IMG/VR virus record: IMGVR_UViG_3300006751_000002
Coordinates: 1 to 44,003 of that record
DNA length: 44,003 bases
From: a virus
Direction: 5' to 3' (one strand)
How positions within the stretch are numbered: position 1 is the stretch's first letter; the number at the start of each line of letters is the position of its first letter. The notes below the pieces were generated by a model that had not been told where the DNA came from, did no database searches, and saw only the letters and a list, made by a program, of their open reading frames with translations. Position numbers and translations under genes: made by a program. Of the stretch, positions 1-44,003 are shown piece by piece.

Positions 1-123
1 GGCGTTGTCGGTGTCGTCATCGGAGTTACTGCCAGCGTTCTTGTTGCTATCAGCATTCAGTAAAGCACGCATATTCAGGTCTCGTTCAAATACTACCACC
101 ACGCTGTACTCAAAGGGATTGGA
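1..123. repeat. 123-bp terminal direct repeat, left copy
   Basis: Identical to 43881-44003. Both a minus-strand gene (dam) and the 3' end of a plus-strand gene pass through it intact on the circular map. It therefore looks like the overlap of a circularised assembly (or a permuted genome) rather than a biological terminus. Confidence 0.97.
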
Positions 124-531
124 CTTTGGCACACCATTCTCGTCCTCAAAGCGAACGCGACCCTCAATACGGTGAATACGTCCGTACATTTCGGCCCATC
201 TCCACCACTCGGTGCCGACTCTGGCGGGCAACAGCATTGTCACTCGCTCACAGTCCCACGCCGACTCATGGAAGACGCACCTGATAGCCTTAGCAACCCA
301 GGGAAGAATGTTATTGTAGGGCGGATTGCAGAAGCAGCTCCCTTCCCATCCTAACTCGTCCTGAAGTGCCGAATTGTCTTCGGTGTAGTAGGTGTTGCAC
401 AGATGGTTGTCATGTGATGCGGCAAGGTCTGCGTGGAACGGCCCGAACCTCCGGCTGAGTTCTCGGTATAGGTATTTGGGTGTCCTTAGGTCCTGCGCTG
501 CCGTCTTTTTATTCGTCGGCGGCTTTTTCAT
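1..531 (-). CDS. dam: Phage Dam-type DNA N6-adenine methyltransferase (main part; C-terminus wraps the circular join)
   Basis: Reading the minus strand from ATG at 531 gives 177 codons that run off the left edge without a stop. On the circular map three more codons and TAG follow, at 43880-43869, giving 180 aa. The catalytic NPPY motif (residues 69-72) follows the D-x-A-A type segment (FHADLAAS, about 33-40). This order is that of the phage N-6-adenine methyltransferase family (Dam, PF05869). It would methylate adenine in phage DNA, perhaps for protection against restriction or for replication or packaging control. GGGGAG lies just upstream of the ATG. The start overlaps the previous gene by 23 nt, suggesting translational coupling at the end of the early operon. 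Family assignment is firm; target site unknown. Confidence 0.88.
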   Translation of the reverse strand, partial: MKKPPTNKKTAAQDLRTPKYLYRELSRRFGPFHADLAASHDNHLCNTYYTEDNSALQDELGWEGSCFCNPPYNNILPWVAKAIRCVFHESAWDCERVTMLLPARVGTEWWRWAEMYGRIHRIEGRVRFEDENGVPKSNPFEYSVVVVFERDLNMRALLNADSNKNAGSNSDDDTDNA

Positions 532-868
532 CTTTCTCCCCAATGATCTGGTCGAGCTTGAGGATTTGTCGTCTACGTTCAAGTCGTCTATAAGTTGCGT
601 CATCAGTTCTCTCCATTCCTTCGGTTGGTCCTGGCTCAGTCTTTTGTTCCAGCACAGTAAATTCTCGTTGTGGTCTGCCTTTGCACCTGGCTCTACCTCC
701 ATCCGGTGGACCCGGACACTCAGAGCAGGGGTCCTCCGACATTTCGTGATACCCCATGACCAAAGCGCCGTGAAGCAGGCACGTTTCCGGCACCACCCCT
801 AACTTGACAGCCAGCTTAAGTTCTCTGTCAGTAGAGCGGGCCTGCTCAAATTCAAAATAGTTGCTCAT
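509..868 (-). CDS. Hypothetical 119-aa Cys-containing protein
   Basis: No family recognised. The N-terminal half has cysteines in a loose zinc-ribbon-like arrangement: one near residue 30, a C-x2-C in DPCSECPG, and another in RARCKG. The C-terminal third is highly charged with a helical Arg/Glu-rich stretch and may be a coiled coil. The ATG at 868 overlaps the stop of the upstream membrane-protein gene (TGATG), and its own 3' end overlaps the dam start by 23 nt. It is thus embedded in a coupled operon, which is the main reason for believing it. A small metal-binding protein is possible but unproven. Confidence 0.7.
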   Translation of the reverse strand: MSNYFEFEQARSTDRELKLAVKLGVVPETCLLHGALVMGYHEMSEDPCSECPGPPDGGRARCKGRPQREFTVLEQKTEPGPTEGMERTDDATYRRLERRRQILKLDQIIGEKDEKAADE

Positions 869-1044
869 CAGTCGCCCCCGTCTCGGCTGTGGACCGTCAC
901 CTCCGCGTCATCCCCAGCATCCTTGGTTACCGATGCGTCCTTGCCGCTGGAAATTTCGGAAGCTTCAACCCAGAAACCCAGCCCGACGATGCACCCTGCA
1001 AAAACCGCAGAGATGAGCACCCCTTTTATAATTATCCATATCAT
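868..1044 (-). CDS. Small single-span membrane protein, 58 aa
   Basis: Starts MIWIIIKGVLISAVFAG. One strongly hydrophobic segment (about residues 2-24) is followed by a polar, acidic C-terminus. A longer in-frame reading exists, but the ATG at 1044 overlaps the stop of the previous gene as ATGA, the usual arrangement in this operon, so I chose it. Function unknown. Small membrane proteins at this place in phage early operons can be superinfection-exclusion or host-takeover proteins, but nothing here shows that. Confidence 0.62.
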   Translation of the reverse strand: MIWIIIKGVLISAVFAGCIVGLGFWVEASEISSGKDASVTKDAGDDAEVTVHSRDGGD

Positions 1045-1286
1045 TTCAACTTCACTCTTACCCTCGGGCTGTGCCCAAATTCGTCTTCTAGTGTCTTTAA
1101 TAGAGGGTCTACCTCGGGGATGTCGCCCCGAAGATACACCCGGTAATTCTTTCCATACCGTCGCTTCGCTGGTCGCCATGTGCCAGACGCAGTCTCGCTT
1201 GATGCGCGGGCATCATCGTAACAGTCATTGCACCACCGTTCCTGACGCCTATGCCTGCACTCAGACAGCCACATCATCTGCCTCAT
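1041..1286 (-). CDS. Hypothetical 81-aa Cys/His-containing protein
   Basis: The N-terminal part contains C-x8-C-x2-C (CRHRRQERWCNDC), reminiscent of a small zinc-binding knuckle. The rest is basic, with a predicted strand (NYRVYLRG) and an acidic helix. It starts inside the last codons of the integrase gene (26-nt overlap) and ends ATGA-coupled to the next gene. Start codons at 1286 or 1274 are both possible; GAGG stands 6 nt before the latter. A DNA-binding accessory of the integrase (excisionase) would fit the position, but the sequence does not prove it. Confidence 0.6.
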   Translation of the reverse strand: MRQMMWLSECRHRRQERWCNDCYDDARASSETASGTWRPAKRRYGKNYRVYLRGDIPEVDPLLKTLEDEFGHSPRVRVKLK

Positions 1287-2364
1287 TCACTAGCCGCATA
1301 GGTAGTGCATGGACGTATTTCTCGGTCGTTGCGATACGCCTGTGCCCCATCCATTGCTGTACATTCTGTAGCGGCACACCTGCCGCCAGCCACAGTGAGC
1401 ACCTGCTGTGTCTTAGTGCGTGCGGGGTGATGCGTGGCAGCCGCGTCGAAGGAGGTTGAGTAGGGTCTCTTCCATACACCGCGTCACACTCTGCCTCCCA
1501 GTTTAGGTTTTCGACTGCTATAGACAACGCTCCCCGGAACTCGGTTGACGTTGGTGCTGTGTCATTCATGTTCATCAGGGCAACATTGGTAAGTGCATCA
1601 CGCCCCACCTTCGAGATGCCTTTACTCCCGAACGGAATCTCTCTGCCCGACCTGCCTTTAGTGCGCTCAAAGTCTGAACACTCAACCCGAAGAACAGATG
1701 GATACAGGTCCCGTATTGATAGTGCCATCAGCTCCGAGATTCGCAGTGATGAGTGCCAAAGCGCGTCTGCTATGATGCGCATTCTTTGATCTCGAAAACT
1801 CAAAGCCCTGAGCATCTTCGAGCTAACGATGAAGGCCCGACTCTGGGTGTTACGTACCGCTGTTGGCTTCTCTACTTTGTCTACTGGGTTTGTCTTCATC
1901 CAGCCCTGCTTTATGCAGAAGTTAAAGAATACACTAAGGTGTCGCAAGTTCTTACAGACCGTATTCGTTGTGATGTATCCGTCTCCACAAGGTGTTGCCA
2001 GTCGTCGCGTTATGTAGTCCTGCACATGAGTTGGCCGAACATCATGCAGAGACACCGGCAACTCTCTCGCCTTCTTGATTGTCCTTGTGATGTCATCCAT
2101 GTGCATAGAAGTTGCCGAACGCGAATTGATTCTCACGTCGTAGAACTTCTGCAATGCCTTTGCTGTTGTAACCATCTTCCTTGGCTTGTATCTTTTTCGC
2201 CAGTCATCAACGTCCCCCTCAAACACGGCACGTTCAAACTCTGCGAATTGGAACTCGGCCATCGCTTTACTCGACGCACTTAGCGTTTCGCGATACCGCA
2301 CATTGTGAATCCTCTTGTCTATGGACCAGACACCCGTCTTGTCGTTATACTTTAATCCCCTCAT
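1261..2364 (-). CDS. int: Tyrosine recombinase / phage integrase
   Basis: Site-specific recombinase of the lambda-integrase family, which would integrate or excise the phage genome, or resolve multimers. All catalytic residues are visible (numbering from ATG at 2364, 367 aa): Arg208 in SSLRISEL, Lys236 in ERTKGRSG, His315-x-x-Arg318 in PHALRH, His341 in WMGHRR and nucleophile Tyr350 in EKYVH. An N-terminal SAM-like core-binding domain covers about residues 65-165. An in-frame reading reaches 2436, but GGGAG sits 6 nt before the ATG at 2364. The gene overlaps its neighbours on both sides, so no attachment site can lie directly beside it. The catalytic set is complete, so the enzyme is probably active. 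Confidence 0.93.
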   Translation of the reverse strand: MRGLKYNDKTGVWSIDKRIHNVRYRETLSASSKAMAEFQFAEFERAVFEGDVDDWRKRYKPRKMVTTAKALQKFYDVRINSRSATSMHMDDITRTIKKARELPVSLHDVRPTHVQDYITRRLATPCGDGYITTNTVCKNLRHLSVFFNFCIKQGWMKTNPVDKVEKPTAVRNTQSRAFIVSSKMLRALSFRDQRMRIIADALWHSSLRISELMALSIRDLYPSVLRVECSDFERTKGRSGREIPFGSKGISKVGRDALTNVALMNMNDTAPTSTEFRGALSIAVENLNWEAECDAVYGRDPTQPPSTRLPRITPHALRHSRCSLWLAAGVPLQNVQQWMGHRRIATTEKYVHALPMRLVNEADDVAV

Positions 2365-2881
2365 CGTCATCTCCCATTTGTTCGTCAAAGAATTTCTCCA
2401 TCTCGTTCTCATACCACCGTGCTTTATTTGCATCATCGGGGGCTCGCACCTTAACCTCCTTGTCTATAATTTTCTCACGGATATACTTGCAATAAGCCTG
2501 CGCTTGCTCAGGAGGCAGTCTTTCTTCTGGGCTGGGTCCACTCGCTCTAAGATTCTCCGCCACCTCAAGCTGCTGCTTTCCAAATCTGTCTTTCTTAACC
2601 TGGTCAAAGGCGTGAGATTTTATAGCTGCAGGTGAGGGTGGAAACTCTGTGCGGTGATTGATCCACCAGGCAATAGATTCTTCCAGGTCCAGTGCCTTCA
2701 TCTCACCCAAGACTGCACCCCAGTGCTGCCACTGTTTGATCGTGAAGCCACGACCGTAACATTCGAGCAGGGGATTAATGGCCGCCTTAATGCTTTTGCC
2801 ATCCAACTCCGTCTGTCTTCGAGGAGAGGGTCGCTTATGCCCCATCTTCTTCATCTTGATTAGTTCATCAACCGACTTCAT
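2345..2881 (-). CDS. Possible helicase-loader-like replication protein, 178 aa
   Basis: The central part (about residues 33-90) runs helix, W-x2-W, a helix with D-x-E-E-S-I-A-W-W, then the E-F-P-P-S-P-A-A-I motif. This resembles the N-terminal domain of phage helicase loaders/inhibitors of the G39P type, which end in a P-P-t-x-x-E-I motif. The resemblance is by eye and weak. A polar, acidic C-terminal tail follows. The gene lies directly after a replication-protein-like gene and SSB, has AAAGGAG before its ATG and overlaps the upstream stop by 14 nt. Context supports a replication role; the exact function is inferred. Confidence 0.6.
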   Translation of the reverse strand: MKSVDELIKMKKMGHKRPSPRRQTELDGKSIKAAINPLLECYGRGFTIKQWQHWGAVLGEMKALDLEESIAWWINHRTEFPPSPAAIKSHAFDQVKKDRFGKQQLEVAENLRASGPSPEERLPPEQAQAYCKYIREKIIDKEVKVRAPDDANKARWYENEMEKFFDEQMGDDDEGIKV

Positions 2882-3245
2882 TGTAACTCCTTTGCCCTAA
2901 TGCGGCATCTATGGCATCTGCAACACTGTCAGTAGCATCATCATCTAGGATCACTCCCTCGCTCCTTTCGGAGAGATCATCAACCCGTCCTGGGAGAAAG
3001 ACCCAACTGAAAGTTGCAAACCATCCCGAGTTGTTGACACCAAAGTACCAGCCCGTAGTGCTCATATACTTGAAAACCTTCTCCCAGACCTCAAGATCAT
3101 CCCAGCCTTCGTTCACCCATCTCCTCTTCAAGTTCTTCATCCGCTTGGCGGTAAGGCTGCGGCTGGGCCTCGCCTTTGGCATAGGCGGGGTCCTGTATTT
3201 ATTCCAAAGGTCACACAAGTCACCCTCGATCTCCTTCAAGTCCAT
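2868..3245 (-). CDS. Phage replication-protein C-terminal-domain-like protein, 125 aa
   Basis: Residues about 35-95 follow the pattern R-x-x-x-L-x2-R-W, then W-x3-F-x-Y, a G-W segment and F-S-W-V-F-L-P-G-R-V-D. This resembles the conserved C-terminal domain of many phage replication initiators, whose typical ending is W...F.W...p.N..k. In those proteins the module recruits host replication factors; here it stands alone without an N-terminal winged helix. AAAGGAGATGAGAG precedes the ATG. Its location between SSB and the possible helicase loader fits primosome assembly. Confidence 0.62.
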   Translation of the reverse strand: MDLKEIEGDLCDLWNKYRTPPMPKARPSRSLTAKRMKNLKRRWVNEGWDDLEVWEKVFKYMSTTGWYFGVNNSGWFATFSWVFLPGRVDDLSERSEGVILDDDATDSVADAIDAALGQRSYNEVG

Positions 3246-3263
3246 CTCTCATCTCCTTTCTCG

Positions 3264-3584
3264 TCAGAATGGTAGTCCGTCGCCTTCTTTTTTCTTCCCG
3301 CTGCTATCGTAGGATCCAGCCAGGATCTTAAGAGTTGGTTGGCGTGTCTTTTCGTCTTCGTCCTTCCATGGTTCGAGCGTACAGATGAGCATCATTGAAC
3401 TACCCTTCTTCGCCGACTGAAAGATCTTTGACGCAGCATCCCATGCCATACCGGACCAAAAGATTGGCTCGCGCCCGTAGCCATCGTCTGCGATGCGGAC
3501 CTTGGCATAGACGCTTCCGTTTGTACTTTCCTTTAGCTCTGGGTCGGCGCACAGCCGTCCGTTGATTGTGATTGAACTAGGCAT
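3264..3584 (-). CDS. ssb: Single-stranded DNA-binding protein
   Basis: A 106-aa OB-fold SSB. It opens with a typical strand (SSITINGRLCADPELKES) and contains F-W-S-G-M-A-W-D-A-A and a basic K-K-G-S segment. It ends in the short acidic tip EGDGLPF, the hallmark C-terminal interaction tail of bacterial SSBs (usually DDDIPF). It binds ssDNA during phage replication and recombination, and the tip recruits partner proteins. It is shorter than cellular SSBs (about 150-180 aa) because the linker is nearly missing. AAGGAGAAACA precedes the ATG. It sits next to the ERF recombinase, as in many phage recombination modules. Confidence 0.88.
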   Translation of the reverse strand: MPSSITINGRLCADPELKESTNGSVYAKVRIADDGYGREPIFWSGMAWDAASKIFQSAKKGSSMMLICTLEPWKDEDEKTRQPTLKILAGSYDSSGKKKEGDGLPF

Positions 3585-3593
3585 TGTTTCTCC

Positions 3594-4253
3594 TTACTCT
3601 GTTAGTTGTTGCTTGTCTGCGTTCTGAAGTCGAGAGGCTGCTTCGATGACATCGGCATCGCACTCGCTGATGATGAGGCTCTTCGGTGCGACGGAATATA
3701 TCTTGTCGCCATACTCATGATAGAACTTCTTGATGCACTTGTGTGCTGATTCGAGTTCCTTGCTCACGTCTTTCTTTGGGTCGTAGTCGCGGTCGTCCCG
3801 TCCATCTGGGTCGTCCTTGCCTCCTTCACCTCGCGGCAACATGAGCGCATCCCGCAAGCAGAACTTCATTGCGTAAGTGATTGAAGAACCAACTGCCTTT
3901 TCAGCGGTCATGCCTCGGGCTGCTACAATGGGCACATCAACTGTTGCGGTTTCAGCATAACCCGTCTCAGTGTCAAGGAGTTTAAGTCTGTAGTGTACTC
4001 GATCTCCGTTTGTGTTGAGATAGCTTTTCGCAAAAGCACACAGCCCAGCCTCGCTGATAGCGGTGCCGCACTTGTCGGCGAACTGATCACCCGACACGTA
4101 GTCATACTTTTGAGAGGAGTTCTTGCTGCTCTTAACTAGCCCCCCACTATCTTCAAGATTCCTTCTTGCGAGGACCATCTTCTTTGCCCACTGCGCACGA
4201 AACGGTGCGAAGATCTCAGGCTCCGGTTCCTTTGTCGTCTTTCTTGTTGCCAT
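3594..4253 (-). CDS. erf: ERF-family single-strand annealing recombinase
   Basis: 219 aa. Residues about 45-145 match the ERF superfamily layout: a lysine-rich entry followed by Y-D-Y-V-S-G-D-Q-F, a G-L-C-A-F strand, D-T-E-T-G-Y-A-E-T-A, the G-S-S-I-T-Y-A-M-K-F-C-L-R-D-A-L segment, and a D-D-P-D-G loop. ERF proteins anneal complementary single strands in phage recombination and genome circularisation (known from P22). The C-terminal third is a helical tail of the type that contacts SSB or exonuclease. Its flanking genes are an exonuclease (upstream) and SSB (downstream), the classic recombination trio. Confidence 0.87.
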   Translation of the reverse strand: MATRKTTKEPEPEIFAPFRAQWAKKMVLARRNLEDSGGLVKSSKNSSQKYDYVSGDQFADKCGTAISEAGLCAFAKSYLNTNGDRVHYRLKLLDTETGYAETATVDVPIVAARGMTAEKAVGSSITYAMKFCLRDALMLPRGEGGKDDPDGRDDRDYDPKKDVSKELESAHKCIKKFYHEYGDKIYSVAPKSLIISECDADVIEAASRLQNADKQQLTE

Positions 4254-5113
4254 TATTTCTTTCCCCCTTTTATTTTCAGGACTCGATTGCCGCGCCTGTT
4301 GGCTTTCCAGGTTGCAACTCCTGAGTCTGTTTCAATTGTGTCCATCTTTCCGTTCCCGATTTCAGCACGCAACTTGTTATCAATTGCATCCCTCTCATTT
4401 GACAGGTCACCGATAAGTTCATTCAGCTCAAGCCTTCGTGAGATCCTGCGTGCCGTTTCCGCGCCACCTTTCTTTGTCCCGACTCGCGCCTTTCGATACT
4501 TCTCTGCCAAGTACTTGCGCCATGCGGGCTTTGAGTCAACCGGCGGCTCATCTCCATCCTTCACTCGCTGCAAGAATTCGAGCGTGGCCTTGATTTGATC
4601 TCGCTCTTTGTCGAGGTCACGAATCAGAGGACCGTAGACCCTGATCTCTGTGCCCATCAGACAACTCACATATGCATACCAGACATCGTACACTGCCATT
4701 TGCTGCACGACTTGTGTCCTCACGTAGTCGGGGATAGCATCCCAACCATCGCGGGGGTCGCCCCAGTGCGCAGCACGTCTGACCCCTACCATCTTTGCTT
4801 CAATGATAACCTTTTCTCTGCGACCGTTGATCTCGGCGTGGCCGAATGCGTCTGCCGTCGCGAAGATGCCTGGATGCTTAGGATGTCTGTGGGTCATCTC
4901 GTTGATGCCAAGAATCTCGACACCAGCCTTCGCTGCACCCATCTCAATGTTGATAGCTTCCGTTGCGTTGCCAAGCCTCGTTGCCTCGTTGCCTGTGAAT
5001 GGCTCATTCAAGCCTCGCTTCTCCATCCACAACTCGATGCAATTGTTTACTGCAGCATAGGACTCAGATGCTCCTACACCACTCCTTCGGTCGAACGTAC
5101 TGTCAAACCCCAT
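4253..5113 (-). CDS. YqaJ/lambda-exonuclease-type recombination nuclease
   Basis: 286 aa. The YqaJ viral-recombinase fold is visible: RRSGVGASES near the N-terminus (the G-x-S-E motif, 14-17), a conserved Glu in LGNATEA (Glu52), Asp88 in FATADAFG, and the E-x-K pair Glu105/Lys107 in IIEAKM. This is the PD-(D/E)XK active site of 5'-3' exonucleases that resect dsDNA ends for an annealing protein. The C-terminal third is basic and helical. The open frame continues upstream to 5428 through another gene, but AAGGAGGAGACG directly before the ATG at 5113 fixes the start. Its stop coincides with the ERF start region (4253). Confidence 0.88.
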   Translation of the reverse strand: MGFDSTFDRRSGVGASESYAAVNNCIELWMEKRGLNEPFTGNEATRLGNATEAINIEMGAAKAGVEILGINEMTHRHPKHPGIFATADAFGHAEINGRREKVIIEAKMVGVRRAAHWGDPRDGWDAIPDYVRTQVVQQMAVYDVWYAYVSCLMGTEIRVYGPLIRDLDKERDQIKATLEFLQRVKDGDEPPVDSKPAWRKYLAEKYRKARVGTKKGGAETARRISRRLELNELIGDLSNERDAIDNKLRAEIGNGKMDTIETDSGVATWKANRRGNRVLKIKGGKK

Positions 5114-5558
5114 CGTCTCCTCCTTCTTTGTCAAACATAATTGTGAAGCCCTCTCCTGTCGGATGAATCCGCAGTCGAGGATTGGTGTCCTGTCGTCCCC
5201 TCTTCTCAGCCTCAGGTGTGGCACCTCTTGTCTGATGATAGGCCCGCAGAAACTCTTCGAAGTGCTCCAGAGTAAGCACCACAAAAGGTTGCTGCCCGTC
5301 GTCTTTGATAATTCCCACAGCAAGGTGCCCTTCGGGTGCGTCTCTGAGTGCTTGAGTGAGTGCGGCTCTTGGGTTTGGCTTCTTGCCCCTCTTGCATTCG
5401 AACCAGATCTCACCAGGCCAAATAACATCGGGGATGTGTGGACCAGCAGATTGAAGCCCTCTCTTTATTTCATCGGCTAGCTGGGGGAACCTTTCACGTA
5501 GCCAGCGTGCACACCATCGCTCAAAGTCGTGACCCTTTCTGCGTTGCATATTCCCCAT
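5103..5558 (-). CDS. PD-(D/E)XK nuclease, Holliday-junction-resolvase-like
   Basis: 151 aa. It shows the layout of Hjc-type and related phage resolvases: Glu13 in KGHDFERW, then a conserved R-G-L-Q-S-A-G, then Pro43-Asp44 (IPDVIW), then Glu54-Cys-Lys56 (FECKRGKK). These residues form the metal-binding PD-(D/E)XK site. It probably cuts branched recombination intermediates made by the exonuclease/ERF pair directly downstream, with which it overlaps by 11 nt. Whether it is a true resolvase or another nuclease of the fold cannot be decided by eye. Confidence 0.75.
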   Translation of the reverse strand: MGNMQRRKGHDFERWCARWLRERFPQLADEIKRGLQSAGPHIPDVIWPGEIWFECKRGKKPNPRAALTQALRDAPEGHLAVGIIKDDGQQPFVVLTLEHFEEFLRAYHQTRGATPEAEKRGRQDTNPRLRIHPTGEGFTIMFDKEGGDDGV

Positions 5559-5561
5559 CGG

Positions 5562-5645
5562 TTATCCACAAAACCACGCGAGAAGGAAGACCACCACTGC
5601 GCCTACAATGACAGCAGCCATAATCTCAGACAACCAGCCAGTCAT
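5562..5645 (-). CDS. Small membrane peptide, 27 aa
   Basis: Short gene in the gap between two larger ones. Its ATG at 5645 overlaps the upstream stop (TGATG), with GGAAGGG just before it. It encodes MTGWLSEIMAAVIVGAVVVF and a few more residues, a single hydrophobic span of about 19 residues. Its stop lies three bases before the next ATG. Spacing, ribosome-binding site and composition all fit a real small membrane peptide; function unknown. Confidence 0.5.
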   Translation of the reverse strand: MTGWLSEIMAAVIVGAVVVFLLAWFCG

Positions 5646-5815
5646 CAGTTGCCCTTCCTTCGTCTCTTCTCTTGTGAGACAAGCTGCTCCAGTGCATAGC
5701 GTATTGTCGCTGACATTGAGGTGAGAGTCGGGTGCGCTGAGATGAACTTGGTTAGCTTTTTATCTGTCTCAGCGCTAATGCGTGAACGGATGATCACCGG
5801 TAACTTGTGGCCCAT
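5645..5815 (-). CDS. Small ribbon-helix-helix-like DNA-binding protein, 56 aa
   Basis: Starts MGHKLPVIIRSRISAETDKK. A short basic strand (I-I-R-S-R-I-S) is followed by helix A (ETDKKLTKFISAHP) and helix B (SMSATIRYALEQLVS), the plan of CopG/Arc ribbon-helix-helix repressors. RHH proteins act as dimers on short inverted repeats, so the GTCAC-type dyads in the 14.9-15.2 kb control region are possible targets. A GTG 18 nt upstream is an alternative start, but AAAAGG stands before this ATG. Identification is by pattern and moderate. Confidence 0.6.
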   Translation of the reverse strand: MGHKLPVIIRSRISAETDKKLTKFISAHPTLTSMSATIRYALEQLVSQEKRRRKGN

Positions 5816-5856
5816 TGTGACCTTTTGTGCCACAGGTGTGTGGCAGGGTCAAACGG

Positions 5857-6171
5857 CTATGGTGTTCTTTTCGTTGGTTTTTTATGGTCGGATAGATTCT
5901 CAACGACCTGGCGGAGTGCTTCGTTCTCCCACTCAACACCGTTCTCAGGTTCATCTGGCGGCTCCTGCTCGGTGTCGATAGGATCGGATGCCTCCATCTC
6001 ATTGAGGAAAGCTGCATCTCGTCGAAGCCCCTCAAGACAGTACTGTTCAATGAGTGCTGACCGAGATCTGATTCGATCTTTCGGTCGCAAGTAAAGGTCG
6101 CCTCTAATTCGAGCCATCTCAGTCAATCTGTCGATGGTTTGTTGGTCAGTGTAAAAATTGAGCTGTGCCAT
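5857..6171 (-). CDS. Hypothetical 104-aa protein, ribbon-helix-helix-like N-terminus
   Basis: The N-terminus (QLNFYTDQQTIDRLTEMA) has the strand-helix look of RHH proteins. A basic segment and a second helix (RSRSALIEQYCLEGLRR) follow, then a long acidic Pro/Glu-rich tail. The spacing between the helices is longer than in classical Arc/CopG proteins. AAGGAGACTAA precedes the ATG, a version of the ribosome-binding cassette common in this arm. It could be a second small regulator beside the 56-aa RHH gene. Function unproven. Confidence 0.6.
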   Translation of the reverse strand: MAQLNFYTDQQTIDRLTEMARIRGDLYLRPKDRIRSRSALIEQYCLEGLRRDAAFLNEMEASDPIDTEQEPPDEPENGVEWENEALRQVVENLSDHKKPTKRTP

Positions 6172-6183
6172 TTAGTCTCCTTG

Positions 6184-6441
6184 TCAGTCAATGCCGCAAC
6201 TCAACAGGCTGTAGTTGGGGTGCGTGCAGGTCAGGTTCGCCGTGAACTCTTTTATGTTGTGCTTTTCGAACGTACTTCGCGGACATGCAATCTGACAACC
6301 ATCTAGCTGATGCAGTTTGAATCCCAGGTAGGTACACTTAAAAGGCACTAGGTGCCATGGGTTAGGGCCATCACCAGCTTCCGTGATGGCCCCAGGACCA
6401 CAGCTTGCGATGAGGAGGCACAGGAGTACAAAGCATCTCAT
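6184..6441 (-). CDS. Putative small lipoprotein, Cys-rich, 85 aa
   Basis: The N-terminus is a lipoprotein signal: a short basic start, hydrophobic core FVLLCLLIA and the lipobox L-I-A-S-C (Cys at about residue 14). The mature part carries six further cysteines, enough for disulphides in the periplasm. Phage-encoded early lipoproteins can block superinfection or receptor function (a role known in other phages). That role here is a guess. The start has only a weak GAGG upstream. Lipid anchoring fits an outer-membrane or cell-surface location. Confidence 0.62.
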   Translation of the reverse strand: MRCFVLLCLLIASCGPGAITEAGDGPNPWHLVPFKCTYLGFKLHQLDGCQIACPRSTFEKHNIKEFTANLTCTHPNYSLLSCGID

Positions 6442-6455
6442 GCCTCATCATATCG

Positions 6456-6677
6456 TTATGTCTCCGGTTTGGCTGGTGTGCCATCCGTCAAAGTAACGAC
6501 AAATTTATCCTCTGAGAGTCTGGCCCAGTTCTCACTTGGGATGTCGGCTATCTTTGTGAGTATCGCGTACTTCGCAGTAGCGATTGACACCCCCTCCTCG
6601 TTGTCGATGACCATGTTCACGGTGTAGGTTTCTGTGCGCCTGACTGTAAACTTTAGCTGTGTATACTTCTCTGCCAT
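6456..6677 (-). CDS. Hypothetical 73-aa protein
   Basis: Small protein with an alternating strand pattern at the start (QLKFTVRRTETYTVNMVIDN), a central helix (SIATAKYAILTKIADI) and a final strand (DKFVVTLTDG). No family recognised. AGGATGGGTA before the ATG and 8-14-nt gaps to its neighbours on the same strand support its reality. Confidence 0.62.
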   Translation of the reverse strand: MAEKYTQLKFTVRRTETYTVNMVIDNEEGVSIATAKYAILTKIADIPSENWARLSEDKFVVTLTDGTPAKPET

Positions 6678-6685
6678 TACCCATC

Positions 6686-7468
6686 CTACATGATAGCCGT
6701 GAAGAGGTGGTGTGTCCTGGTCTGACGCACGATGCGTTGATCAGGAGTGCCCTTCTTCAGTGCTTCAGTGAAGGCGTTATACAGTGAATACGCATTGCGG
6801 TCACTGAATTCTTCGTGGCTTGGGTTCTTCCACTCCTCAAGCGCAACGGACACCTGCTGCTTCGCGAGTACGTTCTTGCCCATCGCAAGACCAATGATCT
6901 CATAGCCTCTCTCCTTCTTGACGGGGATCTCCTTGAAGCGGTTCAAGGTGTTCGTCATCGAGTCGTAGGCAGCCGTCGCGTGACACATTGCACGGGTCAC
7001 ATTCCTCGTGAGGTCAGGCCAAACATTGAGCGTGTGGCGACGAAGGAATGTTGCGAAGTCCCCGGACATGCACAGATTGTCACATACAAAGATCTTATTC
7101 CCAATCGCAATACCTGCGCTGCACCCTGTGTCATAGCTATTCCGAAGCGCGATGTTGAGACCGTGTTCGGGATTGCCGGTGTTGTATGTGAGGGTGGCAA
7201 ACATCCTCTGATCTTTAGCCGACAGTGCCCAGGTCTCTCGTTCCAGTTCAAGGCCTAGCTCCAGCTTTGCGGTTTTCTTCACCAGGTCGATGAAGTCCCC
7301 ATTTGCAACCGGCTCATAGGTGCTGCTAACCTTACCAACCCCCGGAATAGGCAGTGGTACTCGCCGCACGTCTAACTCGGTGGTGATGTTGCCACCACTG
7401 TCGAGACACAGCACTGCGTTGTTTGACCTCTCACTACTTGTTGTCTCCCTTGTTGTTGTCAATTCCAT
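6686..7468 (-). CDS. DUF932-like phage/plasmid protein, 260 aa
   Basis: The middle (about residues 95-145) carries the pattern of the DUF932 family: a-L-R-N-S-Y-D followed by an A-I-G-N-K-I-F-V-C-D-N-L core and an F-L-R-R-H-T segment. The family is common in phages and plasmids, often near replication or anti-restriction genes. Its biochemical role is not established. AAGGAGACTGAAG precedes the ATG. The 5' end overlaps the upstream gene by 35 nt. Confidence 0.7.
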   Translation of the reverse strand: MELTTTRETTSSERSNNAVLCLDSGGNITTELDVRRVPLPIPGVGKVSSTYEPVANGDFIDLVKKTAKLELGLELERETWALSAKDQRMFATLTYNTGNPEHGLNIALRNSYDTGCSAGIAIGNKIFVCDNLCMSGDFATFLRRHTLNVWPDLTRNVTRAMCHATAAYDSMTNTLNRFKEIPVKKERGYEIIGLAMGKNVLAKQQVSVALEEWKNPSHEEFSDRNAYSLYNAFTEALKKGTPDQRIVRQTRTHHLFTAIM

Positions 7469-7754
7469 CTTCAGTCTCCTTGTGGTCTCCCACGGTTAAT
7501 ATCGCGTACTCCATGGCTGCCGCAATTAGCGACGACGTGAAGTAGCGACTGGTTGTGTTAACACCATATATGTCATCACACTTTTCATATGCCGACTCGG
7601 GCTGGACAAAGCACACCAGGTAGCGTGACTTTGAATCATTGCCTCGGTCGAGGATTGCTATATACTTGCCTTCGGTTGTAGGTGTTACCGCGATGACAAC
7701 ACACCACCCCAATCCAGCAGCTACACTGCCATAGACTCGGTCACCGACTTTCAA
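7434..7754 (-). CDS. Hypothetical 106-aa protein with SH3/KOW-like start (TTG start)
   Basis: The frame is open from a GTG at 7877, but that would overlap the methyltransferase gene by 127 nt. A TTG at 7754 sits across that gene's stop (TTGA) with AGGA seven bases upstream. It gives a protein beginning K-V-G-D-R-V-Y-G-S-V, the usual opening of small beta-barrel KOW/SH3-like domains. The second half is Tyr-rich with an acidic tail. Function unknown; the start is an inference from spacing. Confidence 0.6.
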   Translation of the reverse strand: MKVGDRVYGSVAAGLGWCVVIAVTPTTEGKYIAILDRGNDSKSRYLVCFVQPESAYEKCDDIYGVNTTSRYFTSSLIAAAMEYAILTVGDHKETEDGIDNNKGDNK

Positions 7755-8332
7755 AACACGATCCTGCAATTCTTCGTCAACGGAGAAGTAAATGACTCGC
7801 GCCTTTGAAACATGACCACTCCATCCTTCCGCGCTATCGCATCCGCAACGAGGCACCAGCCTTCGAGTCGGAACCACGATACGATGTCTGCCAGTTTGAT
7901 TTCTGGAATCTTCCTTGGCTCTGCCGGGTAGTTGAAGACGACTATCCCATCCAACTTTGTTGCAGATTGAATCTCGTACAGTGTTAGCTGGAGTGCTGAG
8001 ATCTGCGGCTGTACGTTCAGCACGTTACTTGCCAACACCACATCATACCTCTTATCTAGAGCATCCTCATCGTGTATCTTTGGGTCGAAGTTCTCCCCTA
8101 TATCGTAGCCTGTGATGTTTATATCCATGTCACGTATACGATGGAGGTGGTGACCAAGCTTGCCCGATCCAAAGTCAAGTACAGTAGCCCCCTTCGTTAG
8201 CATCGACATGAATGCTGCCCGGTGTCGAAACGCCCGGTACACGCAGGTGTCTGCCCAGTTTCGTGCGGTTCTGTTCACGGCAGTAACCTCATCTTCTGTT
8301 AAGTGGTGTCCTTCTGGGATCATCATGCTCAT
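7751..8332 (-). CDS. Class I SAM-dependent methyltransferase-like protein, 193 aa
   Basis: Motif I of Rossmann methyltransferases, V-L-D-F-G-S-G-K, is at residues 51-58. It is followed by an acidic strand end (ITGYDIG, about 73-79) and the motif IV-like stretch D-V-V-L-A-S-N-V-L-N-V (about 96-106). No NPPY/DPPY motif follows, so a DNA N-methyltransferase is unlikely; small molecules, RNA or protein are possible substrates. The ATG overlaps the upstream stop as ATGA. Some phage methyltransferases of this size modify nucleotides or host factors, but nothing fixes the substrate here. Confidence 0.72.
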   Translation of the reverse strand: MSMMIPEGHHLTEDEVTAVNRTARNWADTCVYRAFRHRAAFMSMLTKGATVLDFGSGKLGHHLHRIRDMDINITGYDIGENFDPKIHDEDALDKRYDVVLASNVLNVQPQISALQLTLYEIQSATKLDGIVVFNYPAEPRKIPEIKLADIVSWFRLEGWCLVADAIARKDGVVMFQRRESFTSPLTKNCRIVF

Positions 8333-9054
8333 TCTCCTAGTGCGCCACGCGCACGATTGATTGCGATGCCTCTAGCCGCCTGCCTGCCCGCTGTTCTGGC
8401 TGAGTGGTCGTAGCGTGAGGTGCTTGATCCTGCGCTGTGGAGTCTGAGGTTCTTGTCGATCCAGCGATCAACGTCCTTTGATCTCTCCTTCACTTTTGCA
8501 ATTGCAGCCTCTACACGCACCAAGGCACGCGAATCAGGCACACCTCTCACCTGTTGCTTTATCTCGAACTCAGTGTTTCTCTTCTCGGCTTCAAGTTTAG
8601 TGTTGATCATATCAACGGCACCTAGCCTAAAATTATTGCGATATGTCTTGCCGCAGCCCTTGCAATTCAGGTTGCACAGTCGATCAATCTCGCGAGTCAT
8701 GTATTCATACAGGTACCGCACGGCTTGAATGTCGAGTGGTCTGCCTACGATCATGATGTCCTTACGACCTCGTGTGTATATGCGACACTGATTCGCTGTT
8801 GAGATCACTCCCGCAAGCCTGTTCTTCCATGCCACTCGATGCCTCAGTGAGTCGAGCGGATCGTTGCAGCCGATAACATCCTCTTCGGGATACTCCACCT
8901 CTTCACCCGCAAGCGCTGCCGCCGATGCCTCGATCTTGTACCGATCCATCAGCTTTTGTGCTTGCGCTGCTGCCGCTGCTGACTCATTTATGTTATCGCT
9001 ATCTGCCAATTTTAGAAGTTTGGCTATCTTCTTCATCACCTCTTGAATGCTCAT
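8329..9054 (-). CDS. DUF2786-domain phage protein, 241 aa
   Basis: The N-terminus (VMKKIAKLLKLADSDNINES, then A-Q-A-Q-K-L-M-D-R-Y-K-I) is the DUF2786 signature of phage and bacterial proteins of unknown function. The middle has C-N-L-N-C-K-G-C-G-K-T-Y-R, a probable zinc-binding knuckle. The end is basic (TAGRQAARGIAINRARGALG). It is preceded by the arm's recurrent AAGGAGACTGAGATG start cassette. Nucleic-acid binding is plausible from the zinc motif and basic tail, not proven. Confidence 0.72.
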   Translation of the reverse strand: MSIQEVMKKIAKLLKLADSDNINESAAAAAQAQKLMDRYKIEASAAALAGEEVEYPEEDVIGCNDPLDSLRHRVAWKNRLAGVISTANQCRIYTRGRKDIMIVGRPLDIQAVRYLYEYMTREIDRLCNLNCKGCGKTYRNNFRLGAVDMINTKLEAEKRNTEFEIKQQVRGVPDSRALVRVEAAIAKVKERSKDVDRWIDKNLRLHSAGSSTSRYDHSARTAGRQAARGIAINRARGALGE

Positions 9055-9064
9055 CTCAGTCTCC

Positions 9065-9316
9065 TTACTTTCTGTTTTTGATTCGGGCTCGCCTCGACTT
9101 GATGCGTGCCTTCCTTCTTTTCTTCATTGCCTTCTTCTCAGTCACTTTGCTTGTCTTCTTCTCGGTCAAAGGGTCACTCATAAGTCCCAGAACTTTTATG
9201 CTCTGCCGTATTTGGGTTTTTGCATTCCCGCGCCAGATTACACCCTTGCTTGCGGTTCTAAGTACTCCCACTGTTGTCTCTACCTCCTTAGTAGTTTTCT
9301 TCTCGGCGCTTTTCAT
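9065..9316 (-). CDS. Highly basic small protein, 83 aa
   Basis: Very Lys/Arg-rich, ending in K-K-R-R-K-A-R-I-K-S-R-R-A-R-I-K-N-R-K. The composition fits a nucleic-acid-binding protein. It starts within the last 29 nt of the upstream coiled-coil gene. No family recognised. Low-complexity basic frames can arise by chance, but the spacing to both neighbours fits an operon gene. Confidence 0.5.
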   Translation of the reverse strand: MKSAEKKTTKEVETTVGVLRTASKGVIWRGNAKTQIRQSIKVLGLMSDPLTEKKTSKVTEKKAMKKRRKARIKSRRARIKNRK

Positions 9317-10367
9317 CGCGCACTAGATCGTTTTCAATCTCAGCCAACTCGGTCTTGCTTTTCTCGACGCCATCGGCAAACGCCATATTGTTGCAGACGT
9401 AGCGGCCCCCGTTCATGAGCGACTGCAAGCCTTCGAGCTTGGACTCCGCTGCTTCCGCTCTCGCCTTCACCCTCTCTAGTTCGGGCAGTAGCAGGGGCTT
9501 GAGGCATTCCGTAAATGTCTTCATCCGATCTCGCCACTCAGTAGCGTCGGCCCTCGACTTCTTAGCTCTTGCGAGTGCCTGGTCCCGCGCTTTCTCTGCA
9601 AGTACGGTCTCCTTCGCAAACTTATAGTTTTCACTTTTGATGCGTTGGATCTCCTCTTCATGCTGCGCCTGCATACTCTTAATGCGCCGCTCACATGCCT
9701 CCTTCACTGCAACAAAGTTCTCGCCGGTCTCACCTTCCGCCTTCCCCCGCAGGAAACCTTCGTGAGTTGCTTTGCTTTTCAGGTACTCTGTTCGCTCTTC
9801 AAGACTCTTGTATTCTTTCTTCCAGTGCTCACAGTTATATCGAAACACCCGCATCCTCCTGTATGCGTACCGAGCTGCAGGCGGCTTATCTGAAGCAAGG
9901 ACGTAGATGAGGTACTGGATTGCTTGCTCAATGGCAGTTGCCGCAGGAACGGTTCCTCCCGTTGCCCCCTCTTTGCCGGGGTAGAAGAACTCGCGAGGCT
10001 GTGTGTCAAACTTTGTCTCAAGTGCCTCTGTGCCAAGTTTTGTGATTCGGTGCTCTTGGGTGTTCTCGCGGTGGGTTTTCATTCGGACCTTTGAGCGAGG
10101 GCTTCCGGTTCGGGATTCAACCCAGCCCTTGGCGACCATTTTGTTAACCACGCCACAAATTCTCCCTTTGCCAACCCCTCTTTCGTGTTGGGGTTGAAGC
10201 AGATAGAGATCGTTGGTTCTCACCCAGTCGTCACGCTTTGGACAATCTCGCCGCAACTGTAGGGCACCTAGGACATCGAGCATCCTTCCTTCCGCGTTGC
10301 GGGTCTGGATGTTGCCTGACCAGTCTCCCTCCCATTCCCACTTTCTGTATTTCTTGTCGTATCTCAT
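9288..10367 (-). CDS. Winged-helix-like / coiled-coil protein, 359 aa
   Basis: Residues about 25-110 look like a winged helix: a helical D-V-L-G-A-L-Q-L-R-R, then L-Y-L-L, then G-R-I-C-G-V-V-N-K-M-V-A-K-G-W-V-E-S-R-T-G, which resembles a recognition helix and wing. After a Gly-rich linker, residues about 165-330 are an almost unbroken charged coiled coil. The plan suggests a DNA-binding or structural-maintenance-like protein made as an oligomer. No family name can be given. GGAGGGCTGAGA precedes the ATG, overlapping the upstream stop codon region. Confidence 0.65.
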   Translation of the reverse strand: MRYDKKYRKWEWEGDWSGNIQTRNAEGRMLDVLGALQLRRDCPKRDDWVRTNDLYLLQPQHERGVGKGRICGVVNKMVAKGWVESRTGSPRSKVRMKTHRENTQEHRITKLGTEALETKFDTQPREFFYPGKEGATGGTVPAATAIEQAIQYLIYVLASDKPPAARYAYRRMRVFRYNCEHWKKEYKSLEERTEYLKSKATHEGFLRGKAEGETGENFVAVKEACERRIKSMQAQHEEEIQRIKSENYKFAKETVLAEKARDQALARAKKSRADATEWRDRMKTFTECLKPLLLPELERVKARAEAAESKLEGLQSLMNGGRYVCNNMAFADGVEKSKTELAEIENDLVRDEKRREENY

Positions 10368-10369
10368 TC

Positions 10370-11206
10370 TCAGCCCTCCTGCTGAATGACACGCAATGAC
10401 TCGCGCATCTGTTTGTACTTGTTGAGTTTAGGTGCAGACCCGTGTGCTATGACATAGATCCCCTTGCTAGAGTTACCCTCGTTGCCATTGCAGAGTTTAC
10501 ACTGATAGCACTGGGGTGATTTTGGATCGTGCAGGTCAAAGGGGCACGGGATAAGTCCAGCACCCTTCGCTGCTTCTTCTTCTTCAGGTAGACAGGCTAG
10601 GAATGGTCTCCATCCCTTAGCTTGAGCCTCGATGGCACCCTCGACAGTCTCACAACTCGCCATTACCCACCTCCTTAGGCGTTGATCACAGGTCCTCCAC
10701 CCGTGCTCATAGGCTGTCCAGTTTTTACCAGCCTCTGCTAATAAAGTAAACAGCCACTCATTTGACTTGTAGTCTAGGCTGGCAGGGTTGCCATAGGTGC
10801 CGTGCCTCACTGCCCACCTGGTTTTTATCAGGTCCTCAATTGTACCTTCCGGGTAGGCTCCATTGTGATATGCTGTCCATACCGCGAGTGGTCCTTGAAA
10901 CAGGATAACGTAACACCAGCCCCAGTTTACCCTTCGAGCGGGACAATCACCGCACACTGTCGAATCCTCCCCCAACTTTGACGCTGCAACGGGGTCGATG
11001 TCTTCTCGCAGAATGTATATTTGGATCATTGGCCCGGTTTTCAGGTTAAGGCTGGGCCTTACTAGGCATGTTGCAATAACAACAATGGGCTTGCCATCGA
11101 CGGGGCTCGGTCCTCGATAGAGCACGACCCCATTAGGAACTCTTGTTCTCTTTCTTCTTGTCCTTCTTTCTTTTCTATTCTTGACTCTCTTCGTCTTTGC
11201 TCCCAC
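10370..11206 (-). CDS. Conserved Cys-rich phage protein of unknown function, 278 aa (GTG start)
   Basis: After a very basic N-terminal tail the protein has R-G-P-S-P-V-D-G-K-P-I-V-V-I-A-T, N-L-K-T-G, S-T-V-C-G-D-C-P, and W-C-Y-V with G-P-L-A-V-W-x-A-Y. This set recurs, as I remember it, in a widespread uncharacterised phage protein family. A second cysteine set near the C-terminus (PCPF, then C-Y-Q-C-K-L-C) suggests bound metal. A longer frame reaches 11263, but AAGGAGG with 6-nt spacing before GTG at 11206 fixes the start 14 nt after the previous stop. Function unknown. Confidence 0.7.
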   Translation of the reverse strand: MGAKTKRVKNRKERRTRRKRTRVPNGVVLYRGPSPVDGKPIVVIATCLVRPSLNLKTGPMIQIYILREDIDPVAASKLGEDSTVCGDCPARRVNWGWCYVILFQGPLAVWTAYHNGAYPEGTIEDLIKTRWAVRHGTYGNPASLDYKSNEWLFTLLAEAGKNWTAYEHGWRTCDQRLRRWVMASCETVEGAIEAQAKGWRPFLACLPEEEEAAKGAGLIPCPFDLHDPKSPQCYQCKLCNGNEGNSSKGIYVIAHGSAPKLNKYKQMRESLRVIQQEG

Positions 11207-11220
11207 TCCTATCCTCCTTG

Positions 11221-11457
11221 TTAGTGCTCCCAGGTTCTTGTTAGATACTCCTGCCACGCACACTCTATTTCATGTCTCTTCTTCCATAGATCGTCAGGCG
11301 CAAGACCCCAAAGTTCGTCCATGTGCCCATATTTCCAAAGCTCATACTCTATGCGCTCGCTTTCAGCCTCCTCGTATATCTTTCTGCTCTCTTCTCTGTC
11401 TTTCTCTGTCTGCTCGAAACAGCAAAGGGCAATCCATTTGGCGTCTATGGTTCCCAC
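11221..11457 (-). CDS. Hypothetical 78-aa protein (GTG start)
   Basis: Starting at GTG 11457 gives M-G-T-I-D-A-K-W-I-A-L-C-C-F-E-Q-T, a long charged helix (KDREESRKIYEEAESERIEY) and a Trp-rich end. AAGGA lies eight bases before the GTG, and the start directly follows the upstream TGA. Upstream in-frame ATGs (11523, 11478) lack a ribosome-binding site and overlap the previous gene. No family recognised. Confidence 0.55.
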   Translation of the reverse strand: MGTIDAKWIALCCFEQTEKDREESRKIYEEAESERIEYELWKYGHMDELWGLAPDDLWKKRHEIECAWQEYLTRTWEH

Positions 11458-11458
11458 C

Positions 11459-11713
11459 TCAATCGTCCTTGGGTTCATCAATGTAGGCTTCTCTGATCTG
11501 AACGACCAGATCGTGGCTTGCATCCTCTATGCGCAATAGTTTTTGTGGTCGGTGGTATGGCCCCGCATCAGGAATCAGTCCTCTGCGCCAAAGTTCTTGA
11601 ACGATCGGCTTGATGTTAAACCTCATCAATCTCATGGGACCCCACCCGGATCCTGCACCTTCCTGACTGGCTATCAGATTCTCTAGTAGCCGCTCGTCCG
11701 TCCTATCTTTCAT
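11459..11713 (-). CDS. Hypothetical 84-aa protein
   Basis: Starts MKDRTDERLLENLIASQEGA at 11713, with AAGGAGGACTGAG in front and one base after the upstream stop. It contains an R-L-M-R-F-N-I-K-P-I-V-Q-E-L-W-R-R-G-L-I stretch that looks like a small winged-helix element. No function assigned. Confidence 0.6.
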   Translation of the reverse strand: MKDRTDERLLENLIASQEGAGSGWGPMRLMRFNIKPIVQELWRRGLIPDAGPYHRPQKLLRIEDASHDLVVQIREAYIDEPKDD

Positions 11714-11714
11714 C

Positions 11715-12287
11715 TCAGTCCTCCTTAGATAGAGCGTGTTGACTCCAGAACTGCGCAGACTCAATGGCTTCGAGTGGCTTCATGCTTGAGTCCCACCATT
11801 CTCTAGGTGCAACGATGTCTCCTCGTGTGCCGTATGCCGTGTAGACGATGGGCTCATCACTGCCTGGTCCTGCGACGATCACGAGGTGTGTTGCGTCTCG
11901 GGTTGGTCGGTCTATCAGACGTGACGGACCTGGACGATTGCCACGCTTCTCATAGGTGACCTCGTCCTCTGTGATGGGCTCATCCCCGGCTGCTGGTCCG
12001 TGAAGTCCACACTGCAAGGGATCGAGTTTTCTCGGGCCAAACTCACCAGGAATGATGTGATCGGCGCAGGCAACCTGACTCTCCGTTCTCCACCCCCAGG
12101 AAAGCCAGCCCTTCAACCTGTCTGTACGTTCCCGTTCCCAGTCATGCCATTTAAGCTCAACCCTCATGATGGTAAAAGCGCCATCCCAACCAGCGAGGCT
12201 TTTATCTATCAGCTCTAGGTGTCGTTCTTTCAGACCGTGGTCTCCATCGTCTATTATAATTCCTTTCGGTGTTTTCAGTTGTGTCAT
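11715..12287 (-). CDS. Hypothetical 190-aa protein
   Basis: No family recognised with confidence. The N-terminal part has D-D-G-D-H-G-L and W-x-W-E-R-E-R-T-D-R repeats of aromatic and charged residues. The C-terminal half has T-H-L-V-I-V-A-G-P-G, Y-T-A-Y-G, then a helical end F-W-S-Q-H-A-L, a compact alpha/beta look. AAAGGAGAATTGAG precedes the ATG. It is the first gene after the 285-bp structured non-coding segment at 12288-12572, so that segment would be its transcript leader. Confidence 0.62.
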   Translation of the reverse strand: MTQLKTPKGIIIDDGDHGLKERHLELIDKSLAGWDGAFTIMRVELKWHDWERERTDRLKGWLSWGWRTESQVACADHIIPGEFGPRKLDPLQCGLHGPAAGDEPITEDEVTYEKRGNRPGPSRLIDRPTRDATHLVIVAGPGSDEPIVYTAYGTRGDIVAPREWWDSSMKPLEAIESAQFWSQHALSKED

Positions 12288-12572
12288 CTCAATTCTCCTT
12301 TACTGACTCTTAGCAGGTGCACACTCATGCACCTCGCAATTATGCGTTATCCGCTCAACACCACGGGGAGGTGGTCAGTATCGTTGAGCGTGCGCGGTCC
12401 CTTACTTCCGCGCAGAGATCAAGTTCAGCATCCAGGAATTAGTCCGCACTAGCGCATCCACGCTCTACCGACCGCCTTCGACTAAACCGAGGTTGCAAGC
12501 CCCAGCCCGAACTCGATTGCAGCATTTTCGCAGTGTGACCTGCAGGGCATCCTAAGCTGCTGTAGGCTTTAT
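12288..12572 (-). ncRNA. Structured non-coding leader with consecutive perfect stem-loops
   Basis: No convincing gene occurs in these 285 bases, yet three perfect stems stand side by side. One is AGGTGCA/TGCACCT (12315-12321 with 12328-12334). The second is CGCTCAAC/GTTGAGCG (12352-12359 with 12383-12390), enclosing ACCAC/GTGGT (12360-12364 with 12371-12375). The third is TGCGCGG/CCGCGCA (12391-12397 with 12408-12414). The hexamer GCATCC occurs three times in the remaining part. The segment precedes the 190-aa gene on the minus strand. It could be a small RNA, a cis-acting leader, or a DNA site such as an origin. I find no tRNA. Confidence 0.45.
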
Positions 12573-12806
12573 CTAAACGTCGTCAAACTCACGATCAGCA
12601 TCAACGAACTCATACTCGTCATCAATGTCTTTCGGCTTGGTGCTTGACTCTACGATCTTGTAGTAGGTGCACCCATACCCACGTGGCTTCTTTGCTAGTG
12701 CATCCTCATACTCTTCGAATGGTCCATCGTGGGTGTATTCTGATCGGGAGCCACGGACAAAACCCCCTATTGCACCGTCATTCACTTCTACTATCCAATG
12801 CTTCAC
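12573..12806 (-). CDS. Hypothetical 77-aa acidic protein (GTG start)
   Basis: GTG at 12806, one base after the upstream TGA and with GAGGGGG just before, gives M-K-H-W-I-V-E-V-N-D-G-A-I-G-G. The pattern is a small beta-rich protein with an acidic tail (DDEYEFVDADREFDD). Longer in-frame starts would overlap the upstream gene. No family recognised. Its stop borders the structured non-coding segment. Confidence 0.55.
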   Translation of the reverse strand: MKHWIVEVNDGAIGGFVRGSRSEYTHDGPFEEYEDALAKKPRGYGCTYYKIVESSTKPKDIDDEYEFVDADREFDDV

Positions 12807-12807
12807 C

Positions 12808-13029
12808 TCACACCCCCTCTTGAAAGTCATAATAGAAACGCGGACGGTGAGTGAACTGAAGTGTGCCCCGAACACCATCGGACTTACGTGTTACGATCAC
12901 GAGAGGAGCAAGGAACGACTCCACGCTGAATGCCTTTTGCATTGTGTCAGTGGTGTACACATCACCGTGCCTCTTCATTAGCTCGACGCAGAGGTCGATC
13001 TCTTCGTTAGTTGCGATAAGTTTAGGCAT
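12808..13029 (-). CDS. Hypothetical 73-aa protein
   Basis: Begins MPKLIATNEEIDLCVELMKR. A helical N-terminal half is followed by strands L-V-I-V-T-R-K and a basic aromatic end (FTHRPRFYYDF). No family recognised. Very close spacing to both neighbours (5 nt and 1 nt) supports it as an operon gene. Confidence 0.58.
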   Translation of the reverse strand: MPKLIATNEEIDLCVELMKRHGDVYTTDTMQKAFSVESFLAPLVIVTRKSDGVRGTLQFTHRPRFYYDFQEGV

Positions 13030-13034
13030 TGTTC

Positions 13035-13268
13035 TTATACCCCTAACGCAATCGAGAGTTGCTTACCGAGAGGACCCAGCTTGCGTGCTTTCTTGATGTA
13101 GAATGCCCGCGAAAGTGGATTGTCCGCTGTAATGGCTGAAAAAACATAGTTAGCTTTCTCACGACATGGCAGATGAAAGGCTCTATCCCCAATCATCACT
13201 ATCGTTGCCTGTTTCTTATCCTTGCCTTTTCGTCTTCGATTCTTCTTGGTCATCTTCTTCTTGGTCAT
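13035..13268 (-). CDS. Basic hypothetical protein, 77 aa
   Basis: Starts MTKKKMTKKNRRRKGKDKKQ, a strongly basic tail, then a small domain A-T-I-V-M-I-G-D-R-A-F-H-L-P-C and a helix ending A-R-K-L-G-P-L-G-K-Q. GAAGGAGAGATGAG precedes the ATG, which begins just after the stop of the 51-aa gene. The frame is open to 13313, but that would cut into the upstream small gene. A nucleic-acid-binding role is possible from charge alone. Confidence 0.57.
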   Translation of the reverse strand: MTKKKMTKKNRRRKGKDKKQATIVMIGDRAFHLPCREKANYVFSAITADNPLSRAFYIKKARKLGPLGKQLSIALGV

Positions 13269-13269
13269 C

Positions 13270-13425
13270 TCATCTCTCCTTCGCGTGCACCGTGATAGTG
13301 CTGCCGGTTTCAAATTTACAGGTGTGACAATGATCGGCGGTTAGCCAATAGAAGGCTTGTACAGCGCTGACCATCAGGTAGCAGGCGAGTATGCCTAAAC
13401 ATACCGCTCGGATTTCATTTCGCAT
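13270..13425 (-). CDS. Small exported or membrane-anchored protein, 51 aa
   Basis: Short gene between two larger ones. AAGGAGTAGAA stands directly before the ATG at 13425; the stop at 13270 lies one base before the next start. It encodes MRNEIRAVCLGILACYLMVS and more: a hydrophobic span at about residues 8-27, then a C-H-T-C pair and a short polar end. A type II or signal-anchor topology with the C-H-T-C part outside the membrane is likely. Function unknown. Confidence 0.6.
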   Translation of the reverse strand: MRNEIRAVCLGILACYLMVSAVQAFYWLTADHCHTCKFETGSTITVHAKER

Positions 13426-13825
13426 TTCTACTCCTTACGACTCTCAATTGATTTAGATGCAACTGCACTAATGCAGTGGCTTTGGTTTTTGGGTTCGTGA
13501 AGTGTACGAGGTACTGACTCTTAGAGAGGTCCCTCGTTATGACTCCATAGTTGCTTCTGTCCTCACAGTGGACTGTGTCCCCGACTTTTGGCACGGCAAC
13601 GCTATGCCGCCGGATTATGACCTTAGTTTTCGGTCGGCAGTTAAGCTGACAGTGGAGTAGGTCTAACTCCCTCAGTGTTCTAGCTTTGGGTCCGTGGTCA
13701 GCGCTGGCAATGCCGCGTTTTACATGAACTCGTCCGCTCTTAAATGGTTTACCGCTAGCAGGTCGATGGCACGCAAGTTTCTCGCGTGGGTATTCGCCCC
13801 TAGATCTAATGCTTTTAATACTCAT
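13415..13825 (-). CDS. Hypothetical 136-aa basic protein with a KOW/SH3-like C-terminus
   Basis: The N-terminal half is basic and polar and may be disordered. The C-terminal half reads V-P-K-V-G-D-T-V-H-C-E-D, then N-Y-G-V-I-T-R-D, then Y-L-V-H-F, ending L-H-L-N-Q-L-R-V-V. This strand order is like a small barrel (KOW or Tudor-like). GGAGGTGAGTC precedes the ATG, and the end overlaps the 51-aa gene by 11 nt. The 106-aa gene at 7434-7754 has a similar opening V-G-D-R-V segment. Function unknown. Confidence 0.6.
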   Translation of the reverse strand: MSIKSIRSRGEYPREKLACHRPASGKPFKSGRVHVKRGIASADHGPKARTLRELDLLHCQLNCRPKTKVIIRRHSVAVPKVGDTVHCEDRSNYGVITRDLSKSQYLVHFTNPKTKATALVQLHLNQLRVVRSRNAK

Positions 13826-14001
13826 GACTCACCTCCAGAATAGGAGTGTAGGAAAGGAAAGGGTTCTATTGGTGTATTTTCACCCACCAGTAGGTCTAGC
13901 CGTTGTCATGCAATGGCACCGAATGACACCCCCTTAGGTCAGGTACACGCTCGACTGATATAGTCTTACGAGGTGTTTCAACGTCTTCGGTTATGTAGAC
14001 G

Positions 14002-14016
14002 ACCCTGTCACAGGGT
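14002..14016. promoter_or_regulatory. Perfect 15-bp dyad, candidate operator
   Basis: ACCCTGTCACAGGGT has 7-bp arms around one central base. Its core TGTCACA matches the half-sites clustered in the 14.9-15.2 kb control region. Binding by a phage repressor is an inference. Confidence 0.35.
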
Positions 14017-14116
14017 TGCTATCAGTCTTACGGCTCCATGTTGACGGGATAGACCAGGCCCTAAGGCGTGATGGTCCTGTCTAGTAGTCGCAAGTATTGG
14101 GGCTTGATAAACCCAT

Positions 14117-14149
14117 AAGAGGACCTAGCAGCGTCAGCTAGGCCCTCCT
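14117..14149 (-). terminator. Strong stem-loop downstream of the first minus-strand gene
   Basis: On the minus-strand transcript a 13-bp stem forms (arms 14137-14149 and 14117-14129, a few G-U pairs, 7-nt loop), starting 13 bases after the stop of the 204-aa gene. There is no clear U-run after it, so it may be a processing site or a weak, factor-aided terminator. Confidence 0.45.
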
Positions 14150-14162
14150 AGTGTCAATCAAG

Positions 14163-14777
14163 CTACGCTTGCGCTTGCGCTTGCGCCTGCTCTACGGCAC
14201 CACTATTTCTCAGAGTGTCAATGTCACTGGTAACTGCACGTGCGACTAGTGCGCGTTCGGTGGGATTACCTTCCACATCAGTTTCGCGTGCAATGCCGCC
14301 CGCAAGGGATTTCAGCGTCTTCACTTGCTCCCAAACTTTACCGACCGTCGCGGCCACCATTGGGCACCGTCTCTCTTCGTATTTTTTTCGGCCATTGGCA
14401 TATTGCGCGGCAGTAGCGTCTTCACTTCCGCCAGGGATGAGAATCAACATCAAATCTGTGACAGGGCACACCTCTACAACTTCGGCCTGCATAGCCATCC
14501 CTCGCCGGTCTTCGTAGTTCGGGCAGTATCCCATAACTTTGAATTGGGCCTTGTCGCGGATGGAACGTGGAGCTGTGTCCACTAGTCCAGCTCGTGGGTC
14601 GAATAGTGCACGTGGCGTGCGTGCGGGCTTGTGGTCTTCTTCACAAGCTTCGTTCACTGCATCGATAATCTCGACTAGCTGATTGTAGATAGGGGTCAAT
14701 TCTTCATCCGTCACTCTTTTGACGTTGATGGTTCGTGCCGCTGTCTTGGACAGGGCAAAAATAGGGCTGAATGTCAT
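14163..14777 (-). CDS. First gene of the minus-strand arm: hypothetical 204-aa protein
   Basis: Starts MTFSPIFALSKTAARTINVK. A frame upstream exists, but GAGGTGAGAAC precedes the ATG at 14777. Features are a helical N-terminal region (DEELTPIYNQLVEIIDAVNE), a central beta region with V-E-V-C-P-V-T-D-L-M-L-I-L-I-P-G-G, and a helical end closing in Ala-Gln repeats (AQAQAQA) encoded by tandem GCTTGC hexamers. No family recognised. As the promoter-proximal gene next to the control region it should be made first and in quantity; an early host-takeover or regulatory protein is a reasonable guess. Confidence 0.65.
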   Translation of the reverse strand: MTFSPIFALSKTAARTINVKRVTDEELTPIYNQLVEIIDAVNEACEEDHKPARTPRALFDPRAGLVDTAPRSIRDKAQFKVMGYCPNYEDRRGMAMQAEVVEVCPVTDLMLILIPGGSEDATAAQYANGRKKYEERRCPMVAATVGKVWEQVKTLKSLAGGIARETDVEGNPTERALVARAVTSDIDTLRNSGAVEQAQAQAQA

Positions 14778-14897
14778 GTTCTCACCTCGGGTTATTGGAC
14801 ACTGGATTGTGCCATATCGCGTGGTACGGGCTCGAACCATACTGCAGGCCTTAAACCTGGCACGCATTGTGTGCGCGTTTGTATCGCTGTCTTATCA

Positions 14898-15168
14898 GTG
14901 ACGGCTTGGCCCTCGTGACATTGTGTCACATGGTGTAGAGTCGCGTGCGTTCGCACCTACCGGAAGTAATCACTGGCGTCGTGTCACCTCTGCTCGTCTA
15001 GTTTCCTCTCTTGGGCCTTCCGCTCTCGTGACCAATACTACTGCACACCTCATGCCATACCTAAGTAGGTGCTATCAGGTGATGGTGTGCCACTGGCTAA
15101 GGTGCACGTGACCCGCTCCCGTTGCAGGTGCACAATAGTGGGGTTCTGCCCGCCTACCCAGTCACGTG
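14898..15168. promoter_or_regulatory. Cluster of GTCAC/GTGAC half-sites, candidate operator array
   Basis: Pentamers GTGAC or GTCAC begin at 14898, 14915, 14925, 14983, 15028, 15108 and 15161; chance predicts about one or fewer in 270 bp. Two form the dyad GTGACATTGTGTCAC (14915-14929). CACGTGAC (15105-15112) and GTCACGTG (15161-15168) are reverse complements of each other. Such clustering is typical of phage repressor or initiator binding sites. Confidence 0.45.
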
Positions 15169-15292
15169 TGCCCGGTTGTGTGTGCTTGTCGTACCCCTAG
15201 CAGAGGAGGGCCGTTCCCCCGGGCGCTGTGTGGTCAGTGTGCGCAATGTCCCACCTGTAGGTGTGCGTAATCGCAGGGGATTCGGCTCGCCC

Positions 15293-15313
15293 GATAGGAT
15301 TGACCATCCTATC
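15293..15313. repeat. Perfect 8-bp inverted repeat (hairpin) beside a C-tract
   Basis: GATAGGAT and ATCCTATC are separated by TGACC. It stands 10 bases before the 14-C homopolymer. Could be a terminator-like hairpin, cruciform or operator. Confidence 0.5.
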
Positions 15314-15323
15314 AACCCCCAGG

Positions 15324-15337
15324 CCCCCCCCCCCCCC
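15324..15337 (+). repeat. Homopolymer run of 14 C
   Basis: Fourteen consecutive C followed closely by a run of six C and GGGG; G-quadruplex formation on the other strand is possible. The exact length may be a sequencing or assembly estimate. Confidence 0.75.
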
Positions 15338-15508
15338 TACCCCCCGGGGACACCTATATTATGTAAGGGGATCCCCCCGTATGACCGCCGTAACATGGGT
15401 CCCCCCACACTCATAATCCAATGGGGCCGTTAAATGGCAGCTAAGGTATCCAGAAGACACGTCCGTCTCCGCTACGGTTCCTCCCCCATAAATCTAGCCA
15501 TTGCCTCA

Positions 15509-15534
15509 GACATGAGCTACGCTCGCCTCATGTC
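15509..15534. repeat. Perfect 8-bp inverted repeat with 10-nt loop
   Basis: GACATGAG (15509-15516) and CTCATGTC (15527-15534). It lies just upstream of the first plus-strand gene (15562), where a leader hairpin or operator would act. Confidence 0.5.
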
Positions 15535-15561
15535 ACCCAGAGAAGACAGAAGTGAGGAGAG

Positions 15562-15831
15562 GTGTTAGACGCCAAGGACCACAGGTTTATCGACGCGCAG
15601 AAAAATAAAGCATTAGCTAGACTTGAAAACTCAGCCTCAGGATATGTGCTTGTGAAGAGGTTTGGCGTCCGCGCAAGAACAGGATTGAAGAGAGCAATCG
15701 AGGAAGGAAAGGTGGAGATCTTCGCCACCCCCGCAGGGAAGGCATACCGTGTAGTGAAATTCCATACAGGATCCACCGATATAAACAAAAGCCTGTCAAG
15801 TAAAATCATACTTTCGAAGCTGAGTGATTAG
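15562..15831 (+). CDS. First plus-strand gene: hypothetical 89-aa basic protein (GTG start)
   Basis: GTG start with GAGGAGAG immediately before it. Protein begins M-L-D-A-K-D-H-R-F and is helical and basic, with G-Y-V-L-V-K-R-F-G-V-R-A-R-T-G-L-K-R-A-I-E-E-G-K-V, which could be a helix-turn-helix followed by a wing (EIFATPAGKAYRVV). No family recognised. Located opposite the early arm, it is a candidate regulator (a repressor- or activator-like role), but this is inference from place and shape only. Confidence 0.6.
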   Translation: MLDAKDHRFIDAQKNKALARLENSASGYVLVKRFGVRARTGLKRAIEEGKVEIFATPAGKAYRVVKFHTGSTDINKSLSSKIILSKLSD

Positions 15832-16035
15832 GGCTAGTTGAAAAAAAGATCGTCCTGAGGTCTCCAAATCATGCTAAGTAAGGAGACAGGGTCTCTTTCC
15901 AATTACAGCCTTCGGCTGTTGGTCGGATTCCGCTTCGCTACATCCTTCGTCCTTTCAGCTTCGCCGAAATGACAGAACAATTGTTACTTGTAAGTTTGTG
16001 TTCTCGGAAGTGGCACGGCACCATAAGGGCAGGTC
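15832..16035 (+). other. Non-coding gap with a dyad and a chromosomal-type palindromic repeat
   Basis: Contains GTCTCC/GGAGAC arms 16 bases apart near 15861-15888 and the hairpin ACAGCC-TTC-GGCTGT (15905-15919). A region with four CTTCG units (15910-15965) follows, then the palindrome AACAATTGTT near 15977-15986. A 33-codon open frame from 15872 lacks a ribosome-binding site and is not called. Confidence 0.45.
15905..15970. repeat. Palindromic CTTCG-rich patch resembling a bacterial intergenic repeat
   Basis: Starts with the perfect hairpin ACAGCCTTCGGCTGT, then GGTCGGATTCCGCTTCGC followed by TACATCC, with GGAT/ATCC arms. From memory, repeats with a GGTCGGATT...CGCTTCGCT...ATCC core are common between genes in Proteobacteria. 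Identity with such an element is not proven. Confidence 0.35.
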
Positions 16036-16284
16036 ATGGGCACTGCTTTTCGCTTTAGGGACCAAGGGGGACCGTTGAGTTTAGTTCATTTTTTGGTTAA
16101 ACGTCCAGATGGGACGGTAGATGACAAGCAATTCAAGAAGCTCGACGATGCGTGGGCTGAAGGCAGCGAGGTAGTGGTGGTTGATCGGTATGGTCAACAC
16201 CATTCTCTGTATAACGCCTATAAGCGTGGCATGATCTATATCAAGCCTATCCTGCCTAAGAGACGCCAGCGTGATCCGGTTTGA
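16036..16284 (+). CDS. Hypothetical 82-aa protein
   Basis: Begins MGTAFRFRDQGGPLSLVHFL after AAGGGCAGGTC. Basic, strand-rich protein with V-V-V-V-D-R-Y-G-Q-H-H-S-L-Y-N-A-Y-K-R-G. No family recognised. Its stop overlaps the TTG start of the next gene, so the two are probably coupled. Confidence 0.6.
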   Translation: MGTAFRFRDQGGPLSLVHFLVKRPDGTVDDKQFKKLDDAWAEGSEVVVVDRYGQHHSLYNAYKRGMIYIKPILPKRRQRDPV

Positions 16285-16556
16285 AGCTTCCCGAGTTCAT
16301 CTCCCTAGGTGGACACAGGATTAAGGTTGTCCGCCAGAAAGGGCTTATCAGTACTGCAGAAGCTTACGGGATATTTGACTGTGAGCAGCTTCTCATCAGT
16401 CTAGACGGAGACCTAGAGGGCTCGCTCCTGTGGGAGACGTTCTTCCATGAGATAGTGGAGGCTCTTAATTTTTTTGCCGAGGCAGAATTAGAACATCAGA
16501 CAATTCAGATTTTCGGTCTTCTGCTCCACCAGGTAGTCAATTCAGTTGTAGAATGA
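16281..16556 (+). CDS. Zincin-like phage protein with HEIVE motif, 91 aa (TTG start)
   Basis: The only possible start is the TTG at 16281 overlapping the previous stop. Residues 56-60 are H-E-I-V-E, followed by A-L-N-F-F-A-E-A-E-L-E-H (to residue 72) and L-L-L-H-Q-V-V. The H-E-x-x-E-A-x-N layout with a later H resembles small phage proteins related to HExxH metallopeptidases (ImmA/SprT-like folds) in which the second His is replaced by Glu. Whether it is an enzyme or a remnant is unclear. It ends just before the hairpin at 16562. Confidence 0.6.
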   Translation: MKLPEFISLGGHRIKVVRQKGLISTAEAYGIFDCEQLLISLDGDLEGSLLWETFFHEIVEALNFFAEAELEHQTIQIFGLLLHQVVNSVVE

Positions 16557-16561
16557 AAAAC

Positions 16562-16581
16562 GCCCCGCCTTTCGACGGGGC
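16562..16581 (+). terminator. Stem-loop terminator (possibly bidirectional)
   Basis: GCCCCG-CCTTTCGA-CGGGGC directly after the stop of the 91-aa gene. AAAAA precedes it, so read from the minus strand it ends in a U-run; on the plus strand only a short pyrimidine stretch follows. Confidence 0.55.
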
Positions 16582-16631
16582 TACTCTCTGACTGAGATGA
16601 GACATAAGTGGACTAAATCAAGGAGGTGACC

Positions 16632-16757
16632 TTGTCCGACTTGATTCTATGCAGCAGTCGAGATACCTTGTCAACCGTGACTGGGATAAGAACAGGCTGG
16701 TTTCTCTTGGGCTACTTTTTCTGTAATGCAGCTCTGTGGATCATTCTCTATGGCTAA
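16632..16757 (+). CDS. Small membrane protein, 41 aa (TTG start)
   Basis: AGGAGG five bases before TTG is one of the best ribosome-binding sites in the window. The product (M-S-D-L-I-L-C-S-S-R start) has a polar N-terminus and one hydrophobic span at about residues 21-41 (GWFLLGYFFCNAALWIILYG), ending the protein. It sits between a terminator and the 986-aa virion gene. Function unknown; a small membrane effector is plausible. The site and composition together argue against chance. Confidence 0.5.
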   Translation: MSDLILCSSRDTLSTVTGIRTGWFLLGYFFCNAALWIILYG

Positions 16758-16794
16758 GTTTGCACAACCAGTCCGGGTTTGTTACTTCTAATAC

Positions 16795-19755
16795 ATGGCA
16801 ACGCCCCCCGGAACTTTCCCTAAACACTATACACCGAGCAAGCCTGGGCCTTCCCTAGGTACCAGAGATTACGACATCCTGTCGCGGCAACGCGGCATGG
16901 CTGGTGCTAGACTTCGTGATGATCGAGCCGCACCATTTCTGCGCCTCGCACCACGTCAACAGGCGGAGGCGAGGGCGGTCGCGAGCGTATTCAAAAAGAC
17001 GGTCGAGGTTATGGGTATAATGGGCATTTCGATAGCTTTACCAGAGGTTGGCGCAGCACTCGTGCTCGCTGGATTTGCGCACACGGGAGAGAAGCTAAAG
17101 GCCGGAGAAGAGCTGGACAAATGGGACTATATAAATGTTGGTTCAGCACTCGTCGGAACTGCGGGCGGCGCGGCGCTTAGAAAGACCACAGCGGCACTAC
17201 AGAAGGCAAAGACGGGTGCCGCCGCAAAAGCAACGCTTGCACGGGCGGATAAGGAGCTGGCTGCGCAAGCAAGGGCTGCGATCGAAGGTAAGGCGGGGCT
17301 ACCAAAGGCGCAGATACCGCCAAAGAGCTACGATCCAGCGGGACTAACGGCTCAAGGACAAGGACCCTGGGGAACACAGGTGACACGATCCCCAGATCCA
17401 CGGAGCATGGAGTCAATTATCCGAGAACAGATGGATCTAGGACTCACAAAAGGGCGGACCCTTATGGACTTCGGCATACCTCCCACAGGTATGCAGTCTC
17501 GTCCGCCCACACCTTCCCCCAAAGGAGCGACCCCCGATGCTCCGATAAGTAGACCGTTTGTCGAACGACGGCAGGCGGAGATGGCTGCCCAGCCGTTCAA
17601 TATATTCCCAGGACAAGGAAAAGTGGTTAAGCCCTCATCTGAGATGCCGTTCAAGACCCGAGTTGACGAACGTGCAGCACCTCGCGGCGCAACAGAAGCC
17701 GGGTTTCAAGATGCGCTGGCGAACCAACTACCAGGCGACCCCCACGCACTTGGTGTTCTTCAGAAACTGCGGGAGGGGGGCTTTTCTGCCCGAGGAAAAG
17801 GCAGCGAAATGCAGCAAAACCTTAGAATTGGGGAAGCAATGGAGGCGCAGGGTGCATTCCCCTGGTCGCCATCAAGGAGGCCGACCGACTTCGTCGACTT
17901 TCCCAAAGGAGCGACCCCTGATGCTCCGATGAGTACACCGTCCGCCGCAGGTACCGCTGCAACGGTTCCTGGTGCTCCGAAGGTACAGACCCCGCTCCCC
18001 AAATTCCCAACAAGGGAGCATTCTCGTGCTCTCCCCAAGGGTACCGATTGGCACGCTTACGACCGAAGAAACCCCTTAGAGTTGGAGCAATTACCACACA
18101 GAACATGGGATGATTGGCGAGGCGCACATAGATGGAGTGCGGAAGATATAGGGCCACCATCCGCACCACCCGAAGTGTTGCCGTTCGTTGGACCCGGTCA
18201 GTCACTTAACGTGATGCCAGGAAAAGCGATCAAGCCGCCACCCGAAATGCCGTTCAGAACCCAGGTTGATGATGTGTACTCACCCCGTGGTGCAACAGAT
18301 GCCCGCATGAAAGAAAGGACATGGAAACATCTGGGTAAGCCTTGGGAAGAAACGACCGACGTTGGTGCTTTCAACAACTTGAATCCGCAGACGCCAAGCA
18401 ACATGCCGGTTTTTATGCCATCAAGCGTGAGCCCTCCTTCGACTCCCTCTTCGCTTGTGTCGGCCAGGTCAGCCGTGCCAGGGCGGGCTCCGTTACCAAG
18501 GGCGGGTGCCGGTCTCCGACCCGGCAAACAGCCACAAGCCGATCTTTCACAGCCCATAGGCCCGATTGGTCCGAGAGGCGCAACTAATTGGCTGGATCCT
18601 GCAGCCAGCGCAAAAGCGGGAGGTTATGATGTCCCTCCGTTTCTTCAGCGAAACTCACGACTGCTAAAGGGGGCCGCCGGTCTTGGGGCCTTAGCAGCCG
18701 GGGGTGTTGCAATGTTTGAAGGGTCTCGCGCAGCGGGGCCTGACTACCCAAGCGATATAACTGCAAGTGCGGCACCAAGAGTTCCCCACCCAACAGCAAA
18801 GAAGACAGCACCAAGTCCCTATCCTCACCCTACGGCGGTGGCAAAAACACCAGGTCCGACCATACCTGCTCAAGAGGAGCACACCATTAAAAGTGGTGAT
18901 ACACTGCAGGACATTGCGAACGATCTTACGGGTGGAGTCAGGAGCAAAGAAAGCAATCGGAAGTTGAGTGAGATTCTCCGCCTGAACCCTCAGTTTTTGA
19001 AAGACCCAGCGAAGGCAGACACCGGAGCCGTCCTTACTCATGAAGATGTCGATCGGGCTAAAGTTAAGACAGGCCAGACACTGTATTTGATGCCTGGATC
19101 GAGCGGACTGCTCGCACCCCGAGAGAAAGCACGTGGTGCACTTAGACGGCAGAGGCTCGCTGAATGGAAGGCACCTCCCAAGCCACCACCACCTGTAGGC
19201 GACGAAGTAGGCAGCATGATCAATGCCGCTGGCCCGTTTGGAGGAGTCGAGGGCCCCTCAGGACTTACGCAAGGCAAACACGGTCCCTACACAAGTTATC
19301 GCAACGAAGAAGACCCTTTGCTGGGAATGCAGCACGGAGGCGCGGTAGGCACAGGAGCATGGGGCTTCGAGTCGATGAACAACATACCGCTGAAGCCACG
19401 CCCAGGCGTGCCTTCACAAAGCCCGCCGAACACAAAGTCGCTACCCCCAAACTGGGGCGCAGCAACGCCACCGAGGCCGCCAGGTCCTCGCGATAATGTG
19501 AATATTGCAGTGGAAGGGGGAGAATACGTTGTGCCGACCTCCTCTGTCTCTGCCATTGCACAGAACCCAAATGATATGAATCACGCGAGGCAGTTGTTTC
19601 AGGACATAAAAGCGGGGCAGCCGCCGAGACCCCCACCGGCAGGTGATAGCGATTTTTTCTCTAAAGCCATGGCAGAACTCCGGCGACTGGCGGACCAAGC
19701 TCGCGCTAATCAGAGCAGAATCGCTCCAGAGTTACAGTCTGCTGCGCGGCGATAA
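16795..19755 (+). CDS. Large Pro/Gly-rich virion-associated protein with a LysM domain, 986 aa
   Basis: Layout: a hydrophobic segment at about residues 70-90 and an Ala-rich helix at about 120-160. A long low-complexity Pro/Gly region follows, holding imperfect repeats (KGATPDAP twice; K-x-x-K-P-x-x-E-M-P-F-x-T with R-G-A-T twice). Another hydrophobic stretch is near 625-645. A LysM-like domain begins H-T-I-K-S-G-D-T-L-Q-D-I-A near residue 697. Near the end is N-V-N-I-A-V-E-G-G-E-Y-V-V-P, a motif seen in phage structural proteins. LysM binds peptidoglycan, so a particle or ejected protein that contacts the cell wall is likely. No ribosome-binding site is visible at the ATG. It converges with the terminase gene, leaving a 4-nt gap. 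Confidence 0.7.
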   Translation: MATPPGTFPKHYTPSKPGPSLGTRDYDILSRQRGMAGARLRDDRAAPFLRLAPRQQAEARAVASVFKKTVEVMGIMGISIALPEVGAALVLAGFAHTGEKLKAGEELDKWDYINVGSALVGTAGGAALRKTTAALQKAKTGAAAKATLARADKELAAQARAAIEGKAGLPKAQIPPKSYDPAGLTAQGQGPWGTQVTRSPDPRSMESIIREQMDLGLTKGRTLMDFGIPPTGMQSRPPTPSPKGATPDAPISRPFVERRQAEMAAQPFNIFPGQGKVVKPSSEMPFKTRVDERAAPRGATEAGFQDALANQLPGDPHALGVLQKLREGGFSARGKGSEMQQNLRIGEAMEAQGAFPWSPSRRPTDFVDFPKGATPDAPMSTPSAAGTAATVPGAPKVQTPLPKFPTREHSRALPKGTDWHAYDRRNPLELEQLPHRTWDDWRGAHRWSAEDIGPPSAPPEVLPFVGPGQSLNVMPGKAIKPPPEMPFRTQVDDVYSPRGATDARMKERTWKHLGKPWEETTDVGAFNNLNPQTPSNMPVFMPSSVSPPSTPSSLVSARSAVPGRAPLPRAGAGLRPGKQPQADLSQPIGPIGPRGATNWLDPAASAKAGGYDVPPFLQRNSRLLKGAAGLGALAAGGVAMFEGSRAAGPDYPSDITASAAPRVPHPTAKKTAPSPYPHPTAVAKTPGPTIPAQEEHTIKSGDTLQDIANDLTGGVRSKESNRKLSEILRLNPQFLKDPAKADTGAVLTHEDVDRAKVKTGQTLYLMPGSSGLLAPREKARGALRRQRLAEWKAPPKPPPPVGDEVGSMINAAGPFGGVEGPSGLTQGKHGPYTSYRNEEDPLLGMQHGGAVGTGAWGFESMNNIPLKPRPGVPSQSPPNTKSLPPNWGAATPPRPPGPRDNVNIAVEGGEYVVPTSSVSAIAQNPNDMNHARQLFQDIKAGQPPRPPPAGDSDFFSKAMAELRRLADQARANQSRIAPELQSAARR
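17518..17557 (+). repeat. Imperfect 40-bp direct repeat, copy 1
   Basis: Matches 17902-17941 with three differences; encodes the P-K-G-A-T-P-D-A-P-I-S segment of the LysM-bearing protein. Confidence 0.8.
17902..17941 (+). repeat. Imperfect 40-bp direct repeat, copy 2
   Basis: Second copy of the 40-bp unit at 17518-17557, 384 bp (128 codons) downstream, in frame. Confidence 0.8.
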
Positions 19756-19759
19756 GAAA

Positions 19760-21778
19760 CTACCGCCTACGCTTCATGTAGGGACGAACCCCTGGTCTGG
19801 CTTTTGATCTGTCAGTTTGGTCTCGCGCGATTTTTTTCATCACCGCCTTCCACACGGCAGCGACATCTGGATCATCGAATGAGTCTTCGGCAAGGACCCC
19901 CTCATTCCTGCGCCTAACCGGAGGAGCGCCCTTGTTGTGCGCGAACAATCCGAGTGCAACACTCATGACACAGTCATCAAACGAGCCGCGAGGAGCAGCA
20001 AGCCGACCATCGTGTGATTCGAAGGCAGCCATCTCATCGAAGATCGTTCCGCTATACAGCACAAGGGTTTGCTCACGAACAGCCTCCTGAAGGTCACTCA
20101 GTATGCGGCCTTTCGTGACGTTGGTTACGTAAAAACCAAACCGGAAGGTGTTGGGGTCTGACGCTCTATTTCGGATGAGGTCTAAAGTAGCGCGATGATA
20201 GATATGAGGATACCTGTTCTCCACAATGCGCGTACACGTAGCAAGTCCCGGCCCATTCGCTTCGGGCATAAGAAACGCATCGTTATACCACTCGGCCAAA
20301 GTGCACAATAGCTCACCAAAAGCCGGAGCGGGTGTTTTGATGCGGAGGAAGGCAACCTCCTCCAGTGTCATCCCTTGATGTCTGTCAAACACAACCGCCA
20401 CGCTCCAGTCGCCATGCCGAAGACCTTGTGACACATCAGCACCAATACAGTAGCTGTGTCCTTTGATGGGCTTTCTCCACACTCGGAGTGTTTCCCGTCC
20501 TGGTAGGACAGTCTTGGGATCCTGATCTGGACGAAGAGAAACAGTGCTAACAGGCTTTACGGACATTGCTCTCAACCTAGCTTGCCTGAGCTTTTGCTGG
20601 TCGAACCATTTGGTTGATTGGGACTGGAAAACTTCAGAGAAATTCGCAGGGTACTCTTGTTCAAAAAACTGCTCAGGAGGCAGACCCGACTCATTTCCCT
20701 GGCAATCATTTTCGATCTTAAGTCTTCTCCATTTTAACTGCTCAAGTGTTATATCCGGGTATGCGAGGCGCAGCGCATCTTCGTGCTCGTCAAGGCTAAG
20801 GACAAGTTGATCGCGCTCCCAGTCAAACACATTTCTTCGATAGGCGGGCTCATCAAGCCACCCGTAGAAGAACCTTATGTACCCATTCCACTTTGCTAAG
20901 GTATCACCATCCTCATCGTCATGCGCCTTGATGACATCATCCAAGTCCATTCCTTTTTGCCACCGATCGTAAAATCCCCCCTGCGGCCCATTGCCGGTGG
21001 ACTCTTCAATGCACATGGCATGGGGTGGGGCAGCAGTTAGCGCTGCATTCACCTCTTGATACGATTCGTAGAAGGCTGTTTCGCTGTAGTGCATTAGGTC
21101 ATATTGGTCGCCACGAGCAGACTCTCGACCTCCTGCAGTTAAGACCTGGTACCGCGAGTTGTTTTCGAAGCTGTAGCCATCCTTCGTTTTGTAATCGGCT
21201 TTTTTTCTGTACTTGTCCCACTTCGCGGGCCAATATTTATAGAAGTCAGAGGCGTATTTGAAGACCCGCCGCGCATTAGGCCCTTTATGGGCCATAACCA
21301 TCACCGAAAGGTTGCTGTTGAAGTTTGCATCGAGGAAGAACCTGGCCTCAACATAACTAGAGACACCCGCACGACGGCATTTCGTGACTACGATCCTGCA
21401 CGGTCCGTCCGATGTCTCTATGTGGTTGTTTTTCCACAGCAGGCGCATTACGTGATCGACGTTCTTCTTGTAAACCGCGTCTACTTTTTCTGAAAATAGC
21501 AGGTCTTTGTCTATGTTCAGCCGCTTAAGGGCTCGATCTTGCTTGTCTTTGTCACCGAGGAGGAGATTTTTGACGACACAAAAGGCTCGCGTTCTTTCGA
21601 TGAGGTTGTGCAGCCGGGTCTGGCAGTTGTTGAGCTTAAGGGGTACGAGTTCACCCTTTTTGTCTCGGTGTTCGATGCGGATGAGCTTCTCCATCGCGAA
21701 GGGGGTGTCACGAATAAACTTCCCTAGCTGTTTCCCGCTGGTTCCGGCATCTGTTTGGTTGACATCTTCATGGTCCAT
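19760..21778 (-). CDS. terL: Terminase large subunit (on the opposite strand to the other virion genes)
   Basis: 672 aa packaging motor and nuclease. The ATPase domain has the Walker-A-like V-T-K-C-R-R-A-G-V-S-S (about residues 130-140), a strand ending L-M-H-Y-S-E-T-A-F in the Walker B/catalytic Glu position, and a coupling motif region C-I-E-E-S-T-G-N-G. The RNase-H-like nuclease domain shows Asp in Y-C-I-G-A-D-V-S-Q-G, Glu in M-P-E-A-N-G-P-G, and a late D-D-C-V-M-S-V-A-L. Walker A is of the deviant terminase type. ATG at 21778 is preferred; another ATG is at 21811, and neither has a good ribosome-binding site. No small terminase subunit was recognised nearby. Confidence 0.9.
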   Translation of the reverse strand: MDHEDVNQTDAGTSGKQLGKFIRDTPFAMEKLIRIEHRDKKGELVPLKLNNCQTRLHNLIERTRAFCVVKNLLLGDKDKQDRALKRLNIDKDLLFSEKVDAVYKKNVDHVMRLLWKNNHIETSDGPCRIVVTKCRRAGVSSYVEARFFLDANFNSNLSVMVMAHKGPNARRVFKYASDFYKYWPAKWDKYRKKADYKTKDGYSFENNSRYQVLTAGGRESARGDQYDLMHYSETAFYESYQEVNAALTAAPPHAMCIEESTGNGPQGGFYDRWQKGMDLDDVIKAHDDEDGDTLAKWNGYIRFFYGWLDEPAYRRNVFDWERDQLVLSLDEHEDALRLAYPDITLEQLKWRRLKIENDCQGNESGLPPEQFFEQEYPANFSEVFQSQSTKWFDQQKLRQARLRAMSVKPVSTVSLRPDQDPKTVLPGRETLRVWRKPIKGHSYCIGADVSQGLRHGDWSVAVVFDRHQGMTLEEVAFLRIKTPAPAFGELLCTLAEWYNDAFLMPEANGPGLATCTRIVENRYPHIYHRATLDLIRNRASDPNTFRFGFYVTNVTKGRILSDLQEAVREQTLVLYSGTIFDEMAAFESHDGRLAAPRGSFDDCVMSVALGLFAHNKGAPPVRRRNEGVLAEDSFDDPDVAAVWKAVMKKIARDQTDRSKARPGVRPYMKRRR

Positions 21779-21804
21779 GCGTGCAGTATTATACAGTATG
21801 ACTA

Positions 21805-21847
21805 CCAACATCTAGTGTCATAAGTTGGTGTACATACAAGATGTTGT
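21805..21847. promoter_or_regulatory. Divergent pair of the CACAAGATGTAGT-type motif between terL and the portal group
   Basis: Minus-strand copy CACTAGATGTTGG (21817-21805, 10 of 13 match) faces left towards terL. Plus-strand copy TACAAGATGTTGT (21835-21847, 11 of 13) faces right. The minus copy lies about 17 bp upstream of a TATAAT (21793-21788, minus), the position of a -35 element. The two copies also form the inverted repeat CAACATCT/AGATGTTG (21806-21813 with 21839-21846). Confidence 0.45.
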
Positions 21848-21860
21848 GGTATGGTCAGCC

Positions 21861-22223
21861 ATGGATAGTTTTATAGTGCCCTTCACTGCGGTTATCTTCG
21901 GTGTATTCATAGTAGGATTTAAGCTGATTTTTGACCAACACCGCAAGACTATCGATCTTCTCGTGCGCTCAAACGCGGAGTCTGCTGAGAGTTTGTGCAA
22001 ATCTCACGAAAATATGCTCAACCACCTAAAAGAGGCCTCACCAATAGGCGGGCTTCCACGGGATCTATGGCTTGAGCAGCATAAGCTTAAGACCCGAGAG
22101 ATTTCACTGCGTGAGCAGCAGTTTGAGGTGGAGGCTCCTTTGAGAAAGCAAGCGCTTGAGCATCGGCTACGGAAGACGGGTCGGCTAGGTGGCAGAGCCC
22201 AACTAAGTAACCCGGAGAACTAA
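21861..22223 (+). CDS. Membrane-anchored coiled-coil protein, 120 aa, upstream of portal
   Basis: Begins MDSFIVPFTAVIFGVFIVGF, one strong transmembrane span at residues 3-25, then a long charged helix with coiled-coil character (REISLREQQFEVEAPLRKQA). It ends immediately before the portal ATG. A TTG at 21825 could extend it by 12 residues. A holin/spanin-like or virion membrane role is possible, but there is no lysis context here. A small terminase is unlikely given the membrane span. Confidence 0.6.
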   Translation: MDSFIVPFTAVIFGVFIVGFKLIFDQHRKTIDLLVRSNAESAESLCKSHENMLNHLKEASPIGGLPRDLWLEQHKLKTREISLREQQFEVEAPLRKQALEHRLRKTGRLGGRAQLSNPEN

Positions 22224-24317
22224 ATGGCAAAGAAGATCACCCCAGCCCGAGCCCAAGAAATGCTCGATGAGATTCAGGGCTTGCTTGAAGATGCGCTGAC
22301 CGCAACCGGGCAGAGGGTGCCTGCGCTAGTTGAACAGATGGCCTTTTATCGGGGCTTGCAGTGGGGCACAACCTCTCCCCTTGGATGGGTGCAGGACGAC
22401 TTTGATCTTGATGAGGCTCGTGAGGTTCTGAATTATATCCGTCCCACGGTAAGAACAGCCGTCTCCGACGTTTTGCGTTCAATGCCCAATCCTTCGGTGA
22501 TTGCAACCTCAGACGATCAGATGTCACACACACGCGCAAAGGCATCACAGAAGCTACTCAGGTCCTTTATGCGTAGTGGTGTTATGAACTTTGAGACGAT
22601 GTTCCGTGCGGAGACCGCAGCCCAGATCCACGGGGCCTGTTGGTATAAGGTCATCTGGGATCCTAACGCTGGCAGATACCGTGATATGCCTCTAGTTGAT
22701 CCAGAGACGGGTGGAGAAGAGTTGGATGAATTCGATCTGCCTAAGTTCGAGCGACGTGCAGAGGGAGACATCAAGCTTCAGTTCGTAGATATTATCAGTG
22801 CCGCCTGTGATCCTCACGCGAGAAACGAGGACGAGGTGTTCCACATCTTCCATCGCAAGCTGCTTCCCACCAGGACCCTTGAAGATCATTTTCCTTATGA
22901 TGCTTTCGGCAAAAAAACCAAGGGCAGATGGAAGCGTCGAGCCTTTGAGCGCGGCCTTCAGGCTTCGGACATTATTGAGAACGATGGCAGAAGTCACGCG
23001 ACCCCAGGATTTGAAGGCAGTCACACCACCTCAAAGGGCAATGAGTTAGCAGATCTGATTGAGTATTGGGAGAGGCCGTCGAACAAGTACCCTCGTGGCA
23101 GGCTCATAGTATTTAGTGGCGACGTGATCGTCGCTGTGGGTCCACTGCCCTACGAGTGGCCTTGGATCCTGCGACTAGGACAAAACATTCTACCTAGCGG
23201 GCTATATCCCGATGGTGTTGTGCGCGACATTATTCCTATTCAGCGCACCATCAACCTGAATGCGAGCAAAAAAAGGGAGTGGATGAGTAAATTATTGAGT
23301 CCCCCCCTTCTCGTGCCTCACGGCTCCGGCATTGACACAGATCTATTTGATGATGTTGCCGGATCAGTAATTCAGTACAACCCCGGATTGCGGCCAGATT
23401 GGATGCGTGTGCCCGATATTCCAGGGTCTATGTTCACCCTAGAAGACCAGGCAGTCAGTGTTCTTCAGACCATATCCACCTACTCAGATATTTCTCGCGG
23501 TGAGCCACCTAAGGGCTACGATAGTGGCCGTGCACTGGCATACCTATACGAGTTCCAAAAAGCCATCCATGAGGTGGACATTCATCTTTTCCGTAATGAT
23601 GTGTCGAGATTACTGACGAAGTGCCTCAAATTGGCACGCGACTTTTATGATGAAGGTCGAATAGTTAAGATGCTTGGCGACAATAACAAGTGGCAAGCAT
23701 CACACTTCAAGAAGGACGACTATGATTTTGAGGCCGAAGTCATGGTTGAAGCCTTCAGTGGTGCGCCCAACAGCAGAGCACTTCGATTTGCAGAGGCTAT
23801 TGAGCTATATCAGCTCGGTGCCTTTGATCCCGAGGATCCATCAGCTAAGAGTCTGCGCCAGATTCTCGAAGTAGACTATGATGATGCGAACACGCACCAC
23901 CGTAAGGAAATCCACTATTCCCGAGCGCGAGCAGAGCAGGCAGCGCTGTTGGATGATCCATACGCCGAGTTGAAGGTTCTTGGTCAGGACAACCACGATT
24001 GCCACCTAGATCTACATATCGACTATGCGGTGACAGAGGAGTTCCTCTCCCTCCCCGAAGCCGCTAAGGAGCGGTTTTTGAAGCACATTGAAGAGCACGA
24101 GATGTGGACTGCCCGCCAGACCGAGGGGGCTGCGATGGAAGAGACTATGATGTCTGGACAATCGCCGCAGGCGGGTGGTCCTCCTCCACCTAAAGCGCCG
24201 CAATTACCATCACCACGTGATGGAGGTGGTGGTGCTTATGGGCCTTTAGTGATTGAAAATCCAGAGATGGAAGAGGCACCGCTGCCCTCTCCTGAGGAGC
24301 TGACAGGAACATCATGA
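22224..24317 (+). CDS. Portal protein
   Basis: 697 aa, the usual size of podovirus portals, which form the dodecameric ring through which DNA is packaged and ejected. The N-terminal region has helices with L-N-Y-I-R-P-T-V-R-T-A-V-S-D. The middle has D-I-I-P-I-Q-R-T-I-N-L-N-A-S-K-K-R-E-W-M and I-S-T-Y-S-D-I-S-R-G-E-P-P-K-G-Y-D-S-G-R-A-L, the conserved portal pattern of linking helices with a late S-G segment. The C-terminus is Pro/Gly-rich and disordered. Start ATG follows the previous stop directly. Its position before scaffold and capsid genes supports the call. Confidence 0.88.
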   Translation: MAKKITPARAQEMLDEIQGLLEDALTATGQRVPALVEQMAFYRGLQWGTTSPLGWVQDDFDLDEAREVLNYIRPTVRTAVSDVLRSMPNPSVIATSDDQMSHTRAKASQKLLRSFMRSGVMNFETMFRAETAAQIHGACWYKVIWDPNAGRYRDMPLVDPETGGEELDEFDLPKFERRAEGDIKLQFVDIISAACDPHARNEDEVFHIFHRKLLPTRTLEDHFPYDAFGKKTKGRWKRRAFERGLQASDIIENDGRSHATPGFEGSHTTSKGNELADLIEYWERPSNKYPRGRLIVFSGDVIVAVGPLPYEWPWILRLGQNILPSGLYPDGVVRDIIPIQRTINLNASKKREWMSKLLSPPLLVPHGSGIDTDLFDDVAGSVIQYNPGLRPDWMRVPDIPGSMFTLEDQAVSVLQTISTYSDISRGEPPKGYDSGRALAYLYEFQKAIHEVDIHLFRNDVSRLLTKCLKLARDFYDEGRIVKMLGDNNKWQASHFKKDDYDFEAEVMVEAFSGAPNSRALRFAEAIELYQLGAFDPEDPSAKSLRQILEVDYDDANTHHRKEIHYSRARAEQAALLDDPYAELKVLGQDNHDCHLDLHIDYAVTEEFLSLPEAAKERFLKHIEEHEMWTARQTEGAAMEETMMSGQSPQAGGPPPPKAPQLPSPRDGGGGAYGPLVIENPEMEEAPLPSPEELTGTS

Positions 24318-24318
24318 C

Positions 24319-24368
24319 CACAAGATGTAGTATGTGGGCTTTGACAGTCCCACGATTTGTAGTATTGT
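24319..24368 (+). promoter_or_regulatory. Tandem CACAAGATGTAGT-type motifs with a sigma-70-like promoter before the scaffold gene
   Basis: CACAAGATGTAGT at 24319-24331 and the variant CACGATTTGTAGT (10 of 13) at 24351-24363, 32 bp apart. TTGACA at 24341-24346 and TATTGT at 24363-24368 with a 16-bp spacer could form a host-type promoter. All lie between the portal stop and the scaffold start. Confidence 0.5.
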
Positions 24369-24375
24369 CAACCCG

Positions 24376-25269
24376 ATGAGTGAAGAAAAAAAACCGACCC
24401 CCGATCTCGCCGAGATGACACTAGCTCAACTTGAGGACACTTTATTCCGTGACTCTACGATTGAAGTCACAGACCACACCTCTAGTCATGATCCAATGGA
24501 AGCTATGAAGGCACTTATGGACAGTGGGGCTGCGGAGACTGCGGATCAAGCGGTGGAGGCTCAAGAAGCAGCTAAGGAGGAAGTTGAAGTACCAGCACCA
24601 GAAGAGGCACCAGTCGCCCCGGAATCAGCGGCTGCACAACAGCAAGCCTCCCCCGAGATGCAGCAATACCTTTCCCAGAATCAGCAGATACTGGATTACC
24701 TGGCACAACAACAGCAGACACAGCAAGCGTCGGTAGAGCAGGGAGCCTCAAGTGATGAGGCAATTAATGAGGCAATTCGTGCGGCGGGCCTAGATCCTCG
24801 TGAGCCGATGCACCAGTTTGCATACCGGCAATCCATGGAGTCCAGTTCGTTAGAGCAGCGACTTATCGAGATGGAGCAGCGCGTTCAGCACTACGAGCGA
24901 GAGGCAGCCACTGCGAACGCTCAGGCCCACGTATCACCTCAGGTCAGTGAAACACTTAAGCCATATGGAGATCTCCCACAGGATACAATCGACACGATCA
25001 GGGACAACGCAGCCCTCGCGATGTCTCATGGTTACGACGTGCAGCAGTCAATTGATCTGGCTGTAAAGCCCTACCTTGGCTTGTTGCGTCATATGAAAAC
25101 TCTTCAGGGACCAGTAAAACCGGCACCCGAGAAAAACACCCCCCTCAATCAACCCACGCGAGACGACACAGGTCTGCTTGCGGCTTCGTTGACTGGACGA
25201 TCAACCGGACATGGCAAGCAAATTGAAAATCTTTCAATAGATGATATTGAAAAGGTTCTCTTCAAATAA
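24376..25269 (+). CDS. Capsid scaffolding protein
   Basis: 297 aa starting MSEEKKPTPDLAEM. Strongly acidic N-terminal half, Gln-rich stretches (QQQASPEMQQYLSQNQQI), coiled coil (EQRLIEMEQRVQHYEREAA) and a short basic/helical end: the composition of scaffolding proteins, which direct procapsid assembly and are then lost. It is flanked by portal and major capsid genes, the canonical place. An earlier in-frame start at 24334 would overlap the promoter-like sequences, so the ATG at 24376 is chosen despite a weak ribosome-binding site. Confidence 0.8.
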   Translation: MSEEKKPTPDLAEMTLAQLEDTLFRDSTIEVTDHTSSHDPMEAMKALMDSGAAETADQAVEAQEAAKEEVEVPAPEEAPVAPESAAAQQQASPEMQQYLSQNQQILDYLAQQQQTQQASVEQGASSDEAINEAIRAAGLDPREPMHQFAYRQSMESSSLEQRLIEMEQRVQHYEREAATANAQAHVSPQVSETLKPYGDLPQDTIDTIRDNAALAMSHGYDVQQSIDLAVKPYLGLLRHMKTLQGPVKPAPEKNTPLNQPTRDDTGLLAASLTGRSTGHGKQIENLSIDDIEKVLFK

Positions 25270-25279
25270 GGATTAAAAA

Positions 25280-26725
25280 ATGGTTACAGTAGCAGATGTA
25301 GTAGAAAGCACTATTGGTACCGGCCAATCGCGTTCAGCGTATGGTGCGATGCTCAAACAAGTATATGGACCCGCTTGGTCAAAGTGGCTTCATACCGATT
25401 CAGCCGTCTTATCCGGCAAGATCGCAAACAAGAAAGGCAGCATGGGCGGCCAGATGAAAGTCAACGCCATAACAACTGCGTTGCCTCAGTCAGCCGGTAT
25501 TTCTCTTGGAGAGGGTTCGCTTTTGCCTTACCCGATTCACGGCTCTTATATCAACCCGCGCATTGTTGCTCGTGACTTTTACACCCGGCTCCGATGGACT
25601 GGTCAAAGTCAACGCGCAGCACGGATGGGCGACAAGGCAGCATGGGCAAGGCCGAAGCAAAGCGACATTGAAGACGCTCGTGCGCAGTCGGGCCTAAACT
25701 TCGCTCGTAAGCTTTATCTTGGTTATCATGACGTTATGGACGTTGTTGTTGGTCAGGCTGAAGGTGGATCGGGCAGCGAGCTTACTCTGGCCGACAGGGA
25801 CACTCGTCGTGGCGGCGACACCACTGGTGGTGGTTCTGTTTCTCAGTACCATCGATTTGGCGGTCATTATCTGCGGGAAGGTATGCTTCTTTCTGCGGTT
25901 GCGAGCGGAAGCGGCATGGCTGGTGCTCCTCGGACAGAGCTTGCGGGGTCTGCCTACAGCAAATCTGTAAAGATTACTGCGGTAGATCTGAGCAACCTTG
26001 CTGCACCTAAGATCACAATAGCGGGCGTAGATGGCGGCGCGGATGTGGCTACTGACGTGGTTGCGGGGAACGACTTCCTTATTCCGTTTGGTTCTCGTCG
26101 AGACAGCATTACTGCAACGGAGAAGGACTCGGACTTTTTCTCCTTCAACGGTGTTCAGTCGGTAGTTTGTGGTAGTGATTTTTACTCTCATCTTTACGGT
26201 CTTGCGAAATCTACTCACTCTAAGTTGAGTGGTGTTATTGACCGCAACACCGAAGACAATGATCTTCGTATTTACAGTGAGCTTCGTTCTGCATTGATGT
26301 TTGATCGGATTCGCAACGAAGGCAGTGGCGGGAAACCGGACACAATTATCGTTCAAGATGCGCTTCTTCGCGGAATCGTCAACGCGACTCAAGGACTTCG
26401 TCAGTTTGCGCCAGTGCAGAAGGGTGAGTTTGGCTATGGTAATTTGCAATTTACTGCGGGCGACACCACCACTCCAATCGTTGCAGACTGGCTGCAGGTT
26501 CCTGGTCAGATGTTGTTCATCGACTCGAAACAGTGGGGCTTCTACACAGAGAGTGAATTGTCTCCGTTAGATGATCCGCAGACTCGCTTCGTAACTGATA
26601 AGGACCAGACGGAATTAGTATTCCATATGTCAGGGAACGAGGAGTGCATGAAACCTCATAGTCAAGGAATCATTGACGATTTGTCCTATTCTGGCACTAG
26701 CATTATCGGTACTCGCACAGTCTAA
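25280..26725 (+). CDS. Major capsid protein
   Basis: 481 aa following the scaffold gene with AAGGATTAAAAA before the ATG. An N-terminal arm and an extended loop are followed by N-P-R-I-V-A-R-D-F-Y-T-R-L-R-W-T-G-Q (early core strand/helix), a long helix with N-F-A-R-K-L-Y-L-G-Y-H-D, and a C-terminal part with D-A-L-L-R-G-I-V-N-A-T and M-L-F-I-D-S-K-Q-W-G-F-Y-T. The length, spacing and place fit an HK97-fold coat protein; a Gly-rich region about 150-230 is probably an inserted surface domain. Family is inferred from synteny and fold pattern, not from a strict motif. Confidence 0.82.
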   Translation: MVTVADVVESTIGTGQSRSAYGAMLKQVYGPAWSKWLHTDSAVLSGKIANKKGSMGGQMKVNAITTALPQSAGISLGEGSLLPYPIHGSYINPRIVARDFYTRLRWTGQSQRAARMGDKAAWARPKQSDIEDARAQSGLNFARKLYLGYHDVMDVVVGQAEGGSGSELTLADRDTRRGGDTTGGGSVSQYHRFGGHYLREGMLLSAVASGSGMAGAPRTELAGSAYSKSVKITAVDLSNLAAPKITIAGVDGGADVATDVVAGNDFLIPFGSRRDSITATEKDSDFFSFNGVQSVVCGSDFYSHLYGLAKSTHSKLSGVIDRNTEDNDLRIYSELRSALMFDRIRNEGSGGKPDTIIVQDALLRGIVNATQGLRQFAPVQKGEFGYGNLQFTAGDTTTPIVADWLQVPGQMLFIDSKQWGFYTESELSPLDDPQTRFVTDKDQTELVFHMSGNEECMKPHSQGIIDDLSYSGTSIIGTRTV

Positions 26726-26735
26726 TTTACATAGG

Positions 26736-26764
26736 GGTGGCGTAGTTCTTTGGGCTGCGCCACC
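26736..26764 (+). terminator. Hairpin after the major capsid gene
   Basis: GGTGGCG (26736-26742) pairs with CGCCACC (26758-26764) across a 15-nt loop, followed by TTTGGTGGTTTT. It starts 11 bases after the capsid stop and ends 13 bases before the next ATG. It could act as a partial terminator that lowers expression of downstream genes relative to capsid. Confidence 0.5.
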
Positions 26765-26776
26765 TTTGGTGGTTTT

Positions 26777-27700
26777 ATGAGACCTAAACATCTCGGACCT
26801 AACGCGAGTATGCCGTCGAATGTCGATCTGACGGGTGCGTTCGATCCATCGACAGGTTTGCCGTACAGCGTGAAGAAGTTGCGTTGGCCGGAGATCTTCG
26901 AGATGCGCTTTGATCCTGAGAAGATCATGATGTCACCACCTCTGCCGGTGGGTGTTGAGACCGTGTTCAAAGATGTGTTTCCGAATGAGACTCGCGGTGA
27001 CAAACCTATCCTCAAGATAGCGCTTCATCCGTGGTTCAAGCGGTGGTGCCTATGGGAGTACGTTCCTGCGAGTGAGACAGACTGCGGGATGATTCCTGAA
27101 GGCTGGGCTTTTACGCAAATGTTCTATAAGCGCGGCACCATGAAGCCCGGTTACTTGCCTGCTGACCTCAATTATGAGGATAAGCGGTGCGAAGAGCTTC
27201 GAGGAGAGATAGGCGACTACTGTCCACCAGACAGGGACTGGCTGGAGTGGGTCAAAGGCCACTGCTCGTTTGAGAAGATGTCACCTGAAAAGATGGCAGA
27301 GTTTCTCATCTTGGAGCAAGAGGATAATAAACGGAATACAGAAAGTGAGCACGAGTCACGACTTCACGACTTCCATTCTTACTATTGGAACCTGTTCCGA
27401 GATCTCACAAACATAGAGGAGGGGTGTGCGAGCAAATCAATGCAGTGCAACCAGACCTCTATCGATGAAGTGAACCAGCGTGTTCGAGACAAGATGCGAA
27501 CGATCAACCATAACGGGATCAAGTATGTCGTTCGACCGGGGTCTCGGTGGGAGAAGAGAATCCTAGACGAGATCGAGGGTGAGAAGAAGGCATTCTGGGA
27601 TCATATTGACAAGGTTGAGGCTCAGAAAGACCGAGAGTTGATGTTCAAGCAAGCGAAGCGCACATCGCTCGGAATGCAAGAGTCAGGGAAGACGATGTAA
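26777..27700 (+). CDS. Hypothetical head-region protein, 307 aa
   Basis: Starts MRPKHLGPNASMPSN. The middle contains many aromatic and charged residues (W-F-K-R-W-C-L-W-E-Y-V-P), several cysteines and a long helical C-terminal half. No family recognised. It lies between major capsid and adaptor genes and ends TAATG-coupled to the next gene, so a minor head protein is the best guess. A TTG at 26750 is an alternative start that would overlap the hairpin. Confidence 0.65.
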   Translation: MRPKHLGPNASMPSNVDLTGAFDPSTGLPYSVKKLRWPEIFEMRFDPEKIMMSPPLPVGVETVFKDVFPNETRGDKPILKIALHPWFKRWCLWEYVPASETDCGMIPEGWAFTQMFYKRGTMKPGYLPADLNYEDKRCEELRGEIGDYCPPDRDWLEWVKGHCSFEKMSPEKMAEFLILEQEDNKRNTESEHESRLHDFHSYYWNLFRDLTNIEEGCASKSMQCNQTSIDEVNQRVRDKMRTINHNGIKYVVRPGSRWEKRILDEIEGEKKAFWDHIDKVEAQKDRELMFKQAKRTSLGMQESGKTM

Positions 27701-28389
27701 TGGCTGCGGTACGGAAGCCGGTTGAGACACTGAACAATATCCGCTATCGTGTGCAGCGCGACACCGGAGATCTTGATGGAGAGCGCTGGTCCAACCAGAA
27801 CATGGATGAGGCAATTAACAACCAGCTCATCGAGATGGGGACAGAGATTGCGATTACATACCCCGGTGATGCGCTAGTCACCGAAGATCTAACTTACTCG
27901 ACGGCAACACAGCCCGTAGACTTGCCTGATATTGTTGGCGTTGAGGGCGTTTACCGCGTTGATGACGTATCAACATCAGGCAGCACCTTTCAACTGTCCT
28001 ACGTATCCCCTTTAGAGTTGGATGAGTTTGAGGTGACGACCGCCGCAAACAGCCATGTCCGCCGCAGGTATACACTCTACGGGCCAACCACAGATGCGCA
28101 ATCTCCTCGGATTCAACTACTGCCAAAGCCCGCAGCGGCGACCACTTTGCGCATATATTATATAGCCACACCTTACTATCTGGTAAACGCCGAAGACACG
28201 AACCCTCTCTCACCCAGGTGGGTTGAGCTTGTGTCGCTCGGTGCTGCACTTAAACTTCTGCGTCGAGATGACGAAGCGACCACCCAACAGGTGATGTCCT
28301 TTGCGCGACTCTGGATGCAGTTTCAACAATTCAGTCGGCGACAGAAGGGGCCAAAGACAATCCGTCGCAGAAGGAAGGGAGTCTCATAA
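27700..28389 (+). CDS. Head-to-tail adaptor-like protein, 229 aa
   Basis: Begins with a helical segment L-N-N-I-R-Y-R-V-Q-R-D-T and D-E-A-I-N-N-Q-L-I-E-M-G-T-E-I-A. Strands follow (VDLPDIVGVEGVYRVDD, then RIQLLPKPAAATTLRIYYI), and a helix with L-S-P-R-W-V-E-L-V-S-L-G-A-A-L-K-L-L. The pattern matches connector proteins that bind below the portal (gp4-like of P22 and related). The basic C-terminus may touch DNA or portal. Start overlaps the previous stop (TAATG). Position supports the role. Confidence 0.7.
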   Translation: MAAVRKPVETLNNIRYRVQRDTGDLDGERWSNQNMDEAINNQLIEMGTEIAITYPGDALVTEDLTYSTATQPVDLPDIVGVEGVYRVDDVSTSGSTFQLSYVSPLELDEFEVTTAANSHVRRRYTLYGPTTDAQSPRIQLLPKPAAATTLRIYYIATPYYLVNAEDTNPLSPRWVELVSLGAALKLLRRDDEATTQQVMSFARLWMQFQQFSRRQKGPKTIRRRRKGVS

Positions 28390-28772
28390 TGTTAGTGATG
28401 AACGACTGTGATAAATATTTCACGTATGGCTATGGGGGCCTCACCAAGTTTGTGCCCCCGCGTGACGGTGGGACTTGGAAAGAGGTCCAAGATGGGGCGA
28501 ACATCACCTATGAGAAAGTCAGTGAAAATCCTCCAACGAACGGGGTCTATGTTTCAGATCACGAATGGAAGTACCTGAACACCGGATTTATGCAGTCACG
28601 GCATAACCTGAAGCCTGTTCACAATATGATGACCGATGTAACGAACCAGTTATCTGAGCTTCAAAAAGAAAAGGCGCGGCTTGCGACAGAGAACGAAGAG
28701 TTCAAGGCTCGTTTAGCCCTTTACAGCGATCCTGAGCCAAAGAAGACGGCAACCAAAACGAAGAAGCAATGA
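28389..28772 (+). CDS. Hypothetical 127-aa virion-region protein with coiled-coil end
   Basis: N-terminal half is beta-like (DKYFTYGYGGLTKFVPP, then NGVYVSDHEWKYLNTGFM). Residues 80-110 form a coiled coil (LSELQKEKARLATENEEFKA), and a Lys/Thr-rich tail closes it. Coupled to the adaptor gene through TAATG. Probably a small particle component or chaperone; no family recognised. Confidence 0.6.
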   Translation: MLVMNDCDKYFTYGYGGLTKFVPPRDGGTWKEVQDGANITYEKVSENPPTNGVYVSDHEWKYLNTGFMQSRHNLKPVHNMMTDVTNQLSELQKEKARLATENEEFKARLALYSDPEPKKTATKTKKQ

Positions 28773-28773
28773 A

Positions 28774-31581
28774 ATGGCACGGGGTTACTCACCAATCCCC
28801 CTTTCTCCGATGGTGGGAGGGGTCAACCGATTTGAGGGCGAGTCTGCACCAACTCAAGCAGCCGAAGCGCTCGATGCAGTAAACAGTGAGGGCAAGGTCC
28901 GTCGCCGTGGTGGCATGACGACCTTTGCCACCGGAGCCCCACATCACCTCCCCGCAGGTGCCGTAAATGTTATTGCGTATGCGTCGTCTTATAGTAACCT
29001 GACGAACCGCGCTGGCAGTATTTCCAGCAACTCTGTTTTTTATGTTGGATGTGGTGAGCAGTTTGACGGGATCGACTGGCCTGGAAGCGCTCTGCCCGCC
29101 AATGCCGCCGCAGTACCCGATGACACCTACTACTTGGAAGCCCACTACTGGAATGGGTCGGCGTGGACAGCAATACCGTTCATACACGACACAACACAAT
29201 GCAGGCCTATTAGGACTGACGGTGGCGACGACTTAACTGCAGCACAGAGGCATGTGTCTTTGTCGCTCAGTCAGCACGGGCATATCTCCTGGCACACCGA
29301 AGAGCACCTAGCCAACTGGGCTACGACAGAAGTAAACTCCATCACCAGGTACTACGTCCGTCTCTCATTGATGGCTGCGGGGAGCAGCGTTACTGCAAAG
29401 TCTGGCACAACGATTAATCAGCCGGGTGTGCGTGTTTTCAAGCTAGCACCCGTGAATGGATTGTTCCCCGTGAAACTTAAGGACCGAGCGGTCCTTGTTG
29501 TTGGAACGGATAGGTCTGGTCGTGGAGGAGCAATTCGGAGAGGAGTTGAGTTTGGTGCACAGCTCGGTCTCCATACCAACGAAAGGGCAAAGATTGAAAC
29601 CTCTATGCTGGTTGCTGATGAGGGTGCTGCGACCATCGGACAGTTCACTCACGTTGGGTGGGACGGTTCTGGAACATGGAACACCGGGACAACAGGTGAA
29701 CTAGAGAAGACCAAGAAAACCTTCCTTGATGCAGACACAATAGAGCGTGACTATAAGTGGCTATATGATCCCAGCGAGCCCAAGCAAGGGCAGTTTCTCG
29801 GTGCAATCATCGCGGAAAATCTCCTCAAAACAGACACCCCAACCGCCACACTCGTAAAGCTTGTTGATGCGGACGGGGATGCGGTCGCTGAAGACTATGA
29901 AAATTGCCGTCTTCGGATTACGTCAAGGACCAGTGGCTCTTCAAATCCCCAGGTAGGGGAAGAAAGGGAGATCGTAAGCTACGATAGCACCAACGGGTAT
30001 ACAGTGTATCCGGCATTCTCTGGAGCACCTGCTGCTGAACATCGGTTTGCTGTTTACAGGCCTCATGCCGTCGTTCGGTTCGATACAGATCGGGATGATG
30101 GTTTTAGCTCGGGGGTGTCCGTCACCCATAACTGGGAAGTAGGCTCGCACACTGACCACACGATAACACCAGTCGCAGCCGCTACCAATCCATACGCAGA
30201 ACTTGCAGATCTCACGGCGCAGTTTGTAAATTTCGAGGTCGGTCGTGAGCTTCGTTGGACAACTCCCGGCGGAGAGCGTTGGTGCGGTGCGTACGACTCT
30301 GTAACTGGAAAGCTGATTCTCGCGAATGGGGAGTGTCCGCTCCTAACATTTGATGGACGAAGGCTTCGAGTTCTTGAGGCTGATGACAGCAGTGACTCTG
30401 CTAGAGATCTCGCAGGTGAACTTGCCATCAACTGGTCTATTGCTGAAGCGGGAAGCAACATCGCAGCAAACGCTACCGCAAATGCCATGTTTAGGCCCGC
30501 GCCGCCAATAGGTGCATATGTTGTCGATTACATGGGCCGCATTGTTGTGGCAGACCCCAAGACAAACATCGTTGCCTATAGTATGCCAAACCTGGCAAAT
30601 GATATTTGGCCTTACGGATACGAGGTCAAGATTCGGGATGACGAAAATAGCACGATCACAGGACTTGCAACGCTCTATGATCAGCTTTTAGTTTTTACCT
30701 CAACAGCAATTTTTGCCACCGCACCTGCGGGTCAATTTGGACAATTTGCATTCAACCGTGTCGCGCATGGTGTTGGGTTTGTATCTCATCACTCGGTCCA
30801 AAAGATTGCAGCGGGCGGGTCTTCAGCCATCATTGGCGCAGGCACTGACGGTGTATATATGTTCAATGGAACTGATCCTGTCCCTGTCCTAGATGACTGG
30901 AAGAGGCTGCTTCCTGAGGGCGTAAACCGATCCGGCATGAAGAACGCATGTGCCACAGCGTCTTTCGTTGAGAACAAATATTATCTTGCTGTTCCTAGTG
31001 CAGGCAGCAACAAGAATGATCGGATTTTGGTTTTTGATTGGCTTAGAAAACAGTGGTGGGTGTTTAGTGCCCCCTACGGTGCGGCGTCTCTTGCCACAGA
31101 TCTGGACGAAAACGGCAAGGAGCGGGTGCTCGTAGGTACCTACGATGGTCATGTCGCTGAGTTCACGAACCATGACACTGACGATGGTACAGCGATCACT
31201 GCTACAGCAAAGTCGCCAGCGTTCTCGCCTCTCGGTAGAACGGGACAAGAAGCAAGCTTCATAGCCTTAACGCTGGACATGAAGAACCTAGGCACAAACA
31301 CGGTTACGATCAGCACTTATACTAACCGTCAGACGAGGTCTCGCGAGTCGTCGAGTGGCCTCGCTAAGACCTTGAAGGTGGATGCTGGTCTCGATGTTTG
31401 GGGCACGGGCACGTGGAATAACGCAACATGGGGAGATCATCGGACGAAAACCGTCAGATTAAACATGCCAACAAGCGCACGAGGGTCGCAGATCCAGTAC
31501 GAGATCAGTGGGAGCGGGTCATGGGAGTTGAATTCGGCAGTCCTGTTCGCCCGCCCGATGGGACCAAGAGGCCGAAGATGA
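28774..31581 (+). CDS. Tail hub / tail-tubular-B-like protein, 935 aa
   Basis: The start has the typical P-L-S-P-M-V-G-G-V-N, with A-x-A-L-D-A-V-N-S-E-G-K-V-R-R-R-G-G. This resembles the opening of podovirus tail proteins (T7 gp12, P22 gp10 type), where the sequence reads G-x-N...A....N....g.l..R.G. The long body is beta-rich with G-A-G-T-D-G-V-Y-M-F-N-G and R-I-L-V-F-D-W-L-R-K-Q-W-W-V-F repeats of propeller type. It would close or extend the short tail below the adaptor. The next gene overlaps its stop as ATGA. Confidence 0.68.
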   Translation: MARGYSPIPLSPMVGGVNRFEGESAPTQAAEALDAVNSEGKVRRRGGMTTFATGAPHHLPAGAVNVIAYASSYSNLTNRAGSISSNSVFYVGCGEQFDGIDWPGSALPANAAAVPDDTYYLEAHYWNGSAWTAIPFIHDTTQCRPIRTDGGDDLTAAQRHVSLSLSQHGHISWHTEEHLANWATTEVNSITRYYVRLSLMAAGSSVTAKSGTTINQPGVRVFKLAPVNGLFPVKLKDRAVLVVGTDRSGRGGAIRRGVEFGAQLGLHTNERAKIETSMLVADEGAATIGQFTHVGWDGSGTWNTGTTGELEKTKKTFLDADTIERDYKWLYDPSEPKQGQFLGAIIAENLLKTDTPTATLVKLVDADGDAVAEDYENCRLRITSRTSGSSNPQVGEEREIVSYDSTNGYTVYPAFSGAPAAEHRFAVYRPHAVVRFDTDRDDGFSSGVSVTHNWEVGSHTDHTITPVAAATNPYAELADLTAQFVNFEVGRELRWTTPGGERWCGAYDSVTGKLILANGECPLLTFDGRRLRVLEADDSSDSARDLAGELAINWSIAEAGSNIAANATANAMFRPAPPIGAYVVDYMGRIVVADPKTNIVAYSMPNLANDIWPYGYEVKIRDDENSTITGLATLYDQLLVFTSTAIFATAPAGQFGQFAFNRVAHGVGFVSHHSVQKIAAGGSSAIIGAGTDGVYMFNGTDPVPVLDDWKRLLPEGVNRSGMKNACATASFVENKYYLAVPSAGSNKNDRILVFDWLRKQWWVFSAPYGAASLATDLDENGKERVLVGTYDGHVAEFTNHDTDDGTAITATAKSPAFSPLGRTGQEASFIALTLDMKNLGTNTVTISTYTNRQTRSRESSSGLAKTLKVDAGLDVWGTGTWNNATWGDHRTKTVRLNMPTSARGSQIQYEISGSGSWELNSAVLFARPMGPRGRR

Positions 31582-32249
31582 AGCGCGTTACTGACGGACT
31601 AGATCGCAGACTTCAAAGGATTGAAAAAACGGTTGCCCCGCCTACAGGCTTTAGCGGCAACGCACTTGCAGAGACTGAAACAGTCCTCGCGGGCCGAAAT
31701 GTTACAATGGTTGCAACCCACTCAGACACAGACGCCAGGAAAACCTGGGCAGTACCGCTGCGACTATCTGCACCAATCCGAGCCTACCAGGCATCATTCG
31801 TAGCTAAGAGCAATGATGCTGATGAGGTGGTTCACGTAGCTCTTGCCGTCTATCGGGCAGAGGCACCTATGCTCGATAAAAGCGCTCCCGTAGAGGCGAG
31901 CTTTAATCTTGAACTCTTCCGAACCCTTGGCACTATTGCAGTGAGCGGGACCACGCCCCAACGATACTCAATTACCCTAGAAAGAGAGCTTCTTCTGAAT
32001 CCCCAGGTAGGGTATTATTTTATCGGGTTTCAGACTTCAGGAGTAAAGGCAAAACTGCTTTGCCCTGAATTCGGATTTGCGAGTGGCACAATGCGAGCAA
32101 CATGGAAGACGACAAATGAGGCAAGTACCGGCATAGGTGACTTCCCTCAAACACTTACAACGGACGCGGCCTCGACGTTTACTCCTTGGATCGTATTACG
32201 ATCTTTCGCTGGCGTTAGAATGCTGGGCAACGCGACGGAGGACGGATGA
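31578..32249 (+). CDS. Hypothetical virion-region protein, 223 aa
   Basis: ATG at 31578 overlaps the previous stop (ATGA) with GAGG upstream. A longer frame reaching 31428 lies within the hub gene and is rejected. After a short coiled segment (LDRRLQRIEKTV) the protein is beta-rich with L-S-A-P-I-R-A-Y-Q-A-S-F, V-A-L-A-V-Y-R and G-Y-Y-F-I-G-F-Q-T-S-G. This looks like a beta-sandwich. It could be a tail-associated or adhesion protein; no family recognised. Confidence 0.62.
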   Translation: MKRVTDGLDRRLQRIEKTVAPPTGFSGNALAETETVLAGRNVTMVATHSDTDARKTWAVPLRLSAPIRAYQASFVAKSNDADEVVHVALAVYRAEAPMLDKSAPVEASFNLELFRTLGTIAVSGTTPQRYSITLERELLLNPQVGYYFIGFQTSGVKAKLLCPEFGFASGTMRATWKTTNEASTGIGDFPQTLTTDAASTFTPWIVLRSFAGVRMLGNATEDG

Positions 32250-32842
32250 CTAAAGTAACAAATGACTTCTCAGATAAGGCAGGGCAGGCAATCAGCGGTG
32301 CCGATGTAGACCAGAACTTCTCAGATCTGACCTCGGCGATCGATCAGATCACCACTGCTAACATCTCTGCCACCGCTGGGATTACTTCATCCCAACTGGC
32401 AGACAGATATTCTCTCTCAGCGTTTGGGCCATGGACCATACTTCCATACAGCGCTGACCCAGACTGGACCGCACTTAGTTCGGATGATTACTTCACGCTG
32501 CCCACATCAGCAACAACCGTACTGAAGCACAAGATGCTCGTAAAACCAGGACGACGCGCATATGTGGTTTCAGTAGAATTTCACCTGGTCACAAAACCGT
32601 CCGCAACCCACCCTACAGTCACCATCATTTCGGGTGGAGTGACGCTTGGTGGTGGTGCCAAGAACCTCGACGGTGTTGGGTATACATCCCTACAGAACTC
32701 AAACCCTATAGATAATCCTTTGGTGATTCTTAACAATGCCGATGAGATTGAGATTAAGATAGGCAGTTCTGCCTCATCACCCGCGACTCAAGCTGCAGGC
32801 TTGAGTGTTACACTTTGGATCAAAGAGGAGTTGGTACCGTAA
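32246..32842 (+). CDS. Hypothetical tail-fibre-associated protein, 198 aa
   Basis: The first 50 residues (N-D-F-S-D-K-A-G-Q-A-I-S-G-A-D-V-D-Q-N-F, then A-I-D-Q-I-T-T-A-N-I) resemble the conserved start of many phage fibre or appendage proteins (g..i.a..vN.nf..l...i). The rest is beta-rich with G-G-V-T-L-G-G-G. ATGA-coupled to the upstream gene and TAATG-coupled to the next. A short trimeric appendage or its adaptor is plausible. Confidence 0.6.
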   Translation: MTKVTNDFSDKAGQAISGADVDQNFSDLTSAIDQITTANISATAGITSSQLADRYSLSAFGPWTILPYSADPDWTALSSDDYFTLPTSATTVLKHKMLVKPGRRAYVVSVEFHLVTKPSATHPTVTIISGGVTLGGGAKNLDGVGYTSLQNSNPIDNPLVILNNADEIEIKIGSSASSPATQAAGLSVTLWIKEELVP

Positions 32843-34812
32843 TGCCAGGAAAACCACGAAGAGTTTATACCACTCGCCGACCTATTGATTACCTTACTCG
32901 TGCGAATATGCCCAGCGCAGGTAATAACACTTACAGCCCGCGCAAGCCTCCTGGCTATCAACTCGGTGGTGGTGTCAGACTAACAGAGCCTGCCACCGAT
33001 AGACTGAGGAGCGTCAGGACCGCAACCACACCTTCAGCAGCGGGAAGCCGGGGGTTCTCTTCTCTCCACACCCCTGCACCGGCACAAAGGCCAGCAGTCG
33101 CCAGACATAGCCCTCTAGGTCTCGCCTCACCCGCAAGTACATCGACGATGCCGGGAGCGGGAGGGATTCGCGAACCACGTATAGCACAGCCCCCTTGGAA
33201 GCCCAGAACAACAGGATCGGGGATGTGGGAAAGCACTCGTGGCGACCCAGCAAGAACGATGCGGGGAGCGTCAGAACGAGCACGGCTGGCGGGAGGCGCA
33301 GGATTTGGACCAGGCACCGCATGGACACAAAACCTAGGTCAACGAGTCCCTGGGACAGATGTTGGTCGCCCACCAGATCCTCGATTCGAAGAGCGTGAAG
33401 GCATGAGCGAAGAGGAATGGTTGGCGAGAAACGATCCCAACTCACCTCACTTCGGTCTTCCTGCTCATATACCACTGGGAACGACAGACCCAGGGCAGCA
33501 TCCTGCTGGTGAGCCAGCACCTGTGACAGGAGGGTTTGGTACCACCGCATCAGGTGTAACGGGAGGGTTTGGTACCACCGAGTCAGGCCTGCAGGCACAG
33601 TCAGGTGGTGCTCGTGATACTGAAATTCAGTCCGACGCGGGTGATGAACTCAATGTCTGGGACATGAATGAGCCCGATAGAAACAGAGCTTACATTGCTG
33701 GTGACGCATATCGGGCGGGTGGGCGAAATGCAGCCTATTGGTCAGGTTCGGCGTATGCAGGGCAGGGATTTGCAACAAGGTACTACTCGCCAGATCCCTC
33801 TCAGGGCAGTGGTGACTACCAAAACCAACTTCGGAACTTGTTTCTTGGATCAGGCGTGGGCTCCCAGTATGCAGACGCTTTTGACCTTGAGTGGAGCGAA
33901 CACCTAGACGACTGGATAATGAAACCAAAAGAGAACATTAACGATACTGAGTTTGGTCGATGGATCCAGCGAGTTAATGTGCACCAGTATTATCACTCGG
34001 GTGAAGACACCGCTCTTGGGCACTCGGGTGGAGGGCAAGGATCTGCAGAAGCGGCCTCAAATGCTGAAAGCATTACGCTTGGTATGGCAATGGACTACGA
34101 AGCCCGCAAGCTTCGCTCAAACCTCAACCGCTTATCTCCTGAAGAACTGCAAGTCATGGAGTCAGACGGAACAAGAGGCTTCATGACCGAGATGGTAGGT
34201 CAGGGCTTGATGAGCAACGTGTATGGTGACGACCAGAGTGTCAGTGATCAGTACGGTGAAGCGGGGGAAGCTACCGCGCCCGGTGGTGAAGCCGGGGGAT
34301 TAGAAGGGTCTCGCATCTCCGATGAAGAGAGTGAGGCGAACGCAAGGGCTGCTGCTGAACGACTTCAGGCGAGCGTGGGACGCAGCCTTCGGGGTCTTTA
34401 TGAGAAGATGGGCGCACGAGGGATGTCAACAGGCCAGATGATGGGCTTGGCAGCCGATGCGGGGACGATGGGCTCTGTGGCGGTTAGCGATGCAGCAAAC
34501 CGTTCGAGGATGCAGGATCGAATGCAAAACCTCCAGGTTGATATGGCAAAGTTCTCTGCAAATCAACAGTGGAACCTTGCGTTGCTCCAGGGTGAGTTGA
34601 GAGAAGAAGAACGGTCGGCACTGTTTGCGCAAAACCTTCAGCTTCAAAAGCTACAGGAAGCCGCACAGGCACGCATGATGAAGCTTCAGCAGGAATTGAA
34701 TAAGCCAACAACGGCTGACAGATTCTGGCAATTACTCGGCACTGTGACTGGTGCTGCTGCTTCTGCTGGCGGAAGCGCACTTGGAATGTACGCTTATGAT
34801 CAGTGGGGTTAG
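32842..34812 (+). CDS. Putative virion protein, Gly/Arg-rich, 656 aa
   Basis: ATG overlaps the previous stop (TAATG). The N-terminal third is low-complexity Pro/Arg/Gly. A tandem 11-residue repeat (V-T-G-G-F-G-T-T-x-S-G) lies near residues 228-249. A central region has Tyr-rich segments (DNA 33690-33800), and the C-terminal third is a long Met/Gln/Leu-rich helix or coiled coil (LQVDMAKFSANQQWNLALLQ) with a final hydrophobic helix. Similar mixed proteins in podoviruses sit inside the head or form internal tail parts and are ejected. No enzymatic motif is seen. Confidence 0.62.
   Translation: MPGKPRRVYTTRRPIDYLTRANMPSAGNNTYSPRKPPGYQLGGGVRLTEPATDRLRSVRTATTPSAAGSRGFSSLHTPAPAQRPAVARHSPLGLASPASTSTMPGAGGIREPRIAQPPWKPRTTGSGMWESTRGDPARTMRGASERARLAGGAGFGPGTAWTQNLGQRVPGTDVGRPPDPRFEEREGMSEEEWLARNDPNSPHFGLPAHIPLGTTDPGQHPAGEPAPVTGGFGTTASGVTGGFGTTESGLQAQSGGARDTEIQSDAGDELNVWDMNEPDRNRAYIAGDAYRAGGRNAAYWSGSAYAGQGFATRYYSPDPSQGSGDYQNQLRNLFLGSGVGSQYADAFDLEWSEHLDDWIMKPKENINDTEFGRWIQRVNVHQYYHSGEDTALGHSGGGQGSAEAASNAESITLGMAMDYEARKLRSNLNRLSPEELQVMESDGTRGFMTEMVGQGLMSNVYGDDQSVSDQYGEAGEATAPGGEAGGLEGSRISDEESEANARAAAERLQASVGRSLRGLYEKMGARGMSTGQMMGLAADAGTMGSVAVSDAANRSRMQDRMQNLQVDMAKFSANQQWNLALLQGELREEERSALFAQNLQLQKLQEAAQARMMKLQQELNKPTTADRFWQLLGTVTGAAASAGGSALGMYAYDQWG
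33523..33588 (+). repeat. Two tandem 33-bp repeats
   Basis: 33523-33555 and 33556-33588 each encode V-T-G-G-F-G-T-T-(A/E)-S-G; the core GGAGGGTTTGGTACCACCG is identical. In frame within the 656-aa gene. Confidence 0.85.
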
Positions 34813-34817
34813 TCTAG

Positions 34818-35708
34818 ATGGTAGCTAAAGAAGGGTTTGGGAACTTTGTTGAAGCGTTTACTCGCTCTTTCGAGCCGAGTACTTTTACTCGCTCTTTCGA
34901 GCGGGCGAGAGCTATGGGGCAGCGGAGAAAGGAGCGCACCAAGGAGCGCACAATCCGGCGGCGGGACGAAATGAACCGCGAGTTCCGTGCAGAGAAGCGG
35001 GGCAGAGAAACTACCGAAGCAGCTAATCGGCAGAGCAGGCTCAGAGTTATGTTCAACAAATCATCCGGGCCACTGTCTGAGGCGCATGTAGCAGATAACT
35101 GGGAAAGGATGTCTAAGCTCCCTCAAAACTCTGAGGCGTTTCGTAGTTTCGTAGCCAAGTGGAGAGAGGAGCAGGAGAAAGATCAAAGGGCAATCCAAAA
35201 AAGAAGGAGAGACCTCGCCACTGCATCGGGGAGGACTCAATTTCGACTTGCAAACCAGGCTCAAAAACAGAAAGACTCCGAACAAAAACGTAGAGATACC
35301 GATCTCAGACAACGAGCGTCTTTTGGCAAGGCTTTCGTGGACCTAAGTAACGAGCTAAAAAAGAGGAAGGATCCTTTGAGGCTCAACGCTGCCGCACTCA
35401 ACAAGCTCTCCACGGACTTAATATCCAAACAATATTACGATGCTCGGGTAAACGCTAAACCTCAACCGAAGAAGCCTTCCGTTGGTGATGTTGCCTATGA
35501 GGCGGGCCTTGGGCTTAGAGAGCTTGCCCCCTATGTGTTTGATGTGGCTGCCGTCTATGAACTCAATGGAGATCTGGGCCGGTTTCGCTACCAAAGGGGT
35601 ATTGACCGAAGCTTGGTAGGCTATACTAACGCTCTTATCCTCCGGGCCCAAGGCAAAGGCAATATACTTGAGGGCACCTTTGGTCGTCCCACATGGAGTC
35701 CAGACTAA
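34818..35708 (+). CDS. Hypothetical basic helical virion-region protein, 296 aa
   Basis: The N-terminal 35 residues contain two copies of F-T-R-S-F-E. A very basic, Arg/Lys/Gln-rich helical region (about 30-180) with coiled-coil character follows, then a more hydrophobic end with E-L-A-P-Y-V-F-D-V-A-A-V-Y-E-L. It is likely an internal head or DNA-associated particle protein, judging from charge and its place before the 1,360-aa gene, to which it is TAATG-coupled. No family recognised. Confidence 0.6.
   Translation: MVAKEGFGNFVEAFTRSFEPSTFTRSFERARAMGQRRKERTKERTIRRRDEMNREFRAEKRGRETTEAANRQSRLRVMFNKSSGPLSEAHVADNWERMSKLPQNSEAFRSFVAKWREEQEKDQRAIQKRRRDLATASGRTQFRLANQAQKQKDSEQKRRDTDLRQRASFGKAFVDLSNELKKRKDPLRLNAAALNKLSTDLISKQYYDARVNAKPQPKKPSVGDVAYEAGLGLRELAPYVFDVAAVYELNGDLGRFRYQRGIDRSLVGYTNALILRAQGKGNILEGTFGRPTWSPD
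34857..34902 (+). repeat. 27-bp-period direct repeat (two copies of a 19-bp core)
   Basis: TTTACTCGCTCTTTCGAGC at 34857-34875 and 34884-34902, each ending in the small palindrome GCTCTTTCGAGC. In frame; encodes F-T-R-S-F-E twice. Confidence 0.85.
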
Positions 35709-38700
35709 TGGCTGGAGAAGGCACCCCTCCAGAGCAGACTGAAGAGTACTGGCTTGAACGGTTGGGTGTCCCTGCAGAGCCGATAGCATCCCCTCTGCCT
35801 GAGACATCCTCGGTGTCAAGGGTTGAGATGCCCAGTGCTGGTGTAGAGGAGCAAGAGGACGAGAGGTATTGGCTGCAAAAGATGAGTGTCCCGACACCTC
35901 AACCGGGGACCATCAAGCTACCGAGAGCACAACCAAAGAGACTCACTCCCCGACAGGAGACGTTGAGATCTACTCTTCCCGAGATGGAACGCGCTCTAGG
36001 GAAGGCACCCACAGATGCGCAATTTGAGGAGCAGATTGAGCGAGCACGCGCACTGGGTCCAGCCGGTGAACGACAAGTTGAGCAGCTAGAAAGGGTGAGG
36101 GACCAGACATTCTCGTTGAGAGGGCAATCTCAAGAGCTTGGTGACTATGCTCAAAAGCACGGTTTAAGGAAGGAAGGTAAGGAGTACAGCAAGCTTGCCA
36201 CCGAAGGAAAGCCTGCCGAGCCACACTGGGCTTGGTCTGGTGCTCAAATCGCAGCCAGGGCTCTTGACTATGTTACGCAGCGTCCCGCTCGTGTGTTGAC
36301 CGCACCCTTTCTTGCTCGTCCCGGTGAAGATTCAGATAAGTTTGTTGAGGACTGGCAGGCCTGGTCAGACCGACTGCAAGAAGAAGCCGAGAAGGGCAAC
36401 GGTCCCGCTCAGGCAATCACTGCAATTCCAGATCTCCTTGGCAACATCTTTGGCAAGTATGTGGTCGGTCAGGCGGTTGTCGGCGTAGGCGTAACGATGG
36501 ACTGGATGGCCGGTCAGCCAACAGACTGGAAGTTGGTAGACAAGACCATCGCTGACATCCAGGGAGAGACGAAGGATTTCTTTCTTCTAATGGAGACGGA
36601 CTGGTCTACTTATTTCGGCGGCCTCGGTACCGGAAAGACCGTCATCAAAGGCCTGTCTCCGACACCTCTTGTTGGAGCCCATGCCAATGTAGCACGCGCT
36701 ACGATGCGCGTTGCCCGCAAGAGCTACAACAGTGGCGCGAAAGATCCACGGATGTTCAAGCTTCTCGCTGCAACCCAGAAGCTTGTGCCTTTTATGGATG
36801 ATCCGAAGATAATGAATCGCGCAGTCAAGGTCTTTGAGGAGCACGGCTTGTCTTCAAGAGAGGCAGCGCGGGCTTTTGGTAGACGTGGTGAGTTCTTCGG
36901 TGCTGATCTTCCTTCGTTCTTGCCTAATGAGATCCCAATTTTAGGCGGCCCATCACGCTATGTCACAGGCAAGGCAGCAGAAGGCTTGGATGCAGTCCTT
37001 GCGAAGGTAGGGCATAAGGCGTCTTACGTTACAGATCCCTACGTGGTTCGGAAGGTTGCTCAGGTTGCGTATCGAGCACTCCCTAAGGCTGCCGCAAAGA
37101 TCGGACAAAGTAAGTTGGCTGGTCTCAATACTCCGTTTGCCATGTTCAAAGGATATGAGCCGGTGTTTGATATGTTTGATCCTGATCGTAGATTCTTGAA
37201 GCACATTCAGCGAATAGCCAAAGCCGGATCCGCTATTCGAGAGACCGACATCATTCAGCGTCTCAAGCGCATATCTCACAACGCACCTGAGGACGCATCA
37301 CGGCGGATTGAGATCGTGAAAGAGGCCTTTGATCCTTCCGTTGGGAAGGGGGCCAAGAAGAGATACGAGGCGTTTATGCAGACGCTTACGAAGTCTGAGA
37401 AGCAGTATGTGGACGACCTTAGTAAATTCTTCCATGAGATCTATGAAGAGTCTGTTGAGGCCGGATACCTAAAGAAGAACCAACTCGCCTACAATCGGGT
37501 AACTGGTCGATACTTCCCCCGTCTTTATAGTAATGACTATGGTCTATTGGTTGAACTGCCCGATGTCTTGCGTAGCCCATGGATGAATGAATTCAGGCTC
37601 CCCACAACTGCTGCATCTCGTGTGAGTAAGACTGGCTTACCTATCGGAGAACTCAACGATGAGTTTATCAAAGCCGCCGCAGACCCACACATGGCGATAC
37701 CTACCTATGCTGCCAGAATTGCGAGAGGTGAGGCGGCAGTACACCTCGAAGATCAAATCCTTGCGCACTATGGCAGAGCTGTAACCAAAGAGGGACGCGG
37801 CATCTTTGGAAAGATGAAGGTCATCGAAGGACCCCATGGTCCGGTTGAAGTACCTGCGCACCTGTACAACTTCCTTCGCGGCTCTTTCGATAGTTCCTAC
37901 ACATCCCTTAGTAATTTTCTAAAGAGTAGGCTTGGGGTGCATGGAAGATATACGCGGGCAGTCACTAAGTCCCTCGATGCCCTTGCTGTTGTCCGAAACA
38001 GGTGGAAGAAGCAAATGCTCATCAAGAGGATGGCTTACCATAACCTCAACATTGCGAATGATGTCACCCTCATGGTTCTCGATGGCAACTTCAACGCGGG
38101 CAAGTGGGCACTAGACGCAGAGTCAATGCTCTCACGCGGAAAGATGTTGTCCTCTCGAACACTTGATTCGGTCAGACGGCTAGAGAGAAACGTCGATGAG
38201 ATTATAGGGAACTACTATCCTACTCCCTCTCAGGCTGATACGGCTGCGCGTGTTGCTGCAGTGCAGGCGCATGGGGCAGGACCGGCGGCAAAACTTCCCG
38301 CTGGAATGACGATGAGTACCCAGGAGGCGATGTACCGGCGGGCGCTTAAGGGCTCTCTCGAAGAGAAGATCCTCTACATCGCTAAACGCGAGGGGCTGCC
38401 AGTAGATGTTGATCTTTCGCTGGAACGGCTGGAACTTGTCGGCGGACCAATGGTCGGCAAGCGAAAGCTGAGGCGTGAGCTTCAGAAAACCGCCCGTAAG
38501 GGTCGGAAGGCGCGGGGCGAGAAGCTTGGCGCTAAGGCTCAGGCTGCCCACTATGGTGGTGAAGCTGGTCACGGGCTCATGTATGCGCTAGAGCACGTCG
38601 TTCCTATGCCCGGTGAGACCCTGGCCAAGGCCTGGGAGAGTAGTTCAAAGTTAGGCCATTTTATGTGGCGACTTTCGCTGGGTGATGCTCCCGGCAGGGC

Positions 38701-39790
38701 AGTGGCACGGACCTTTGATACACTCATCGACTATACCGATCCTAATCACTTCGTTTCACTGCTGCGTTGGGTGATGCCTTTTGCGACTTGGGTGGCAAAG
38801 GCCCCCGGTGTTGCCGCGAGGATGACAGCAAGACAGCCCCGACTCGTGGGTGCGATGTCTAAAGCGTACGACGTATATGGAAGACCTGAAGGTCGTGGAG
38901 AAACCGGGCCTAGAGGCCATGTTGCCGAACGCGGACAGTTTACGCACCTTGGCAAATTTGGGAAGAGGGCATTAGGACGAGCCACTTACGATATTCCAAA
39001 GCGCGTTCAAGACGCAGTCAGGGGTGCCGAGGTAGCTGGCTACACTGGTGACTGGATTGTGGACAACTTCCTTCGCCACTATCCTGTTCCCTTGATTGGT
39101 GGCACGCCCGCGAAACTGCCTTCTCATATTGATGCTGTGATGCTTGGTCGTGATCCTATCGGCGAGGGCTGGAGTGCGCCCGCCGAAGTTACCGGTCTTC
39201 GCAGTTACATGGAAGACGGGAGCCTGGTGCCAAATAAAGACTTCATTGCCAAATCCGCGATGCCAATGATGAAGATGCTATACGAGGTTGTGGCGCAGCG
39301 GGATTCCTTGAAAGGGAGAGAATATACCGGCACGACAGGAATGTTCCCAGCCGGGTTTGTTGTCCCCGAGTCAGACATGCCTCTTTTCAAGCAGACGCTC
39401 GATGTGGCAGATGAGGCATTAAGAGCCATGCCTGGGGGTAGAGCAGGTCCGCGAGGGCTGCCTGTTTTTTCAAAGCATCTACTTCCCTTCCTGATTGCAA
39501 ATCCCAACGCTGTACCGATGTTCAACTCGATCCTCTTTGAGCACGCAGGGGGCATGGAAGCTGGGGCTACGCCACTGTCAATTGGCGGGGAACGACCTTA
39601 CGTCTCAGACGAGGAAAACCTCTACTACGGGAAGAAGCAGATTCAGAACATTAATCGCTGGCTTCCTTTTCCTATTTATCTCACGATGCCAGGAGACCCA
39701 TTCCTCGATATTAGAGGGAAGCTCAAGGCTGGCAAAGAGGCTGGTAGAGAGGCGATCAGAACACTGGAGAAAGACAGGCACCGATATTAG
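35708..39790 (+). CDS. Very large putative ejected / internal virion protein, 1,360 aa
   Basis: Longest gene in the window. The N-terminal 150 residues are Pro/Glu-rich and contain a twofold E-(E/R)-Y-W-L motif (EEYWLERLGVP, ERYWLQKMSVP). The middle includes a likely amphipathic or membrane segment (YVVGQAVVGVGVTMDWMAG, about 258-276). Near residue 585 is K-F-F-H-E-I-Y-E-E-S-V-E-A-G-Y followed by G-R-Y-F-P-R-L-Y, a pattern I associate with large polyvalent phage proteins. Near residue 1018 is L-L-R-W-V-M-P-F-A-T-W-V-A-K-A-P-G. No peptidase, transglycosylase or polymerase motif is recognised. It is probably carried in the head and injected with DNA. Confidence 0.6.
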   Translation: MAGEGTPPEQTEEYWLERLGVPAEPIASPLPETSSVSRVEMPSAGVEEQEDERYWLQKMSVPTPQPGTIKLPRAQPKRLTPRQETLRSTLPEMERALGKAPTDAQFEEQIERARALGPAGERQVEQLERVRDQTFSLRGQSQELGDYAQKHGLRKEGKEYSKLATEGKPAEPHWAWSGAQIAARALDYVTQRPARVLTAPFLARPGEDSDKFVEDWQAWSDRLQEEAEKGNGPAQAITAIPDLLGNIFGKYVVGQAVVGVGVTMDWMAGQPTDWKLVDKTIADIQGETKDFFLLMETDWSTYFGGLGTGKTVIKGLSPTPLVGAHANVARATMRVARKSYNSGAKDPRMFKLLAATQKLVPFMDDPKIMNRAVKVFEEHGLSSREAARAFGRRGEFFGADLPSFLPNEIPILGGPSRYVTGKAAEGLDAVLAKVGHKASYVTDPYVVRKVAQVAYRALPKAAAKIGQSKLAGLNTPFAMFKGYEPVFDMFDPDRRFLKHIQRIAKAGSAIRETDIIQRLKRISHNAPEDASRRIEIVKEAFDPSVGKGAKKRYEAFMQTLTKSEKQYVDDLSKFFHEIYEESVEAGYLKKNQLAYNRVTGRYFPRLYSNDYGLLVELPDVLRSPWMNEFRLPTTAASRVSKTGLPIGELNDEFIKAAADPHMAIPTYAARIARGEAAVHLEDQILAHYGRAVTKEGRGIFGKMKVIEGPHGPVEVPAHLYNFLRGSFDSSYTSLSNFLKSRLGVHGRYTRAVTKSLDALAVVRNRWKKQMLIKRMAYHNLNIANDVTLMVLDGNFNAGKWALDAESMLSRGKMLSSRTLDSVRRLERNVDEIIGNYYPTPSQADTAARVAAVQAHGAGPAAKLPAGMTMSTQEAMYRRALKGSLEEKILYIAKREGLPVDVDLSLERLELVGGPMVGKRKLRRELQKTARKGRKARGEKLGAKAQAAHYGGEAGHGLMYALEHVVPMPGETLAKAWESSSKLGHFMWRLSLGDAPGRAVARTFDTLIDYTDPNHFVSLLRWVMPFATWVAKAPGVAARMTARQPRLVGAMSKAYDVYGRPEGRGETGPRGHVAERGQFTHLGKFGKRALGRATYDIPKRVQDAVRGAEVAGYTGDWIVDNFLRHYPVPLIGGTPAKLPSHIDAVMLGRDPIGEGWSAPAEVTGLRSYMEDGSLVPNKDFIAKSAMPMMKMLYEVVAQRDSLKGREYTGTTGMFPAGFVVPESDMPLFKQTLDVADEALRAMPGGRAGPRGLPVFSKHLLPFLIANPNAVPMFNSILFEHAGGMEAGATPLSIGGERPYVSDEENLYYGKKQIQNINRWLPFPIYLTMPGDPFLDIRGKLKAGKEAGREAIRTLEKDRHRY

Positions 39791-39799
39791 TCGAGTAGA

Positions 39800-39843
39800 C
39801 ACAAGATATGGTATTATTCAGACGAGTGGGCACAAGATGTAGT
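39800..39843 (+). promoter_or_regulatory. Tandem CACAAGATGTAGT-type motifs before the fibre operon
   Basis: CACAAGATATGGT (39800-39812, two mismatches) is directly followed by TATTAT. CACAAGATGTAGT (39831-39843) is identical to the copy at 24319. Spacing is 31 bp. The second copy ends 13 bases before the ATG of the 110-aa gene, with GGAGGAT between. A candidate late promoter or activator site. Confidence 0.5.
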
Positions 39844-39856
39844 GCCTGGAGGATAG

Positions 39857-40189
39857 ATGGTCGATAAAGTTAACAGCGGAGTACTGCTCAAGTTAGACGC
39901 AAATACAGACGAGGAGAACTCATCCAGCACCTTTCGCGACAGAAGGGGGGCTAGTAGGTCAGCGGTTTACGTGTACTGCTCTATTGCAGTTACCGCTGGC
40001 AACATCAAGCTCATGCTCAAGGACCCATCCGGCGAATTTCGGGAGTTCCAGGTAAGCACAAGCGCACTGACCGGGGCAGCTAATAAATGTATGGTCCACT
40101 TCGTCCTCGACCACCCCTTTGGAGAAGGTCGGGTTGACGTTACGACAGGGACTAGCACTAAGAGCCTTTACGCCTGGTTTGTGAGCTAA
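39857..40189 (+). CDS. Hypothetical 110-aa virion-region protein
   Basis: Starts MVDKVNSGVLLKLDANTDEE after GGAGGATAG. Beta-strand pattern with V-Y-V-Y-C-S-I-A-V-T-A-G-N-I-K-L-M-L-K-D and H-F-V-L-D-H-P-F-G-E-G-R-V-D-V. It is likely a compact beta-sandwich. As the first gene after the tandem motif and before the fibre gene, it may be a fibre adaptor or head decoration protein. No family recognised. Confidence 0.6.
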   Translation: MVDKVNSGVLLKLDANTDEENSSSTFRDRRGASRSAVYVYCSIAVTAGNIKLMLKDPSGEFREFQVSTSALTGAANKCMVHFVLDHPFGEGRVDVTTGTSTKSLYAWFVS

Positions 40190-40200
40190 CAGGAGAAACC

Positions 40201-41532
40201 ATGCCATCATCAGGTATTAGATCAGGAATTACAATTGCATTTCAGGATGAGGATATTGTCGATGTCGGCTCTGTGGCCCTCGACGAGATAACTTCGGACT
40301 CAGCAACCACTGTCAAAGTCACCCTCGGTGACGACGCGGGCGACGACTTCAAGGTCGACACTACAAGCCTCGTTGTCGAAGGTGATACTGGCAACGTAGG
40401 TGTTGGTACTGCGGCTCCAGCGAAAAACCTTCATGTTTATGGAGCATCAGGAGAAGTCGAGCTTCGGATACAATCTGATTTGTCTTATTCTTCGATCGTT
40501 CACAAGGACTCAGGCAACGAGCTTATAATTCAAAACGCAGCCACTGATGGTGTCACCATATTCCACGACGATACCGCCGAAAGGATGCGGATCGATAAAG
40601 ACGGAAACGTCGGGATCGGCACAAACGCTCCCGCAGACAAGTTCCATGTGGTTGGTGATGCTGCGCTCGTGGGTGACGTTGGTGTCGGAATAGCAAATCC
40701 GGCGAAAAACCTTCATGTTTATGGAGCATCTGGCGAGGTTGAACTCCGCATCCAGTCAGACACTTCCTTCTGTAGCATAGTCCAAAAAGACAACAACGAG
40801 ATGATTATTCAAAACGCAGCCTCTGGTGGCGTTATGATCTTCCATGACGACTCAGCCGAAAGAATGCGTATCGACTCCGATGGGCAGGTTATCATCCCTG
40901 ACGGCAAGCTCGTCCTTGGTGATGCTGCTGTCACAGCCACGGCAGCAGAGATCAACATCCTCGATGACGTAACGGCAACGACCGCCGAGCTTAACTACTC
41001 GGACACGGGTGCTGCGACTGGTGTTGTCGTCGCGAGCAAAGTTCTGACCGTCGACGCCAACAAAGACCTTGGCGCAAGCGGCGCTCTCAACAACGCTACC
41101 GTCGACGGCTATGTGCATTTCGACTCGTCGCCTGCTGACTCTAAATGCAGCGGCACGACCGCCACGTTCACTGCGGGCGAGGCACTTGCCATAGGCGAGG
41201 TTTGTTACCTCAAGTCTGACGGGAAGATGTGGAAAGCTGTTGCGACAGCAGCGGCAACTTCTCGTTGTGTGGCGATGGTGGTGTCGGGCGCAGGCTCGGC
41301 AGACGCGACGGGTGTTTTTCTCCTGCGCGGGTTTCTTCAAAGCCAAGCCACGTTCCCCACCTACACGGTTGGTGGCGTTCTTTATACGCCAGAAGCAGAG
41401 GAGTCGAGCCAGAATGTGCCCGAACAGACCGCACCAGCCAGTGACGGAGACTTTGTTCAGGTCATCGGGTATGCGGTTACCGCAGACATCGTATATTTCG
41501 ATCCTAGTGGCACGGTCATTGAGGTCGCGTAA
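40201..41532 (+). CDS. Tail fibre protein with an internal duplication, 443 aa
   Basis: Repeated unit of about 94 residues: N-V-G-V-G-T-x-A-P-A-K-N-L-H-V-Y-G-A-S-G-E-V-E-L-R-I-Q-S-D through E-R-M-R-I-D, present at about residues 60-150 and 155-240. The G-N-V-G-I-G-T-x-x-P-x-x-x-L-H-V pattern is common in phage fibres and surface proteins. The C-terminal half has A-E-I-N-I-L-D-D-V-T-A-T-T-A-E-L-N-Y and a Gly/Ala-rich end. It probably forms a trimeric fibre for host attachment. AGGAGAAACC precedes the ATG, and the end is TAATG-coupled to the lectin gene. Confidence 0.78.
   Translation: MPSSGIRSGITIAFQDEDIVDVGSVALDEITSDSATTVKVTLGDDAGDDFKVDTTSLVVEGDTGNVGVGTAAPAKNLHVYGASGEVELRIQSDLSYSSIVHKDSGNELIIQNAATDGVTIFHDDTAERMRIDKDGNVGIGTNAPADKFHVVGDAALVGDVGVGIANPAKNLHVYGASGEVELRIQSDTSFCSIVQKDNNEMIIQNAASGGVMIFHDDSAERMRIDSDGQVIIPDGKLVLGDAAVTATAAEINILDDVTATTAELNYSDTGAATGVVVASKVLTVDANKDLGASGALNNATVDGYVHFDSSPADSKCSGTTATFTAGEALAIGEVCYLKSDGKMWKAVATAAATSRCVAMVVSGAGSADATGVFLLRGFLQSQATFPTYTVGGVLYTPEAEESSQNVPEQTAPASDGDFVQVIGYAVTADIVYFDPSGTVIEVA
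40420..40448 (+). repeat. 29-bp exact direct repeat, copy 1 (fibre gene)
   Basis: Identical to 40702-40730 and part of a longer diverged 282-bp duplication; encodes A-K-N-L-H-V-Y-G-A. Confidence 0.9.
40702..40730 (+). repeat. 29-bp exact direct repeat, copy 2 (fibre gene)
   Basis: Second copy, 282 bp (94 codons) after the first; flanking codons have diverged mostly at third positions. Confidence 0.9.
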
Positions 41533-42512
41533 TGGCTGACGTTGAAGCGGTCAACGGTGTAGCAGCGAGTAGCATCGAAGCGATCAATGGTGTCGCTAAA
41601 GCTAGCATCCAAACCCTCGGCGGATTTACTGTCCCTTCTGGTGGCGTAACCGCATCCGGCAACCTGGTTCATTGGTGGAAGTTTGATGAGAGCAGCGGCG
41701 CAACTGCCGCAGATTCGGGTTCTGCCGCAGCAACCGGAACAGCAATGACCCACGACAGCGCGCCTACTTTTGTCGCAAACGGAAACCGAACGAGTAGCGA
41801 ATATGTAATAAAATACGACGGGTCGACAGAGTTGAGCTACACTAAGCTTTCAACCGAAAACGTCGCTCTTCCGGGCGGCCTTACTCCCGTAGGCACCGCG
41901 CTTATGTCGTCAGCCTTCTCTATTACGTTTTGGATAAAGCGCGAAACAGCAAACTTTGTAAATTGGGAACTGGTCTTCCAGGGCGGTACGAGGGGAGACT
42001 GGTCAGACGGGCTCGGCTTATACTTCCACGACGGAACCGGCAACGACCACCCCGATGGCTCATCAGGCGAGTCTGCTTTATGGTTTTGGACCTCCACAGA
42101 AGACAGCGCCGACAACTATCTGGGTACCACGGCTGGTTCCGACACGTGGCCGAACCGCGCCCGCGTTGCTATCGCGAATGACGTTGATGGTTGGCAGCAT
42201 GTTGCAATAACCCACGGAGGCGGCGCTCAAAAAATCTATCTGAACGGCAGTGCGGGAACGCACCATTCAGGGACTGGTCTAGTAGATCCGGCACTATATC
42301 GCGACGAAACCGACCACTCAAGTGTTGGCACGTCTCCCCACGATCCACCGAGCCGCAACCTTGTTTTTGGTGCAGCACTAGAACACTCAAATGAACCAAA
42401 CGAGCGCTACCATATGTCATACAGCCTCAGTGATTTGCGTATCTACAACAAAGCGTTGAGCGCAGCAGAGGTGACCGCCGTTGCAAGCACCAGCACAGTG
42501 GACTGGCCTTAG
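41532..42512 (+). CDS. LamG/concanavalin-like lectin-domain protein, probable receptor-binding protein, 326 aa
   Basis: After a short N-terminal repeat (A-V-N-G-V-A-A-S-S-I-E-A-I-N-G-V-A-K-A-S-I), residues about 45-320 form a Laminin-G/ConA-like domain. The usual opening is L-V-H-W-W-K-F-D-E-S-S-G-A-T-A-A-D-S-G, the middle strand is F-S-I-T-F-W-I-K-R, and the late motifs are D-G-W-Q-H-V-A-I-T-H and I-Y-L-N-G-S, then L-S-D-L-R-I-Y-N-K-A-L-S. Such domains bind surface glycans. It follows the fibre gene with coupled start (TAATG), fitting a tip or accessory adhesin used for attachment. Confidence 0.82.
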   Translation: MADVEAVNGVAASSIEAINGVAKASIQTLGGFTVPSGGVTASGNLVHWWKFDESSGATAADSGSAAATGTAMTHDSAPTFVANGNRTSSEYVIKYDGSTELSYTKLSTENVALPGGLTPVGTALMSSAFSITFWIKRETANFVNWELVFQGGTRGDWSDGLGLYFHDGTGNDHPDGSSGESALWFWTSTEDSADNYLGTTAGSDTWPNRARVAIANDVDGWQHVAITHGGGAQKIYLNGSAGTHHSGTGLVDPALYRDETDHSSVGTSPHDPPSRNLVFGAALEHSNEPNERYHMSYSLSDLRIYNKALSAAEVTAVASTSTVDWP

Positions 42513-42519
42513 GTGAGAC

Positions 42520-43002
42520 ATGGCATTTCGTACGTTCACCGAGAAGGAGGCCGGTAAGCTTGAAGAGCTTGCGTCGTCTTTCCGCGAACGTGTCATGCCC
42601 GTTATAGACAAGATCAACTCCCTGTGTCGAGACGAGGACTGCTCGGTTCACATTATTAGTGGCTACCGATCTTCGAAGAAGCAAGAGCAGCTATATCGTA
42701 AAGGACGAAAGTTTCACAATGGACGCTGGCGCAGAACCGGCGACCCCGTTGTCACACATGCAAAGCCGGGTCACTCAGCACATGAATACCGACTTGCAGT
42801 AGACATTGCGCTGTTGAATGACAGCAACCGACATTGGATCGACAATGTTGATGAGCGATGGCACACGATTGTCGGCAATACAGTGGTCGCTGCCAAGCTC
42901 ACTTGGGGAGGCAACTTCTCAAATCTATTCGATGCTGCCCACATCGAAGACCCCGGCTGGCGCGAAGTCGCTGGGGAACTCGGCTGGAGGGGGCTTCAAT
43001 GA
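42520..43002 (+). CDS. Endolysin: M15-family (VanY/L-Ala-D-Glu type) peptidase, 160 aa
   Basis: Cell-wall peptidase for host lysis. Motifs: I-S-G-Y-R-S (46-51), then S-A-H-E-Y-R-L-A-V-D, the S-x-H-x6-D zinc site (His88, Asp95), and A-A-H-I-E, with His141 as third ligand and Glu143 nearby. The glycine normally present in S-x-H-x-x-G-x-A-x-D is replaced by Arg91, an oddity. No signal peptide or cell-wall-binding domain is present, so release depends on a holin. It opens the lysis cassette; the next gene overlaps its stop (ATGA). Confidence 0.86.
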   Translation: MAFRTFTEKEAGKLEELASSFRERVMPVIDKINSLCRDEDCSVHIISGYRSSKKQEQLYRKGRKFHNGRWRRTGDPVVTHAKPGHSAHEYRLAVDIALLNDSNRHWIDNVDERWHTIVGNTVVAAKLTWGGNFSNLFDAAHIEDPGWREVAGELGWRGLQ

Positions 43003-43223
43003 AAGCAACACTGTTGAAGCTGTGGCCCGTACTCATAGTGGTGGCGGGCGTAGTGGCAGCGGCGGCGAGGACGGAAGTGGCCCTGTCTTACGCGAGCGAT
43101 CGAATCGAGAAGCTGGAAGAACGACAGGTTCGGATGAGCACAGAGGTTCGAGACTCGGTGCAGGAACTCAAGTTGAACGTCGCCCGGATTTGCGTGAAAG
43201 TGAAAGCCGGGTGCAGGGAGTAG
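42999..43223 (+). CDS. Membrane-anchored coiled-coil lysis protein (spanin-like), 74 aa
   Basis: Starts MKATLLKLWPVLIVVAGVVA: N-terminal transmembrane span (4-22), then a periplasmic helical part (ASDRIEKLEERQVRMSTEVR) and two cysteines near the end. ATGA overlap with the endolysin and GGAGGGGG upstream fix the start; longer readings in this frame overlap the endolysin and are not credible. The plan resembles inner-membrane spanins (Rz-like) or holin accessory proteins, short for a classical Rz. Role inferred from the lysis context. Confidence 0.6.
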   Translation: MKATLLKLWPVLIVVAGVVAAAARTEVALSYASDRIEKLEERQVRMSTEVRDSVQELKLNVARICVKVKAGCRE

Positions 43224-43225
43224 AT

Positions 43226-43432
43226 ATGAAAGAGAAACTAAAGAGTCGAAAACTTTTCGTCGCACTCGCGCTAATCGCGCTGAGTTTGGCGTCGGGCCTT
43301 GCCGGACTCATCGGCTGGGCCGAAGCGATCGAGACAGCCTCAAAGGTCGGCATGTTTTATCTAGGTGCGCAAGGGCTCCCTGATGCTGCCAAGGCGATAG
43401 CTCCGCTATTTGAGAAGCTGACTGACAAATGA
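43226..43432 (+). CDS. Putative holin, 68 aa
   Basis: Begins MKEKLKSRKLFVALALIALS. A charged N-terminus is followed by a hydrophobic stretch at about 10-30 (FVALALIALSLASGLAGLIGW) and a second, weaker one at about 38-55. The end is basic. Size, charge pattern and place directly after the endolysin and spanin-like gene fit a small holin that permeabilises the inner membrane. The frame extends upstream, but the ATG two bases after the previous stop is chosen. ATGA-coupled to the next gene. Confidence 0.55.
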   Translation: MKEKLKSRKLFVALALIALSLASGLAGLIGWAEAIETASKVGMFYLGAQGLPDAAKAIAPLFEKLTDK

Positions 43433-43671
43433 TCGTTGGCTTCTGGTTTCATATCCTCGGAATCGTAACCACAGGGTTCATGGGTGTGTGGGCAGGTAGG
43501 TGTTGGCAGCGTGCAATTTACGCCGAAAAGGCACTCGATGAGATTGTGCTGCAATTCGAGAGAGAAGATACTGTAAGTGAAGAAGTCATAAGCAAAGTCG
43601 TGCACCACGTGAAAACGCTCAATGCGCCAACCGCCGACGACTTCAACAGTCTGATCGAACCGGAAGAATGA
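43429..43671 (+). CDS. Small membrane protein of the lysis cassette, 80 aa
   Basis: Starts MIVGFWFHILGIVTTGFMGV with one N-terminal membrane span (2-22), then a charged helix (AIYAEKALDEIVLQFEREDT) and an acidic end. The organisation resembles an i-spanin or an auxiliary holin. Overlaps both neighbours through ATGA junctions. Which of the three small membrane proteins is the holin cannot be decided from sequence alone. Confidence 0.58.
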   Translation: MIVGFWFHILGIVTTGFMGVWAGRCWQRAIYAEKALDEIVLQFEREDTVSEEVISKVVHHVKTLNAPTADDFNSLIEPEE

Positions 43672-43943
43672 ATGCGCTCATACTTAGTCTTGCTCTACTC
43701 GCACAGCCGCCGTGCACTGGCGAACCAACACCGTGCGAAATAGCTCTGTATCGTGCGGCAACGAAGGTCGAAATTCAGCGAGTACTTACCGAGCATAAGT
43801 TGAAGGTTTGCCAGCAACGACTGAAGGTGAAGCCTATACCCGAAATGCAATCTCGAAACTGGGCAACACTACTCACTACCGGCGTTGTCGGTGTCGTCAT
43901 CGGAGTTACTGCCAGCGTTCTTGTTGCTATCAGCATTCAGTAA
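43668..43943 (+). CDS. Small membrane protein with signal-like N-terminus and C-terminal span, 91 aa
   Basis: N-terminus MNALILSLALLAQPPC is a short export signal (a near but not exact lipobox before Cys16). The middle is a charged helix with another cysteine. The C-terminal 25 residues are a hydrophobic span (LLTTGVVGVVIGVTASVLVA). It closes the lysis cassette and overlaps the convergent dam gene by 75 bp. It may be an outer-membrane spanin partner or an unusual two-anchor protein; no family recognised. Its last 21 codons fall in the terminal repeat. Confidence 0.55.
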   Translation: MNALILSLALLAQPPCTGEPTPCEIALYRAATKVEIQRVLTEHKLKVCQQRLKVKPIPEMQSRNWATLLTTGVVGVVIGVTASVLVAISIQ

Positions 43944-44003
43944 AGCACGCATATTCAGGTCTCGTTCAAATACTACCACCACGCTGTACTCAAAGGGATT
44001 GGA
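43869..44003 (-). CDS. dam: C-terminal end of the Dam methyltransferase gene (second copy of the join, partial)
   Basis: This is the same gene as 1-531, seen at the other end of the window. Positions 43881-44003 repeat 1-123, and the reading frame continues three codons beyond the repeat to a TAG at 43871-43869. The tail is Asp/Ser/Asn-rich and probably disordered. It overlaps the 3' end of the convergent plus-strand lysis-region gene by 75 bp (43869-43943). Confidence 0.85.
   Translation of the reverse strand, partial: SNPFEYSVVVVFERDLNMRALLNADSNKNAGSNSDDDTDNAGSE
43881..44003. repeat. 123-bp terminal direct repeat, right copy
   Basis: Exact copy of bases 1-123. It includes the last 63 bases (with stop) of the small membrane protein gene at 43668-43943 and the coding sequence for the Dam C-terminus on the other strand. 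Confidence 0.97.

Follow-up and report, generated by a model that had tools for sequence, protein, structure and literature searches.

The timing of late gene expression in phages is usually ascribed to sigma factors, activators or antiterminators that the phage itself makes, and lambda Q, P2 Ogr and T4 gp55/gp33 are examples of such phage-made factors acting on late genes. In bacteria, NrdR is the repressor of the ribonucleotide reductase (RNR) genes and senses the building blocks of DNA. In the S. coelicolor operator, box 1 has its conserved G-C pairs at positions 9 and 18 and box 2 at 40 and 49, which offsets the boxes by 31 bp; the NrdR tetramer spans both, at a distance of about three helical turns (PMC9110341). 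Four NrdR proteins prefer pairs of boxes with spacers of 14-17 bp, and also of 24-27 bp, far above all others (PMC12051234).

Two described systems connect phages with NrdR. During lytic infection of S. pneumoniae by SpSL1, three NrdR-controlled operons rise from 10 min and are the most induced host genes, so that infection can indeed free NrdR targets (PMC6755750). In cyanopodoviruses, a phage gene has been annotated as NrdR (PMC8790148). Our search of the literature, which covered open-access articles, found no earlier report that places phage late genes under NrdR.

Here we describe three paired palindromes in a marine phage (IMG/VR record IMGVR_UViG_3300006751_000002, positions 1 to 44,003; these 44,003 nt are the window throughout). 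Like the boxes of the RNR operons (nrdHIEF, nrdDG and nrdAB of E. coli; nrdRJ and nrdAB of S. coelicolor), those of the window are 16-bp palindromes with conserved C and G and a central AT, set in twos three helical turns apart over a promoter, and they score as high as those of E. coli; unlike them, they precede phage genes for packaging, capsid and fibre, where the bacterial boxes precede RNR or nrdR genes. The proposal made below shares with SpSL1 the tie between lytic infection and release of NrdR-controlled promoters, but the genes released there are host operons, and the part of the SpSL1 report at hand does not describe NrdR boxes on phage genes (PMC6755750). With cyanopodoviruses the window would have phage use of the NrdR system in common, the difference being a regulator gene there and operators only here (PMC8790148).

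Results

A sequence-only reading of the window had listed six copies of a 13-base motif, CACAAGATGTAGT, and a re-scan returned all six with the coordinates and match counts claimed. That the motif occurs only at three regions holds true of pairs but not of single degenerate copies, of which the window has 19 at three or fewer mismatches against 10.2 expected (19 were reached in 2 of 100 shuffles). This single-copy excess being weak, single-motif statistics were dropped and pairs alone were used. The 13-mer is one face of the palindrome CWANATNTWG, the core of the NrdR box. Because the motif is palindromic, the two copies at 21805-21847 that had been taken for a divergent, inverted arrangement form a direct pair (21806 and 21837) spaced 31 bp, like the other two. 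When CWANATNTWG pairs at spacings of 20 to 45 bp were ranked over the window, the top three, spaced 31, 31 and 32 bp, were those already reported and no others (Table 1).

Table 1. Boxes, predicted promoter elements and adjoining genes at the three sites of the window
Site	Feature	Position	Strand	Remarks
A	terL, terminase large subunit	19760..21778	-	PHROG terminase families; adjoins site A
A	-10 TATAAT of leftward terL promoter	21788..21793	-	predicted
A	NrdR-like box A1 TACCAACATCTAGTGT	21803..21818	.	over -35 region of leftward terL promoter
A	NrdR-like box A2 ATACAAGATGTTGTGG	21834..21849	.	31 bp from A1; ends directly before rightward portal-operon -10
A	extended -10 TGGTATGGT, promoter of 21861 gene and portal	21847..21855	+	predicted
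A	small gene and P22-like portal gene	21861..24317	+	PF16510, 3.9e-15; downstream of site A
B	NrdR-like box B1 CCACAAGATGTAGTAT	24318..24333	.	pair scan
B	sigma-70-like promoter of scaffold/capsid operon	24341..24368	+	TTGACA 24341-24346, 16 bp, TATTGT 24363-24368; predicted
B	NrdR-like box B2 CCACGATTTGTAGTAT	24350..24365	.	32 bp from B1; covers spacer and first part of -10
B	scaffold-position gene and major capsid protein gene	24376..26725	+	downstream of site B
C	NrdR-like box C1 ACACAAGATATGGTAT	39799..39814	.	overlaps extended -10 TGGTATTAT (39809-39817), predicted
C	NrdR-like box C2 GCACAAGATGTAGTGC	39830..39845	.	31 bp from C1; between promoter and 39857 gene
C	110-aa gene and tail-fibre gene	39857..41532	+	40201-41532 tail fiber families; downstream of site C

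Pairs were scored with the 14-mer YACWANATNTWGTR, in which 12 positions are scored per box, for a maximum of 24 per pair. The three window pairs, spaced 31/32 bp, reach 22, 23 and 22. Across 200 dinucleotide shuffles the maximum was 21 for the best pair and 18 for the third best, and no other spacing between 15 and 60 bp gave a pair scoring 22 in the window. Experimentally known operators score equally, since in E. coli K-12, the positive control, nrdHIEF reached 22 at 31 bp, nrdDG 21 at 31 bp and nrdAB 21 at 32 and 31 bp, the last including a described box with central AG (PMC12176259). The window motif has AGATGTAGT in common with the E. coli nrdHIEF box CAACTACATCTAGTAT, which reads ATACTAGATGTAGTTG on the other strand. 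All six window boxes have the fixed C and G that bound the 10-bp core, and five have the central AT; the weakest box, B2, has the non-canonical centre TT (its counterpart in the relative described below is CAACAAAATGTAGTAT), and this degenerate box counts against reading the sites as NrdR operators. The spacers between the 16-bp boxes are 15, 15 and 16 bp, and the boxes lie an integral number of turns apart at the 31-32 bp, centre to centre, that is typical of NrdR operators.

The closest comparison is a contig of 40.5 kb (IMGVR_UViG_3300030118_006020; loci L006, L161 and L162), which is 80% identical to the window in terL, 82% in the portal and 77% in the capsid, while proteins around the fibre junction reach only 34-39% identity. 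Over its 40 kb, the three best pairs fall at the same three junctions, that of the fibre included, at 31, 32 and 32 bp, and in either phage the C and G that NrdR requires are present at each of the 12 places. Comparing the two sets of boxes shows changes at 1 of 36 fixed positions and at 7 of 12 free positions (p=8e-5), so the box is under selection and not simply a copy. A third relative (L174) has kept the terL/portal pair, with box A1 identical; in L006 the core of A1 is intact. The suggestion of a common regulatory site at three late promoters is thus borne out, with pairs at the terL/portal, scaffold/capsid and fibre junctions that the relative retains.

Loss of the sites in close relatives with the same gene order had been named as a possible refutation; the three pairs are kept in the 40.5-kb relative. 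Good pairs are missing from relatives at 64-67% portal identity, in which terL runs in the opposite direction; this counts against the NrdR reading, and NrdR control would therefore not be needed across the whole lineage. These box-less relatives keep the promoters, with TTGACA, 16 bp and TA(G/C)TAT ahead of the scaffold gene. An extended -10 of similar form likewise stands before their portal operon, so promoter and operator can be separated, and the pair can be said to overlie a promoter that exists without it. The same relatives bear on the explanation that the motif is a by-product of promoter sequence, its ends resembling a -10 (TAGTAT or TATTGT), or of chance. The half-site TAGTAT does look like a -10, and TAGTAT or TACTAT stands at that place where boxes are lacking; yet a promoter found there without boxes does not require the pair, the window scores were never reached in shuffles, and we regard this explanation as very improbable. 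More distant relatives (L165:9445, L166:4224 and L167-L170) have a single perfect box, CCACAAGATGTTGTAG, close to where the portal gene ends, and nothing at 31/32 bp from it makes a good second box.

Predicted -35 and -10 elements lie beneath or beside the boxes at all three sites, overlapping the site of RNA polymerase as in NrdR operators, and these sigma-70-like promoters agree with the earlier proposal that the late sites work with host RNA polymerase. The TTGACA and 16-bp spacer of the scaffold promoter are kept in relatives. That proposal had further invoked an unknown late activator, for which a constant place upstream of the promoter would be expected. The boxes instead vary from site to site, lying upstream, on the -35, in the spacer, on the -10 or downstream of the start, and since they cover -35, spacer, -10 and transcribed DNA by turns, an activator is unsupported; the varied positions fit steric repression, and motif, fixed C and G, pairing and spacing are those of an NrdR operator. 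At site A, where A1 covers the -35 region of terL and A2 abuts the portal -10, one NrdR tetramer could close both promoters. A terL start at 21811 is disfavoured, lying inside box A1, and the ATG at 21778 is the likely start. At the terL, portal-operon and scaffold promoters, only about 5-9 bases separate the predicted -10 element from the start codon (21778-21793, 21850-21863 and 24363-24378), also in relatives, a short distance that suggests leaderless late mRNAs.

What lies downstream is not a classical NrdR regulon of RNR, NrdR or nucleotide metabolism genes but terL, portal, capsid and fibre. At site B, 25280-26725 matches major head protein families, and the scaffold gene is assigned by position only; for the 110-aa gene at 39857, no relatives were found among viral contigs. 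No RNR genes are among the window's annotated genes. A search for the NrdR Zn-ribbon, which detected it in both of the bacterial genomes included, gave no match in the window and none in 48 other viral records. That the window has neither gene counts against the NrdR reading. As the phage encodes none, the regulator, if it is NrdR, would be that of the host. Between the two arms of the genome, 13830-14160 and 14870-16030 are long stretches without convincing genes, with a run of C near 15325-15340.

A regulator encoded by the phage, activator or repressor, might nevertheless bind the palindromes, the likeness to NrdR being convergence. A weak ribbon-helix-helix match is found at 5857-6171 (RHH_1, E=0.004, below the curated cut-off), and a host NrdR is itself an assumption. 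Such convergence would require the 10-bp core, the fixed C and G, the central AT and the 31/32-bp spacing all to coincide, and contigs whose terminases are unrelated, with no obvious common regulator, also carry the strict pair, so we think it quite unlikely. The 56-aa and 89-aa proteins put forward earlier as candidate regulators are not needed, motif and geometry matching the NrdR operator.

In the viral collection, at least 120 stretches contain the strict YACWANATNTWGTR pair at 31 bp, compared with a single stretch for control pairs at 26 bp and seven when the centre is turned to TA. Across viruses, the pair is thus kept for its NrdR-type spacing and centre, in line with the earlier idea that a spacing of three turns matters; the rarity of the 26-bp control also argues against a by-product of promoter sequence. 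The genes that point outward from the pairs encode terminase large subunits of several families, SPP1-type portals (7 contigs), SU10-type capsids and head-tail connectors; in one terminase cluster of 19 contigs, 10 have the gene start 216-237 bp from the midpoint of the pair. Terminase is among the first genes at about 10-13 of 58 places beside pairs and about 4-5 of 54 random points on the same contigs, a moderate excess in which the terminase counts are estimates from overlapping family tallies, over fragments and partly related contigs with a late-rich control. Promoter-like elements near pairs number 29 against 6.7 expected, due in part to the resemblance of box ends to a -10. Late genes are clearly the main target in the window's family and may or may not be so in other viruses. 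Cultured phages whose TerL or capsid is related to those of other pair-bearing contigs had no pairs near those genes, which counts against the proposed control (Pelagibacter phages HTVC027P, HTVC023P, HTVC106P and Baldr; Roseobacter CRP-901; Methylophilales Venkman; Rhizobium RHph_N2; MinM2; DSL-LC04 and others). A second common target may be the phrog_1392 family of unknown function (probably Pfam GP88): of the 58 first-gene positions at strict pairs, 6 hold one of its members (L128, L087, L129, L135, L009 and others). Near genes of 248 and 350 aa, a group of viral contigs (L016, L020, L025 and L026) carries another repeat, CAAGATGTAG, spaced 21 bp.

In bacteria, the exact window variant is absent from 299 Pseudomonadota genomes. 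This absence says little, since the strict consensus pair is itself rare, with 3 of 398 genomes containing it, once just upstream of an nrdG-like gene (L147, judged by eye) and once near an integrase gene (L148).

Four-box arrays at 31, 33 and 31 bp stand beside a terminase gene in some viral contigs (L007:11080-11190, L009:4089-4200 and L021:3860-3970). Such arrays, as in L007, would suit genuine NrdR sites whose chief role is that of decoys, the replicating DNA soaking up NrdR and raising host RNR with little effect on late genes. The RNR large-subunit gene is present in 4 of 34 pair-bearing phage records, so that most lack it, and the NrdR regulon rises during infection in another system (PMC6755750). 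Decoys could be placed freely, yet in the window's family each of the three pairs stands on a late promoter and has been retained at that place, and we judge a mainly decoy role unlikely; a decoy effect and repression of late operons could also act together.

Discussion

We consider it probable, on the grounds of motif, geometry, conservation, overlap with predicted promoters and the lack of a phage NrdR, that the three sites are tandem NrdR operators over host-type late promoters, serving terL and portal, scaffold and capsid, and fibre, and that they are repressed by the NrdR of the host. We infer binding by host NrdR, repression and timing as follows. At entry, the late promoters of the phage would be closed by host NrdR; replication would then lower dATP, or copies of the operator would come to outnumber NrdR, and the late operons would be released, coinciding with the host's own RNR genes. 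Since the window encodes a tyrosine integrase (1261-2436), NrdR could also help to silence late genes in a prophage.

As lambda Q, P2 Ogr and T4 gp55/gp33 do, such a system would coordinate several late operons; those factors are phage-made, whereas the window has a putative site for a host repressor and no phage factor was found in it. More tentatively, and with somewhat less than even confidence, many unrelated tailed phages may independently have put packaging and head operons under the dATP sensor of the host, a checkpoint between replication and packaging that would need no phage regulator, with assembly starting once dATP is drawn down or NrdR is outnumbered.

The link to NrdR is directly testable, as binding assays and structures exist for the purified protein. 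If the proposal is true, the NrdR regulon extends beyond RNR genes, and late timing in phages with no visible late regulator would have a simple cause. The phage would be reading dATP, which its own replication consumes, through a host protein present in most bacteria, and the dATP level of the cell may time the building of virus particles.
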